Source: Takashimella koratensis (lineage: Eukaryota > Basidiomycota > Tremellomycetes > Trichosporonales > Tetragoniomycetaceae). Taken from it: a stretch of 64,000 bases of DNA. The notes below the pieces were generated by a model, which was not told where the DNA came from, did no database searches, and saw nothing but the letters and a program-made list of their open reading frames with translations. The position numbers and the translations under genes were made by a program. Positions 1 to 64,000 of the stretch are shown here, piece by piece (position 1 is the stretch's first letter; the number at the start of each line of letters is the position of its first letter). Where the stretch lies: positions 1,138,201 to 1,202,200 of the forward strand of contig BCKT01000004.1 in assembly GCA_003116875.1 (NCBI GenBank). Reading direction: 5' to 3'.

Positions 1-212
1 ATGAACCCGTGGCTAGCCACGATGGCGCCCACTTTCCTCTCTATGGCCAAGGCAAGTACTGACCCTCTTTTGAATTGTAGCTAACCTCCCAGACTCTTCC
101 CGACTTGATGGCAAGGTACATGGATGCCAACAAATGCCACTCAACTCTCCAAGAGCGTGTAAGGACATTGCAGGCGTACGCCGAACTTGCCAAGGTAGGT
201 TCCAGGGAGTGA
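1..212 (+). CDS. 3' end of an unidentified gene (partial)
   Basis: The first base of the window starts an open frame (1-51). A 41-nt intron, 52-92, follows; it has an unusual GC donor (GCAAGT) and a CTAAC branch site just before the CCCAG acceptor. The frame resumes at 93 as a helical, coiled-coil-like stretch (TLPDLMARYMDANKCHSTL...) and either runs to a TGA at 210-212 or splices again at GTAGG (195). The gene probably starts upstream of the window, so the ATG at position 1 may be internal. I do not recognise the family. The gene is convergent with the channel gene that ends at 691, and the 480 bp between holds only G-rich sequence with a 16-G run at 387-402. Confidence 0.4.
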
Positions 213-690
213 CAGGCGTTTCTGGCTTTGTGGAAGATGACGTGAAGAAAGGAAATCGTCATGACCATCGAAGAGGCGCGCAAGTGGACGTAGAAGGAGG
301 GGTTTTCGCCGGATTGTCAGTAGTATTCTGACGCGGCAGTTGGAATGTCGGAAAGGAATGGAGGGCGAGCTGTGAAGAGTAGGGGAGGGGGGGGGGGGGG
401 GGAAGAGGAAGAGAGACAGAGAGAGGGGAAAGGGAAAAGAGGGGAAGAGGGGAGGAGGGAAGGGGTTGGAACGTGTAAAGCAGATCTGTTCCTCCACCGT
501 CAACGCATGGTCATCCATTCTGCACCCTTTCCCTACGCCCTGCCCTACAGTGGTCGCCTGAAGCGGTCGCTTGAAATCAAATCAACCTCACTGCATGTCT
601 AAGTATTATGAAAAAGTATGATCTGTCAAGATGACTATTCGCTACAAATTATCCACCTCCCGCCTACATCCCGTCATTCCTGCTCATTGA

Positions 691-3600
691 CTAGAGACTA
701 TCCGGTGGCGGGCCCGAGATCTTGACTCTTCCCTGATTCGTCATCCTTGCAAACTTCATTGTCGATTCAATACCGACTGCCGCACTCGCTTCAATCTCGG
801 CAGCTGCGAGCCCCAACTCATCTTTCGGTAACCAGATGATCCGTTGTGGTTCCTTGGTGGCAGGGTGGAAGAACGCCATCGGGTCGTTCCCGTCATCTTC
901 GTATTTGTGGGCCCCCGGTTGGATAACTCCTGGTCCGCCTGGGACAGCGAAGAATGGCTCTTCCTCGTCATCATCTTCGAATCCATTGGTCGTGCCGTTG
1001 TTCGTCTCGCCCGTCCCGGTAAATGATGGGTCACGTTGCCACTCCCCCATCGGACCCATTTCGATATCCTGCCGCGGCTCGTACGCCTCGAGCGGGATGG
1101 GACCAGTGACCGGTGGGCCTGGTGCAGTGGGTGACGACGGGACCGTCAAAGTACTTGGCGAGACCGTGTTCTGCTGTTGTTCCTTCTCGTCGGTACCCTT
1201 GACGGTGGTGTCGTCTGTCGCAAAGTCACGCGGGGCGACGTTGGCCGTGTCGATCGCCAGCTTGGAAGGTGACGGTTTTCGTGTGAGCTCGTCTTTGGGC
1301 TTCTCGCTGAGCCTATGCGACGAGGCGTCCCGGGAGAAGGACGGTCGCGCCGCGTGTTGATGCTCTCCTGACCAGCGTGGGCGCACGGCCTCCTCGTCAT
1401 CACCAATGATGCTGCCTTCATGCCCGTCCTCCTTGGGCATGCCGTACGACAGATGCGCGAGCGACAAGGGCAGCGAGTCGATCAGCGGGCCATACGATAC
1501 GACAAGCACGTAATGGTACGCAGCCTAGAGGATGTCAGTGATACATTCGACACCGAGGAGGGTTGAGCGGACTCACGGTGCAAACGATAGTAACGATCAT
1601 AATCACCGCCTCCGGGATGGCCGACGCGTTCGTGTTCTCATCCCGAGCGAGGAAGAACAGCGCGCACATGCAGACTTCTTGGATATACATTCCGACAAAG
1701 ACGTGGGTGATCGCCTTGGGGAAGAATAACCCACCCGTGTCCGTTTGCTCGGGTTGGTCGTCGACCCAGATGTAGAGGTACTTGTAAACAAAGTAGCACA
1801 GCATGAAGAAGCATGCGCCGAAGCCGTTGATGATGGGGCTGATCACCATGTACGAGATCACTAATGAGCATTGGCGTTAGTGACATGAAAGTGATGTGGG
1901 TTGGGTAGGACTCACTGATAACGGCGTAGACGGTGACACCGGGGAACTGCGTGCCCCACGAGTTGGTAGGCATGTGGTATCGCGACTTGTAAACCGATCG
2001 TCTAGGGCGGATCAGCTGAGCTCCTAAAAGAGAACTGTGATGAGACTCACGGAGTACCGCCGCCAAGAATGACGCGGACGTAGTACAGAACCAGAGAGAC
2101 TGGCTGGAGCAGTGTTCCCATGTTACCCGTGAATTGGGTGAGAATGAGGGTGATGAAAAAGGTCGATGCAGTGGGCAGCTGGCTAGCGAGAATCGTCGCA
2201 ACGGATGCCGGGTTGGAAGCGATGCCTTGTACCGATGCGATCAAACCGGATGCAAGCGTGACGATAAGGAAGGTGTGCTAAGAAGGCATTAGCTGCACCG
2301 TGCTTACAGCCAAGGGGGGGGGGGGGGCTACTCACAATAACTAGGAAGATAAAATACCGCGTCATCAAATCCAACTCCACCTCGGTCTTGCTCGGGATAC
2401 CTTCGAACGCAGCCAGTTCTGTAGTATGCAATCAGCTTTGACAGCTTTCGAATTGCTCGAATTGCTGGTTAGTCCACTACACTCACGTCTGAGGACAAAT
2501 GGAAGCAAGAGCATAAGAAGCGCGAGCAGCACTGGCGGGAGGATACCACTAATGATACCCTGCAAGAGTTTTTTGCCAAACGACGAGCCGCCGATCCACG
2601 CAAGCCACGGGTACTGAGTGGTCAATGTAGTGACGTTGGACAAGACACCGATGAATGCGACGGGAAACGACCAAGCGATGATGAGCCCGACAGTGATTGC
2701 GTAAGAGATGGCTTGGCGGACGTTGGCCTCGTAAGAGTTGAGTGCCATGTTACGCCAGATGACGTTGGCTGGGGACTGTTCGATGTACCTTCGGCTCATC
2801 TTGTATCTGAGTCCGTGTCAGCGATCGTTGAGAGTCAGATATGAGCGCCCAACTTACGGCTGGTTGTGGGTAAGACACTGGCGAGCCATGTGCGCGGCGA
2901 TCTGCTGATTGAAATGGATGAAAGCCGACGAAAGCGGAGGGAAAGTCTCATCTCCGACACCTGGGTGGTTGATATCCTGCTCCAAAGTAGTCCTCGACAC
3001 TTCCAGCTTCTCGCTACACTCCACAATCTCCTTGCGGCACCAATCGATCGTGTCCACTTTCTCACCGATACCCAAGAACCCCAAACCGATGGGGGACCAC
3101 GAGGGTTTGAGACGCATTGTTGGTCGCTGTTTCCTCGGGACGAGTTGGTCGGCGAGCGAGAGTTCCTTGGGGTGTGCGCCCATCCCGATAGATGCCTCAA
3201 TGGGATCAGAGGAACGGAGAAGTTGAGGATTGGCAATACCGATGAGGGCATCCGGAATCGGTTTGTTCTTCTTTTCCAGTAATGCGACTTTTTTCTCAAC
3301 GTCGAGTTTGTGTTCCCGCGCGAGCTTGATCATCTTCACTTGCGCGGATTCGAGCTTGGCTGTCGCTGTGACTCGGCGGTTGTAGAGGTCTGGCATCTCC
3401 TTGAGGTCGCTAAGGGTTGTCAGTAAAGTGTGAGGACGGATTCGCTAGACGTACCGATTTAGCCAGATCCGCTTGACACCACCGGGAAGGTGGGAGAAGA
3501 GCTGCTCGAGCTTGTCCTCGTCCATGTATCGTGGAGGAATACCGGTGACAAGTACGGTGTTTGCTTGAGCTCGTTTGGAGTGTTGGGGGTTGACGAGGTA

Positions 3601-4352
3601 CCGTTGTCGAATGACGAGCCATTCCCTCATCTCCCCAGTGACGAGGTACAGGATCCACGCTGGGTCTCGGTTCAGCGCGTACACGTTGGTTGCTTAACGA
3701 AGAGTCTTACCGTTGAACAGGATAGTGAGGATAAGGTGCGCCCAGTACCTCGACTGCTTGTCGGTCGCGACATTCCCGAACGTGAACCGGTCGAGACCGG
3801 TCTTGTTAGCGACCGTTGAGCCTGCCGAGTCGACAGGCAAGAGGATGATCCATGAGATGAGCCAGATCGGCAACATCGCTTTCGCCATCATCCGCAAAAA
3901 GCGGAGGAACACGTATGGGTCGACTCCATTTTTCTTTAATATATCTTCTGGATCGGCTGTGGTCACAGTTCAGCGATGTCGTCTCACTCGATTTTGCTCA
4001 TACCTCCTCTCCTCCCTTACAGGAGCGAGCGGAGACGAAGACTCACACATAACTATCTTGAACAACGGCCATACCAAGTTGCGACCAAGCACGACCGCCT
4101 GGTCCTTTGTCGGCGGGATATACGTCCTGGGTTCGTATACGGCTTTGATGAATTGCCTAAACACGACCCAGGCTGCAAACTCGCCTCCTGCGACGGCCAT
4201 GTTGACTACGAGCGAGGTGACGAACGACGACGTGGAGGCCGACACGGCTTCCGCGTTGGTGTTGCTGTGTCCATGGGGAGTGGGATTAGCACAGACCCCG
4301 GCGGGCGGAAAGGTGGGGCGCGGGGAACTTGGGACCTGGTGACTCACGACAT
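691..4352 (-). CDS. CSC1/OSCA/TMEM63-type (RSN1/PHM7-like) mechanosensitive or calcium-permeable channel
   Basis: This is a multi-exon membrane protein of the DUF221 (RSN1_7TM) family, whose characterised members are osmosensitive cation channels. Domain order fits the family: N-terminal membrane segments (FVTSLVVNMAV..., then MLPIWLISWIILLPVDS), a cytosolic PHM7_cyt domain with an RRM-like VLVTGIPPRYMDEDKLE motif, a seven-helix core (GLIIAWSFPVAFIGVLS; TFFITLILTQFTGNMG; GVTVYAVISYMVISPIIN), and a C-terminal PHM7_ext-like IIWLPKDELGLAAAEIEAS motif. A roughly 150-residue Pro/Glu/Thr-rich linker precedes that motif. The start is chosen at 4352-4350, where a 5-nt first exon (ATGTC) splices over about 83 nt to an exon beginning at 4264, giving MSNTNAEAV. 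One intron carries a 14-base C run on the coding strand (2314-2327). Exact ion selectivity is unknown. Confidence 0.88.
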
Positions 4353-4981
4353 TTTGTTGGCGGTGACTAGTGGGTATGATCAAAGGAGACAACGTGAACG
4401 ATGGATGACCAGTCTCTCTCCCTCTCTCCCGCTCGCTGTTTGGTATCCGACAGGAAGAGACAAGATAGCAAACGAAGATAGCAGGGGGCTAACCAGGCTG
4501 GATGGTATGGATAAGAGGGGAGAAAAACAAGGACAAGGCGAGAAGGGAGTCGAAAAACATCCGGGGTAATGAATAGTCGATCGAGACCAGTTACGTCACA
4601 GCCCCATGCACAGGAGCAGAGCATGGGATCATACCGTTTACCAGTTCTTTATGCATCGGACACGCTTATCGCGGCACGATCCACAGTCACGTCGCAGTCC
4701 ACTCGCAGGCAAGATTTAGAAGACGACAGGGAGATCAGATGCATCGCAAGAAGTGTTGAAGGGTAGGTTGGCGGGGTAGTGCGTCCATAATAAGGGGAAA
4801 GTTAGGGGTAGGGGCAAGAGGAGATGGGACAAGGGGTAGCGGTTGGGTAAGGAAAGAGAAGTGAAAGCTGGAAGAGAAGAATCAAAACTAATCATGCCAA
4901 TCCATCGTCAACATTATGAACTGCTTTCTCGACCAAATTTTGACTTCATTTCCCCCATGTCACCTCTAGTCGTCTGCCCTT
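4353..4981. other. Intergenic region upstream of the CSC1-like gene
   Basis: This 629-bp stretch lies between the start of the CSC1-like gene (4352, minus) and the stop of KGD2 (4982, minus), so it should hold the CSC1-like promoter and the KGD2 3' UTR. Purine-rich blocks (about 4500-4560 and 4800-4880) are visible. I see no further gene. Confidence 0.5.
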
Positions 4982-6925
4982 TTAAACGGGGGAAGGGAGG
5001 AGCATCCTGCGTGGGTCCTCGATGTACTCCTTCACTCGGACTGTGGAAATAGCAAATTGGAATTGAAAGAGATATCAGCAAAGCTGTACGATGAACCATG
5101 GGACGAGTCAAGGTCATTGGATCTCTACTCACCAAGGAAGGTGACGGCTTCCCGGCCGTCGAGGAGACGGTGGTCGTAAGTGAGAGCGACGACCATGATG
5201 GGGCGAATGACGATCTGGCCGTTGACGACGACGGGCTTCTCCTTGATCGTGTGCATACCGAGGACGGCGGCCTGGGGAAGGTTGATACTGAGGAGAGTCA
5301 ATCAACTGCGATTCAACGTTCACTTACATAGGGGTACCGTAGAGGGAGCCAAAGACACCACCGTTGGAGATGGTGAAAGTACCACCCTGCATATCCTCGA
5401 TACCGAGCTTGTTGTCCCTAGCGCGTTTTCCGAGCTCGGCGATCGCCTTCTCGATCTCGACGAGGCCCATGCTCTCGGCGTTCCTCACGACAGGGGTGAC
5501 AAGACCCTTGGGGGTAGCAACGGCGACGCTGAGGTCGACGTAGTCGCGGTAGACAATCGTGTCACCTTCAATGCTAGCGTTGGCGGCGTTGATCTCACGA
5601 AGGGCGAGGCAAGAGGCGCGCGCGAAAGCAGACATGAAACCAAGCTTGACACCCTCGTTCTTGAGGACACCGTCCTTGTAGAGAGAGCGGAACTCCATGA
5701 TCGAAGACATGTCAATCTCGTTGAAGGTAGTGAGCGAAGCCGCGGCGTTCTGCGACGCCTTGAGGCGTTGCGCAATGGTTTGACGCATACGCGACATTTT
5801 CACCTATAGTCGGTCAGCTTCCATCGTCCGTGCCTCTACCTCCCGTTCCCTACCACTTACTCGAGTCTCGCCTCTCGACCCGGCAGTCGCCTTGGGCTTC
5901 TCTTCCTCCTTCTTCGGCTTCTCCTCCTTCTTCGGGGCAGGCTTTTCCTCCTTCTTTGAGGCAGGTTTCTCCTCCTTTGCACTCTCGAGCTTGGGCGCCT
6001 TCTCCGACTCCTGCTTCTGGACCTTCTCTCCCGCGTCCTTCTCCTTGGCAGCGGCGGGGGCGGCGGCGTCTTTGTTCCCTTCCTCGGCGTCCTTGGGCTC
6101 CGATTTGGCCTGGGGCTTGGACTCGCCAGACGACTCGCCGCCCTCTCCGGGCTCGATACGGAGAAGATCCTGGCCAACAGTCACGGTCGAGTCTTCCTCG
6201 GCGAGGAGCTCGACAATCTTGCCGGACATGGGCGCGTTCACCGAGACATCGATCTAACGAAGAGGTGAGCTCTCACAGAACCACAAGGAGCCGTCCCAGA
6301 ACGGCCGGACTCACCTTGTCAGTCTCAATGGTGGCAATCTCCTCGTCCTGGCTAACAAAGTCACCAACAGCTTTGTTCCACTGTTTCAACGTTCCTTCGG
6401 TAATCGACTCTGCCATCTGGGGGACCTTGACGGTCTCGGCTGTGAGGGCTCAGCGGGGTGGTTCAACTTTGCAACATGGGAAAGGTCGACTGAGGCAGCT
6501 CGTGCCGCGATGCTAGCTCATCCATATCGAATATCTTCACGTAGACGCCACATAGGGAGAACATGGACTTACCAAGAAGGAGTGACGACGAGTGGAAAGC
6601 GCGCAAGACGGGGACAGCGAGGGGGCGGGACCTGTAGAGGAAAGTTCAAAGTCCAAGTCAGTAAACTCCTCTGATACGTATCGACCTCGAGCTTGGCGAA
6701 GTAGATGCTGCAACTCGCGACCAGGAAGACATGTAGAGCTGCGGTCTCTGGTACGAGAAGCTGAAAGCTGGAATGGGGCTTGAATTGAAGATCTACGCAC
6801 ATGGGCTGACGAGCCGCGGTCGCGACGACGGAAAAGCTCCGGAGGCTGGATCCTCGACGAACGGCTGCGGCGGATGTGGATGCGCGCGCGGCGATCGCGA
6901 CGGCACGACAAGGTGTGCGGATCAT
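4982..6925 (-). CDS. KGD2: Dihydrolipoyllysine succinyltransferase, E2 of 2-oxoglutarate dehydrogenase
   Basis: E2 transfers succinyl groups from the E1 thiamine enzyme to CoA in the mitochondrial 2-oxoglutarate dehydrogenase complex of the TCA cycle. The protein begins with an Arg/Ala/Ser-rich presequence ([18 protein letters not shown]...). A lipoyl domain follows, with the lipoyl-lysine motif [11 protein letters not shown] split by an intron. Next is a roughly 100-residue linker dominated by [18 protein letters not shown] repeats, then the catalytic 2-oxoacyl transferase domain starting [15 protein letters not shown]. The active-site DHRLLDGRE motif is present. No E1/E3-binding (PSBD) module is seen between lipoyl and catalytic domains, as expected for this E2. 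The last exon (4982-5040) gives the ending [16 protein letters not shown]. The start is the ATG at 6925; targeting-sequence exons near 6700 are less certain. Confidence 0.93.
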
Positions 6926-7378
6926 GATGAGTGGTTGGGAGAGGGAGGGAGGGAGGGTGAGTTGGTGGACAAGGGTGAACAATGGAGATGGAGGGTGAAA
7001 AGGCAAAGAGGCCAGGCGCAGGTTTGAATGGATGGTGACGACGAAGAGACGGAAAAGGCGGCAGTGGTACGGGGCCATACCGTCACGTGATGGCCGAACA
7101 AAACCGACGAAAAGGGAGACGGAGACCAGTCAAGTGGCGGCCGTAGATTCACCGGTTCATCCGCGGAGAAAGAGACCGCTACAACGTTACTACAATATAT
7201 GACCAGGTATCTCCACAACCAAGACGAGGGACGCAGATATGACCGAGAGATAGAGACAGACAAACCTAGGCACAGGTTTGAACACGGGGCGACGGAAGAT
7301 CACCCTTTTTAAAACAGCAAACACGGCGGATACCCAACCCCAAGACTGAGATGCACCACCTCCTCCTCTACCCACCGC
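6926..7378. other. Intergenic region: KGD2 promoter and Ste6-like 3' flank
   Basis: About 450 bp lie between two minus-strand genes. A GA-rich repeat (GGGAGGGAGGGAGGG) at 6940-6958 sits directly upstream of the KGD2 ATG and would be a CT-rich leader on the coding strand, a common fungal promoter feature. No other gene is visible. Confidence 0.45.
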
Positions 7379-10300
7379 CTACTCCCACTCGCCCATCTTC
7401 ATCAAGTTTGCAAACACCCCAGCTTTCGCTACGAGTGCCTCAAACGTCCCATCCTCCACTACCTTCCCCCCATCCATACACACTATCCGATCACACCTCC
7501 TCATTGCCTCTATCGAATGCGTGATAAACACCGTCGTCCTGGCATCTTTGATCCTCAAGATCGTATCAACCACAGCTCGTGCGTTATCGCCGTCGAGTGC
7601 GCTTGTGCATTCGTCGAGGATGAGAATGTTGGAGCGGCGAACTAGGGCACGAGCGATTTGGAGGCGCTGAGCTTGGCCTCCGGAGATGAGGGACGCGTTC
7701 TCACCAAGGTTGGTATCGTAACCTTGTGGGAGGGCTTGAATGAACTCGTGGATATTCGCAGCTTGAGCAGCGCGGTGAATCTCTCCAATCGGTACTGTAC
7801 TACCGTATGCGATATTGTCGGCTACACTAGCGTCGAAGAGGTTGGCGCTCTGGCTGACCACGGCGATATGGTTACGAAGCCACTTGGTGTCCGCGTTGGC
7901 AAGGGTGAACCTGTCCATCCGGATCGCGCCCGAGGTCGGTTCGTATAGACGCTGCAAGAGAGCCGCGACAGTCGACTTGCCGCACCCTGAAGGCCCAACG
8001 ATCGCCACGCATTCCCCAGGGGCGAAAGTGATGGATAAGTCTTGGAGAACAGGCACGTCAGGCCGAGTGGGGTAGGCGAATGAGACGTGATCGAAAGTGA
8101 CATTGCCGGTGATAGGGAAACGGAGGTCGCCTTCTTCTTCCATCGGCTTGTTGGCGAGTGCGAGGAGGCGGGCAAAGTCACGTCCCGCAGTAGCCGCTTT
8201 CGCCAACATTGGCACTGAGCTCGTCAGCTAGGCCTTGGGCTGGGATTCGGTTTCAAGACGTTTGTTGATTTCCCACTTACGAAAGTTGAGCATCTGCGAC
8301 CCAAATGTCAAACTGAACAAGACGAGAGTGAACACCTCGAGCATTGTCGCATAGTTCAACACGTTGTTTTTCATGAACACGGCACCGACGTAATTGAGCA
8401 AGGCTGAACTTTGCGTCAACACTTCCCTTATGCACCCTCGGTACTCAGGACTCACCTTGCGCAAAGAGACCGAGCCCCGCTGTCGCACCAGTCGATACCG
8501 ACGTCGCCCAAGCTCCATGGTGTCCCGTCTTGAGGACCATCTCCGCCTCTGCCTTGAACATCCCCGTAAACGTCGATTCCAGTGCCATTGCCCTAATCCC
8601 TCGCATATTCGATACCGCCTGTAGTTATCAGCTACTTTCCCTTCCCTCTTCTCCAACACCTAATACTTACCTCGTAGAAGATCTTGGCCAAAGCCTCTCG
8701 ACGACGTTTATTCGTGACCTCTACTCGACTGGTAAATTTTTGTCCAACAACCACTAGGATCCCAAACAATGGTCCTATCGCCATCCCCACGAGCGTCAAC
8801 CTCCATCCAACCACGAGAGCCCAAGTCAGACCGAAGCCAACCATCGTGACGAATACCACAGCTCGACCGATGATGACGCTCATGAGGTTACGCATATCCT
8901 CTGCGTCCTTGATGAGGCACTGAACGAGCTTGGCCGGGGAGTTGTCGCTCTGGTCGAACCAAGCTTTGTCTTGGCGCATGACCTTGGTGAAGGCTTCGAG
9001 TCGAACAGAGGCCGTCCATTCCGCTGCGACCCGGTAAAGAAAGTACTCTTGGGCAAAGTCAGCTGCAGCTTGCGCCGCACAGACGCCGAGTCCAATCGCG
9101 CCGTACTTTGTCACGAGGCTTGAATCCGTCGCGCCCGACCCGACGAGCGCCATGAGCTTGGAGACGAACGACGCCCAGATCGGCGTACCTACACCGTGTC
9201 CGACGGCTCCGATTATCCCGAATAGGAGGTACCGCTTGTTGGGGACAGTCGGGTAATAGTATGCAAACATCTTGAAGAGGCCTCCGGCTTTTGATGGTTT
9301 CTTCTGCTTCTTCTTCGAGATCTTTGCTGGCGACGCGGGATCCTTGATATCTTTCAACTCGGCGATACCCTCTCCGTCCACCTTGATATCGAGCTCGGCC
9401 TTTTCCCATCCCCCTGGAACACGTGACGCGGTGCTCTCTCGGCGCGACATCTGACTGGGCGGTCGACTCGCTACGCCAGACCTGCGTGCGTACCCTCTGT
9501 CCAAATCTTGAGGACTCCAGCTGAGCCGTTTCTGCGCAAGACTCATGGGTCGTCCCGCTGCGTCCGTGCTCGACTGTCTCGACTGTCTTCGAGCAAGCGA
9601 GGTGTTGTCGCCGTCCATCGACGTTCGGATACCACGTGAGTACTCTTCCAGAATGTCAAGGTACATGACGCTCGCGGGTCGCATGTCGACCTGGAAGCTC
9701 GGCGTGTGTGGTCGAAGCGTCGATCCTCGATCCCCGACAACGACACCGTCTTCGTCCCCCTGAATCATTTCCTCAATCTCGTCCTCTCCTTCGGGCACCT
9801 TCTGTGGGAGCGGCTCGAACGCTTGCTCCGCCGCCATGGTCGCGAAGACTCCGTCCCTCCCTCTCCTAACAAGATCCGATCGGAAGCCTTGTTCCATCAC
9901 CAATCCATCTTTCAGCACGTAGACGAAATCGTCCGAAGTGATCTGTGACAAGTCATGTGTGATGACAATGGTGGTTTGGTTGACTCGCCATTTCTTGACG
10001 GCCTCGAAGACGACGACACGGGAAGTAGCGTCGAGTGCGGATGTCGCTTCGTCGAGAATGAGTACGGTTGGGTTACGGATTCGAGCGCGGGCGATGGCGA
10101 TACGTTGTTTCTGTCCACCGGAGAGCTGGGAGCCACTAGTCCCGAGCTTGGTCTCGTAGCCTTCAGGTAGGCCCTGGATGAACTCGTCGATGAACGCCAT
10201 CTTGCACGCTTCGACTACTTCCTCCCGGGTAACGTCGCTTGGTTGTCGGCTCCCGGGTGCCCCGGCCAGACCCATGGCAACGTTGTCGTGCACAGACAGG

Positions 10301-12440
10301 TCGAACAGGATGCACCCTTGTTGGACTGCAGCGATGTGGTGGCGCATGTACTCTTCGTCAAGGAAGGGAATCCCTTGGTCGTCGAGGCAGATTTCCCCGG
10401 AGGCTGGGGGGTATAGCCGGAGCAGAAGCTGAGCGACTGTCGATTTGCCCGAGCCCGAACCACCAACGATGAACGTCGTCTCTCCCGACGGCAGGAACAA
10501 TGAGACGTCACGGACGACCGGGGCATGTGGGCGAGACGGGTATGCGAATGAAACGTTGCGCAGGGTGATCTCGCCCTTGCATCGATCTGGTCGGATCTTG
10601 CGGAGGCTGTTGCGTGGAGAGTTGCGATTGAGCCAAGAGTTTCTTGACGAGGAGGAGACTGGCCGTTGTTCGGTTTCTTGGATGATAGTGAGCAAAGAAG
10701 CGAGCGAGGTCTTGCCCTTGGTGATTGTCGTGAGCTGGGGAATGATAGATTGGAGATAGCCGCTGGCTAGGAGGCATGCCCAGAACACAGTCATCACATT
10801 CCCCCCGTTTGTCGTCGAGTCATGAACGATTTTAGCGCCGTACCAAAACCCAACGACGAAGATTGCGAGGAGGAAGAAATCCGAGAGACCCAGACACCAA
10901 GCCCATAAGAGAGCTTGTTTGATTAACGACTCGCGAGCGTTCATCACGTATCGGCGGAATCGGTCTTGTTCGCTAGACTGGGCGTTGTGGACTTTGACCG
11001 TGGCGATAGCGGCAGTGGCACGTTCGACGTTTGTGGATGCCTCGGCAAAAGCACGGCGTTCGACTCGGTACATTGGCTCGGCCTTGACTTGGGTAAAGAT
11101 GTTGGTAACGATGATGAGTGGGATAGAGGAGAGAGTGACGAGAGCGAGCAGGGGCTGTTTCACCATGGCCAGGATGAAGCAGATAAGGAATGAGAATATG
11201 TATTGGATAGTGTTGGCTGAAGCGAGTGCCGTGGCCATGCGCACTTCGTCGGATTCCCTGATGTCAGTGTGGCTTGAGGGGAGACTCACCTAGCGAAGCG
11301 AGACATGAGACCACCTGCACCAATGGTGTCCGCCTTTCCTTTGGTGTTCTCCTTCATCCCCATACCCAGGTCGAACCACTCCATTTCCTTCTTGACGATA
11401 CCTTCGTATACCATCTCTCTGAGTCTGAACGCGACGACTTCGCTAAATCGGATCCACGCGACACCCTTGAGGTAGTTGAACAGGACGGAGAGGACGCCTA
11501 GGACAGTGAGTTTGATGCAGACCGTACTCGCCTGCGCCATGAGCGTCGCCTGTTGTGCCGACGTGGCGCTCCGGGTGTCTGTTGGGTAATCCTCGTAGGC
11601 GGCGAAAGTATCGCCAATGACCAGGGTCATGTAGGGCGGGATGATACTAGCGAGGACGGAGAAAATGATTGCGGGTAAGAGGAAGAGCACGCGGTGGCGG
11701 GGCGTCGCGAGGAGGTAGAGTCGTAGGAAGGAAGGTTTTACTGGGGGAGGCGCGGGGCGAGCAGGTGGGTCTACCGGTGATGGAAGGCCGGCGTCGTCGA
11801 GAGTTTCTGCGACTGCGTTGAAACCCGCAGGTGGGTAGATTGAACGCCTCGCCTCTGATACTGGTCGAACCTCGTGTAACTCTGGGCCGAGTCCCAGTCC
11901 AACTGGTTCGCCTTCGCTCTGGACTAGTCGCGGAGACGTGCTAGCAAACTTGTACCCAGAGTGTGTTCTTGCTCTGCCGCCGATAAACTCGACGTCGCCG
12001 GGAGACGAGTAGGCGCTCATCTCTTCTCGGGAGAGGACGATCGAGTGGCGGTCGTCGAAGGGGGATTCGAGCTTGCGACCTGACCTACGGACAGGCGTGA
12101 GCTCTACTCCGTCGGTCGGGAAGGATGAGGGTAACGGGGACGGGGTGTGTCGGAAGGCCGTAGGCGGGGAGCGTGAGGCCTGTGGTGGAGAAGGAGAGGA
12201 AGGGAGGGCGATGTTGGCTGCGCGCCCGAGGGTAGAAGGGGTGAGCGATCGCGGGCTGGAGTGAGATGGAGGAGTGGACGGGGCAGGTCGCCGTGAAGGT
12301 GGGGTGAGGGGAGGGTATCGTGTCTCTGGGGTCGACGGGTGGTTGGACGGTGGTCGGGAGAAAGCGGGAGTCGGAATGGGTCGTGAAGACGATGCGGCGA
12401 GCGGCGAGGTGGTGGTGATTGAATGGCGAGGAGAGGACAT
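7379..12440 (-). CDS. Full-size ABCB transporter, Ste6-like (a-type lipopeptide pheromone exporter candidate)
   Basis: This is a full ABC exporter with (TMD-NBD)x2 architecture. NBD1 has Walker A GGSGSGKST, signature LSGGQKQR and Walker B VLILDEATSALD. NBD2 has Walker A GPSGCGKST, signature ISGGQAQR and Walker B ILILDECTSALD. After NBD1 the THDLSQITSDDFVYVLKDG stretch and the long Ser-rich, Lys-rich linker resemble fungal Ste6 rather than generic MDR pumps; this is judged from memory of the family. The N-terminus before TMD1 is an unusually long (about 240 residues) Ser/Pro-rich disordered region. Start: the ATG at 12440 (MSSPRHSITTTS). The frame is open upstream only to a GTG. Introns are few compared with neighbours. 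It is divergent from the enolase-family gene across 993 bp. A drug or metabolite exporter is the alternative. Confidence 0.82.
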
Positions 12441-13433
12441 GTTGGGCGAGATTGGGTGTAAGAGAGACGTGGAATTCGTCACTCAACGTGATGAAAGGGA
12501 TCAAGAGTGTTGACAAAGTTGTCAGTTTCCAGCTCGAGTTGAGCAATGTTAACGAGTAGAAAGAGCTAGATGTGAGAGTGAGGATCAAAGTTGTAAATGA
12601 AGAATGGAGTGAACGTCGTCGTCGACATTACCTTTACGCGGTGCGCGGTGAGCGAGAAATAGTGAGTCTGTGATCAAAGAGTGAGAAATGGACAAAAAGA
12701 CCTCGGGGATGGTGCCTGTACTGCTACGCCGTTCCCGTGCGCGGCAGGAACATGACATGTCCAGGGACGCCGAGTGCATGGCGAGATGGATTGTGAGATG
12801 TGTGAGGGGAGGAGGAGGGGGAGGGGGGAGGGGGGACAAGGGACCAAGAGTGTACCGAGGGAGAACAATAGGACGGCGATCAACATGAGACGAGGAGAAC
12901 AAAAAGACACTCAACCGGATTGACCCCTAGGCGTAGAGGTTATGCTTGTTTCCTGTTCCCTAAAAGGAATCCTCTTAATTTATTTTCCCCCCCTCATTTG
13001 GAAACACAGGTGACCACACGGAGACTCTGGAAGCCATTACCGACCCCATATGCATCGCCGGATCAAAAACAAGGGTACCTCTGCATCCCCCTCTGTGCCG
13101 AGGACCGTGTCAACAACTGACCTTGCAATAATCCCAGGCGTGGTGTGTCTCCGTCCACTGTACATCTCGATCACTGTCCTCCTGGTTGTAAACCTGTCCC
13201 GAGGCGACCGGGCCGCGGGTGCCTGGCGGGTGCTTCGGGGAGTCCGGAAAGACACGGGCCGACGAATGCCCACTCCCCAACCGGTGTGTGCGGTCATAAA
13301 AACCCGGCAAAACAGCTCTGCTCTTACTTCAACAACTTTGCTCCTCGCTCGTCTTCGACTCAACAGCTAGCTCCACCTCAACGCTCATCTTCAGCTTTGA
13401 CTTGACCAATTACTCACTGTGCATACGCCCACC
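12441..13433. other. Shared divergent promoter region (Ste6-like exporter / fuconate dehydratase)
   Basis: This 993-bp region separates two divergent starts. An AT-rich TATA-like word (CATAAAAACC) at about 13297-13306 is about 130 nt upstream of the plus-strand ATG at 13434. A pyrimidine-rich leader (13310-13430) follows. A pheromone precursor gene was looked for here because of the Ste6-like neighbour; none was convincing. Confidence 0.4.
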
Positions 13434-15437
13434 ATGCCCAAGATCTCCTCTTTCACTGTCCACGGTAAGTGAGAGCTCGTTGGTCTCTCCCGACGCGGGG
13501 AACTTTGGCTGCCTTTGGTTCAATGGTTCGAGCTGCTCGCTAACGCTGTTGCAGACATCCGTTTCCCTACCGTATGTACAGCTCGACATACAGCGCAAGA
13601 CGTTGGAGAATGAGCAGGTGCTGATTACCCTCCTTTTGCTTTGTCTCGAAACAGAACGTCACCGGCGATGGTACCGACGCCATGTGAGTGCCTAGGCTGC
13701 CGGGGACTGAACACGCGCTGACGAGCTACAGGAACAAGGAGTGCGACTACAGCGCTGCCTACATTGTGAGTACAGCCTCAATATAGCGTCAAAGGAGGCC
13801 ACAGCCCAGCACCTCCGTTCTGAGATCTTCCCGCGGTTCTCTCGGGGAGCCTAAAGCTGACCCGCTGCCAGGTCGTCCACGCCGACAACGGCCTCAAGGG
13901 CCAGGGCATGACCTTCAGTGAGTTCAGGGCTGATCCAATTCAGGCGCGATATAGCTGACACAGCCAGCTATTGGTCGCGGTAACGAGATTGTCTGCTTTG
14001 CGATCAACGAGATTGCCAAGCGCATCGTCGGAATGGACGTCGAGTCCATCTTTGCCGACATGGGCGAGTTCTGGAACTTCTGTAGGTGTCACGGCGACCT
14101 AGTGCGAGGTGGAAGTGGAGTGGCCCTAGGAGGCTTAGGGGTGTCAACTAGCCTCGTCAATGAAGAAAGGAGTATGCTGACTCTACCAGTGGTATCCGAC
14201 CCCCAGCACCGATGGCTCGGCCCCGAGAAGGGCGTCATCCACCTCGCTACCGCGGCTGTTTCCAACGCTCTCTGGGACATGTTCGCCAAGGCCCGTGGAA
14301 AGCCGCTCTGGAAGCTCATTGTTGACTTTACCCCCGAGGAGTGAGTCCAAGCTGTACCCTACTGACCGCTCTGCAAGCAATAGCTAATCAACCCCAGGTT
14401 CGTCAAGGCCACTGCTTTCCGCTACATCACCGACGCTATCACCAAGGAGGAGGCCCTCGCTCTTCTCAAAGCCAAGGAGTCTGGCAAGAAGGCTCGTGAA
14501 GCCGAAGTCCTTGAGAAGGGTTACCCAGCATACACCACCTCTGCCGGTTGGCTCGGTTACTCGGACGAGAAGATTGAGCGACTCACCAAGGAGGCCCTTG
14601 CTCAGGGATTCAACCACTTCAAGCTCAAGGTCGGAGCCGATGTCGAGGACGACCTCCGTCGTGGTCGACTTATCCGATCGATTATTGACAACCCGGCCAA
14701 TTTACCCGCTGGGCGTATCATTGACCCCAAGACGATCGCTGGGAAGAACGCTGGCCCGACTGGCTGTGTCTTCATGATCGACTCTAACCGTGAGTAGGAG
14801 TTGCGCCCATGCTTGGATTTATGCTGACTTCCGCGCAGAGGTTTGGGACGTTCCCCAGGCGATCGAGTACGTCAAGAAGCTCGAGCCGATCAAGCCGTGG
14901 TTCATTGAGGAGCCTACTGCCCCTGATGACGCTGTTGGTCACGCCGCTATTCGCAAGGCTCTCAAGCCTTACGGTATCGGTGTCGCTACCGGCGAGCACG
15001 CTCACAACCGCATGACCTTTAAGCAGTTGCTCCAACTCGAGGCTATCGATGTCTGCCAGATTGACTCGTGTCGATTGGGCGGTGTCAACGAGGTCCTCTC
15101 CGTCCTCCTCATGGCTGCCAAGTTCGGCGTCCCCGTCTGCCCCCACGCCGGTGGTGTCGGTCTGTGCGAGTACGTCATCCACCTCTCGTTGATCGACTAC
15201 ATCTGCGTCTCGGGTGACCTTGAGCGAAACGTCCTCGAGTACGTCGACCACTTGCACGAGCACTTTGTCTTCCCAGTCTCGATCAACTCGCAGGGGAGGT
15301 ACAACGTCCCTACTGACCCCAAGGGCGGGTACTCGATTGAGATGTTTGAGCAGTCGATGGCAGACTACGCGTTCCCCGGCGGTAGCTACTGGGTCGCAGC
15401 TGCCAAGGGTGAGGCACCTATCCCCAAGGGTCACTAG
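13434..15437 (+). CDS. L-fuconate dehydratase-type enolase superfamily enzyme (ENOSF1-like)
   Basis: This enzyme is a mandelate-racemase/enolase-superfamily acid-sugar dehydratase, predicted to convert L-fuconate (or a close stereoisomer) to the 2-keto-3-deoxy acid in cytosolic sugar-acid catabolism. The family signature HRWLGPEKGVIHLATAA precedes the TIM barrel. The catalytic set is complete: the KxK motif in HFKLKVG, the metal ligands in MIDSN, IEEPTAPDD and ATGEHAHNR, and the general-base histidine in CPHAGGVGLCE. Roughly ten exons are used: very small 5' exons (for example 13434-13464), then larger ones to the stop at 15435-15437. Start MPKISSFTVHDIRFPT is at the family's usual N-terminus. 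Substrate among L-fuconate, L-galactonate or D-arabinonate cannot be settled from sequence. Confidence 0.9.
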
Positions 15438-15787
15438 GGTGGTTGAGGTGGGATTCAGTCCATGTCGCCTTTCTATAGTAACAGGTGGTACGCAGCAGGG
15501 TCTGGTCAGTAGTTGGATATGGTGAATAGACATTGCACGTCGTTTGATAGGAGACTCATGCATGGTTTGCTGTTGGATTGAACGGGACGGCACCTCTGAA
15601 TGGTTGCCACTTCTCGGTGCAGTGGATGGACGGTCTCCAGTCTCAGGGTCATCTTGGCTATCCTTCGTCGTCATTCTCCGACCTTCCAACGTACAGTACC
15701 ACTCGTTCACTAACCCACCCCATCTTTATCATCCTCTCCAACATCCATCCACTACCACATCCTCCACCTCTTCTCCCACCTCGAATC
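15438..15787. other. Intergenic region upstream of DSK2
   Basis: 350 bp hold the dehydratase 3' UTR and the DSK2 promoter. The last 90 nt are CT-rich (CCATCC, CCACC repeats), typical of a fungal leader. Nothing else is seen. Confidence 0.4.
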
Positions 15788-17423
15788 ATGGCCGACTCTT
15801 CATCCTCGTCCGACGAGATCACCATGTGCGTGTCGCCGCTCTTCCTCGCCCCGCTAGCCTATTCCTACCTCCTCTAGCTTGTCGTCTGCCCACCTCGCCA
15901 CCGGTGCAATCCACTCACCTTCACCTGCCCTCATCTCCTTGCAGCCCTGCCCACCTATCTGACCAACTGACAATCGCAGCACTGTCAAGGGCCCGTCAGA
16001 GCTCAAACTTTCCATCACGATCGCGCCCAGCAAGTCGGTCGCGGAACTCAAGGCGGCCGTCGCTGAGAAGAGTGATGTCGAGGCTGCTCGACAGCGACTT
16101 ATTTACTCTGGTGAGTGACCCGGAAGGCGGTCGGGCACGCACACGCACACAGTTGCTAACCCATCACGTAGGCAAAGTCCTGAAAGACGAAGAGACCATC
16201 TCAAGCTACAAGATCCAGACTGGCCACACCATCCATATGGTCAAGGGCCAACCTAAAACCAACGATCCTGCTGCTGCGTCTACCTCGGCGCCTCAGCCCT
16301 TGCCATCCATGGGCACCGGTTTGAACATTGGTGGGAACCCGCTCGAGTCGTTTACCGCCCAACAGGCTCAGGGGGGAATGCCTGCGTTCAACCCCTTTGC
16401 AGGGATGGGCGTTAACATGGCCGATCCTAATGCTGTGAGCTTGGTTCTCCTCAAATTGGAGTTTCAACTGACGAGATTCAGATGGACGCGATCATGGACA
16501 GCCCCGAGTTCCTACGCTCCATGTCGGAGATGATGTCACGCCCCGAGGTCATTGAGCAGGTGAGCTACTCACACTAGCACTTGGTTGAATACCGCCTTCC
16601 AGTCTTGAGGCACTGCTGACAACTCCCTAGGCAATCTCGGCCAACCCGCAGCTCGCGCCGATGGCTGGCCAGATCCGCGAGATGATGTCCAACCCCATGA
16701 TCCGTCAAATGATGTCCAACCCCGAGACCCTTCGCATGGTGAGTTCTTCTAGGTTTCTTGTCGCCATCGCTGTGGTTACGCCCTCTCATGTCCCCTACTG
16801 CTCTCGAAGAACCGTTGCTAATCCTATTAGATGATGCAGATGCAGCGTCAGATGCAACAAGGTGGCGGCGGGGGGATGGGCGGGATGGGAGGCATGGGCG
16901 GGCTTCCTGGCATGTTCGGTGGGCCCTCGGGAGGTGGCGCGGGTACCAACCAAGCTCCGAGCCCAAGCACGGACCCTTTCCCCAACCTCTTCGCTCCCAA
17001 CGCCGGTGCACGAGCGACTGACACTGCGGCGACCGGGGCAGCCACGGGTGCGGGCGGGCCGGGCGCAGCAGGTGCACAGGCGAACCCCTTTGCGGGGTTG
17101 TTCGGTCCCGGTGGAGCAGGTGGAGCCGGGGCAGGAGCGGGCGGGTTCAACCCATTCATATTCAACCCAGGGATGTTTGGGGGCGGCGCACCGGCCGCAC
17201 CCCAGGATACCCGGCCGCCAGAGGAGATCTACGCGACTCAGCTTGGCCAACTCAACGCCATGGTACGTTTGTCTTCATCTGGCTCTAAGAGAAGCCTTGG
17301 CTGACTAGGCTGCAGGGCTTGTGGGACGCTCAGAAGAACATCCGCGCACTCCGGTCGACGGGCGGGAACGTCGAGGCTGCGATCGAGCTCATCTTCTCCG
17401 GCCAGATGGACCAACAACCGTAG
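15788..17423 (+). CDS. DSK2: Ubiquilin Dsk2: UBL-UBA shuttle for ubiquitylated proteins
   Basis: Dsk2 carries polyubiquitylated clients to the proteasome. The N-terminal ubiquitin-like domain (VKGPSELKLSITIAPSKSVA ... LIYSGKVLKDEETISSYKI) is split by introns. One STI1-type region is rich in Met/Asn (SPEFLRSMSEMMSRPEV; PMIRQMMSNPETLRMMM), then a low-complexity Gly/Met/Ala stretch (GGMGGMGGMGG..., AGAGAGG). The C-terminal UBA domain is LGQLNAMGLWDAQKNIRALR then TGGNVEAAIELIFSG. Six or so introns. The start ATG at 15788 gives a short Ser-rich N-terminus. Stop 17421-17423. It is convergent with coactosin, leaving about 400 bp between stops. Confidence 0.93.
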
Positions 17424-17818
17424 CCCCGAGTTCTGATATAATGGTCTCGCTTTCTGCACTTCTCTTCCATTTCAACCATTTTCCCCGCGTTGTGAACATA
17501 GGGATTAATCGCGTCCCGTCGGTTGATTAGTCGCGATTGATTACTCGTCTCGTTTCATCATGTATCTCGTGCAATTGTGTGTCTCTCTTCGTTCTTCTAT
17601 GAGTTGCTTGCCTCATCGTTGCTTCTTTGAGTTGCTTGCAATGAGGCATGCATGTAGTAGAGTAAGACACGACAGCAGCGTGGACAACATGGAACACGAG
17701 GGCAAGTGTCACTTGAAATATGCACCTTTGATAATCCCTTCTTTCTTCTTAACAGGCTTCACACCTGACCCCTTAATCGCCTGTAACTGGACAACGTCGA
17801 TTACTCGCGTTCTGGGGC
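17424..17818. other. Convergent 3' flanks of DSK2 and coactosin
   Basis: 395 bp between two convergent stop codons, with AT-richer sequence compatible with 3' UTRs and poly(A) sites. No gene is seen. Confidence 0.4.
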
Positions 17819-18631
17819 TTAGTCAAAGTCCGAGCGGTTGTAGTTGGCCCCACCGGCCTTTCTCATACGAGAAACGATCTCGGTCTAGGCGAGTTAGACA
17901 TATACCGCACCCAGCAAATCTTAACTCACCTCCTTCAAGTCGTTTGCCGTCGCCGCGGAGACTTCAATAGAGTACGCACGGATGACCGACTTGACATCTG
18001 CGGTGTGGACGGAGACCTAATCAGGTATCAGCGCCATACCCTATCCTCGCTCCGAGCCAAATCCTACCTTTGCCCTACGCATAATCTTGACTTCCTCGCC
18101 AATCCAGATAACCAGCGCAAACTTCTCCCGGAAGCTGTGAGCGTCGTTGGCGTACTTGACGCGGACGAACCCAAAAGACGCGCGCTGAGGCTGAAGCTGG
18201 GAGGTGAATTCGTCAAGACCGCCAGTACCGGTCCCTGTGAGGACGAGCTTGTTTGACTTGTCCGACTGCAGAGATGTCAGCATAGAGCTGAGTTGCATTC
18301 GATTTGGAGGAGTGCCTTGTGGTGCGGAGAGATGGGCGTAGAAAGGATGGTCCAGGGCAAAACCCACCTCGTAGTCTAGGAGCAACCAGGTCGTCTCGTC
18401 CTTGTCTGACCGAACTTTTTCGTACGCTACATGTTTCGATGTCAGCGTCAGCTAACAACGCCATTCCCCACGCTCGCTCCGTCCACGCAGGCCCGACCGC
18501 GGTCATGTCCGTCCGTGCCCCTGGCTCCTTCATCCGCGCCCTCGAGCCAGACAGCCACACGAGATGACTCCCCCGGGGGGCAGAACCACGAACGTACCTT
18601 CGGCGATCTGGGGGTCCTTGACGTCGGCCAT
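17819..18631 (-). CDS. Coactosin-like actin-binding protein (single ADF-homology domain)
   Basis: Coactosins bind F-actin and antagonise capping. The 5' exon MADVKDPQIAE joins AYEKVRSDKDETTWLLLDYE. Later exons give TGTGTGGLDEFTSQLQPQ, ASFGFVRVKYANDAHSFREK, IWIGEEVKIMRRAKVSVHTA and the ending RKAGGANYNRSDFD. Every stretch follows the coactosin consensus, and the length (about 145 aa) is normal. Start ATG 18631, stop TAA 17819-17821. It is divergent from the SRP receptor beta gene with only 224 bp between start codons. Confidence 0.93.
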
Positions 18632-18855
18632 GGCGGTTGCTCGGTGGTTCGGAGAGGTGGTGGTGTAATGGTGGTTGAGCGATAGAGAGGAGCCGAGACG
18701 GGACCGATGCAGCGACGACGACGGTGGCTTGAAGGTTGGCAGGTCACGTGACTTGGCCGATAGCCCAAAATCCCAATCTTCTCTAGCCTTCGTCTTCATC
18801 CTCGTCTTCCACTTGAACCTTCGCACCCCCGCTCAGCTGGTATCTCGCAGACCCC

Positions 18856-20110
18856 ATGACCAGCTCGGACCTAGTGAAAGACGCTACGGTCACCCCCGAG
18901 GTTGAGCCTGTCTCGGCGCTGCTGTCACACGCCCTGCTCCAGGACCCCAAATTCGTCGCTGCTGTCGCTGGTGTGCTTGTTCTTGTTCTCATTGTTTCAT
19001 GTAAGTTTGGCGCTGAATGAATATGATTCAAACATGTCCAAAAGTAGTCTGTGGTTTGCTGATATGATCTGCTTGATACTCGTGATGCATGCTTTCCGTA
19101 GTATTTGGAAGAGGAAACAAGAAAGTCGGAAAGCGCGGGACACCAAAAGTCGTCCTTGTCGGTCCTGCAGACGGGGGTAAAACAGCTCTCTTCTCCAACG
19201 TGAGTCTCTACCATCGGCATCGACAAGCTTGTCCATATGCTGATTTCCCAAACAGCTCGCACTTGGCTCGTACCCACAGACGCACACGTCCCTCGTCACT
19301 TCCGAATCCTTGATCACACTATCCAACGACGCAGCTTCCAAGCAGATCCACCTCGTGGATGTTCCCGGTCACCCAAGGTTGCGGGACGAGGTGAAAAAGC
19401 ACGTTGCGACGGCTTCGGCTGTGGTATTTGTTGTCGACGTGGTTGCGCTCGTTCGAAACGCCCCGATCATTGCTCAGTGAGTAGTGACTTGTCGGATTTT
19501 GTCACCTTACAAAACTCTGTCTACTCGTGTGATCGTCCCGATTTTCATGCTAACTCCACTTAGGGAACTACCTCCGATCCTCACCGCCCTGGCTAGCGCA
19601 TCCGCCCGCCTCCCACCTTCATCTCCACCCCCTCGCCTCCTCCTTCTCGCACACAAGACCGACCTCCTTGTCCGCCCCGCGCCTCCTGCCTCTCCTTGCC
19701 CGCCCGACCTGCCCTCCTCCACCGTTGCGACCGCAAACGAGCGACTCAAGTCGATCCTCACGCGCGAGATGGACCGGCTCAAATCCGCCCGTGGGTCCGG
19801 CGGCGTCGGAGGACGTATCGAAGGAATGGGCCGTGTCGCTTCCTCCTCGACAAGCTGGTGGGCTCGGCTGTTTGGAGCAGGTGGGAAGGCTGGCGGAGAT
19901 GGAGAAGGAACGGATGAAGGGATGGAAGATGAGGGGCTGGTCTGGGGTGGGAAAGGTGGATGGAGGTGGGAGGATGTCGAAGGCGTGGAAGTGGAGTGGG
20001 CAATTAGTGGGTTGGGGAATGCGAGGTTTGACGCGGGTAGCGCTGGAGGTAAAGAGGAGAAAGTGGGGAATGGACTTGACGAGGTTAACGCGTTCCTTTG
20101 GGACTTGTGA
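18856..20110 (+). CDS. SRP102: Signal recognition particle receptor subunit beta
   Basis: SR-beta is the ER-membrane small GTPase that anchors SR-alpha and docks ribosome-SRP complexes. One N-terminal membrane helix (FVAAVAGVLVLVLIVS) precedes the GTPase domain. G1 is VLVGPADGGKTALFSN, G3 is LVDVPGHPRLRDE, and G4 is LLAHKTD (HKTD in place of NKxD). The domain ends with the family-typical VNAFLWDL. Between G4 and the end there is a roughly 110-residue Gly/Glu/Trp-rich insert (GGKAGGDGEGTDEG...) not present in short homologues. Four exons. Start ATG 18856; stop 20108-20110. Confidence 0.9.
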
Positions 20111-20981
20111 AGGAGCCAGCTGATAGCTCATGGTCGAGTGGTACGGTCAAAGTTGGCAGGCTACTCTGGACTCGCAAGCATATTAACACATTACAACGGA
20201 TGCATCATCATGTAGTTGGAATGCTTGCAGAACAGCCAGTAAGGTACCAGAGACACAACCTGCGCTCGTCCAGACGGCAACGGGCGGCCGACGATACACA
20301 CGAGCAATCATTGGAGATGTGAACCACAGATACGCTCAACATAGAGGTCTAGACCTAGTTGGTGATGAAGAACGCCATCTCAATCGTTGAGCCCCCGCCT
20401 CTCGGTGGTCAGGGGACGGCCCTTGAGCTCTGTCTCGTCTCGGTGTTTGTGGCGCTGGTTGTGGGTGTATTGATGGTCCTGTGGACCGGCGGCGCATTGT
20501 AGGAGATGCAAGGTTTATAAGGGCTGGGCAGCGACGAGTCCATGGGGCTTGTCAGACCTGTAAAGTGGACTCGGTATCAGCCCGGTTGAACAAGTAGTTG
20601 TGACCGAGACGAAGCGTGTTCACAGTGGCTTCAAAAGCTCACAGCTGGTCCTATGGAACTCATAGGATCCCATCACTGCCACTCAGGCTTGTGTGTACAG
20701 TACACAACGCGCACACGAACCGCGACTGGCTTTGCAGGGACTGAGACATGCTTAAAAGGGTGGAGTCGACATTTGGTGTCGGATGAAGTTGGACCGTTTT
20801 ATTTCGTTCCTGCATCGCGACACGAGTGCACAGAACACGCATGCATAGCTTCCCACCATCGCTCTGACGGCCATAACAACAATCACAGCCACGGGTCACG
20901 GCCACCGTCGCCCGCCGCACTGCCCAGCACCGCTCCATCGGATCGTGAGCTAGCCAAGCAAGAGTGCCACAAACCCGCTCA

Positions 20982-20989
20982 TGACGTCA
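20982..20989. promoter_or_regulatory. ATF/CREB (CRE) palindrome TGACGTCA upstream of PMP3
   Basis: A perfect 8-bp TGACGTCA lies 145 nt upstream of the PMP3 ATG and about 40 nt upstream of the TATA box. bZIP factors of the ATF/CREB type (Sko1/Atf1 in other fungi) bind this word in osmotic-stress genes. That Hog1-type control applies here is inference. Confidence 0.6.
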
Positions 20990-21029
20990 GTCCGAATTGC
21001 CGCTGGCCCCGTGCAGATCACTCACCGCC

Positions 21030-21036
21030 TATATAA
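21030..21036 (+). promoter_or_regulatory. TATA box of PMP3
   Basis: TATATAA, 98 nt upstream of the PMP3 start, followed by a CT-rich then CAACA-rich leader typical of highly expressed fungal genes. Confidence 0.6.
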
Positions 21037-21133
21037 CCTCCGCCTCGCTCCTTTCTCTTTCTCACCAACAACAACCACAACGCACAACTCACTCGTCTTC
21101 AACCACCTCAACATCAACAGCAACAACATCAAC

Positions 21134-22073
21134 ATGGTCCGCGGTTCAGACATCATCCTCATCATCGTACGTCCCCGCTACACGCCGCCCGTGTCCCTGG
21201 CTGTCCGGAATTCAGCCACGGCTTGGCGGTGGCAACAATCAAAATCAAAACGCTGACGAATTGCCTCTTTTCCTCCTCGCCGACCCCCTCCGACGGGACA
21301 CAACTCTCACACAGGTCGCGATCATCTTCCCGCCTGCCGCCGCGTTCATGATCACTGGGTGTTCTTGCGACCTCCTTATCAACATTGTGAGATCACGTGA
21401 CTGAATGAGCAGGTCACAAGAGCATCCGGTCGCTGGTTAGCGCTGGTGGCTGCCTGGTAGTCACCCTTCGTTTCTCGTGACTGACTTACTGACGCTTCTC
21501 TTCTACTACCCTCGCGTGCACCCTACAGTGCTTGACCATCCTCGTACGTACTCCCTGCACATGCCCATGTGGCACTGGTTAGAAAAATCCTTGCTGACAA
21601 CCAATTCTTGCTACAACTCAACAGGGATACCTCCCGTGCGTTCCAAACTCACTCTCAACATCCTACAACGTCCTGCTGACCCCCTGCTTCTCTTCAGCGG
21701 ACATATACATGCTTTCTGGTTGATCTACAAAAAGTGAGTGAATCAGCTAGAAAGCGTGCAAAGGAGACGTTCTTTGAGGCTTGAAACCCCTTCGAAACAA
21801 ACCCTTGGACCGCCTCAATTTTCCTAGACTTTTGAACGCGAATACTGACCTTCTGTGTAGGATGAAGGCCGAGGAGATGTACGGCCGCGGTGGTTACCAC
21901 TACCTCGGCAACGGCAACTTTGCCGGCACCCCCAATGCTGCCCCCGGTGAGTCAACAAATCGGGGACCATCTCCATCCTCTACTTCGTTAGCCAGCTCAG
22001 TACTAGTACTGACCGACCCTTCCTGTGTTCAGTTGGCGGAGCGCAGCAGCCCTACTACGGATCGACGCAGTGA
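21134..22073 (+). CDS. PMP3: PMP3/UPF0057 plasma-membrane proteolipid
   Basis: This small hydrophobic protein has two membrane helices; PMP3 homologues modulate membrane potential and salt tolerance. About 95 residues are spread over seven exons: 21134-21166 (MVRGSDIILII), 21315-21386 (VAIIFPPAAAFMITGCSCDL...), a 15-nt exon (CLTIL), an 11-nt exon (GYLP), then GHIHAFWLIYKK, MKAEEMYGRGGYHYLGNG and VGGAQQPYYGSTQ. The FPPAAAFMITGC and GYLPGHIHAFWLIYK motifs define the family. The C-terminal tail after the second helix (about 40 aa, Gly/Asn/Tyr-rich) is longer than in budding-yeast PMP3. The 11- and 15-nt microexons are notable. The gene is convergent with family-1 gene D. Confidence 0.93.
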
Positions 22074-22257
22074 TCACTGTTCCTCGCGACTGGCTGCCCA
22101 CGACCTCGACCAGTCCTCGTGTGGTACCAAACTCTCCGTATACGCGTATGAACGCTCGAACATGTACTTCATTGACTACAATCCGAGTACAGGAAACCAG
22201 AACAGAGCGAAGAGTCGTCCTGAGCGCAGAGGACTAGCGAAAGAGGAGGTGAAGGGA

Positions 22258-22907
22258 CTAAACCTGTCAGCAGTGCACATCTTCGTTTCGCAACTCACAG
22301 TTTTGAAGGCGAGGATTGCCGTCTGCGCCCGCGCTTGGTCATCGTGGTTCGGGGGAGTCACCTTCTCAGCCAAAAGGTTGACTAGATTGTTGCAACTCTG
22401 CTCGTTTGTCAAAAAATTGGATGATGCCATGATCACAGGATAAACTTACAACTACGATAGTGTCAAATTGGCGAGACAGCAATCCGTATCTCACGTCTGC
22501 GGAAGTACCGGGAGAGGCTCCATCCACAATCTGCCCCGTCAGGCACTTTCATCACATGCTTGTTCAAGGTCGTGACTTACCTGGATGATGTTGAGCACAT
22601 TATTGAGAATCATTCTCCTGCCGTACTGCGTGTTGTCAGGTTGCCACTCGAGCCCGATACCTGCGACGACGTCCTCGAGTCTCTGCAGCCCCTGGAAAGA
22701 ATCAACGGCGTGTCGGCGAGTGCAATGACTCACTTGTTCGATCTGGGGCAAGTAAGCGTTCACTTTGGCCGCGTACAGCGGATCAGTCTGAAATGCGAGC
22801 GAATTGCAGAGGGCGATGTTCTTGGTCCTGACGCTGAGGATACGAGTATCGATCTGTCCCCTCTTCTCTTGGAGGTAGCGACCAACATCGGTGTGGGTGA
22901 TAAGCAT
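22258..22907 (-). CDS. Family-1 orphan protein, member D
   Basis: I do not recognise a known domain. Exons (coding order) are 22734-22907, 22581-22691, 22450-22530, 22299-22397 and 22258-22263; all introns are phase 0, and most are 42-52 nt. If the last short intron (22264-22298, 35 nt) is not removed, the frame runs to 22176 instead. The core exon is exactly 37 codons (GLQRLEDVVAGIGLEWQPDN ... ILNNVLNIIQ) and aligns with the core exons of members A, B and C. The protein is about 156 aa, helical, and without signal peptide or membrane helix. It starts at MLITHTDVGRYLQEKRGQ and lies in tandem with family-2 member F. The shared GCCATCATTT word is on its own strand about 135 nt upstream. Confidence 0.62.
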
Positions 22908-23020
22908 TGGACGTAAGGGTGTGGATGGTGTCTGAGAGGTGGTAGGAAGGTGGAAGAAAAGAGAGAGAAGGTGAGCGGGTGAGTGTACGACTTGACGTGA
23001 AACGTGAAGACTGGTCAGAG

Positions 23021-23056
23021 TGATGCCATCAGTGATGCCATAAAATGATGGCATCA
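23021..23056. repeat. TGATGCCATCA direct/inverted repeat cluster upstream of gene D
   Basis: TGATGCCATCA at 23021-23031 is followed by TGATGCCAT (23033-23041), which forms a 9-bp inverted repeat with ATGGCATCA (23048-23056). On the minus strand 23056-23043 reads TGATGCCATCATTT, identical to 41113-41126 upstream of gene B. Confidence 0.75.
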
Positions 23057-23141
23057 ATCAATGATGCTTGACCAAAGGACAGACTGTCTCGAAAATTTCT
23101 TCATGCATTTCGTTGGCCTTGTGTTTATGCACAACGCGCAC

Positions 23142-24088
23142 TCAGTTCGACTCGGTGACGGGCTCCTCACCAGTTGATATCGAGGTATCCGGAGCGGGGC
23201 GCGCTCCTTCGAGAGCTTTCTTCAACTCTTCGTCAATCGTGCGCAAATGCTATCGCCATTTATCAGCTGCTTCTTTTCCTGTTCCTCACGTTTAAGATCT
23301 GCCCCCACGATAAGTTTGCAGACATGTAGCAGTCCCCCATGTCCAGCCAGGAATTCATCATCATATACAGATGCTGCGATATGTTTAGCGTTGAGCGAGT
23401 GTAGACAGAGTGCTCACATCTCTACACTTGCTTGAGGCGTACTCCAGGATTACATATCGTCGGGAATCGTCGGGGTCCGCCACAACAATTAACTCCTCAA
23501 CGACACGTCAGCTCAGGCTCTCGTTGTGACAAAGTTGTCAACGCACCAGGAGTGATTTGTTAAAAAAAACTCGAGCGTCAACCCATGCTTCCTTTTCCCT
23601 ATCAAAGGGCTCGGAAATCCTGGGTCCGAAGTCTTCATCGGCTAGTTCAAGCAGGTGATAGAGCCTTTCGGTCTCCTGAGCTGGTCAGTGCTTGGTGACT
23701 TGGGCCTAGGTACTAACCTTTCTGATCTCGTCGAAGGCATCCATGGCGTTGGATAGCTGGAAATGCTTCTCGTACTTGTTCCTCATATGAAGGTACTCAA
23801 CTCGATGCGTGTAGAGCTAACGTGGAGGAGGCGGGCACGTTTAGTCGGCATTCGTCCGTTGACTCCCAACACCGCATCGGAAGAGACAAGAAACTGCTAG
23901 AAGGCTGATGAGGTACGCCAACTCACTTTTATGTGCTTCTCCGCATCCGCTTTCAGGTTATGCATTACTCCCATAAAGTCGTCTAGCTCGTGTTGGGACG
24001 ACTTGTATCGTGAAGTCTGGCTTCGAGGCTCCACCACCCTCAGCTGGACCGGAGCGGTAGGGATGAAGGACAGTGAGATCGAAGACAT
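23142..24088 (-). CDS. Family-2 orphan protein, member F
   Basis: Unrecognised protein in six phase-0 exons. From the start at 24088 (MSSISLSFIPTAPVQLRVV) exon 1 ends DAEKHIK. Exon 2 has 33 codons and ends with NAMDAFDEIRK. Exon 3 ends VFFNKSLL. Exon 4 has 26 codons with ELIVVADPDDSRRYVILEYA. Exon 5 begins HLYMMMNSWLDMGDCY. Exon 6 is HLRTIDEELKKALEGARP ... EEPVTESN, stop TGA 23142-23144. Exons 2, 4 and 6 match members G and H closely (exon 4: 16 of 26 residues shared with H). It is about 225 aa, charged, probably all-helical and soluble. It lies downstream of G and upstream of D on the same strand. Confidence 0.68.
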
Positions 24089-24705
24089 TGAAATGTGCTG
24101 GTTGAGATGTGAAAGAACAAAGAGACCAATGAACGAGATGTGACTTGGAAACCCAGCGCGTCCCGGCATGCAGAAAGGAATTTTGGAGACCGGGTTTTAA
24201 GGTTACTGTTTGCAGCAGCTAGATGCTCCACAACATGTGTGTCACGGGATACTTGTAAATCAAAAAGACTAAACGTTCGCAAGTGTCGCGTACATCTGAT
24301 GCTCATGTCGACGGACGCGATCGTCTCGGTGTTTTGGTGATTACGAGAGTAGCTCTACCTCTGCTCTTTCCGTCGCTGCCCCCCCCCCCCCCTCTCACAT
24401 CCCCTTCTCCTATCCCGCTACGTCAACTATGGTTTTCTTGCCCTTTTCCCTCTGCGTTTGCGGACTGATCAGCGATGGCGGTGATCAGGGTATGACTCGA
24501 TCAACAGGGAACTTTATCAACATCTTCATTCCTTCAACACCTCAGCATCCATTTCTTCAGACTTATGACGACCGAGTAAACAAGACGAGCGCCGTACGGG
24601 TCAAAAGGCTCGGATAGCTTGACCTGTCGCATCTCTTGATACTGCGCCCCGGATGTCTTGGTCTGGGTACACACTGGCGCCCGATCTCTCCCTCATTCAT
24701 GCGCA
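24089..24705. other. Intergenic region between family-2 genes F and G
   Basis: 617 bp: promoter of F and 3' flank of G. It contains a 14-base C run (24379-24392) and otherwise no gene that I can support. Confidence 0.4.
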
Positions 24706-25639
24706 TCATTTACTGTTGAGACCTCGGGAGATTCCTTGGTCGTCTCCGGTGACGGGGTCTTCCTGGGTCTTCACGTCGGCCTCTCCAGGAGAGTGCCGAG
24801 GTTCGACCGCTGCCTTCAGGGCAAAACCTACTTTGAAAAGGTGCTACCGCCAACGTCAGAAATCCGTTCAAGCCATCGCATCTTTCTGTCTCTCACCGTT
24901 GAGATCGCGTCCGCTGCTCCGCTGACAAGTCCCTGGTCATCGGTTCCCATCGCATAGCAACATTCGGTGATCTCCTGTAAATACTGCCGTTGCTTTTAAT
25001 ATTGAGCCAGTATGTACATCACACACCTCACGACACTGCTTTGAGGCGTAGGGTAAGATCTCGGATCGACGGGTGTCGTCAAGGTCGGCCACAACAGTTA
25101 ACTCCTTGTCTATTAGTCAGCTCTAATCAACTCGTGGTGAGAATTGACTTTGCACCTTGGTGAACATAATAAGGTAATGTCTTCCACGCATCCATCTAAA
25201 CAGAGGGCCGTCCTCGATCCTAGATCGAACGAAGAATTCTTCATCGATCGACTCAAATGCACGAAGAAGCGCATCGGTCTTCTGCTACTTGTCAGCTTTT
25301 ACGGTCAGGTTTTGGTTCAAAGCACTTGCCGTTTTGATGACGTCGAAGGAGTCCATAACTTTGGCAAGCTTGAAGTCCTTCTCGTTCCTGTTCAACAACT
25401 GAAGGTGTTCCACATGGAGAGCATAGACCTAGGAGCGCATGGTCAGTCGACTGCTTATCCATACGGCTAAAGGGAGAGGAAAGAACAGGTGGAAAAGGGC
25501 GAGGAGACCCACGCGACGTGTCTCGAGGTAGGGCACTCACTTTCCAGTTACGTTCCGCTCTCTCTTTCAAGTCCCTCATAAGGTCAGGAAACGATGGAGG
25601 CTCTTCGTCTGGACCATCTACCGTCAAAGTGCTGGGCAT
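24706..25639 (-). CDS. Family-2 orphan protein, member G
   Basis: Paralogue of F and H. Starts MPSTLTVDGPDEEPPSFPDL at 25639. Exon 2 has 33 codons (VYALHVEHLQLLNRNEKDFK ... SFDVIKT) and ends at a GC donor (GCAAGTGC) instead of GT. Exon 3 starts KTDALLRAFESIDEEFF. Exon 4 has 26 codons with ELTVVADLDDTRRSEILPYA. Exon 5 is YLQEITECCYAMGTDDQGL.... The last exon is HLFKVGFALKAAVEPRHSPG ... EDPVTGDD, ending at TGA 24706-24708. The conserved E(E/D)PVT motif near the C-terminus is shared with F. It is divergent from family-1 member A over 664 bp. Function unknown; no signal peptide or membrane segment. Confidence 0.65.
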
Positions 25640-26303
25640 GTCGTCTAGGGCTTGCTAGAGATGATTGGGATGAAAGAGAATACGAGACTGGGGCGCGTGA
25701 AGCACGTCGAACCTTGCGCTGGGTGGCTTAAGGTTAAGGTGCCTCATGCAGTACGTATGCGCTCCTCGAAGTGGCACGTTTGTGGTAGTGTGGCGATACC
25801 AAGTAGAGCATTGGTCACAGACCGGTGATAGCAACATGACTCTGTTCACCAACATGGGCACTGTCTAAGGGATTGGAGGTCTATGGTGGGTGGATTGATT
25901 GCGTCAAGTATACCGTTGATGCTCTTCGCCGCCATCACTCATCATCCACGACCGCCACGTGTCCGCCATCATTTGATCACTCCAGTCACCTCGTCTCACC
26001 TCTCACCGCGACCACCTTCCCCTCCTCCTTCCTCCTCCCTCACCTTCTGCTTTCCGTCTTTCCATTCTCTCTTCTCTCTTCTCTCCTCTCTCCATCTCTA
26101 GGCTCACTCTTTCCCTCCTCATGGACAACGGGCCTGACGCAGTGGGTGGCTGGACCCATCCTGGAGAGAAGATCATGAAACTCGCTCACCTGGTCGACAA
26201 TGGTCTTGATATAAGTGGCCAGACACGCGCTCCCCTCCGGTTCTTTTCCTATCTTTACCTACCTGCCCACATCGTCCATTCCCTCCAAAAAGGAAATTGA
26301 TAT
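25640..26303. other. Shared divergent promoter of orphan genes G (-) and A (+)
   Basis: 664 bp. It contains GCCATCATTT at 25965-25974 and, toward A, a long pyrimidine-rich tract (25980-26130, CTCC/TTC repeats) that is probably the A core promoter. No further gene is seen. Confidence 0.5.
25965..25974 (+). promoter_or_regulatory. Shared GCCATCATTT word upstream of family-1 gene A
   Basis: The 10-mer GCCATCATTT lies 330 nt upstream of the A start and in the same orientation as the gene. The same word occurs upstream of D (minus strand, 23052-23043) and B (41117-41126). Regulatory function is inferred only from recurrence. Confidence 0.4.
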
Positions 26304-26948
26304 ATGGGTTTGCCTCAGACTCTCAAAGCTCGTCAATGGGATGTTAGAGCCTCCCTGAGCTACCTCGGGTCTCCAAACTACCGAGAAGATGCCGAGACCT
26401 ACCTTGAAACTCTCGGACACGTAAGTCTATAGGCTCAATCAGACTTGCCTGACAACGTCAGTACCGTGAACGTCTCAGGATAGTCTTCCAAAGCGTTGGC
26501 CTAACATGGTACGACTACATGACCGACGAACGAATTGCTCTCCTCAGAATCCTCATCCGCATCCTCGAGGTACGTCTCTTTCTTACCTCTTCTGTGTCAA
26601 GCGACTGACATCGGTTTGCCATATCCTCAACAACTCGGGTACCAGCATCCTTGACCAGAGACTCACACTGAGCCGTCATTCGGCAGACCTTGTGATGAAG
26701 GTGAGTGTTCATGAGCTTGTATCCTGCGAACCAAGAGGCACTGACGATCGAAAAGTGCCTTGAAGACGTTGCCAAAGGTCTGCGCCCCGGCTACCAAGGA
26801 GTCCCTCTCAACCGTGATGGTACCCTCGCCGAACAGGCGGCAGCTAGAGACCTTGCTCTTGCGCTGAAGAACGTGAGGTTTTACGAATCAACACTGAGCT
26901 TGCTGACGGGTTATCCAGGACCTGCACACCGTTTTCAGAATCGTTTAG
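26304..26948 (+). CDS. Family-1 orphan protein, member A
   Basis: Five exons: 26304-26420, 26462-26569, 26602-26700, 26756-26872 and 26919-26948, all joined in phase 0, giving 156 aa. The first exon ends YLETLGH. The core exon (36 codons) is YRERLRIVFQSVGLTWYDYM ... LLRILIRILE, and exon 3 ends DQRLTLSRHSADLVMK, which lines up with DVRYGLLSRQFDTIVV in D at the same intron. Exon 4 has CLEDVAKGLRPGYQG and a C-terminal Ala/Leu helix. The intron 26570-26601 is only 32 nt; a longer alternative ending at 26655 is possible. No known domain. Its stop is 23 bp from the stop of the convergent sensor gene. Confidence 0.6.
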
Positions 26949-26971
26949 GTGATGCATACCAGTGATCGGAA

Positions 26972-29777
26972 TCAAATTGCTCTTCCCTCCGCGTCCCTCG
27001 GAACGGCCCCCCAATCACCTTGATCCTCGTACACAGGCGCGAAATCTCCCGCTCCTCCATTCCCACCGTGACCGCCATGGCTTGAGCTCTCCCGCGTCGC
27101 TGGCTGCTCCCATCGGACCGTCTTACTCGCCTTTGCCCGCTCCAACAGCGCCGCTGCGACCTCCTCAGTCACCGTGCTCCCCAAAGTCCCTGTCCCCATT
27201 CCCCCAACTTCGTCTCCATCTGGACCGGTAAGCGACGTCGTGGCGCTGATCCACCTGGACGACGTTGATCGTGGCCTCGACTCGCCTCCTTGGTGTTGTG
27301 AGTGTGTCAGCGAACGGGTCCGCGTCGAGGCAGATGAGCTTTCACCTGCGCCGCTGTAGTAGCCGTGGTCGTATTCGAACAAACTGGACGCGGCGTCAGT
27401 GCCTGTTCGTCCGGGCGATGAGAGCGTGATCCGTGGTGGTGGCGGGAAGAGGTTGGGGTCAGGCAGAGCGAGGTGTCCGTCGTTGGTGGCGTGAGAGTAG
27501 GGCGTGGGCATTGGCATTGGCTCGTGCGCGTACATCATGGCGATCTGGTCGTCTGCGATGGTGCTGCCTTGAGAATAGACGCTCGCGGTGGCGGCCATGG
27601 TTGCGCGACTGGGATTTACCACCACCAATGGGCCGGTGCCCGTGCCACTCCCGGCGGCATCTTGACGGAGGATTGGCCTAGGGTCACTGATATTTCTCCC
27701 TGCCAACGCTTCCGCAAACGTCATCCCTGATCCTCCAGTTGCGCCGTAATTTGCGTACGCTGACCGCGCGACGAGTGGCATCGGAGGGAGAGGTGGGATT
27801 TCCTCTTGCTCGTGTCCTCGAGCCGCCATGTCCTGCATCTGGTGGGTGGTGTAGTAGTGAGACTGGTCGGGGTTATTCTGGTTGTTGTAGTACGCGTCGG
27901 CCCATTGACCGGTTTTTCGTGCCGAGACCGAGTGGCGGAGGTTGGCGAGTGGCTGTGTGATGAAGTTTGGGAAGACGGAGAAGCGGGCGGAAGCGAGGGA
28001 GGGCGCAGAGAAGCGGGAGACCGGCTCGGCGCTTTGTCGTTGGTTCTTCTCCTCGCCTGGGATCTCAACGTCTCCGCCGTAGAACCAACTGCTCCGAAGC
28101 TGCCTAATTTTATTTCCCCTCTTTCGCTGCGCCCACCACCTCACAACGAGCAAAATCACCGCTATCCCCGCGATCATCGCGAGAATCCCACCAATCGCGG
28201 CACCTGCTGCAACTCCCGTATTATGTGTAGAGCTGCTACCGGTCGCGAGTGCGTTGCTGGCGGAGGAAGACGAAGAGGAGGCGGCTGTGACGGTGACGCC
28301 GTCTCCGGAGGAGACCATGTCTGCGACCGGTGTGGTGTTCTGCTGGACCTGGGAGAGAGTGGTGGGGATGTTGTCGACGGTGGTGCCGGTGGATGACGAG
28401 GTGAAGAGGGACGAGGGAGCACTAGAGGTCTGAGAGGTGACGGCGTTGAATTGAGCGGTACTGGTGCTGATTGAAGCACTGGATGAAACTGGGGTCGATC
28501 GACTATTGTCAATCGATGACGTCCGCCCATTTGTCGTCGAGGTCGTCTGTGAGGACGGCACTACCTGCTGTTGCTGCGTCGGTGTAGTAGAAGTGGTCGT
28601 ATTGGTGGGGCTCGTGACAGGCTGAGTCTGCTGCGTTTGTGTCGTTGTCTGAGTTACCGAATCGGTCGTTGGGCAAGGCTCATACAAGGTCGAGTACGCC
28701 TCATTTACCACGCTCGGCGTCGATGTTGTTACTACAAACGTCGAGAAAGACGTCGTCGGGTCCCCAGTGATGGTCGAGGTTGAGAAGATGGTGGTGAATG
28801 ACGCGCAGTTGGAGTCGTCGCTCGAGTCGTCGGGCGAGTTGAAGGCATTTCCAGCCGCGAATCGCCGGAAAAGACGATCAGAGTCGTGGCTGCTGCGACG
28901 GTGGTGGGTCATTGCCTGCGTCGTCGGGGAGGAGCCATGGGTTTTGGGAGTGGACAGTGAGGGAGAAGAGAGACTAGGGACATCCGAGGCGCCTAGTGAG
29001 TCTTTGGACGACGAGGTGGACCTGAAAGTAGGGGACGAAGTGGAGGAGGGAGTTTGAGAAGAGGGTTGATCACTGCCTGGTTGACTGGATGAAGTCTTGC
29101 TACTGTGGCTATCACTAGACCGCGTGTCACCTGGACGGGAAGAGGCACTGCTGGACGGGGCTATGGAAGAGATAACGGTAGCAGCGGCGACAGGGCTGGG
29201 GCGCACATGGCTAGCGGATGAAGTAGAGCTGGAGACGGACGAGTGGTCGGATCGAATCGTAGACCCTGTGCTGGAGGTGGAAGACGAGGCGGGATTGACA
29301 AGGAGGGCGTGGGCATTGACCTCGCTCGAGGAGGAGCTGGAGGTCCCACGCGAAATAGATGAGGACGAGGCGATGGGAGTCGAGGTCGGAACGCTGCTAG
29401 AGCTCTGACTACTACTGCCACTAAAAGAACTCGAAATCGGAGTGCGGATACTTGATACCTGCTGCCCTCTCCCGCGCCTCGCCGTTTGCTGGACCGTGGA
29501 TGACGACGACGTTGTCGTGCTTGAGCTTGTGGGCTCGCTTGCAAGAGCGTTGTTGCCCCCAGGGTTGTTGAAGCTCACACATGAAGAGGTGGTAAGGACG
29601 GATTCAGATGTGGGGGTCACAATGACTGCGGAAGAGGTGGTGAAGGTAGTGACAATCCATGATCTGAATGGAGAGGTGAGCGCTGTTCCGTGATATAACG
29701 TGATAAAAGAAGAGGAGTACTCGCACTCACGTCGAGGTGGAGAACAGAGTCGCGGTTGGGGTCGGTGTGCACGCCAT
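26972..29777 (-). CDS. Ser/Thr-rich single-pass cell-surface protein (Mid2/WSC-sensor-like)
   Basis: The likely start at 29777 gives MACTPTPTATLFSTSTS, spliced into one very large exon. Residues up to about 590 form a mucin-like Ser/Thr-rich ectodomain with few cysteines and a basic patch (RRSSHDSDRLFRR). One membrane helix follows (GAAIGGILAMIAGIAVILLV), then the basic stop-transfer RWWAQRKRGNK. A cytoplasmic tail of about 330 residues contains Tyr/Pro motifs and a final TVRWEQPATRESSS-like segment. No cleaved signal peptide or WSC cysteine domain is seen, so the match to stress sensors rests on architecture only. It is transcribed toward gene A, and its 5' flank is more than 1.4 kb long. 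Confidence 0.7.
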
Positions 29778-31199
29778 CTTGACCTCACGGTCGCGATCGA
29801 CCAAGACTGTTCAAGAGCGCGATATCGACGGCGTATACCCGTGCTGTGATACCCAAAGCGGCAACAGAGATCAAGTGAACGATGGACGATGAAGTTGTTG
29901 ACAAGACAAGAGGTTGTCACCTAATCCAACACCCACTTGCCGCTTTCCACCAAGAACGACGGTGTATGAGGGAAATTATGTCGCGAGGGAGAGGCGAGAT
30001 GGGCGAGATCGAGAACAAAGGTGTTGACAGCAGGACACTGAAGGATGCGAGAGGGAGCGGAAGGACACGGGAGGAGACAAAAGGATATATACGAAGGAAG
30101 CTGAGGGAAGCCAAGTGTGCTTCAACTCGGACGACGCAGTGGACCCATGCACCGCGTCGCAAAGGTGACAAGGCAGGAGGGGGGAGGTCCTTGGTGATTG
30201 TCGCTTGGAGTCGTCTCGGGCCAGCAGCGATCGAGGAGGAGCAAAAGAGCGAGGGGGTCGGGTTGAAGGAGGTCGGGGTCTCGGGCAGAAGGAGGAGGGC
30301 GGTGCGGACCAGCAAGGAGGGCGACGTCGATTCCAGTCGAGTCGGGGCGGCTTTATGCAAGAGCGTGGGATAGGGGTCAATTGGGTTGAGATTTTGGGGT
30401 GGGGCCGGGGTAAAAGGGAGCAAGGGAGCGGGATGGTGAAAGGAGCAAGTTGGCACGGGGGAGCGCGAGTAATGAGGGTAGAGCAAGAGGGGGGACAGCG
30501 GCGTCGAGCCAGTCGTGAAAGGATCGTCCGCTGGACGCGGGGGATGAGCGAACGGGGTTAAGGAGGGTCAATGGGACCAGCCAGATCGACCAATGCAACG
30601 TGCAACGTGCGCTGGGGTAGAGGTGAACGGGAGGAGAGTAGGGGAGGAGCGGAGGGCGGAATAGGAGAGGAAGGATCGACGAGGAGTGCGTGTATGTTAG
30701 AGATGGGATGAAGAAACAGCAGGTCGAAAGTATATGAGCTGATATAGTACGCTGAACGGATACAGTTAGTGGTTCGACATGAGTGTAGGCAAGGTGAACA
30801 ATGGATCGAAGCCAGGTAGTGAAGTAGCGAGATGGGGAGCTAAGATGAGATGAGATGCACTGTCGTCGACACGGGTAGCATAGGACGACGTGATTGCAGT
30901 TGTCATGCTACCTCGGCAACGGTTTCCGGCACGGGCCGGCGGAGTTGAGGGTCGCGTGCTGTTTCTTGCTATCTAGTGAATGGAAAGAAGCTCAAGAGTC
31001 AGTGCGAATCAACCGAAGGAAGCTGAAGAGAGACCGGGGGTCAGTGCGAAGTGCACCCAGTTTCGATGGAGGGGGTCCGAGCGTCAAGGAGGTAAAGATG
31101 AGCGGCTGTGGCATTCTGAAACGCCTTAGTCGGCGGGGAGGCGAAGTCGACACGGAGACCCGATATTCGTCGTTTGCTGATTGGAATCACCAGTCAGCC
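29778..31199. other. Long 5' flank of the sensor-like gene
   Basis: About 1.4 kb with no gene that I can support. On the minus strand the first 700 nt are CT-rich with several open but low-complexity, Pro/Ser/Leu-coding frames (for example 29917-30486), best read as leader or promoter sequence. TATA-like ATATATAC occurs near 30085 and 30730. Confidence 0.4.
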
Positions 31200-31580
31200 C
31201 CCAGCGAAAGGAGGGTATGGTTTTAAGATCTCTCCATCTGCCCCCTTTGAACTCCACTCATAGCCTCGCCGAATGGATGTACATCTTGCTCGTACTGGGC
31301 ATCCCGTTCCGCTTCGACGGCTAAGGCACGCCACATTGCCTGTGAAAGAAGCCACAGCTGTAGATCTTGAGCACCGGACATGTCGAATAACCTTAAACAT
31401 GGCGAACGCGTCGCGATGGTGAGCTTGTATCACCTCTTCACCTCTCATCTATTACCCGACGTTCGGCAAAGTCTTACAAATGAGCTCAAGTCAGTCTTCA
31501 AACTTGTTGATGCTGGAACTGGAAGTCGTAGCAGGAGCCACGTTGAGCTGGTTACGAGAAGAGACGTTGAGACAATTTGA
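31200..31580 (+). pseudogene. Probable decayed family-1 gene remnant
   Basis: The frame in 31380-31580 reads KHGERVAM, then a donor-like GTGAGC, then after TCGGCAAAG the segment LTNELKSVFKLVDAGTGSRS ... TRRDVETI. Its nucleotides resemble the fifth exon of member C (TGAGCTC...GTCAG...ACTT). It is followed at 31.7 kb by a copy of the transporter 3' end, the same order as C-transporter at 34 kb, which supports the plus-strand reading. The minus strand also shows an exon-like frame (31242-31358), so orientation and extent are uncertain. No intact start or full exon set exists. Confidence 0.3.
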
Positions 31581-31694
31581 TGTGCGTTCTAGTCATGATC
31601 GATAGGTGATGTCGCGTTCGTTCTACATCACGACTAGCGCCATGTTTTGTGACTCGTTTGCATCGTAGAATGAGAGGCCAAACAAGGCAGCCGG

Positions 31695-31830
31695 AGATGA
31701 GATGATGGTTGGTGTAACTTTCTCTACTCACTTCCTTTTCGATGAGAATGCAACCCAGTCCGCAGAGTGCCAAGGCGTGGCCGAACACCTGGCGTGATCG
31801 TGCTCTCGAACTACGCGACGCTCGAGGAGC
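31695..31830 (-). pseudogene. Partial, degenerate copy of the 3' end of the transporter gene at 34.3 kb
   Basis: The minus-strand frame QVFGHALALCGLGCILIEKE mirrors QVFGYVLALCGLVAYRNVSS at the C-terminus of the transporter ending at 34325. At the DNA level 31747-31830 and 34352-34440 are clearly alike, with a 5-nt deletion that shifts the frame. Similarity continues past the transporter stop into its 3' flank (31695-31745 with about 34289-34351). So this is a genomic duplication and not a retrocopy of a spliced mRNA. Confidence 0.7.
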
Positions 31831-32060
31831 TCGGTACACTCGCTCTCGACTTGAGATCCCGTTTCATTTGACCGCCAAGGGACGCCACAATTCTCTTGCG
31901 CCACTCGCCGGTGGAGACCGTGCATACAACCCTAATCTTTAATCCTGGCGAGCTCGTGAGAACTGAGTTGCTGCTACCGCGTAACCTACCTCTTCACTCC
32001 TCATCCTCTGTAAGAAATTCACCCCACTACTACCGCCGCTAGTCAAGCCAGTCCTCCAAC

Positions 32061-32969
32061 ATGTCGCTGCATGCACCTTACACTCTCCACGACGCCATGA
32101 TGAAGTGGATGCAAGAAGAGTCAGGGAGAATCGTCCAGGTGCGTTGCATTCATGATCACCTTCCTATGGCTCGTCTTGTCTCCACTTGGAACCTGTTCCA
32201 CACTGCGAACCCCTTTGGCCTCGCCATATCTCCATGATTTGGGAATGATGTAGCTTCGAGTCACTCAACTTACACTTTCGACTAGGTATTCGAACAGAAA
32301 GTCCAGCGCATTCATAAACTGAATGATGAGCGCCTGAAAATGATACCATTCACTTTGGATGAGTTAAACCTCGTGAGTCTTTTGATCTTCTATCCGGAGC
32401 CAACAGTTAACAGGCGATGCATGATCTGGTTCGAGGGATGAGCGCGATCACGGAAATGGGCTTTGACAGATACCCAGAGGGGATCATGGAATGGTACCTG
32501 AACGTGGTTTGGGGGTGGCAGTCGATTTTCGAGTTGTTGTCGGTGAGTGAAGGAGCTGAAGTTGCTGAACTTGCTGAACTTGTCTTTTGACTGACCTCAC
32601 TCGACGTTTTGCCCACGTTTAGGATATCAATATGATGGAATTCGGTGGTGAGGAATTCATCAGGATTCATCACCACAAGGAGAGGTCCATTGTACCGGAC
32701 CACCTTGTAGCTATCCACAAGAGATGGCGTAAAGTGAGTGACTTTTCAACGCAGCGGGTGTTGATTTCATTGCAGGCCTTCGAGACTATTCAACACTTAC
32801 TCGATCATACTGTTCGTCCCTTCATTCATGGTAACATGGCGTTCAACACATTGTATGCACTTCTCATGATTGGCTTTGTGAGTGGCTGGTGATATCGATC
32901 CCAATCGTCGACTGACCTACACCTTAGAGGGCTGAGGATCTATCTCGGGAGTGTGGGTATGCGACGTAG
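32061..32969 (+). CDS. Family-1 orphan protein, member E
   Basis: Six phase-0 exons of about 26, 29, 43, 37, 34 and 13 codons. Exon 1 is MSLHAPYTLHDAMMKWMQEE.... Exon 2 ends FTLDELNL. Exon 3, the core exon, is AMHDLVRGMSAITEMGFDRY .... Exon 4 ends LVAIHKRWRK. Exon 5 has a hydrophobic patch AFNTLYALLMIGF, and the short last exon is RAEDLSRECGYAT with stop at 32967-32969. Order and phase of exons match B and C, but residue identity is low, so this is the weakest-supported member. There is no signal peptide; the hydrophobic patch is too short and interrupted for a confident membrane helix. Confidence 0.58.
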
Positions 32970-33220
32970 TTTACAACGGCGTCGAGCTCGAGTGGAGCGT
33001 CAGCCAAACGGGGCCGTCCGCCGCTTGCTATTGCGTATCCGGGGCAGAAAATGTACATGAGATGAACGTGTTGGGTTGAGGAGACCGCCTACGGGAAGCG
33101 CCATTGTTCGCTTGCACATGTTACATCTCGTCGAACAACTGACTAAAGAGGCTAAGGTTGCCCGGTCTCTACGCTGATTCACTGTGCCGTCATGGTCACT
33201 GACCCCTGACCCCTTCCCAT

Positions 33221-33258
33221 CAATCCATCATTCCATCATTCCATCATTCCATCACTCT
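33221..33258 (+). repeat. ATTCCATC tandem repeat upstream of gene C
   Basis: Four near-perfect 8-bp units (CCATCATT) lie about 235 nt upstream of the C start. The unit shares CCATCATT with the word found upstream of genes A, B and D, and could be an expanded version of it or a chance microsatellite. Confidence 0.7.
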
Positions 33259-33489
33259 GACCCCTGAGTCAACCATGGGTACCCCGCACCACGCACCACG
33301 CACCTTCCTTCCCTCCCAACTGCCCACTGCTCTCCCCTCGGTGCGACGCGACACGTCACCCGCCGTCACCCCACCTTCTCTCCTTGTCTCCTTCTCTTTC
33401 TATTCTCTCTATTCACCTCTACTCTTCTCTCACCTTTCTCACCTCTCTCACCTCTTTCGCCCTCTTCATCTCTCCGCACTCAAACAAGC

Positions 33490-34151
33490 ATGTCCTCTTT
33501 CCCCAAATCATACATGGGGAACACCGCTGAGGCATTTGACCGCTGGATCTCAGTGCGTGAGAAAGCTGACATGACTCCTCACTCGGTGAATCAAGCTGAT
33601 CACGCTGTCGCAGGCCTTCTATGCGGATATACAGAGCGTGGACACGCAGTCTGACGAGCCTCACACTTTCCACGGCGAGCGGGTCTTCAAGTCTCTATAT
33701 AAGGTGAGGCTCAGAGCGCCCAGAGCCCAATTTTCAGACTAACCTTTCAGCAGACACATGACAACCTTCGCGTCATCTTTGACGCCTTTAACTTCGAGGC
33801 CGATCCAGGAACGACGTACGTGAGGAGGGAGGCTTTCGCTATAGTGTTCTTCAAGATTGGCATGGTGAGCGAGATCTTCTTAGTTGTACATGGACCTGCA
33901 CTCTGATACCCCTCATTTTGCAGGCACTGCACTCAGTCGTCCCCGCGAAGATCCGAGGGCAACGATTCGACATCGATAGGTCGATGTTCCAGCGCCTCAT
34001 CGACGTAAGGCCTTTACTTCTACGTGAAATGAATACGGCTGACGGCTGACAGGGCTGCGCTGAGCTCCGTCAGGAGGCCGACTTCATCTGTGATTAAGCT
34101 GACCCAGACAAGAGAGAGATTGTCAGGGATGCGATCGCGGGCCTCGACGAG
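33490..34151 (+). pseudogene. Family-1 orphan gene, member C, with in-frame stop in exon 5
   Basis: Exons read MSSFPKSYMGNTAEAFDRWI(S), AFYADIQSVDTQSDEPHTFH ... SLYK, a 37-codon core exon THDNLRVIFDAFNFEADPGT ... FFKIGM, ALHSVVPAKIRGQRFDIDRS ..., then GCAELRQEADFICD followed by TAA (34095-34097). After the stop the same frame stays open to a good donor at 34152 (DPDKREIVRDAIAGLDE|GTAAGC). In A, B and D the corresponding exon continues with the same kind of helix. So the stop truncates an otherwise normal exon; the copy is either a recent pseudogene or makes a shortened protein of about 129 aa. No convincing last exon is visible after 34152. Confidence 0.6.
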
Positions 34152-34324
34152 GTAAGCTACTGCGAGGTGTCACCGAACGTTGCTGACATGGTCGAAGGCG
34201 GCCATACTCATCGGATCCTGGGTCAGAAATTGAGATTATATATTTTAAAGATCGACTGGTTTGCATGGCTGGAGGAGGTTACCGCGCGAAATCGAAATGA
34301 TGATTGTGGTATAGTTTTCTCTAT

Positions 34325-36331
34325 TTACTTCTTCTTCGACGAGACGTTTCGGTATGCAACTAGTCCGCAGAGCGCCAAGACGTAACCGAACACCTGGATC
34401 GGCGTGATTGTGCTCCCGAACAACGCGACGCTCGAGGAGATGAGGAGGATGTCCTGTGCCGGATTAGCTAACTTGTCGATGCGTGGCATCTTCCACGAGT
34501 ACTTACCTTGAAAACGCCAGCAAGGGTCAAGGTGAGACCGCCCGCGGCACCAATGAGGAAGACACCCGCAACGTTGAGCGCGAACGCGCATGCGGCGTTG
34601 GTGATGAGGATGAAGGGTCCGATGCGGGCGAGGGCGAGGAAAGGAGCCCAGCCCTCGGTGAATGGGATGAAGCAGGCATTGATGATTGAGCAGACCTGGG
34701 GTGGTTAGAGGAGGTTCTGGGAAAGCATCATCAGTCGACTCACGGGAGCGTAGTAATGCAGAGACGAGAGTGGGTCCATCTTAAAAGTCAGCAGAGTCGG
34801 ATTTGGAGGCCTACCTTGAGACCCTTCAGTAAAAGCTCGATCATGACCAGGCGCCTGGGAAAGAGTCAGTTGGGGTTCGAGCAAGCTTATTCTTGCTACG
34901 CACGATGATTCAAACTGAATAAGGGGTCAGCTGTTAGAACGGTCATGCAGAGAGCCGTAGGAAGATGAGACTCACCAAGACGGCGCTGGTCTGACAAAGG
35001 AAACCAAACATCTCGAAATGAAGCTCGCCATAGGCAGCTGTACAAGTCAGTTATTGAACGTTCACCCACGGCGACCGACTCACCCAATGCGCATCCACTC
35101 GAGATGAGCTGTGAACTTGTCAACCTCGTGTTCAATTGTCCGACCTGGAATAACTCACCATAACGATTCCTGCCAATTGTGGGCTGAATTTTTGAAGCCC
35201 AAACAAGCTCGAAGTGATAATGATAGCGACAGGTGTGAATGCCTTCTGAAACCGTTAGCCATGCCATGCCAGCGTGGGTGGATAAAGGGGACGGTGGTGG
35301 GGTGAGGAGGGAGGGAAGGGCCGCACCTTGAGCATTTGGATGAAGGACACGCTCAGTCTGGGGGTTGTAGCGTATCAGCTTTGTCTCTTATGTCTGGTAG
35401 GATGGCAGGAAACCACTGCAGCGCTCACGTCAGGTAGGCGGTGTTGCTGAGGATCAGCGAGCCGGAGAAGAGCACGCCTATGGGAAGGATCGACTTGACG
35501 TAGATCTCTCGCTACGAGGGTCAGCGGGTTCCAGATTCAATCCATGGGGTCAAGACTCACTGTCATGGGGATGGCGTCGAGACCGTCCATGAGGTTGGTC
35601 GTTGCTCGGAGCACGCGTGTGCCGAGCGCCTGCAGAGGTCAGCGGTGAGCACGTGAAGAGAGATCAGCGGTGACGTACTGCGCATCCGAGGTGGTAAGAG
35701 GTACTGTGGTTGGTTAGTGAGTAAGTTTGGCAGACCGTAACCCTTGGCAAGGCTTACACAAAGATGGGCTGCAGAAATTTGTCAGCTCGTGCTCGTCAGG
35801 GGTTGAATAGCTTGCGACTTACGTAGGGGAAGTCGAGGTTGGTGTAGAGGTATTCTGTTGACGTTGGTTGGTGACCTAGTTCCTTTAGATTGTCAAGCCT
35901 AACTCACTGTTGTAAATGATGACCGCAGAGGAGATTGCAATCCAGATGGGGACTGTAGGGTATCAGCACCTATACTCCCTCCCCGCTCAAACTATGGAAG
36001 ACGCTTCTTCGATCCGAGACGATTACTCACTGATCGTCGCTGCTTTCATCGTTGTTGCCTTTCTAGCCGCGCGTGATGGTTCTGCAATCCCTTTGGCATC
36101 CCCCAACGCGAGTTCCGCTGTCGTCGAGGTCTCGGAAGCGAGGATGCTCAACCCATCTGGCGCCCCGATTCCCCCTGGTGAGTCGCTGCCTCCCAATGAT
36201 CGGTCACGCTTGTGTGTACGCGAAGAGTTGGCGGCAGAGGATGAGGAGGAGGCGGAGAGGGGTACAGGGGATGGGGACGGGTGGTGGATGTTGTCCGTGG
36301 AGTGGGACGGGAGGAGGGGTGGGGCCGGCAT
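34325..36331 (-). CDS. Triose-phosphate/nucleotide-sugar transporter family (SLC35/TPT) membrane protein
   Basis: This is a drug/metabolite-superfamily transporter, with about ten helices, in the Golgi or ER membrane; substrate not assignable. A Ser/Pro-rich cytosolic N-terminus begins MPAPPLLPSHSTDNIHH. The first helix is VPIWIAISSAVIIYN, then EYLYTNLDFPY, LGTRVLRATTNLMDG, ILPIGVLFSGSLILSN and the family hallmark FIQMLKAFTPVAI. ESSRLVMIELLLKGLKMDPL follows (the LxLxGLKMDPL region typical of TPT/Sly41-type proteins). The C-terminus is DILLISSSVALFGSTITPIQ, then QVFGYVLALCGLVAYRN and a KKxx-like end (SSKKK). The C-terminal di-lysine suggests ER/Golgi retrieval. About eleven exons. It is divergent from the FTR1-type gene with about 650 bp between. 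Confidence 0.88.
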
Positions 36332-36980
36332 GGCGCCGGAGGTGGGGAAGGAGAGGAGGGGAGGGGAAGGAGGAGCTGAGGGAGGATGTGGTGGGATGCG
36401 AGGGTGAGAGGGTGTTGGTGAGAGGTGGATGTGGTCGTGGGGGTGGGCGAGTTGTTGGATGGGAGGTGAGGTGGAGGATGGCGGTGGTAGTGGTGGGTCG
36501 GGGTGCTGTGTGGCAGACGGTGGGAACTATGCAGGGGATCCTACTCAACGCGTCCTCCCTGGGTCGAGGAGTTCTCATTTGCTCCCGCTATTAAGCTTAC
36601 CCCCTGCTAGCGGCCTAAGAAAACGTGTCTTTCCGGGGCAGGCCACCGTGGGAACCTACACCTGGGGAAACCCCCGCTTCCACGTGACATCCCGAGACTC
36701 GGAATCTACCGGATCAGGCGCAGGTTACCATTGACCTGGTCGGGCCCGAAAATCATCTCCAGCTCTATCAGATAGACTGCGGCCTTTCTACTTTTTGCTC
36801 ATCCCCTTCACACCCTCTCTCTCCCTTCACTCCATCTTGTACTCCAATCTCCACTCACTCCTCCCTCTACCCCTCTCTCATCTCCCTGTGCACACCGTAC
36901 AGCGCTCGCCCGTGCTGGCCTGTGATATATCCTCCACTTACTTCGATTCGCCCCCTCGCCTGGTCGCCAAGTCTTCCAAC
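36332..36980. other. Shared divergent promoter: SLC35-type transporter / iron permease
   Basis: 649 bp between two starts. The transporter half is purine-rich on the plus strand. The permease half ends in a CT-rich leader (36790-36920). It contains the GATA dyad annotated separately. No gene is seen. Confidence 0.45.
36769..36777 (+). promoter_or_regulatory. Iron-GATA-factor-type site ATCAGATAG upstream of the iron permease
   Basis: ATCAGATAG matches eight of nine positions of the ATCWGATAA element bound by fungal iron-regulatory GATA factors (SreA/Urbs1/Cir1 class) and forms a TATCAGATA dyad. It lies 204 nt before the permease ATG. Binding here is inferred from the gene's function and the motif. 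Confidence 0.5.
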
Positions 36981-38853
36981 ATGGCCGGCTTGGCCGTCGT
37001 TTCGGTGAGTAACTGCGATCGAAATCCTCAATGGCTTCCTTCTCAAAAGATCATACTGACCAAGACTCCCACTTCCTATTCCTATTCCCCTATTGCTCTC
37101 AATCGGAACTCAGCCCGTTGCGTTCTTCATCACGCTCCGAGAGACGCTCGAGGCCGGTATCATCAGTGAGTTGATCCACAATGTTGAGGAAAAGTCTCGA
37201 TCAATTGTCCTAGTCCTCCAACTGACTCCATTCCCATCTCCGCAGTCGTCGTTCTCCTCGGATTCATCAAGCAGATCGTACCCCCTTCTTCCCCGATCGA
37301 GCTCAATGGCCGCCTCTCTGGCTCTCGAGAAGAGCTCGTCCATTCTCACCCTTCCTCGACTTCTGCGGCCCCAGCGTACCAGACCTTCCGGGACGAAGAT
37401 GACGATATCGCCACTCGCGATGACCAGGCTAACGGTGACGGCGAGCGGATAGAAGGCGCCCCCGTCGTCGTTCCCGCGCTCGGGGAGGACGAGGATGAAG
37501 ACAGTCCCGAAGAAGAGCAAGAGGTGTTGGAGACTGCGCATATGGGCAAGGGGGAGAGAGACAGTTTGGTCAGGCGAATGAAGGTGCAGATTTGGACAGG
37601 AGCGATTTCGGGGCTGGCAATCGCAATGGTCATTGGAGCTTCTTTCCTCGTGATCGTGAGTTGATCTTTGATTTGAACAGACAAGCGGTCAATCCAGCCG
37701 ACTGGACCTCGAGAAGGACGCTGATCGGATCTGTCTAGTTGTTTACTTTCGCACGCGATATCTGGGTTGAAGCGGAGAACTTGTGGGAAGGGACGTTCTG
37801 CGGTATCGCATCGATCTTGTACGTTGTGTCCTAACAATACTCGGCAGCTGCGCGAGACAACCTTTAGCTGACAGTCTTCAGGATTATGATCATGGGGCTG
37901 GCGTTCCTTCGCCTTCCTTATGCGCAGACCAAGTGGCGTCTCAAACTGTTATCCGCCTATCGCTCATCAGCCAACGACGACTCCCTTGACACCTCTCACC
38001 CTCACGCCCACCGTCGCCAATCCCATTCCCACCGATTCCGCCTTTTCCGCTCTCAACAGACCCGATCTCGGTTCATCCTCTTCGGTCTACCATTCATCAC
38101 TGTCCTCCGTGAGGGCCTTGAAGGCGTCGTTTTCCTTGGCGGTATCAGTCTCTCCCAAACCCCTTCTTCCGTCTTCCTCGGTGCCGCACTCGGTCTCGTC
38201 GTCGGTGCATTGGCAGCCTACGCCCTGTTCTCAAGTACCTCCCCGCTCTCGATGAAGAGGTTCACGACAATCTCCACCCTCCTCCTCTTCCTAATTGGTG
38301 CGGGTCTGGCCTCGAGGTCAGCCTACTCACTAGAGAGGCAGTATTTTATCAATGGCGTAGGCACCGCAGCAGCGGAGAGTGGGAATGGACCAGGGAGTTA
38401 TAGAGTTAAAGGCAACTTGTGGAAGTTGACTTGGGGTGATCCGGAGATTGGAAACGAAGGGACAACGGGATGGTACCAGCTCGCCAACAGTTTGGTGGGG
38501 TGGAACAATGTCGGAACGTACTGGACCGTGTAAGTGGTGTTCTACATCTATCTCGGGTCAGAATTCGTGGGTCTGGATTATGGCTAACAAATCCTTCGCC
38601 TCTTGCTCTTGCTCTTGCTCTTGCTCTTTTCTTCCCGGGACACAGATCCATCTACAACGCATACTGGCTGATCATTATCGCCACCCTCGTGCGCATGAAA
38701 TACGCCGAGGGTCGAACCAAGATCCTGGGTCGACACTCTCGGCGCGGACGGGAGCGGGAGAAAGCGCGGCGCCGAGCGGCGGGTGATGATGGGGACAACG
38801 TGGGTACAGAGGAGGAGGCGGGGTTGTTGGGTCAAGAGAGGGAAGAGGAGTAA
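36981..38853 (+). CDS. FTR1: High-affinity iron permease, FTR1/FTH1 family
   Basis: Ftr1 proteins import Fe(III) produced by a partner multicopper ferroxidase. Both iron-binding motifs are present: the N-terminal RETLE (VAFFITLRETLEAGIIIVV) and the canonical REGLE (ITVLREGLEGVVFLGG). Several membrane helices and the conserved ARDIWVEAENLWEG and SAYSLERQYFINGVGT regions follow. The cytosolic loop between helices 1 and 2 is long and acidic (LGEDEDEDSPEEEQEVLE). Six or so exons; the first ends MAGLAVVS and the intron inside ATCATC|ATC is phase 1. The C-terminus is basic then acidic (RRGREREKARRR ... EREEE). No ferroxidase gene lies next to it, so plasma-membrane (FTR1) and vacuolar (FTH1) roles remain open. 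Confidence 0.9.
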
Positions 38854-39829
38854 CTGTGTAGCACGATCCGTGGAATGGGATCAGGCGAGACCGGGGCGGA
38901 TGTAGGATTTGGCGTGACACAAAAGTGGAGGAAAGATCTGCTTAGACGAATAAACCTACATCATATCTTTGTCTCCTATTCACCCCACTTGTGTGTCATA
39001 CACGAGACGAGAAAATGTCGAATCTTCCGAGGTAGGATCAAAGATCTCCTCTCCTCCCCTCACCCTTCATGTCTACCATCTGCCTTTATGATGACATAGA
39101 ATAATGTATCGAAGACCATGTCTTTTTCTGAATCTATCGTATAGCGAGCACAAGCACCGTCTTTGGTAAACGCGAGTGATGTGAAAAAGGGGGAGGGAGG
39201 GGGTGCATGGATGGGAGGGGAGAGGGGAAAGAGGGGAAAGAGGCGACTGGGGAAGTGAGAGAGCAGCTCGCAAAATGGCGGAGCACTATCTACTTGTGTA
39301 ATGGGCAATGAAATGCAGATGTCGCTACGACTACAAGGTGCTACTACGGGTAAGAGTACGGTTCCAAGGTAATTACTAGGGATCCGTCTATCGTGATCCC
39401 TAGAGGCTTATATGCCTTGAGGAGTCGTCTATAAATGACAGGAGAGTGCGACGTTCTTGTAACCAGATAATCTTGCTACGGTCCTCTACCTCAATCCCTT
39501 CTGCCTGTCACCTTGTTTCTTAGTAGCGCTACCCATAAAGGCTCTCATGTACTCCGTAGGACGGTTTCCGTGTCATCCACTCGATTCGAGCAACTTCTTC
39601 TCGACATCTTTCAGTATCAACTCCACTCCTTTGCCCTCTGATGAGCTGCCGCCACATCGGAACCACGGCTGTTCATGACTTCGCATTGCCTAAACCTTAA
39701 CGCTTACAGACCGACGCGTGCGTGTCGTGACCTTGGGTTTAAGAGTTTACTTCTGCTCCGTTTTTTCTTCTCTTCCTCTTCCCTTCACTCTCCAAGAAGA
39801 GCCATAGCAGCACACATCCTCGACAGTCG
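38854..39829. other. Intergenic region downstream of the iron permease and upstream of family-2 gene H
   Basis: 976 bp without a supportable gene. It holds a perfect 9-bp inverted repeat (annotated), a G-rich block at 39187-39245 and a CT-rich leader (39760-39800) just before H. Confidence 0.45.
39376..39403. repeat. Perfect inverted repeat CTAGGGATC-N10-GATCCCTAG
   Basis: Nine-base arms (39376-39384 and 39395-39403) are separated by ten bases. The element could form a hairpin in RNA or be a dimeric protein site. It is about 520 nt past the permease stop and 430 nt before gene H. Confidence 0.75.
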
Positions 39830-40926
39830 ATGACCATGGACTGTTCAACCCAGATTCAGGACGAATACGAGGGATATGTCAAGAGCTTGACCACGGACGA
39901 GTTAAAGGAGCTTCACGAGGAGATTCAGGAATATGGTGAGGCCCTGTGTGCAGGTATCGTCCAATGGCAGCAGGAAGCGGAGGAGAACTTCAAGGTGAGT
40001 ACGGCTATACAACTCGCTGGTTCGACGCGGTTGCCGTTCTTTCTAATACTATCACTGCGCTTGAGGAGATATAAGGCCGAAAGCTGAGCACATTCTAGAC
40101 CTACGTCAACCGCGTGGAGTCCCTCCGTGTCAGGAGTCAGAGGGATGAGCACTTTGCCCTATCCAAGGCCATGGATGCCTTTGACGGCATCAAAGTGGTA
40201 CGTCCTACGAGACGGGGACTTGAAGCTGACTTTTGCTCAACAGGAGACCGATACAATCCTTCGAGGGCTCAAGAATATCGATGATGACATCTTCCGTACC
40301 TTGGAGAATCCTCCTGAGGGCTTTCAGCTTAGTAATGACATGATCGAGTGCTGGGAAGGAAGGAGACGCACTTTCAGTCTGCTCACCAAGGTCTGTCGAC
40401 GATATCACTTGTCGTATGTTGAGCTGACGTAAGGGTTAAGGAGTTGACGGTCGTGGCGGACCCGGATGATTCCCGACGAGCCGAGTTATTGAACTACGCC
40501 ACTGCCAGATGCTTCGAGGTGAGTAGAGCAGACTGCCCAATGTCTCTGGTACTTAGATAATCTTAGCATCTTAATGTGATCCCTTACTACCTACTTCAAC
40601 TTGGCGGCGACAAACGGGATCTCACCTCTCGCATGGACAAGGCGGGGCGACAAATTAAGGCGGTGAGAGACCAAAAATAACGAAAAGCAGTCGGCTGAAC
40701 TCCCAATCAGCATCTCGAGGAAGTCACCGAAAAGTTGAAGGATGCTCTCCCCGGGTACGACACTCTGCATATGAGCGAGCAGCGGCCCAACTATTCACCG
40801 CCTTTCTTTGACAGGATGATCAAAGATAATATGCTTGCGGAACGTGTCGACACACAGGTCCCAACGCATGAGTACGTCTTTGTCCATCGGAGGGTCCTGG
40901 AAGAAGATACAAACGATGTGGAGTGA
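39830..40926 (+). CDS. Family-2 orphan protein, member H
   Basis: This is the clearest member. Exon 1 (about 55 codons) begins MTMDCSTQIQDEYEGYVKSL and ends QEAEENFK. Exon 2 has 33 codons (TYVNRVESLRVRSQRDEHFA ... AMDAFDGIKV). Exon 3 ends TFSLLTK. Exon 4 has 26 codons (ELTVVADPDDSRRAELLNYA ...). Exon 5 is HLNVIPYYLLQLGGDKRDL .... Exon 6 begins HLEEVTEKLKDALPGYDTLH and extends about 50 residues beyond F and G. All introns are phase 0. The ATGs at 39830 and 39836 are both possible starts. The protein is about 260 aa, charged and helical. It lies in tandem just upstream of family-1 member B. No known domain recognised. Confidence 0.7.
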
Positions 40927-41112
40927 AATAGGGAGAGGCAAAAGAGAGGACAGAGTGTGGGTGGGATCACCTGAATGGAGCTGCAACTTTGTGACGAAAG
41001 AGATGAGCAGGGGCGGGAGGAAAAATGAAAAAGAAAGGGGATGCAAAATTATCAACGGCTACCTGACTTTGATGGTGGTGCCACTTATCGGTCATCATCC
41101 CTCACCCATTAC

Positions 41113-41126
41113 TGATGCCATCATTT
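41113..41126 (+). promoter_or_regulatory. TGATGCCATCATTT word upstream of family-1 gene B
   Basis: This 14-mer is identical to the minus-strand sequence 23056-23043 upstream of gene D and contains GCCATCATTT, also found upstream of gene A. It is 320 nt before the B start, in the gene's orientation, just before the (GT)n tract. Confidence 0.45.
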
Positions 41127-41135
41127 CATCATTCA

Positions 41136-41140
<5 letters not shown>

Positions 41141-41198
<58 letters not shown>

Positions 41199-41253
41199 NN
41201 NNNNNNNNNNNNNNNNNNNNNNNNNNNNNNNNNNNNNNNNNNNNNNNNNNNNN

Positions 41254-41317
<64 letters not shown>
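41141..41317. repeat. (GT)n microsatellite containing an assembly gap (N 41199-41253)
   Basis: Pure GT dinucleotides run on both sides of 55 unknown bases. The gap most likely reflects an unresolved length of the same repeat, so its true size is unknown. It lies between genes H and B, inside the B upstream region. Confidence 0.95.
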
Positions 41318-41321
<4 letters not shown>

Positions 41322-41445
41322 AGAGTCCACTTGTGGATCTACACGTCACCCGTTATTCACCTCATCCTTCCCACTCTCGACTCATCCATCCACCCATCCA
41401 TCCATTCACCCATCCCCACCCTCATTCACGTCAACACCTTCCAGT

Positions 41446-42218
41446 ATGCCCGAATTCTCAAGGCCCTATTGGCCTCACATCATCCCGGTTCCGTACCTTC
41501 ACAGGAAGAGACTTGACCTTGCGTTTGAGGTGAGTCCTGATTGTGCAACACCTTCCTTTCATCTTCTGTTTGCCACCCCAGACATGCTCTCTCATCCACT
41601 CACTCCAACCAGAACCTTCAGACAAGGATGAACCGAGAACGATCGACCAAGCGGTACCTTTCCTCCGCTGCTCACCGAGCGGTCGTGGACGAGTACCTGT
41701 CCCGAGTGGCAACCGTGAGTGTCTGGAGTGAGCCTCAACTTGATTAACTTGACAAGCACGTCGCCCGGCTTCGCACAATCTCCGACGCCGTTCGTTGGGA
41801 TCAACTGCCCCTGAGGACCCTCACACAGCGACAAGAAGTCTATGTGTATACATTCTATATCATCAACGTATGTAGAGCTTCCTTCCACCGAGCGTAAGCA
41901 ACTGACTCAAGGGACCAGATGATCGCCAAGAGCACCATCGTCGCCAACGGGTACAAGTGGCCCATTGAACGTCACAATGTGGTGTGGATTACATTAGTGA
42001 GTGTCTCACATACACAGTGCACAGCGAAAAAGCTAATCAATGACAGGAGTACGACCACCTAATCAAGCAGCTCGACGACAAGTCGATTCCGGACCCTCAG
42101 CTCCTCCAGACTGCCATCGACGCCAGCGTGAGATTGTGGGATGTAAGTTTAGACGCTGTTCAAATCACTGACTCGATTACAGGAATGCAAGAACCTTTTT
42201 GAATTGGCTTCGTCCTAG
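41446..42218 (+). CDS. Family-1 orphan protein, member B
   Basis: Six phase-0 exons: 41446-41529 (MPEFSRPYWPHIIPVPYLHR ... LAFE), 41613-41714 (34 codons, ending YLSRVAT), 41757-41867 (37-codon core exon HVARLRTISDAVRWDQLPLR ... YTFYIIN), 41919-41996 (26 codons), then EYDHLIKQLDDKSIPDPQLL ... RLWD, and a last exon ECKNLFELASS with stop 42216-42218. About 168 aa. Core-exon length is identical to C and D, and intron order is identical to C and E. It is soluble and helical, with no recognised domain. It is convergent with AP-2 mu (stop 42386). Confidence 0.65.
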
Positions 42219-42385
42219 CCATAAGTACATTACTGGCTTCGGCTACAAGTACAACGTGACTCGCTCGATCCGTCCTCGGTCCATCGCCACTCTTCTCACG
42301 TCCTCCCGTTTCGTCTAGTCCCTTGTGGTCTCGTCTCGTCTCGTCTCTTCCGCACCGCACCACGCCACAATTCCCAGTCCATGGG

Positions 42386-44395
42386 CTAGAACTATAGCAA
42401 AGTCAATACGCGTAGTATGTAAACATTTATCGCGGACGACTTACTCTAATCTGATAAGACCCATTCGCTTTTGTCAAGTACCTAACCCATTTGACACTTT
42501 GGTACCCGCTCTTCTCGAATACTTTGAGGAACCGGACAAGTAATCCTGACGAGGTAAACATGACGACTGAGAAATCGAGTTGAATAGGAGGTCGTGACCA
42601 AGCTTGCCGATGGGTTGTCGTGGTTAGGTCTGCCTCAGCTTGAAAGACGCATTCTTGCTGGCCCTGTATTCTTGGAATTCTAGTGAACAAGTTCATCAGC
42701 ACCGAATCGTACGTCCCGTTCTTTTCCCTAGGCTTGACTTACTTCCAAATGATAAAGTTCTCCGCGGGCGAGTATTTCGCCTTCCCTACTCCAACCTTGG
42801 TCTCGACTTTGGTCGTGTTCAATGGTGTAGGGATTTTGACGACGACGTTGTTGGCGTTGAGCTTGGAATCGAAGCTTGCTTTTAGGTGGATGGTGTATTC
42901 AACTCGGGATTTGGAGGGTTCAGTGACATGCGTTTGGAGTCGGAACGGGAGGTTGATATTGCTCGTGGATCGGTACCTGTGTCCCATGGTTTTACAACCG
43001 ACAAAGAATCAGGAAAAAACGGATCAGCATTGTGATATGAGACTTGGATTTGAACGCCTTTCGAGCCCGACTCACCGCATGAGCTCAAACTCGCCATCGG
43101 GAGGGATGAAGCTGATTGACCTATCCGAATCAAACTTGCCAAGTCGAACACACTGGTGGAACTGGCAATCATCAAGCTCTACCGCTCCGTCCGATTTAGT
43201 CCCTTGTTCTCCACCCCGCTTGTCAAGTACGAGTTTGTCGTTGAGGCCAAATTTGCATTCCGGTGTTCCGGATAGGTAAGCGCGCATCATGATTTGCCCG
43301 TCAACGTCAGCGCGGAGAACGGCACCTAGGAAACAACAAGGGTTAGATACTGCCTCATTGTGGGACGTTATTGTTGGACTTGATTGTTCAATCGCCTTGG
43401 ATACGTACCTTCTTTGCTCATCAAGAGGTTGACAGTCTCGATAACGTCCACGAAAGCTTCGTTTTTTCGGTACTTGACATCGGCTCGTCGCCACGACGTC
43501 GCACCTGTTGCCTGAATCGTGATCTTGGACGAGTCCTCCCGCTGCCTCTTGTCAGTTGTTGCCAAGGTGCAATTGAATGACGAGAGATACGCACCACAGC
43601 AAGTTCCGACTTGATACCTTCAGTGGTGATGTACATCTTGAGCGTGTCGATCTCAGAATTTTGCGGGAACCCAAAATCAAGGATCTCTGCGACGGTATGA
43701 GTCATACTGTCCACGACTAGGATGGCTGCGGCCACTACCCAGATTTGTCTTGATCAAAGGTAGACCTCCAACTCACCGTCTAGGAGCTCGTAAATGAGTA
43801 CAAAGTTGTTCTTGACGCTCTCTTCGTCAAGCTTGCCAAAGTAGCTCCGGGAGATGGTGACGAATCGGTACAGGAACTCGAACACGAGCGCGGCGTTGGC
43901 GTTGCATCTGCAACGATTAGTCTCAGCTTAGAGAGGATCCAGAAGTAACCGAGATTTGTACTCACTTTGTTACCCCAACAATGTAGACATTGTTCATACG
44001 GACGTGGAAGAAGGAAGTCGAGCCGAGGGTGATGATTGGAGACCGGACGTCGGGGTTGGAGATGACTTGAATGCGAAAGACATCTGATATGGACCGTCTG
44101 CGGGAACAGAGGGTGTAGGTCAGCGGGTGTGAATGAAGGGTTGAGGGAGAAGGTGAGAGAGACGTACTTGATATCGGCTCGAAGAATGCGGGAGATGAGG
44201 ACCTGCCGAGGGGGTTAGCAGATGAGAGGGACAAGACAAGACGGGATGGTTTGAGAGGACAAGACAAGGTCATGGCATTGGTTGCTGGCCGTCAACGCGA
44301 CTCACCTCGCCCTTTTGGTTGAAGATGAAGAATGCCTGCGGGGGTGTCAGCTGGTCTACATACTGAATGAGAGCGAGATAGCTTACCGAGAGCAT
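42386..44395 (-). CDS. APM4: AP-2 clathrin adaptor complex, medium (mu) subunit
   Basis: The mu subunit of AP-2 binds Tyr-based sorting signals in endocytosis at the plasma membrane. The longin-like N-terminal domain begins [14 protein letters not shown] across a tiny 9-nt first exon (ATGCTCTCG at 44395). It contains [20 protein letters not shown] and [20 protein letters not shown]. The mu homology domain includes [56 protein letters not shown] and [20 protein letters not shown], and it ends [18 protein letters not shown] after a final two-codon exon (42386-42391). Matches are closer to AP-2 mu than to AP-1 or AP-3 mu. About ten introns. It is divergent from valyl-tRNA synthetase (388 bp). 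Confidence 0.92.
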
Positions 44396-44783
44396 GGCGG
44401 AGGTGGGATGAGGGAGGTTAGATGCGGTGGATGGCGAGTGAGATGGATGAGGTCGACGTGAACGGCGGTCAGAGTGAGCTCGAGCGTCATCCAGCCCGAG
44501 AACAACAAGATGCATATTCAGATATTAAATTATATCATCCCTCCCATTAAGAGGGTCACTTATCGTCACTGTAGGTCCTGACTCGAAACTGGTACTGAAC
44601 ATCCATTCTCAAAAAAGTCAGAGCTAGATACCAATTCACTCTCCACCTCTACATCTACCTCATCCCAGCTGTCAACACCCACAGCTCACATCTTATCTCC
44701 CACCCTAATCCCGACCCAGCGGCGAATCTCTCGACTCGAGTCGTTCGTTCGTCTTCACGTCCTTTGCACAAAGGGAGAGCTGT

Positions 44784-47700
44784 ATGAGTCGATACTTGAC
44801 TCGCTACTCGTATCTCAACTTTTCTCGATCAGTCCCAGTCCACAACACCACAACACTCTTCACCACCCCTTGCCGCGCTTGCGCCGTACCCACACCGATC
44901 ACCACATACCCCCGATCACTGCTCAAGCCTCACTACTCTACCATGTCTGACCCCGCCACGTCCGTCGCTGCGCAGGAGTCAATCCCCGCCGAGCAGGTCA
45001 ACCCACCTGCCGCCGCCCCGGCTGCTGCTGGCGCCGACGCCGACGCCGCAGCCGAGGGTGAGGGCCCCAAGTCCAAGCAGGGAGGTGAGTAGATATGTCT
45101 CTATCCTCAAAGTAGAGTCGGAACATATATGAAAGCAATGCGCTGACACAACCTAGCTAAGAAAGAGGCCAAGCGACTTGAGAAGCTCGCCAAGCTCGCT
45201 GCAAAGGCAGCGACAGCCGTCGTCCCTGCTGCCGGAGGCGCCAAGAAGGAGAAGAAAGAGAAGGAGAAGAAGGTCGAGGAGCCTGCGGAGGAGTGGGTCA
45301 ACCCGACCCCGCCTGGTCAAAAGAAAGGTGCGTTGGGTCTTCGAATGAACTGGTTGTCTTTCTTCTCCGGTTGGGAAGACGTGAAGAGGCAGCTTTTACA
45401 AGATGGTGACCACTGGCTGATACTTTCCGTTGCATGACTCAGACGTCAGCGGCGACTTGCCCTCGTCGTACGACCCTATCAAGGTCGAGGCCGCGCACTA
45501 CGACTGGTGGATGGAGAGCGGTTTCTTCAAGCCTACTTTCAAAGCCGATGGTACCCCGCTTGACAAGGGGACTTTCAGCATGGCTTTCCCGCCTCCCAAC
45601 GTTACCGGTAACTTGCACATTGGTCACGCTTTGACCATCGCAATCCAGGACGCCCTCATCCGATGGTACGTAGTGTGCAATTGATCGGAGTCGCTAGGAT
45701 TCAACTCTCGGGGATTGGACGAGCCGGGTAACGCTGACAATCTGACTCCTGATGTGTAGGAAGAGGATGCAGGGATACACCACCCTCTTTGTTCCAGGCC
45801 ACGACCACGCGGGTATCGCCACCCAAGCTGTCGTCGAGGCTCGTCTTATCAAGACCGAGGGCCACTCGCGACACCACTACGGTCGCGAAAAGTTCCTCGA
45901 GAAAGTCTGGGAGTGGAAGGACCAGTACGTCGGCCATCGAGCTTTGGACGAAGGTATCGGAACCAGCTGACTCCGATGCAGGTACCAGGCAAACATCACA
46001 AAGCAGATGTACCGACTCGGCGGTTCGTTTGACTGGGACCGTCTCGCTTTCACCATGTCCGACGTGAGTAGGCTGTGGGAGAGCCGTGTGCTGCGTGCGC
46101 AGAGTAGGAGGGATACATAGAGCTGATGGCTGTCATTTCGACATACAGAGCCTGAGCAAGGCCGTCCGTGAGGCGTTCTGCTCCATGCACGAGAAGGGAC
46201 TGTTGTACCGCGCCAATCGGCTGGTCAACTGGTGTGTCTACCTCAACACCAGTCTTTCCAACCTTGAGGTGAGTCAGGGCTCTAGTTTGAGATTATATAC
46301 TGACAAGTGTGTCTTCTTTGAATTCAGGTCGACCAAAAACACCTCGCTGGGAGGACGTTGATGAATGTCAAGGGTTACGACGTCAAGGAGCGTTTCGAAT
46401 TTGGTGTCATCACCTCATTCAAGTACCCCATCGAGAACTCTGGTGAGCACGAACTGATCAGCGTTGGGGTCACGTTCAGCTGATGCATCCTCTCCCGTAC
46501 AGACGAGTTCATCATCGTCGCTACCACTCGTCCCGAGACCATGCTTGGTGACACTGCCATCGCCGTTCACCCTGACGACCCGCGCTACACCCACCTTCAC
46601 GGTAAATACGTCATTCACCCCTTCAACAACCGTCGTATCCCCATCGTTACCGACGCCATCACCGTCGACATGGAGTTCGGGACAGGTGCTGTCAAGATCA
46701 CCCCAGCTCACGACCCGAATGACTTTGAGTGCGCGATGAGGAACAACCTCGAGTTCATCAACCTCATGAACGATGACGGAACCTACAACGACAACGCGGC
46801 GCCCTATGCGGGTATGAAGCGGTTCCACGTAAGGAACGCGATCCTCGCTGCGTTGAAGGAGAAGGGATTGTACGTCGAGTCCAAGGACAACGAGATGCAA
46901 ATTCCGATCTGCTCGAGGTCAGGTGACGTCGTCGAGTCCATTATGAAGCCTCAATGGTGGATCAGCTGCAAGCCCATGGCCGAGGAAGTGATCAAGCGCA
47001 CGAAAGCAGGCGAGCTCGAGATTCGACCCAACGCATCAGCAAAGGAGTGGATTCGATGGATGGAGAACATGCAGGACTGGTGTGTCTCTCGCCAGCTTTG
47101 GTGGGGACACCGATGCCCTGCGTACATTCAGACCTTTGAGGGAGAGGTCCCCGACGTGAGTACACTCTTCCTTCGTGATTGTTGGCTTGCCAAAGAGTCC
47201 GATCAAGCAAATGGCGGACTTATAGCTGATATGACATGCTGGATACGTCTTGAAAAAGACCGCCGACGAGAAGAACTGGATTATCGCACGCGACTTGGAA
47301 GCCGCCCAGGCCGAGGCGGAGAAGCGAGCGAACGGTCGAAAATACCAGCTTGAACAAGATGAGGATGTCTTGGACACGTGGTTCTCGTCGGGCCTTTGGC
47401 CGTTCTCGGTGATGGGTTGGCCAGAAAAGGTGGGTTTTGTCAACTTCAACCTCTAGATTGAGACTTCATGATCTCAATGATGCTGATTACACCTTCCCCT
47501 TGCTGCATAGAACCCGGACATGGAGCACTTCTACCCCAACGCCGTCATGGAGACTGGATGGGACATTCTGTTCTTCTGGGTCGCGCGAATGGCGTTCTTC
47601 GGCAACCAGTTGACCGGCAAAATGCCTTTCAAAGAGGTATACTGTCACCCGATGGTTCGCGACGCCTGGGGCCGCAAGATGTCCAAGTCGACAGGAAACG

Positions 47701-49642
47701 TCATTGACCCGATCGACGTGATCACCGGTCAAACGCTTGTGAAGCTACACAACGACCTGCGGATGGGCAACTTGCCAGAGAAGGAGATCCAGAAGGCTGA
47801 AGAAGGTCAGAAGAAACTCTTCCCCAAGGGTATCCCTCAATGCGGTGCCGATGCGCTGAGGTTCACTTTGTGTAACTACACTTCGGGCAGTAAGTCCGAC
47901 TCTCTCTAGAAGCCCGATGCAGTGGCTGACGATGTGTTTTCCATCTGCACGCAGACCAAGATATCAACCTTGAGATCGGACGTGTCGAAGGTTACCGCAA
48001 GTTCTGCAACAAGCTGTGGAACGCGACCAAGTTTGCTCTCTTCCGTATGGACCTTGTCAACCTCGAAGGCAAGCGCCAAGAGAGCTCGTTCATTCCCAAC
48101 GCATCCCCCTTGGTGAGTGACATCTGCGCATTGGCATGGCTGTCATGCTGTGGAGTGTCTTTGACCAAGTGCCTGACTGACACATCGATATCTTAGCCTA
48201 CTGGGAAGGAAAGCATCGCCGAGCAGTGGCTGTTGCACCGATACAACGAGGCTACTGCGGCACTCGACAAGGCCCTCGAGGCTCGCGAGTTTTCGGAAGC
48301 TACCAACGTTGCTTACCGATTCTTCCTCAACGACCTTTGCGACGTCTTCATCGTGAGTTTTGGACCATCCACTAACCTCCCTCCTCCAGTCCACCTAGAT
48401 CAAGTCTAATGACTGACCATATCCCTTCCATCTCCTGCTTTGTCACACATGCAGGAGGCAACCAAACCGTTGTTCGAGACCAACGCCGAATCCGCCGCCA
48501 AGGTTTCCGCGCAGAACACGCTCTACACCGCCGTCGAGGGTGGATTGAAGATGCTCCACCCCTTCATGCCCTACGTCACTGAGGACTTGTGGCAGCGTCT
48601 CCCACGCAGGCCCAATGACACTTGCCCATCCATCATGGTTTCGGCCTTCCCCGAGGAGGTGAGTAGGGATGGAATCGAGGGACATCTCCGTCCACGACAT
48701 GACCTGGGCGACCTGGCTATGAAAAATCGCTAATGCAATGCCTTGTTTACGCTTGATTCGTATAGAACCCGGCATTCAGATTCGCAGAGGCCGAGGCCGA
48801 CTTTAACCTTGTCAACGAGATCATCTCGGCTGCTCGATCGATTGTTGGTCTCTACAACCTTCCCACGAACGGCAAGACCCTCGAGGAGAAGATTACCGGT
48901 GAGTGGGAGCTAGCTGTAGCCTGTGTGCCTATGTGGCCTAGGCCATGACCCCAGACTACTACGTATCGAGGGAGAAGGAAGAGAGAGAGCTGACACGCGT
49001 TGATGAACTCTAGTCATTGTCGAGGCAAAGAAGGCCGAGCAAAAGGCAATGCTTGAAACTCAGGCTCCTATCATCGTCGCGTTGTCCAAAGGCGCGGGCC
49101 AGGTCTTGTTCGTCTCCACTGACGCCGAGGTGCCCAAGGGTTGTGGGTCGGAGACGGTCACGTCGGATGTCAACGTCCACATTGTTGTCCAAGTACGTCG
49201 TTGGTCCTCGAGCCATAGATCCTTCCTGCGATTGTGTTACATCGCGTGGAGCATGGATCCTTAGCGGTCGATCTTTTGCTGACATGTTGGTCTCGTCTAC
49301 AGGGCAAGGTCGATGCCGCGTCAGAGGTCGACAAGTTGCAGAAGAAGATGGGTCTCGTCGAAGCGAGCCGAGAGAAGCTGTACAAGGTCACTCAGCAGGC
49401 CAACTACGAGTCGACGATTCGCGAGGACGTCCGAGCGTCCAACTCAGACAAAGTGGGTCCAAGGGTTGTGGCTTTTGCTGTGACGGGACGGGGGCTTCTG
49501 TCGATGTTGTAACCATGCTGACACTCTCTTGGCATTTGGTCTCGTGACCTCCGCTTACTTGATACCCCTACAGCTTGACAAGTTTGACTCGGAACTCGAG
49601 ACGATCCGGTTGGGTATTGAGAGGTTCACGACGTTGCTCTGA
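44784..49642 (+). CDS. VAS1: Valyl-tRNA synthetase, predicted dual cytosolic/mitochondrial
   Basis: This class I synthetase charges tRNA-Val. The HIGH motif is [15 protein letters not shown] and the KMSKS motif is [10 protein letters not shown]. The editing (CP1) domain includes [35 protein letters not shown] and WWGHRCPAY. The C-terminus ends in a coiled-coil tRNA-binding arm ([20 protein letters not shown] ... GIERFTTLL). Two in-frame starts are likely. The ATG at 44784 gives a Ser/Thr/Arg-rich presequence in a poor context (T at -3). The ATG at 44943 (Met54, MSDPATS) has A at -3. Leaky scanning would make mitochondrial and cytosolic forms, as in other fungi. About 14 exons; stop 49640-49642. 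Confidence 0.96.
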
Positions 49643-51096
49643 TCGCCGATCACCAGTTACAAATGTCCTTGTGGCCCGGTTGGCAGAGTTACCGAGGGTG
49701 GAAGGGTGGAGCAGGATCTCGGTCGATGATGTATAGTAAAATCACTACTAGCAGCCTTTGCATGCATTTGAGTGAATGAGTGCCGCAGGCTCGGTCGCAT
49801 CGAGTAGAGTTTAGTCGAAACGGTGGGCTGGATGAATGGGAAAGCGGGTAAGATGAACCCGCCCCTGTTCTGGTCTGCGGGAATAACACTAACCGTGGTC
49901 TTTTACCCTGAAGCCTGGACCCTGATCTGGTCCGTTTCCCGACTTCCGCACCATCCAACGAGTCGCCCGAACAAATCCGACATTCAGAACACGGGCGCCC
50001 GTTTTTTCATTAGCATCCAATAAGCAACCAGGTAATGCCAATCCATCGCGGGGATTAGAGCGGCAAAGTGTAGTGGATTAGAAAGAGGAAGGGGAAAGGT
50101 AATGGGTTACCCCGGTTTTACCCCGCCTCGGCAGGTGGAGTGCGGTCGTGTGGTGTGGATCCCGTCGATCTCATTCTGTGTGGTGTGTGTGTGTATGTGT
50201 GTGTGTGTGTGCGTGTGGATTGATTCAGATTCAGTGCAAGCCATTGTTACACTTTCCTCTTTCTCCACTCGACCTTTTACACCTCGTCTCATCTTCTCAA
50301 CATCACCTATTGACACCTCGTCGCCACTCCCAGCTCACCTCACATCGTCTCCACACCTCACACAAGTCACTTGTTCGCCTCACCCATCCATACCAGACTC
50401 GTGAACACTCACCTCGTACCCTCCGCCGCCTCGCTCCACTGGCCGATCGTCTCACCAGCGTTGTCAAGTAAACTTCTGGCCTCCTTCACCAGACCAGACC
50501 TCTCAACCTTGTCTGTAAGTTTATAATTCCTTGTCCCATGGCGGTGTATATACATACAGATCCACGCCCGTCCTCGCCACCCTTCCCCTACCCCCCTACT
50601 CCCAACCCTCTGCATCTCATCCCTCTCCCTCCTCCCTGCTTCTGCACTGTACAACACCAACCTGCCCTCCTTTCGAAACCGCTATCCCTCCTCCCTTTCA
50701 CAAATTTTCCACCATCACTCGCTGACAACCCACGTTTCTCTCACTCTCCGCTCTACCTCGACTCCGCCTTGCTCTCTCACGCCCAACTCGACACCCTCTC
50801 TCACCCTCTCGACTCCACCGCATCTCTCATCCACCGATCTCATCTCCGCTTCACTCCCTAACATTTCGACCTCCTTCACTTGCCACCGTCTCATCCTTTT
50901 CCCTCTACCTCTCGATTCAAACACGTTCACGGACACCCTCATGTCCGCCAGACCCACCTCGACCCCTGCTTGCCCTCATCCTTACCCCTACCCTACTCGT
51001 CCCGCACTTTCGCCCGCCATACTGTTCCCTAAATCCTGGCGCCTGACGTCAACGCCCACGTCTCTCCTCCCTTCTACCTCAGACATACCCAGCACC
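49643..51096. other. Intergenic region and long leader of the 51.1-kb gene
   Basis: About 1.45 kb. It holds a short GT-rich tract (50178-50217) and, from about 50240, a continuous CT/CA-rich pyrimidine stretch reaching the start at 51097. A donor-like GTAAGTTT at 50515 suggests a 5' UTR intron. Upstream ATGs at 50538 and 50941 open frames of low-complexity Ser/Pro/Thr sequence, so leader or uORF is more likely than coding. Confidence 0.45.
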
Positions 51097-51928
51097 ATGT
51101 CTCAGACGATCCCGAACCTGGGCTCGGCGTCGACCCCGCACTCAGGCATCAACGCGGGCGGCAGCTCGCCCCAGCTCTTGACGCCCAGCTCGACCCCGCC
51201 GCCCTCGGCCACACCCAACCACGGATTCATCGAACAGCGCCTCAGTAACCTCCTCGCGAGCATGGACTCGGGCACACACAGTTTCTGCCGAGAAGACAGG
51301 GACGGTTTCGACGAGCGCATGATGTTTCCAGGTGGTGAGTGTCTCAACCCGAGACAACATATTCACTCATAAATAACCCACAACCACTTGGCAACACTAA
51401 TCCAATCTTCCAACCTTAACCTCACTTGCTGACTCAATCTTAGTTGCCCTCCCCACCCCTCCTGCTTCGCGCCGCCCGTCTTTCCTCTCCGGCCTGTCCC
51501 TCACCAAGCCTCAGGGCCTCCAACAACTCGCTTCGTCCACCCCTATCGGCGGCGGGAACAACGGCGCTCTTTCCACTTCTTTCCCTAAAGACGCCTTTGC
51601 CCACTTCAGCATGACCCGCGTTTCTGACGACACCGCCGTCGTGCCACCCAAACCCTCTACCTCGTCGGGCCCCAGCCAGCCGGAGAAGACTCAGCGGAGT
51701 AAATCCGTGTCGGTCCCTAAGACGGCAGGGATCGCGGGCCTCGCAAAGGCCGACTTGATCAATGAGTCTGTACCTGCGCCCGCTATCGGCCGCGCAAAGA
51801 CCGAGGGGCAGATCCTCCAGCGTCAAGTTGGGTTCGACTCGGCCGCTGCCGTCGCGGCCAGTTCCACCAACCCGGCGCAGCGACATTTCGACCCGTCCAA
51901 GGAACCAAGGCTCTTTGGACTGCTCTGA
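51097..51928 (+). CDS. Hypothetical Ser/Pro-rich disordered protein
   Basis: Two exons: MSQTIPNLGSASTPHSGINA ... ERMMFPG, then after a phase-1 intron VALPTPPASRRPSFLSGLSL ... to the stop at 51926-51928. The protein (about 240 aa) is mostly low complexity, with two denser segments: FIEQRLSNLLASMDSGTHSF, and a C-terminal PAIGRAKTEGQILQRQVGFD ... KEPRLFGLL. RRPSF and RSKSVSVP look like basophilic kinase sites. I do not recognise a family. The ATG at 51097 is favoured over the in-frame-like upstream ATG at 50941 because the sequence before it is leader-like. Confidence 0.6.
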
Positions 51929-52725
51929 TTGAAGAATCTCGACTCATGGTGCTCACCACCGATGAGAACAAAAGCGAAAAGCCTCAAAAACAAAACCTAT
52001 AGACTGACGTGGAGCATTACGTTTAGAGAGTCATGGTAAACGGCACGTGAGAAGTCGTCAGAAGAACACTACCCCTACCTCCCAGCATCCTTCCTCATCC
52101 CACCCCCTCCTCTTCCTTCCTCTCCCCAATATAATCCTTGTTGTACATTTGACAACCGACTCGAGCTCTCTACCTCTCTACCTCTCTTTGGTCGTTCTCG
52201 TCCCTTCTTCCTCGGTTCGTCGTGTGCCTTCTGTGTGTACAAAATCTCTACGTTGTTCGCCTTTGTATGTCTGAGACTGTATCTGTGTGTACATACCAAT
52301 GCGCCTGATTTCGTCATATGCATGAGCTGCATGAGCATTGATCGACCTGGGTGTCTCTGGACTTTGGGGGCGGCCCCTTCAAAATCTAATGAACCATCCT
52401 TGTCCTGTGGGTGCTTTTTAGTACTTCCTCCCACCAAATCCCTCCTTACTTCTATCCTCCCTCCTCCCCTCCCTCCTTCCCTCCCCGACCCCTAGCCACC
52501 TGCAGACAGAGAGTTAGGCAAAGGATACAGAAACGATTCATCCAGGCTCTACAAAAAAGATATTCACAGACTAGATAATGAATGACCAACGACCAGCAAG
52601 AAGATCACGAGGAAGCAAAGAGGTAGAAAGAATGGGAAGAAAAGAGGAAAGGAGCCTCGAACCCACAAAAATGGGTCGAGATCTAAGGAAAAAAGTGAAA
52701 ATGGAAAAGAAATCTCGATTGCCCG
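51929..52725. other. Convergent 3' flanks
   Basis: About 800 bp between the stops of the 51.1-kb gene and the syntaxin gene; CT-rich then A-rich, with no supportable gene. Confidence 0.4.
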
Positions 52726-54233
52726 TCATGAAAGAATCTGATGTATGTTAGTGCAAAGGTAAGACCAAGATGAAGCCTGACTCACAGCGAGAAGGACGAC
52801 GAGGATGACAATGACGAGGATAATGAGAAGACATGCCATCCTTCGACCCGCTTTACGCTGATACTCGTGTGCAGTGGTCAGTTCCTCCGCCGCCGAAGAC
52901 GTGTTGGCCGCGACAGATGTGATATTGTTCTCGATATTGTCTGATTTTCTCAAAGTCAGCCAAAGTCCCTCTCGACAACAAGTTGTGCTGCGATCCGTAT
53001 GGTGAGAGTGAGCTTCACTTACCGACGAGCGCGCCTTGGTCCTGCACAATGTGGGCAATATCACGGAAAATCGTATTGAGCTCATGAATCCCCGATTCGA
53101 TTTCGAGAATTTCGTGCTCTCGCTCTCGGATGAGCTGTTCCTGCATCTGAACCTCTTGTTGGGAGACTCTGAACCGGGTGTAACGTGCAGGACACAAAAT
53201 TATCAGTGACTATCAGACTATGCATGTCAGTGCCAGAACTTACTGTTGCGTCTCCTGGGTTTGAGCTTGGACCTGCTCAAGCTCGACAGAACCTCTTGGC
53301 TCGTCATGGCTGGGTTGTGAGATCAAGCACAAAATCGTCAGCACCTAACCTTTTCACCACCTCCACGTGTCTGTCCAAACGACCGACTACCTCCAACACT
53401 TCCAATGACTCTTTGTGAACCAAACTTGACCCCAGGACTCACCTCGACTCCTCGTTCAGCTCGTCCACGCGGCGCCGCTGCGACTCGACCGTCGTCCGCT
53501 GCTTCTCGGCCGATAGCCGCTGGACACGCTGGAACCCTTGGAGAGCGGCGGTGAACTCGCGCGAGAGCTTGGCCTGGATCGGTTTCCGCTGGCTCTGAGG
53601 TAAACGTGGTCAGTATTGCAAGTCTTCGCGAGACAGGCTGTGGAAGGTGAGGAGATAAACAAAGGGGGAGGGAAAGATTGTCAAGGTGGAACGTACTTGG
53701 CCTGGACCGCCAGTAGGAAACGCAGCGAGAGTCTTGACGTCGTCTGTCGACTTCTTGATCATATCCCGGGTCGCTTCGGTCAAGTTGTGCCTAGCAGGTG
53801 ATCAGTAACGCCCATCCATTCAGTCTCTAGATTTATTGCCAAGACTCTTATCACTTACAAGCCGGTCCGGAGCTGAGCGTTGTCGCCGCTGGTGCCGAGC
53901 TTGTCGACGGCTTTCTGAATCCCAGCGACATTGGATTGGATCTTGAAGATCTGGATGGATACCGAGTCCTTTACGCCCTTGAATGCCTTGTCCTCTTCTA
54001 CACGTATCACGCAGGATGTTGGATTGGTGCGGTGGCACGGGTCAAGAGGCGATGTAGGTAGCGTAGTAGGGCGGCGGGGATGTGCGAATGTACAAGAAGC
54101 GGATAAAGCGGACCGAGCGAGAGTGTCAGTTTGTTTACGGCCATTGACGAAGCGGGATGTGGGACTGACCGGAATCTGAGGACCCACGGAGGAGCGGGGC
54201 ACCCTCGCCCCGTTCTAGATCGTTGAAGCTCAT
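52726..54233 (-). CDS. Endosomal/vacuolar Qa-SNARE (syntaxin, Pep12/Syn7-like)
   Basis: This is a t-SNARE for fusion with endosomes or the vacuole. It starts MSFNDLERGEGAPLLRGSSD. The N-terminal helical Habc-type region (SIQIFKIQSNVAGIQKAVDK; KPIQAKLSREFTAALQGFQR) follows. The SNARE motif is QLIREREHEILEIESGIHEL ... FRDIAHIVQDQGALVDNIE, with the central Gln in VQDQG. The C-terminal anchor is ACLLIILVIVILVVLLAIL, finished by a two-intron-split exon (stop TGA 52726-52728). The proline-free SNARE motif and DIAHIVQDQG core favour the Pep12/syntaxin-7 branch. Seven or so exons. It shares a 300-bp divergent promoter with the membrane protein at 54535. Confidence 0.88.
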
Positions 54234-54475
54234 TGTGGAGGAGGAGGATGAAGGTAGAGGTAGTGGTAGGGAAGGGGGAGCGGGTGAAGGAGAGAGTGGA
54301 TGTTGAAACGACAATAGCAGATCATGCAATCTGGGTGGCGCGAGTCGACGCTAGTGAGTCATATTACTATATGCGGTGTACGGCGGCTCAAGGGCCGGCT
54401 ATTAGTAATTTCGCACTCACTGACGTCTATCCTCACTTCGACCCTCCTAACCGCCGTGAATCTCGACCTTCACCC

Positions 54476-54518
54476 TCCATCCCCCTCCCCCTCCCCCTCC
54501 CCCTCCCCCTCCCCGTCC
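54476..54518 (+). repeat. CCCCCT tandem repeat in a divergent promoter
   Basis: About six CCCCCT/CCCTCC units sit 20-60 nt upstream of the ATG at 54535 and would be in its leader. A simple polypyrimidine repeat. Confidence 0.8.
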
Positions 54519-54534
54519 CCTCACTTCGCGCGCC

Positions 54535-55542
54535 ATGACCTCGGTCAACCCATCGCACAACATCTTCCGTCAAGCCCAGGGCCGACACGCGCAAGCAGTC
54601 TACCACGCGGACGCAGACGAACCGACCGGCCCCAGCGCTAGCGGAGGGAGCAAGATCCCGACTGGGTTCCCAGACTTGAACGAGATCGACGACGAGCACG
54701 ATGCTGAGCATAGCCATGGAGGGGATAGAGCATGGGCGAGGAGAGAGGCGAGGAAAAGAATGAGAGCTGCGATGCCGCCTTTGCCTGATCTTCGGTTTGA
54801 ACAGGTACGTTCGTCCTCTCAAAACCAGGATCTCGTCCCTCCCATATCAATCCACTGCGTCTTTAATGTCTCGTTCACTCTCTGGAACCCTCACCCTCCC
54901 AGTTTGCTCACATGTATTCATGGTACTGATCAATCAAATACATAGTCATATCTCCTATCTATTCGGCCGTTCTTGCACCCACGACCAAGTCAACGACCGG
55001 CGCCGACCGAGAAAAGCGGACAAGAGGGCGACGCCGCTGAGGCCGCTGCGGACGCTGCGATCGTTTCGTCGGCTCAAAACGACGCGGTTTTCCACTGGGG
55101 TAGGGAAGTGGATGTCGACTGGGTGAACGTTGCGTGGGTGACCGTTCGGGATCAGGTAGGTTTGTCTTCCATATTGTTCACACCTCGTACCCTGTCTTCG
55201 GCCTTACACACCTGTTCTCAACCCCCAAGAACCTAGCTGTTCATAGTCACTGACTCATCTCTTTCGTGACCTACTGTCGCCGTGCTTTTCTCACAGTTCC
55301 TCTCTCCATTCTACTTTGGAATCGGATGGACCGTTCTCGGTGTTGCACTCGGGGTATCGACGACTTTCCTCCGCGCCTCTCTCTTCCCTGCTCGCCCTTA
55401 CCAGACCAGCAACATTGCCAGCAGCAGCGGTCGTCCTGATGCTAGCGGCACTACACTGAGCGATACGGCAGCGGCATGGTGGCGCCGTTTCGTGGGTCTT
55501 ATCACACCTATCCCAGGGAGCGTGCACCCGGGTCCCGCTTGA
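54535..55542 (+). CDS. Small fungal membrane protein of unknown function (DUF1770-like)
   Basis: Three exons. The first begins MTSVNPSHNIFRQAQGRHAQ and ends with PPLPDLRFEQ, continued by SYLLSIRPFL across the intron. The second has DAVFHWGREVDVDWVNVAWV. The third has one membrane helix, SPFYFGIGWTVLGVALGVST. The PPLPDLRFEQ-SYL junction recalls the fungal DUF1770 family; this is from memory and unverified. About 225 aa with an acidic, disordered N-terminus, probably tail-anchored. Stop 55540-55542. The gene is convergent with CYB2. Confidence 0.75.
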
Positions 55543-55676
55543 CCTAATGATAGATTCTACGCAATGCATGATGATTCAGCAGGCTTGAGACCCAAGACTA
55601 TGAAGATGCTAAGCACTCAACGCCTCTTTGCTTGTTCTTTCCAATCCCCACCACGTCTATCTTTATCCCTGGAGCG

Positions 55677-57958
55677 CTACTTGTCCTTGACCTCGACCAT
55701 GCTGGGCCGCAGCTGAGAGATCTTGTTCACACCCAGCAAACGGAGCGTCGTGAGAATCTCCTCCTCAAGGACTGCATTCTGTCAGCGGTCTTTCTACACC
55801 TTGTAGCTAGAGCCAACTCACTGCCAACGGCGTGCTCGACACCTTGCTCTCCCGCAACCGATTGAGCAAACAAGAACCCTCTCCCGATCCCGACTGCGTT
55901 TGCTCCGAGGCACAGGGCCTTGACGACATCGCTCCCTCTGTGGACACCACCATCGACGAGGATCTCAAACCGCTTCTCCATCTTCCCCTCGACATCAGCG
56001 GGTGTCACGCGTTCCGGGTTCTTCAGCGCCTCAGGGGTGAGGCCTGTCGCCCCGCGGTAAGCAGGGCGGAGGAGGTGTGGCGCGTGGTTACGGATCTCGA
56101 GGAGGACGTCGAGACTAGGTCGAGTGGTATCGAGTTGTCGACCGCCGTGGTTGGAGATGACGATGCCGTCGGCACCGAGCGAGTAGGCGAGAAGGGCGTC
56201 TTCGACACACTGGACTCCCTTCACCAAGATCGGAATGTCCGTGAGCTTTCGCAACCACCTAGACCGTTGATTAGTACGTTTCCCATGCCGAAACTCTTCA
56301 CTACCTTGGGACTCACTTGAGGTCTTCCCAGTTGAGATCCGGGTCAACACCCGCAAACATGGCCTGGCTGACACCCGTCGTCTTTGCTCCATTATCGTCA
56401 CTCTTCAACTCGTCGGCGGTCTCGAACGAGCCCTTGAGACGCAGGTCACGCTCACGCTTACCGCCAACAGGCGCATCGGCTGTCAACATGATAGCGTCGA
56501 ATTTGTTCTCGTTGAGACGCTGGACAAGCTCTTCGGCTTTAGATCGGTCCTTCTTGACGTAGAGTTGGTAGAAGAGGGGTTGGCCAGGTTGGCGGGCGGC
56601 GACCATCTCGTCGATTCCACAGCTCGCGTTGGATGAGATCTGGTCACATTTAGCGAAATGGGATGTCATTCGAGCTTTTTTGACACTCACAGCCTGGATG
56701 ATACCCGTCTTCCCTGCGCCGCGAGTAAGGTTGACTTCCCCAAGCGGGTGCCCAAGCTTGGCCATCGCCCTGTTCTTGTCAGCTTCATGTCTCATACACT
56801 TTTGTAATCACTCACGCTGGAGCAATGTAGACCGGGATCGCGCTATCCTTGCCCATGATTGTCGTCTTGGCGTCCGCCTCGGCGACCTTGCGCAGGATTC
56901 GGGGACGAAAGTAGACTTTTTGGTACGCGGCGCCGTTGGCGAGTTTGGCTGGGAAATGTCAGTGCTCAGTCACTTTCAAGCCTGGATCACAAGACTAACT
57001 GATTTCGTCGTCACCTGCAGAGGCGTAGTACGCCATCGCGACCTTGGACAACAGCGGCTCGGCGTATGTCTGCCCAGCACAGTCATCAGCGACTTATCTC
57101 GAGAAACCGCACTCTGCTCTGGCCCTGGCTCACCTCAAAGTCACGCATGTTTACGATCACGCCCAACCCCCTCTGTTCCATCTTCTCCCTCTCGGCCTGT
57201 ATCCGATTCTCTTCATCCTCCTCTTCCGCGCTGACCTTGAGCATCAGCTGATCCTTCTCCTCCTCACTCGCACCATCCGCATCGAGAGCCCCAAGGTGGA
57301 CTACGCTCGGGGGTAGGTTATCAGCCTCGAGTTGGTCGGATGGGTGTCGGGGTTTGAAGATGTGAGAAACGTCTTTGGATCGATTGGAGACGATGATGTC
57401 TTTTCCGCCAGGATGGTCGTCCAAGAACTCGGTCATGCTAAGGATAGAGGTGTCAGTTACGCTTCCCTGGTGACTTGCTGAGGGTAGGGAGGATGAGCTC
57501 ACTTGTAGACATGGCCGTTGATCACGACCCAGATCTCGTCCCCGTCTTTGTGCTGAAGAACCTCCTGGACAGACACGGTAGGTCCTGTCTTACCCTCTCC
57601 GCCCTTTCCCTGGCTTGCATGAACCACATCGGGGCTCGTCTCGTCTTTGCGACGGGGTTTGGAATCGAGCTCGAGCTTGTTTGCCCAAAAGAATGTCTGT
57701 GGTCGATAACATCGTCACCGATCCGAGCGTCAGCAAGAAGCCTGAATCTATGAAGGTGGATAATCGAGTCAGGAGTGAGCTTACAGGGACGACGACGAGG
57801 GTAGCTAGGGCGGTGACCATCCACGCATTGTCTTTTTTACCTTTGATCGGCGCCGAGCTCGAGAGCGGGCGGGAGGAAGGGACGAGGGCACGAGTGGACC
57901 GGGCCACCGGGCGGGCCAAGTGCGACAGCGCTGTGAGCCGAGATGTTTGGCGGATCAT
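55677..57958 (-). CDS. CYB2: L-lactate dehydrogenase (cytochrome), flavocytochrome b2
   Basis: This enzyme oxidises L-lactate to pyruvate in the mitochondrial intermembrane space and passes electrons to cytochrome c. A basic presequence (MIRQTSRLTALSHLARPVAR) and a hydrophobic sorting helix (WMVTALATLVVVPVS) come first. A cytochrome b5 domain follows (GHVYSMTEFLDDHPGGKDII, heme ligand in HPGG). The FMN TIM barrel contains YYASAGDDE, PLFYQLYV, IMLTADAP, ILVKGVQ and the catalytic VISNHGGRQLD. It ends LGVNKISQLRPSMVEVKDK. About nine exons. Catalytic Tyr, Lys, His and Arg positions are all intact. Confidence 0.92.
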
Positions 57959-58290
57959 TCTGGCTCAGGTAGAGATATGCTCAGTGCGTAGGGGGACTGG
58001 AGAGAGATGTTGAATTGTTGACTGGGAGAAAACGGAGATGAGGGGGAAGAGATAGCAGGGGATGAAAGGGACGGTAAGATCATTGGACCGAATCCCGAGC
58101 CAGCCGACCGAATCACGACGGGTGAGTTTCATGGGGCGAGCATCGGACCGCCGGTGGGTTTTGAAAGCATCCTCTTGACTGTCACTGACTACTTTGCAAC
58201 CCAGCGACAGCTAAGAACAGGCGGTACAGGCAGTCTCTCCGACAAAAGAAGGATCGATGCATAGTGTCTATGATGAAGCTTCACAATGTT

Positions 58291-60528
58291 CTAAACCTGC
58301 GTCACCCATACAACCTTGCTATCGTAGTCACCCTCCCATTCCAGGGCAAGGCCCCGGTGGACCAAAGTGCTCCCAGAGTACACCGACGACTCTCCATCAA
58401 TCTCTACATTATACGATGCCGATAGATCCAAACTCCCACGCGCCAAGGGGAGCAGCGGTGTGGTCATCCCGATTGTCCCAGACTTTTGAAACGCCAAAAC
58501 GACCGTCTCTTTCCCGAGCGAGTATTGTACCGCTGGCCAGTTACTCTGAAGCGGTGTGGCTAGGCGGTACATTTCGCCCTGGAGTACGAGTGGCTGAACG
58601 CGATCACTGAGCTTGATCAGTTCTGTGATCTCTTGGCGCTCGGTGGTTCCGAGTCGGGTCGGGTCGAGCTCGAGTCCGAAACTCCCGCCCATCATGGCGA
58701 CGTGGGCGCGGAACGACAAGGGCGTGGTTCGGTAAACTTGGTGATTGGGTACAGCGGAGACGTGACAGCCCATTGTAGACGCTGGGTAAGCGAGGCAGGT
58801 CCCGAACTGGATCGAAAGCCGTTCTAGGCCATCGGTATCGTCAGATGTCCAGTGCCAGGGCCAATAGTGTAATAAACCAGGATCAAACCTGCCCCCTCCT
58901 GACGCGCACCCTTCCCACATCACATGCGGGAATCGAGTGGTGAGCGTGTCGATGACCCGGTAGATTCCGAGAGTATACCAATGCGAGCTGGATGGACTGG
59001 GGGTCTCGTGCATCCCCCTGTTCAGATCCCACTTGACATACGAAATCGGCGCGCTAGAGAGGAGACGGGTGATGGCGTCAATGATGTACTCCTGAACTTC
59101 CACGAGGCCCAGGTTAAGAACGAGCTGATTACGCTGGAGTGTGCGCTCGTGGTCGCCTGCATGGAGGACCCAGTCGGGGTGTTGCTCGTATAGCTCCGAT
59201 CTGGGGTTGACCATCTCTGGTTCCACCCAGATCCCAAACTGCAGACCCTCGGCAGTGACGCGTCGGACGAAACTATCCAGACCGTCCGGGAACCGCTTGG
59301 CATTCGGTGTCCAGTCCCCCAAGCCCGCGGTATCGCTAGTCCGTGGATACTTGTTCCCAAACCACCCGTCGTCCATGACGAACAATCTGACACCTAGCGG
59401 CGCCGAAGCTTGCGCAATCTTCAACAGCACCTCGCTGTCAAAGTCAAAATACGTCCCTTCCCAGTTATTCAGCAGCGGAGGTCGAGGTTGACGGACGAGG
59501 GGGCTTCGAATCAAGTGGTCTCGGAATAGTCGGTGGGTGAGTCGACTCATACCCCCGAGTCCCGCGGAGCTGAACGTCGCGATACACTCGGGCGTGGTGA
59601 ATGATTCGCCGGGACTGATGTCCCAAGCGAACTGCAAGGGGTTCAGACCGGCACTGACTCGTACGTCCCCCCATGGGACCTGCTCGACTTGAAACTCGTG
59701 TGACCCGGAATAGACGAGATGGAACGCGATCGCTTGACCAGCTGTCTCGGTCGTTTGGGAGTGGACCATGGCGATGAATGGTTTGAACATGTGGGAGGAG
59801 AACCCGGCGTTGCTTCGGAACCTAAGGATCAGCACAGTATCGGTGTTGTCGCTCACCCTTGGGTCCCAAACTCCACTTTGCGACGAGTCTCGCGGGCCTC
59901 CCGCGCCCAATCTCCACATAGCTGCACCATCTCCCAGTCGTTCCTAGGCAGGTCCACGCTCAGGCTCGCCGCATGCTCCAGAATCACCTTCCTCTCACTG
60001 CTATTAGTGATTGTGACGCTTCTCGTTATCGAGTCGTACTCTGGGAAGATAGCGTAGGACAGGATCGCTGTGATCCCGCTCGATTCATCGACCATATTAA
60101 CCAAGAGCGTTTTGGCTGCTTTCTCGTCCCCATAAGTCGCAGGTAGACCAGGGAGGACTTTTTTCCCTTCCTCGATAGCGTAGTCGACGTACTTGAACGC
60201 AGAGACGGTATGACCAGTAGCATGTCGGATATGGATAGCGGGGTTCCCGAAATCGCCTCGACCAAGATCAGGCCACTCTTTACGCCCCTTGACCTGTGCC
60301 CCGTTCCACCCGTGCACCACGCGCTTCTTGGCTAGAGGGACAGAGTCGATAGGGCAACCAAAGTGGTCGTTGATCAATTCGCCAGTCGAGTCGACATGGA
60401 ACAGGTAGGAGCAATCACGACCTTGCAAGTGAAACCGTCGGGTTTTCTCGTCCACGGCTGTACGAATATTAATCGGGTGACGCAGAAAGAACGAGCTGGA
60501 GCTGATGAAAGCCGTACTCACTGATCAT
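58291..60528 (-). CDS. Alpha-galactosidase, glycoside hydrolase family 36
   Basis: This enzyme removes terminal alpha-linked galactose from melibiose/raffinose-type sugars. An N-terminal beta-sandwich (FHLQGRDCSYLFHVDSTGEL; GNPAIHIRHATGHTVSAFKY) precedes the barrel. The barrel has NNWEGTYFDF, LFVMDDGWFG, GIWVEPEMVN, the nucleophile motif YVKWDLNRGM and the acid/base motif WTSDDTDGLERL. About 730 aa. No signal peptide is visible, so it is probably intracellular, as usual for GH36. First exon ATGATCA (60528) splices to CCGTGGACG, giving MITVDEKTRRF; an upstream extension of the open frame cannot be excluded. It is divergent from the Nudix gene (295 bp). Confidence 0.92.
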
Positions 60529-60823
60529 CGTGAACTGAATGGTAGGAAAGTGCGACACCAGCGCAATTGTGTATGAACGGTAAAGTTGATGTTGAAAGGG
60601 AGATCGAGGTCAGCTGGACGCTTTACCCGTTGGCACGTTGGGTCTCCTCGCAGTCGCAGTCGGTTCAAGTCCATGCCGGAGGACCGGAAACAATGCCGAG
60701 ATTACAGCGATAGGTTGGGCCAGGTCAACCAACTGCCACATCCCTGCCTGCCTGTCCTGAGCTGTTTGAATCCGCCCAAGTCTCACGTCACTCTTCGATC
60801 GCATCCCTCACTTGACATCAACA

Positions 60824-61741
60824 ATGACCAAGTCGAAAACGGCACGGGACGTTGCTCTCGCCATTGTATTCTGCGAGTCGACACATCGGATGTTGATGGT
60901 GACGAGCCGTAAGCATCCACACCTATGGATCTGTAAGTCTGGTTTGTGTGTGGACCGAGGGCCGCGGGTAGGGGATAGCCGGAGTGGAGAGTGGAGAGAG
61001 AGAGAGAGTCAGTCTGTCCCCCTTCCTTTGAGCAGGATTGATCGGCACACGACCTGCTCACACGGACGCTGCGTGATGGGCTGACGCGCTGATATGTTGA
61101 TATGTTGAAATGCTGATATGCTGACGTACACAGTACCCAAGGGCGGAGTTGAGAAAGGGGAAACATCAGGCGCCGCTGCTGTCCGTGAATCACACGAAGA
61201 AGCAGGTACCCCTCTCACTTTGGGAATCCCTGCCGAGTCGGACAAGTTGGCAACGATTGATTTACCGGAATCGAAGCATCAAAAACGAGCAGCGGTGTGG
61301 CATGTCCATGCTGTGAAGGCTGACGAAGAGGGTTTGTTACCAGATTGGTAAGTCCAAAGTCCCACGCGCAAGCAGAGGCAGGATAACGAATAAGGATGAA
61401 GGGAGGGTAAGGGCAGTCCTGGGTCGCTGGGGGTTGAGGCTGACTGTTTTGTGAACAGGTTGGAGAAACATGAGAGGAAGAGGGAATGGGTTTCCCCGAA
61501 AGAAGCGATATCAAGGATTCAAGCATGGTATACCGATTCGAATGCTCGAGACGAAGTGGACGTCGACGTTGATGTAGAAAGCGGGGAAGTTGAGGATGAG
61601 GCAAGAGGTGAAGAGAAGGAGAAGGGGCACGAGAAAGGGTCGAAGAAGGGAGCGAAGAAGAGGGAGAAGGGAGGGGCAATGGAACGTGCCGTTCAAGCCT
61701 TTGTCGACGTCTACGGCTGGGGTCCGGAAGGGGAACTGTGA
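60824..61741 (+). CDS. DDP1: Diphosphoinositol polyphosphate phosphohydrolase (Nudix, DDP1/Aps1-like)
   Basis: This hydrolase acts on inositol pyrophosphates and diadenosine polyphosphates. Exon 1, MTKSKTARDVALAIVFCEST ... KHPHLWI, splices to LPKGGVEKGETSGAAAVRES and HEEAGT, together giving a complete Nudix box (GX5EX7REXXEEXG) with the LPKGG motif of the subfamily. Exon 3 begins LEKHERKREWVSPKEAI. A Glu/Lys-rich insert (GEEKEKGHEKGSKKGAKKRE) precedes the C-terminal helix AMERAVQAFVDVYGWG. Intron 1 is long for this window (about 190 nt) and contains tandem TGATATGTTGATATGTTGA units just before its acceptor. Stop 61739-61741. Confidence 0.88.
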
Positions 61742-62041
61742 CCTTGGCGGGACTAGATCACTGGGGCGTTGAAGGGTAGCCAAGGATATTTAGATTCAAA
61801 TCAAAGCGACTGGAGAGGTATTGGACTGTACCCAATCTATACTTGTAGCTCGTATCGCAAAACATAACAAAACTGCAATCAGCTTGATACTTGGGAAAGG
61901 AAGTGCGTCAAAACATGCATTGCGAAACGTATAGTTTACTAAAGAGTGCGAAACGTCAAGGGAAGTACAGCTTGGAGCTTGGAGCTTACAACTTTATTGG
62001 ACTACTACTACATCATACGAGATCAGAACTGCTACTGCTAC

Positions 62042-62076
<35 letters not shown>

Positions 62077-62146
62077 ACGGCGGCGGCGGCGGTGGTAGTG
62101 GTGGTGGTATTGGTAGGGTATACAAACCGAACATTCGTGCCCCGCA
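61742..62146. other. Convergent 3' flanks with trinucleotide repeats
   Basis: About 400 bp. A pure (CTG)11 tract at 62044-62076, followed by GGC/GGT repeats to about 62112, lies in the presumed 3' UTR of the lipase gene, where its transcript would read (CAG)11. Confidence 0.6.
62044..62076. repeat. (CTG)11 trinucleotide microsatellite
   Basis: Eleven uninterrupted CTG units, about 70 nt past the stop of the lipase-like gene on the opposite strand. Confidence 0.9.
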
Positions 62147-64000
62147 TTACGCCTCGTCATCCGACTGAACCGCCGAATCCGTCTCTCCCATTCCAAAAGT
62201 CGCTTCCACCCTTCGTCTCCTCATCAACTCTGCTTCCGTCACATTCCCAACTTGTGGAGTTCCGAACCCTGCTGCGGCAAGTGCGGGGCTCGCAGCTCTC
62301 GCACCAGCCACGGCCGCAGCGACGAGCGAGTTTGTCTGCCTGAGTGATGCTGGAGTGGGCGCGAGCCCTCCTGTTCCGCCATGTCCAGAACCCGAGACGC
62401 CCGGCCCAACAGAGGCGGTACCGCTTGGACCCGCGCCGCTGGGTCCTTCATAACCCGGATGAGGGTGGGAGTGTTGGTGTCCGAAATGAGGGCGACCCGA
62501 ACCTCGATGCGGCCACTCACGCGGTGTCCCTGCTCCCGCTGGAGCCGAGGCCGCACCGCCTCCTGCTGTCGAGGCACCACGAGACCCGGAGAAGAACGCA
62601 AACGCTCCCGATCCTTTAGGCGGGGGCACTGGTGTCCCCAGCACCCTTGTACCGAGCGGCGGGGTACGCACGATCATTGCCTCCCCTGACGAACCGGTCT
62701 CGTCAGCATCAAACTTTGGCGCCGAGGTCGACCGGTGCAACTCCAGGGTCTCCTTCGACGGCCGCCTCGGGACAGGGTTGAATCGCGACGGCGGCGGGGT
62801 GCGGCGTTTCGTCTTGGGCGTGAACGTGAGGACACCTTCGGAGGAATCTTCGTCGTCGCCTGCTGCGTCGGGTGCGAGGGCGCCGCCGAGGTCGGCACCG
62901 CCCAGGGGTTTCCCGCTCGGCGTCTGGGCGTACTCCCTACCCGGCCGGACGTGGGTCGACGTCGGCACTGGCGGACCCACTTCCGCGGTAGGGGAGAGCA
63001 TCACCGGGGCACCGGGCGAGAACGCCGCTCGTGCTGCCGCGTGAGCCGCTGCGATATCTTGGATATCTCGCTCGATGATTCGGGCTCTCTCAAACGACTC
63101 GTCGATCCAATCTGCCATCTCAAGGAGTACCGGTTGCACCTCACGCATGAGCGAAGTCATCTGCATGAACCCGTGTCCCCAACCCTCGATGATCCGCATC
63201 TGCACCCAATCGTCGTCCGTCTCCCGCAAGATATGATCGGGAAGGTGCTGCGGCTGCTGTTGTTGCTGCTGTTGTGGCGACGGCTGGGTTCCAGTCATAC
63301 GTAGGGACTCGCCATACTTTGCGCTCCGGTTGGTCGAGGACGTTGATTCGGCGTGGGCCCGACGAGATCGTTTCGCTTCTCGGATCTTGCCAGCGAGGAT
63401 CACCGTGTCGTCCACAAACGGATCTCGTTCCCCGCAGATAAGGTAGACGGGCGGGAAGTGGGCCAGGTTCTCGGGCGGGGAAAGGATTGGCGAAACGTAA
63501 TAATCCGTCTCAAAGTCGGGACATCGTCTAGGACCTATATAGAGAATAGCCATGGCGCGCATCTACCCAAATCAGCTATTGCAGTTTGATATCACTCACC
63601 ATAGTTGGCGAGATGATTCGATCTTGAAAGTAACCAACTCGACTCGTCATTGTCAACCTCGTCCCAATCGGTGCTTTCTTCTTCTTCACCACCATATCCT
63701 CCACCTCTTCCTCGTCCTCTGTCCTGCCTGCGACCTGACCCGCGCCCAACATCTTTGACTCGTCATTCTCCATCGGGAGAGGCGACGCCGTCTTGCTACT
63801 CATAAACGACAACTCCTTGTATTCAATCTTGGGCGTCTTGACTCTTTCACGTAGCGACTTGTCTGCTTCACGTCTGTTATCTGGTTCACGCTGACCGACC
63901 TGGACATCGTGTTCATCCTCTTCAGAGTCGGAGGGCTCAGAGACATTGTCGTCAGCTGCGGATTCGTCCTCGGTCGTTGTTCCCGGTGTGAGCCAAGTTG
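62147..64000 (-). CDS. HSL-like alpha/beta-hydrolase (lipase/esterase), 5' part beyond the window
   Basis: Only the C-terminal portion is present. The exon reaching the window edge encodes an acidic, disordered insert (TEDESAADDNVSEPSDSEED ...) and ends VGYFQDRIISPTM. After a short intron, MRAMAILYIGPRRCPDFETD leads into YVSPILSPPENLAHFPPVYL and the catalytic-acid motif GERDPFVDDTV. The catalytic His is in EGWGHGFMQM. A polyglutamine run (PQQQQQQQPQ, about 63255-63285) lies between them. A disordered Pro/Gly/Ser-rich tail of about 300 residues ends SAVQSDDEA at 62147. The nucleophile elbow and oxyanion HGG motif must lie upstream of the window. Steryl-ester or hormone-sensitive-lipase-like activity is inferred. 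Confidence 0.8.

Follow-up and report, generated by a model that had tools for sequence, protein, structure and literature searches.

A tandem array of at least twelve Takashimella koratensis genes probably forms one lineage-restricted family that shares a phase-0 exon plan

Introduction

In the rapidly diverging bicycle gene family of aphids, the sizes of the exons and their one common phase are conserved for longer than the protein sequence, and members of the family have been found by a classifier that uses gene structure only (Stern and Han 2022, PMC9168663; excerpted text). The same excerpts describe these genes as gall-effector candidates with ∼17 exons on average and nearly all internal exons in phase 2, and mention signal sequences for one cluster. 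In fungi, excerpts of a study of Neurospora (PMC10684091) report lineage-specific gene clusters that occur together with HET-domain genes, lie mostly beside telomeres, and have been proposed to act in genetic barriers and in recognition.

Here, we describe 12 or more tandemly arrayed genes across ∼47 kb of contig C4 (BCKT01000004.1) of Takashimella koratensis, and we consider it likely that these genes constitute a single tandemly duplicated, lineage-restricted family. Compared with the bicycle genes as excerpted, the array family likewise diverges rapidly while exon sizes and one phase persist, but its genes have 4 to 6 exons rather than ∼17, and phase 0 rather than phase 2 in all placed introns. 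The array also resembles the Neurospora clusters, as the excerpts present them, in being a grouping of fungal lineage-specific genes in the genome; those clusters lie mostly near telomeres with HET-domain genes, whereas the array occupies 1.13–1.18 Mb of a 1.96-Mb contig and has neighbours that are classified in part. No description of the array family appeared among the best matches listed in the open-licence literature.

Gene models and extent of the array

The array comprises genes I, J, K, L, D, G, H, A, E, C, F, and B and is interrupted by ordinary genes; its locus adjoins the AP-2 mu gene (Table 1). Eight members (D, G, H, A, E, C, F, and B) lie wholly inside the window, which is the 64-kb stretch of DNA analysed here; L straddles the left edge of the window, and I, J, and K lie just to the left of it. 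In the shared gene plan, six exons are separated by five introns, all in phase 0.

An initial annotation had proposed five genes, A to E, with a common architecture. All five were found where they had been placed, with usable splice signals, and their core exon lengths of 37/36/43/37/37 codons (D/A/E/C/B) were reproduced, with some uncertainty at one edge in A. In our reading, the end of D lies at 22234 instead of 22258, and the plan of C runs to 34233 rather than 34151. The common phase-0 plan likewise stands, with the corrections that D and A have five exons instead of six and that C carries an in-frame stop. The five-gene set was too small; the addition of F, G, H, L, I, J, and K brings it to at least 12 genes.

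Table 1. Predicted gene models of the array (window positions; exon lengths in codons, in order of transcription).
Gene	Position	Strand	Exons	Introns	Remarks
I
J
K
L (right part)	1..293	+	28, 31, 34, 13, then stop (four)	3, phase 0	Starts 177 nt left of window base 1; C4:1138024-1138493; one GC donor; placed by hand
D	22234..22907	-	58, 37, 27, 33, 7 (five)	phase 0	Match of strict four-intron scan
G	23142..24088	-	54, 33, 43, 26, 28, 35 (six)	phase 0	Match of strict five-intron scan
H	24706..25639	-	33, 33, 42, 26, 29, 45 (six)	phase 0	One GC-AG intron
A	26304..26948	+	39, 36, 33, 39, 9 (five)	phase 0	Match of strict four-intron scan
E	32061..32969	+	26, 29, 43, 37, 34, 13 (six)	phase 0	Match of strict five-intron scan; weakest family member
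C	33490..34233	+	21, 30, 37, 27, 33, 11 (six)	phase 0	Plan; stop codon included in the 33
F	39836..40926	+	53, 33, 49, 26, 32, 71 (six)	phase 0
B	41446..42218	+	28, 34, 37, 26, 32, 11 (six)	phase 0	Match of strict five-intron scan

Several models depart from the plan. The first exon of D may represent fused exons 1 and 2, and the exon edge of A at its second intron is uncertain because this intron is only 32 nt long and has a poor branch site. Gene C is predicted to be truncated or decaying, since an in-frame TAA interrupts exon 5 at positions 34095–34097 and the plan continues beyond it. Gene L, which ends after four exons, also looks truncated, and exon 3 of gene I has 20 codons versus 37 in J. 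These defects in C, I, and L are what would be expected if the array consisted of decaying or non-coding genes whose plan survives as a relic and serves no function today. We regard this explanation as very unlikely, given that the frames are open through five or six exons in 9 of the 12 genes (all except C, I, and L), that the gene-finder scores of I, J, and K (44–58) are similar to those of other short genes, and that substitutions are concentrated at third codon positions. In 11/11 computed pairs, the third position is more divergent than the first two, and dN is below dS in 8/11 (the 8 with finite dS); on this pattern, the family genes are predicted to be translated and constrained.

Intron phase and exon-plan scans

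The claim that every intron is in phase 0 was borne out for all 38 introns placed in the eight members wholly inside the window, and extends to 56/56 when the 18 introns of I, J, K, and L are included. In the same genome, predicted genes outside the family have 135 of 336 introns in phase 0, and none of the 39 such genes with at least four introns is all-phase-0. The de novo gene finder, which has no phase preference built in, produced all-phase-0 models for 7 of the 12 genes (I, J, K, E, C, F, and B), including the three extra genes adjoining the window (I, J, and K), although several of these seven models differ from the final ones in their exon edges. It gave mixed phases for D and A, a fragment for H, and no model for G and L; these five genes were placed by hand, and some exon edges were hand-picked once the plan was known.

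A strict scan for the five-intron plan over 314 kb of the 25.1-Mb genome returned six matches, all of them inside the array, and none for phase 1, for phase 2, or on reversed DNA. The length ranges of the scanner were set after the family was known, so its recall is not independent. The four-intron form of the scan gave three matches outside the array, and relaxed settings placed outside loci at ranks 4 and 5. Protein searches of the genome with G, E, F, D, A, B, J, K, and I returned array genes only, plus one match with an E-value of 1.66. The D query missed A and the A query missed D, so these searches leave room for distant members elsewhere. The word VVADxDD, present in F, G, and H, was considered as a marker and rejected: its matches outside the array, at three places, fall inside predicted mixed-phase genes, one on the opposite strand, and the backwards control pattern gave one match.

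These counts bear on the alternative that the array holds two or three families of independent origin (A, B, C, D, I, J, and K; F, G, and H; and possibly E), whose plans are alike by chance or through an intron-gain bias in small helical genes. A general bias of this kind is not seen, because none of the 39 comparison genes is all-phase-0 and the strict scan of 314 kb is empty outside the array. Independent origin, which is weighed further below against the sequence and junction data, appears unlikely to us.

Sequence similarity within and between groups

The initial annotation had described the proteins as sharing almost no residue identity, which is too strong: A and D are 27% identical over 139 aa (E = 7e-8), and A and B are 28% identical over 47 aa (E = 7e-4), both with composition correction off. 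Identity among A, B, C, and D ranges from 16 to 28%, with block z values of 2.6 to 7.0 for their six pairs, and F, G, and H are mutually homologous with E-values of about 1e-29. Between these groups, sequence offers little, which favours independent families: the pairwise z values of F, G, and H against A, B, C, and D range from −1.2 to 2.7, and those of E against the same four are low. Profile comparison by hhalign likewise found no link between F, G, H and A, B, C, D, I, J, K (probability 0.7%, E = 0.076, 24 columns out of register; 40 permuted controls peaked at 0.4%), and E reached a probability of at most 0.4% against either group. The earlier statement that no known domain is visible holds, as no Pfam match came close to its cut-off for the 12 proteins, and no database homologue was found.

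Alignment of intron positions and exon order

When A, B, C, D, I, J, and K were aligned blind to introns, 73 junction coincidences were obtained with the I-J pair left out, compared to a maximum of 5 in 60 shuffled controls; in the 12-member alignment, counting real introns only and including I-J, the same seven genes gave 52 (maximum 5 in 100). In an exon-order test that left out the I-J pair and exons over 60 codons, same-numbered exons of these genes scored highest in 4/4 rows (exons 2 to 5). Unlike-numbered exons score low, so that an origin of all exons by repetition of a single hairpin exon is unsupported. Together, these tests lend good support to the common descent of A, B, C, D, I, J, and K.

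The junction columns also coincide between groups, which argues against independent families. F, G, and H share 30 coincidences with A, B, C, D, I, J, and K (shuffled maximum 7 in 100). At the group level, tested against controls in which F, G, and H were permuted together, the automatic setting placed 3/5 junction columns in common to both groups (equalled by 0/100 controls) and the global setting 1/5 (equalled by 0/60). In favour of separate origins, exon 5 of F, G, and H finds its best match elsewhere than in exon 5 of the other group; against them, members of the two groups are interleaved within one 47-kb stretch. The reading of both groups as one family is well supported, with F, G, and H joining mainly by their intron positions. 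Gene E, with 6 coincidences with F, G, and H and 9 with A, B, C, D, I, J, and K in two MAFFT settings, has 3 and 0, respectively, in the global setting; this zero in one of three settings, together with the low hhalign probabilities, makes it the weakest member. The proposal of common descent followed by fast divergence is hence supported by the junction coincidences, the exon-order test, and the strict scan, least so for E.

Predicted structure and location

In its predicted model, F folds into a five-helix bundle whose helices are each interrupted by a single intron: the long helices span residues 20–68, 75–107, 117–140, 148–172, and 178–205, and the exon junctions follow residues 53, 86, 135, 161, and 193. 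Only 2/5 F models had pLDDT values above 60. The B model is of low confidence (mean pLDDT of 54), and neither it nor its fold neighbours were counted toward a shared fold. THATCH and talin R13 are five-helix bundles of a size similar to the F model. Alternatively, the array genes might belong to a known helical-bundle family and have diverged past sequence recognition (e.g., THATCH/talin actin-binding bundles or HeLo/MLKL-like death domains). We give this reading very little weight. The THATCH/I-LWEQ Pfam model is absent among the matches listed at an E-value of 1 for the 12 proteins.

An N-terminal signal peptide is typical of the main bicycle family. A simple hydropathy scan of 11 array proteins (L left out) revealed no signal-peptide-like or membrane segment, the strongest N-terminal hydrophobic stretch being that of G (1.46 over 11 residues from residue 4), and each of these proteins contains 1 to 4 cysteines. 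The array differs from the aphid genes in its fungal host and in the single array known, and no signal peptide was seen in it by simple hydropathy. Secreted or host-directed effectors akin to the bicycle proteins would explain fast divergence with a conserved exon structure, which is the bicycle pattern in the excerpts of Stern and Han (PMC9168663), and unconventional secretion would be compatible with the hydropathy result; the cysteine counts and the absence of an N-terminal stretch of signal-peptide strength in the 11 scanned proteins nonetheless make effectors distinctly improbable. The proteins appear to be soluble and are probably intracellular, and the models obtained are helical throughout.

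Proposed history of the family

Under the reading of the array as one family, the ancestral gene would have had six exons and five phase-0 introns, and its descendants would have diverged until their sequences were barely recognizable as related, while the order, phase, and rough lengths of the exons were kept. The family probably follows a birth-and-death course, in which new members arise by duplication and C, and probably I and L, are dying members. Its soluble proteins may be evolving under conflict, for which self/non-self recognition and defence against viruses or mobile elements are candidate contexts. We tentatively suggest that the bundle might be a protein-binding scaffold whose surface changes fast through contact with a changing partner. 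It is conceivable, if doubtful, that the genes are a fungal counterpart of the bicycle genes, namely an undescribed intracellular arms-race family encoding a five-helix bundle that is cut once per helix by a phase-0 intron. Were this so, further members would probably exist elsewhere in the same and related genomes, and gene structure would keep homology that is lost to sequence and profile searches. Sequence searches leave many fungal genes without a match, and these are termed orphans; if families with 16–28% identity, as among A, B, C, and D, can be recovered from exon plan and phase, basidiomycete orphan sets could be re-examined by gene structure. The array offers a single site for following duplication, decay, and fast change.

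Other sequence features of the window

Rfam and tRNA scans of the window gave no matches. Upstream 8-mers in common were listed, without a significance value, and carry no weight in the family argument. Within positions 22000–42500, a repeat search with a 40-nt minimum found no direct repeat family and one inverted pair of 70%, and blastn over the same interval detected two gapped repeats that this search had missed.

A twelve-gene array with an all-phase-0 exon plan

The five small genes of the initial annotation (A to E) were borne out as gene-like structures by our own gene finder and by reading the splice candidates for each gene. The observation was correct and understated, as the array comprises 12 genes, with ordinary genes between them, from 1133427 to 1180418 of contig BCKT01000004.1 (C4), and the interpretation placed on it, common descent followed by fast divergence, is supported. 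The window occupies C4:1138201-1202200 of a 25.1-Mb genome in 24 contigs. The gene finder scores codons, donors, acceptors, and branch sites; it was trained on the window, later with 200 kb of other DNA from the same genome added; final models were fixed after the splice candidates of each gene had been read. Three further members lie inside the window (F, G, and H, see table), and the finder returned three neighboring genes, each with five phase-0 introns, in the 10 kb to the left of it (I, J, and K), the sole all-phase-0 genes among 41 predicted with at least four introns in that scan. The start and fourth exon of J were corrected against I, and the count of 12 includes this corrected J and L, which crosses the left edge into the window. 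The finder, which would miss members like D, G, H, A, and L, placed no more all-phase-0 genes with at least three introns in 40 kb on the right or the first 35 kb on the left.

Coordinates of array members and neighboring features (window positions)
Feature	Position	Strand	Remark
F	39836-40926		second group, same plan
G	23142-24088		second group, same plan
H	24706-25639		second group, same plan
Transporter-like gene	34325-36331	minus	
Ser/Thr-rich protein gene	26844-29777	minus	inside array
Stop in C	34095-34097		
G exon 4 / F exon 4	23457-23515 / 40420-40479		60 columns
Repeat upstream of E / second copy	31701-31829 / 34299-34439		143 columns
Run of 55 N	41199-41253		assembly gap

All 56 introns placed across the 12 genes are phase 0, some of their exon edges being hand-picked, compared with 135 of 336 predicted introns elsewhere; 38 of the 56 belong to the eight members wholly inside the window and 18 to the other four. 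Internal exons that are both phase 0-0 and 24–50 codons long account for 15 of 280 elsewhere, where runs of four such exons number 0 of 145 and all-phase-0 genes 0 of the 39 predicted with at least four introns. Because of the hand-picked edges, we place more weight on the de novo models, all phase 0 for 7 of the 12 genes, and on a scanner.

The scanner requires an ATG, five phase-0 introns with ordinary splice scores, and six exons whose lengths fall in broad ranges picked once the family had been seen, and was run on both strands of 314 kb. The strict scan returned six places, namely K, J, I, B, E, and G, while phase 1, phase 2, and reversed DNA each gave none over the same 314 kb. With four introns, phase 0 recovered D, C, B, E, A, and G plus three other places; the controls gave one place at phase 2 (over C) and one on reversed DNA, and none at phase 1. 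A relaxed five-intron scan loses specificity (202 places at phase 0, versus 185 and 178 at phases 1 and 2), with right-strand array genes at ranks 1–3, 6–9, 14, and 19 and a top score of 139, against 98 and 87 at phases 1 and 2.

Sequence similarity and intron positions in the two groups

The initial annotation described a common exon architecture with almost no obvious residue identity; the architecture stands, but the second part is too strong, since A and D are 27% identical across 139 residues (E = 7e-8). A and B align over 47 residues (E = 7e-4), and F, G, and H are mutually homologous (pairwise E about 1e-29, identity 36–38%). Exon-block z scores range from 2.6 to 7.0 for the six pairs among A, B, C, and D, and from −1.3 to 2.7 for E, F, G, and H against these four. 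Within the first group (A, B, C, D, I, J, and K; I-J left out), same-numbered exons are most alike (diagonal mean z 1.17, 1.29, 1.32, and 1.82; off-diagonal at most 0.86). Against this group, F, G, and H (the second group) place the diagonal on top for exons 2, 3, and 4, not exon 5; E does so for exon 5 only, and against the second group for exons 2 and 3 only. An hhalign comparison of the two groups gave a probability of 0.7%, out of register and barely higher than the maximum of 0.4% among 40 permuted controls. On these comparisons, we firmly assign the first group to one family, and F, G, and H likewise among themselves; there is good reason to think that both groups unite in a single family, to which E may tentatively belong. 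The best conserved stretch of the array is exon 4 of G and F, where the two genes keep 82% DNA identity.

Junction columns were compared after MAFFT alignment blind to introns. The first group gave 73 exact coincidences (shuffled mean 1.5, maximum 5 in 60 shuffles; I-J left out), in an alignment where D and A each had one assumed junction that does not exist, in columns matched by no other gene. When all 12 members were aligned and the count was restricted to real introns, the first group gave 52 coincidences (maximum 5 in 100 shuffles; I-J included), and the second group shared 30 with the first (maximum 7 in 100 shuffles). Under a stricter control permuting F, G, and H together, three of the five junction columns are common to both groups, equalled in 0 of 100 permutations. 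The global setting retains one common column (0 of 60 controls), and 2 of 60 controls reach the observed sharing when columns within four positions are counted. In two MAFFT settings E gave six coincidences with the second group and nine with the first (shuffled maxima 2 and 4), falling to three and zero under the global setting.

Coding constraint and probable gene turnover

In all 11 pairs computed, divergence at third codon positions exceeds that at first and second positions, and dN is below dS in all eight pairs where dS was computable (for example, 0.65 and 2.0 for F-H, 0.59 and 1.37 for I-J). The coding signal is carried by F, G, H, I-J, and A-D, because aligning at the protein level already favors such a pattern among the most divergent pairs. 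C contains a stop, exon 3 has 20 codons in I versus 37 in J, and L ends after four exons; the array appears to undergo birth-and-death evolution. Upstream of E lies a second copy, at 77% identity, of the transporter-like gene's 3′ end, which we read as a remnant of a segmental duplication inside the array.

Predicted proteins and possible function

None of the 12 proteins had a Pfam match near cut-off. Against 5.8 billion proteins, profile searches whose reach is limited by a word filter found no match at E = 1 with F, G, and H (3965 candidates) and none at E = 10 with J, I, C, B, D, A, and K (scored on only the 7996 candidates with the most shared words). The same database did yield tremellomycete proteins for an AP-2 mu control gene, among whose best listed matches are Kwoniella, Cutaneotrichosporon, Cryptococcus, and Apiotrichum at 81–85%, in support of the fungal class. 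The best of five F models (mean pLDDT 44 to 70), from three sequences, has a mean pLDDT of 70 and a pTM of 0.66, with block means of 69–96 across residues 31–210. It consists of five long helices, with the five exon junctions falling one per helix, in order. Five helices also make up the low-quality B model (pLDDT 54), in which four junctions fall within helices 1, 2, 3, and 5 and the remaining one lies two residues ahead of helix 4. Fold comparison returned generic helical bundles only, and in a simple hydropathy scan of 11 proteins neither a signal peptide nor a membrane helix stood out clearly.

The bicycle genes of aphids, in which exon size and phase outlive sequence, offer the closest precedent for both method and pattern (PMC9168663). 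Membership in that family is contradicted by phase, the array introns being phase 0. The array family carries the known pattern of exon structure outlasting sequence over to fungi, and is directly testable. Arguing from pattern, namely a tandem birth-and-death array of lineage-restricted proteins that change fast and are soluble and helical, we suggest tentatively, and with more doubt than confidence, that these proteins might be binding scaffolds in some conflict, such as self recognition or defence.

Other features of the region

The Ser/Thr-rich protein encoded inside the array is long, has one apparent transmembrane segment, and by eye resembles a mucin-like protein or a sensor at the cell surface. 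The 11-mer TGATGCCATCA occurs at 23021, 23046, and 41113, twice upstream of D (once per orientation) and once upstream of B, with no other copy in the 144 kb covered. The 8-mer CACCTTCC, on either strand, lies within 500 bases before 9 of the 12 array genes; over 144 kb it is present 39 times. The assembly gap interrupts an extended TG repeat a short way upstream of B.
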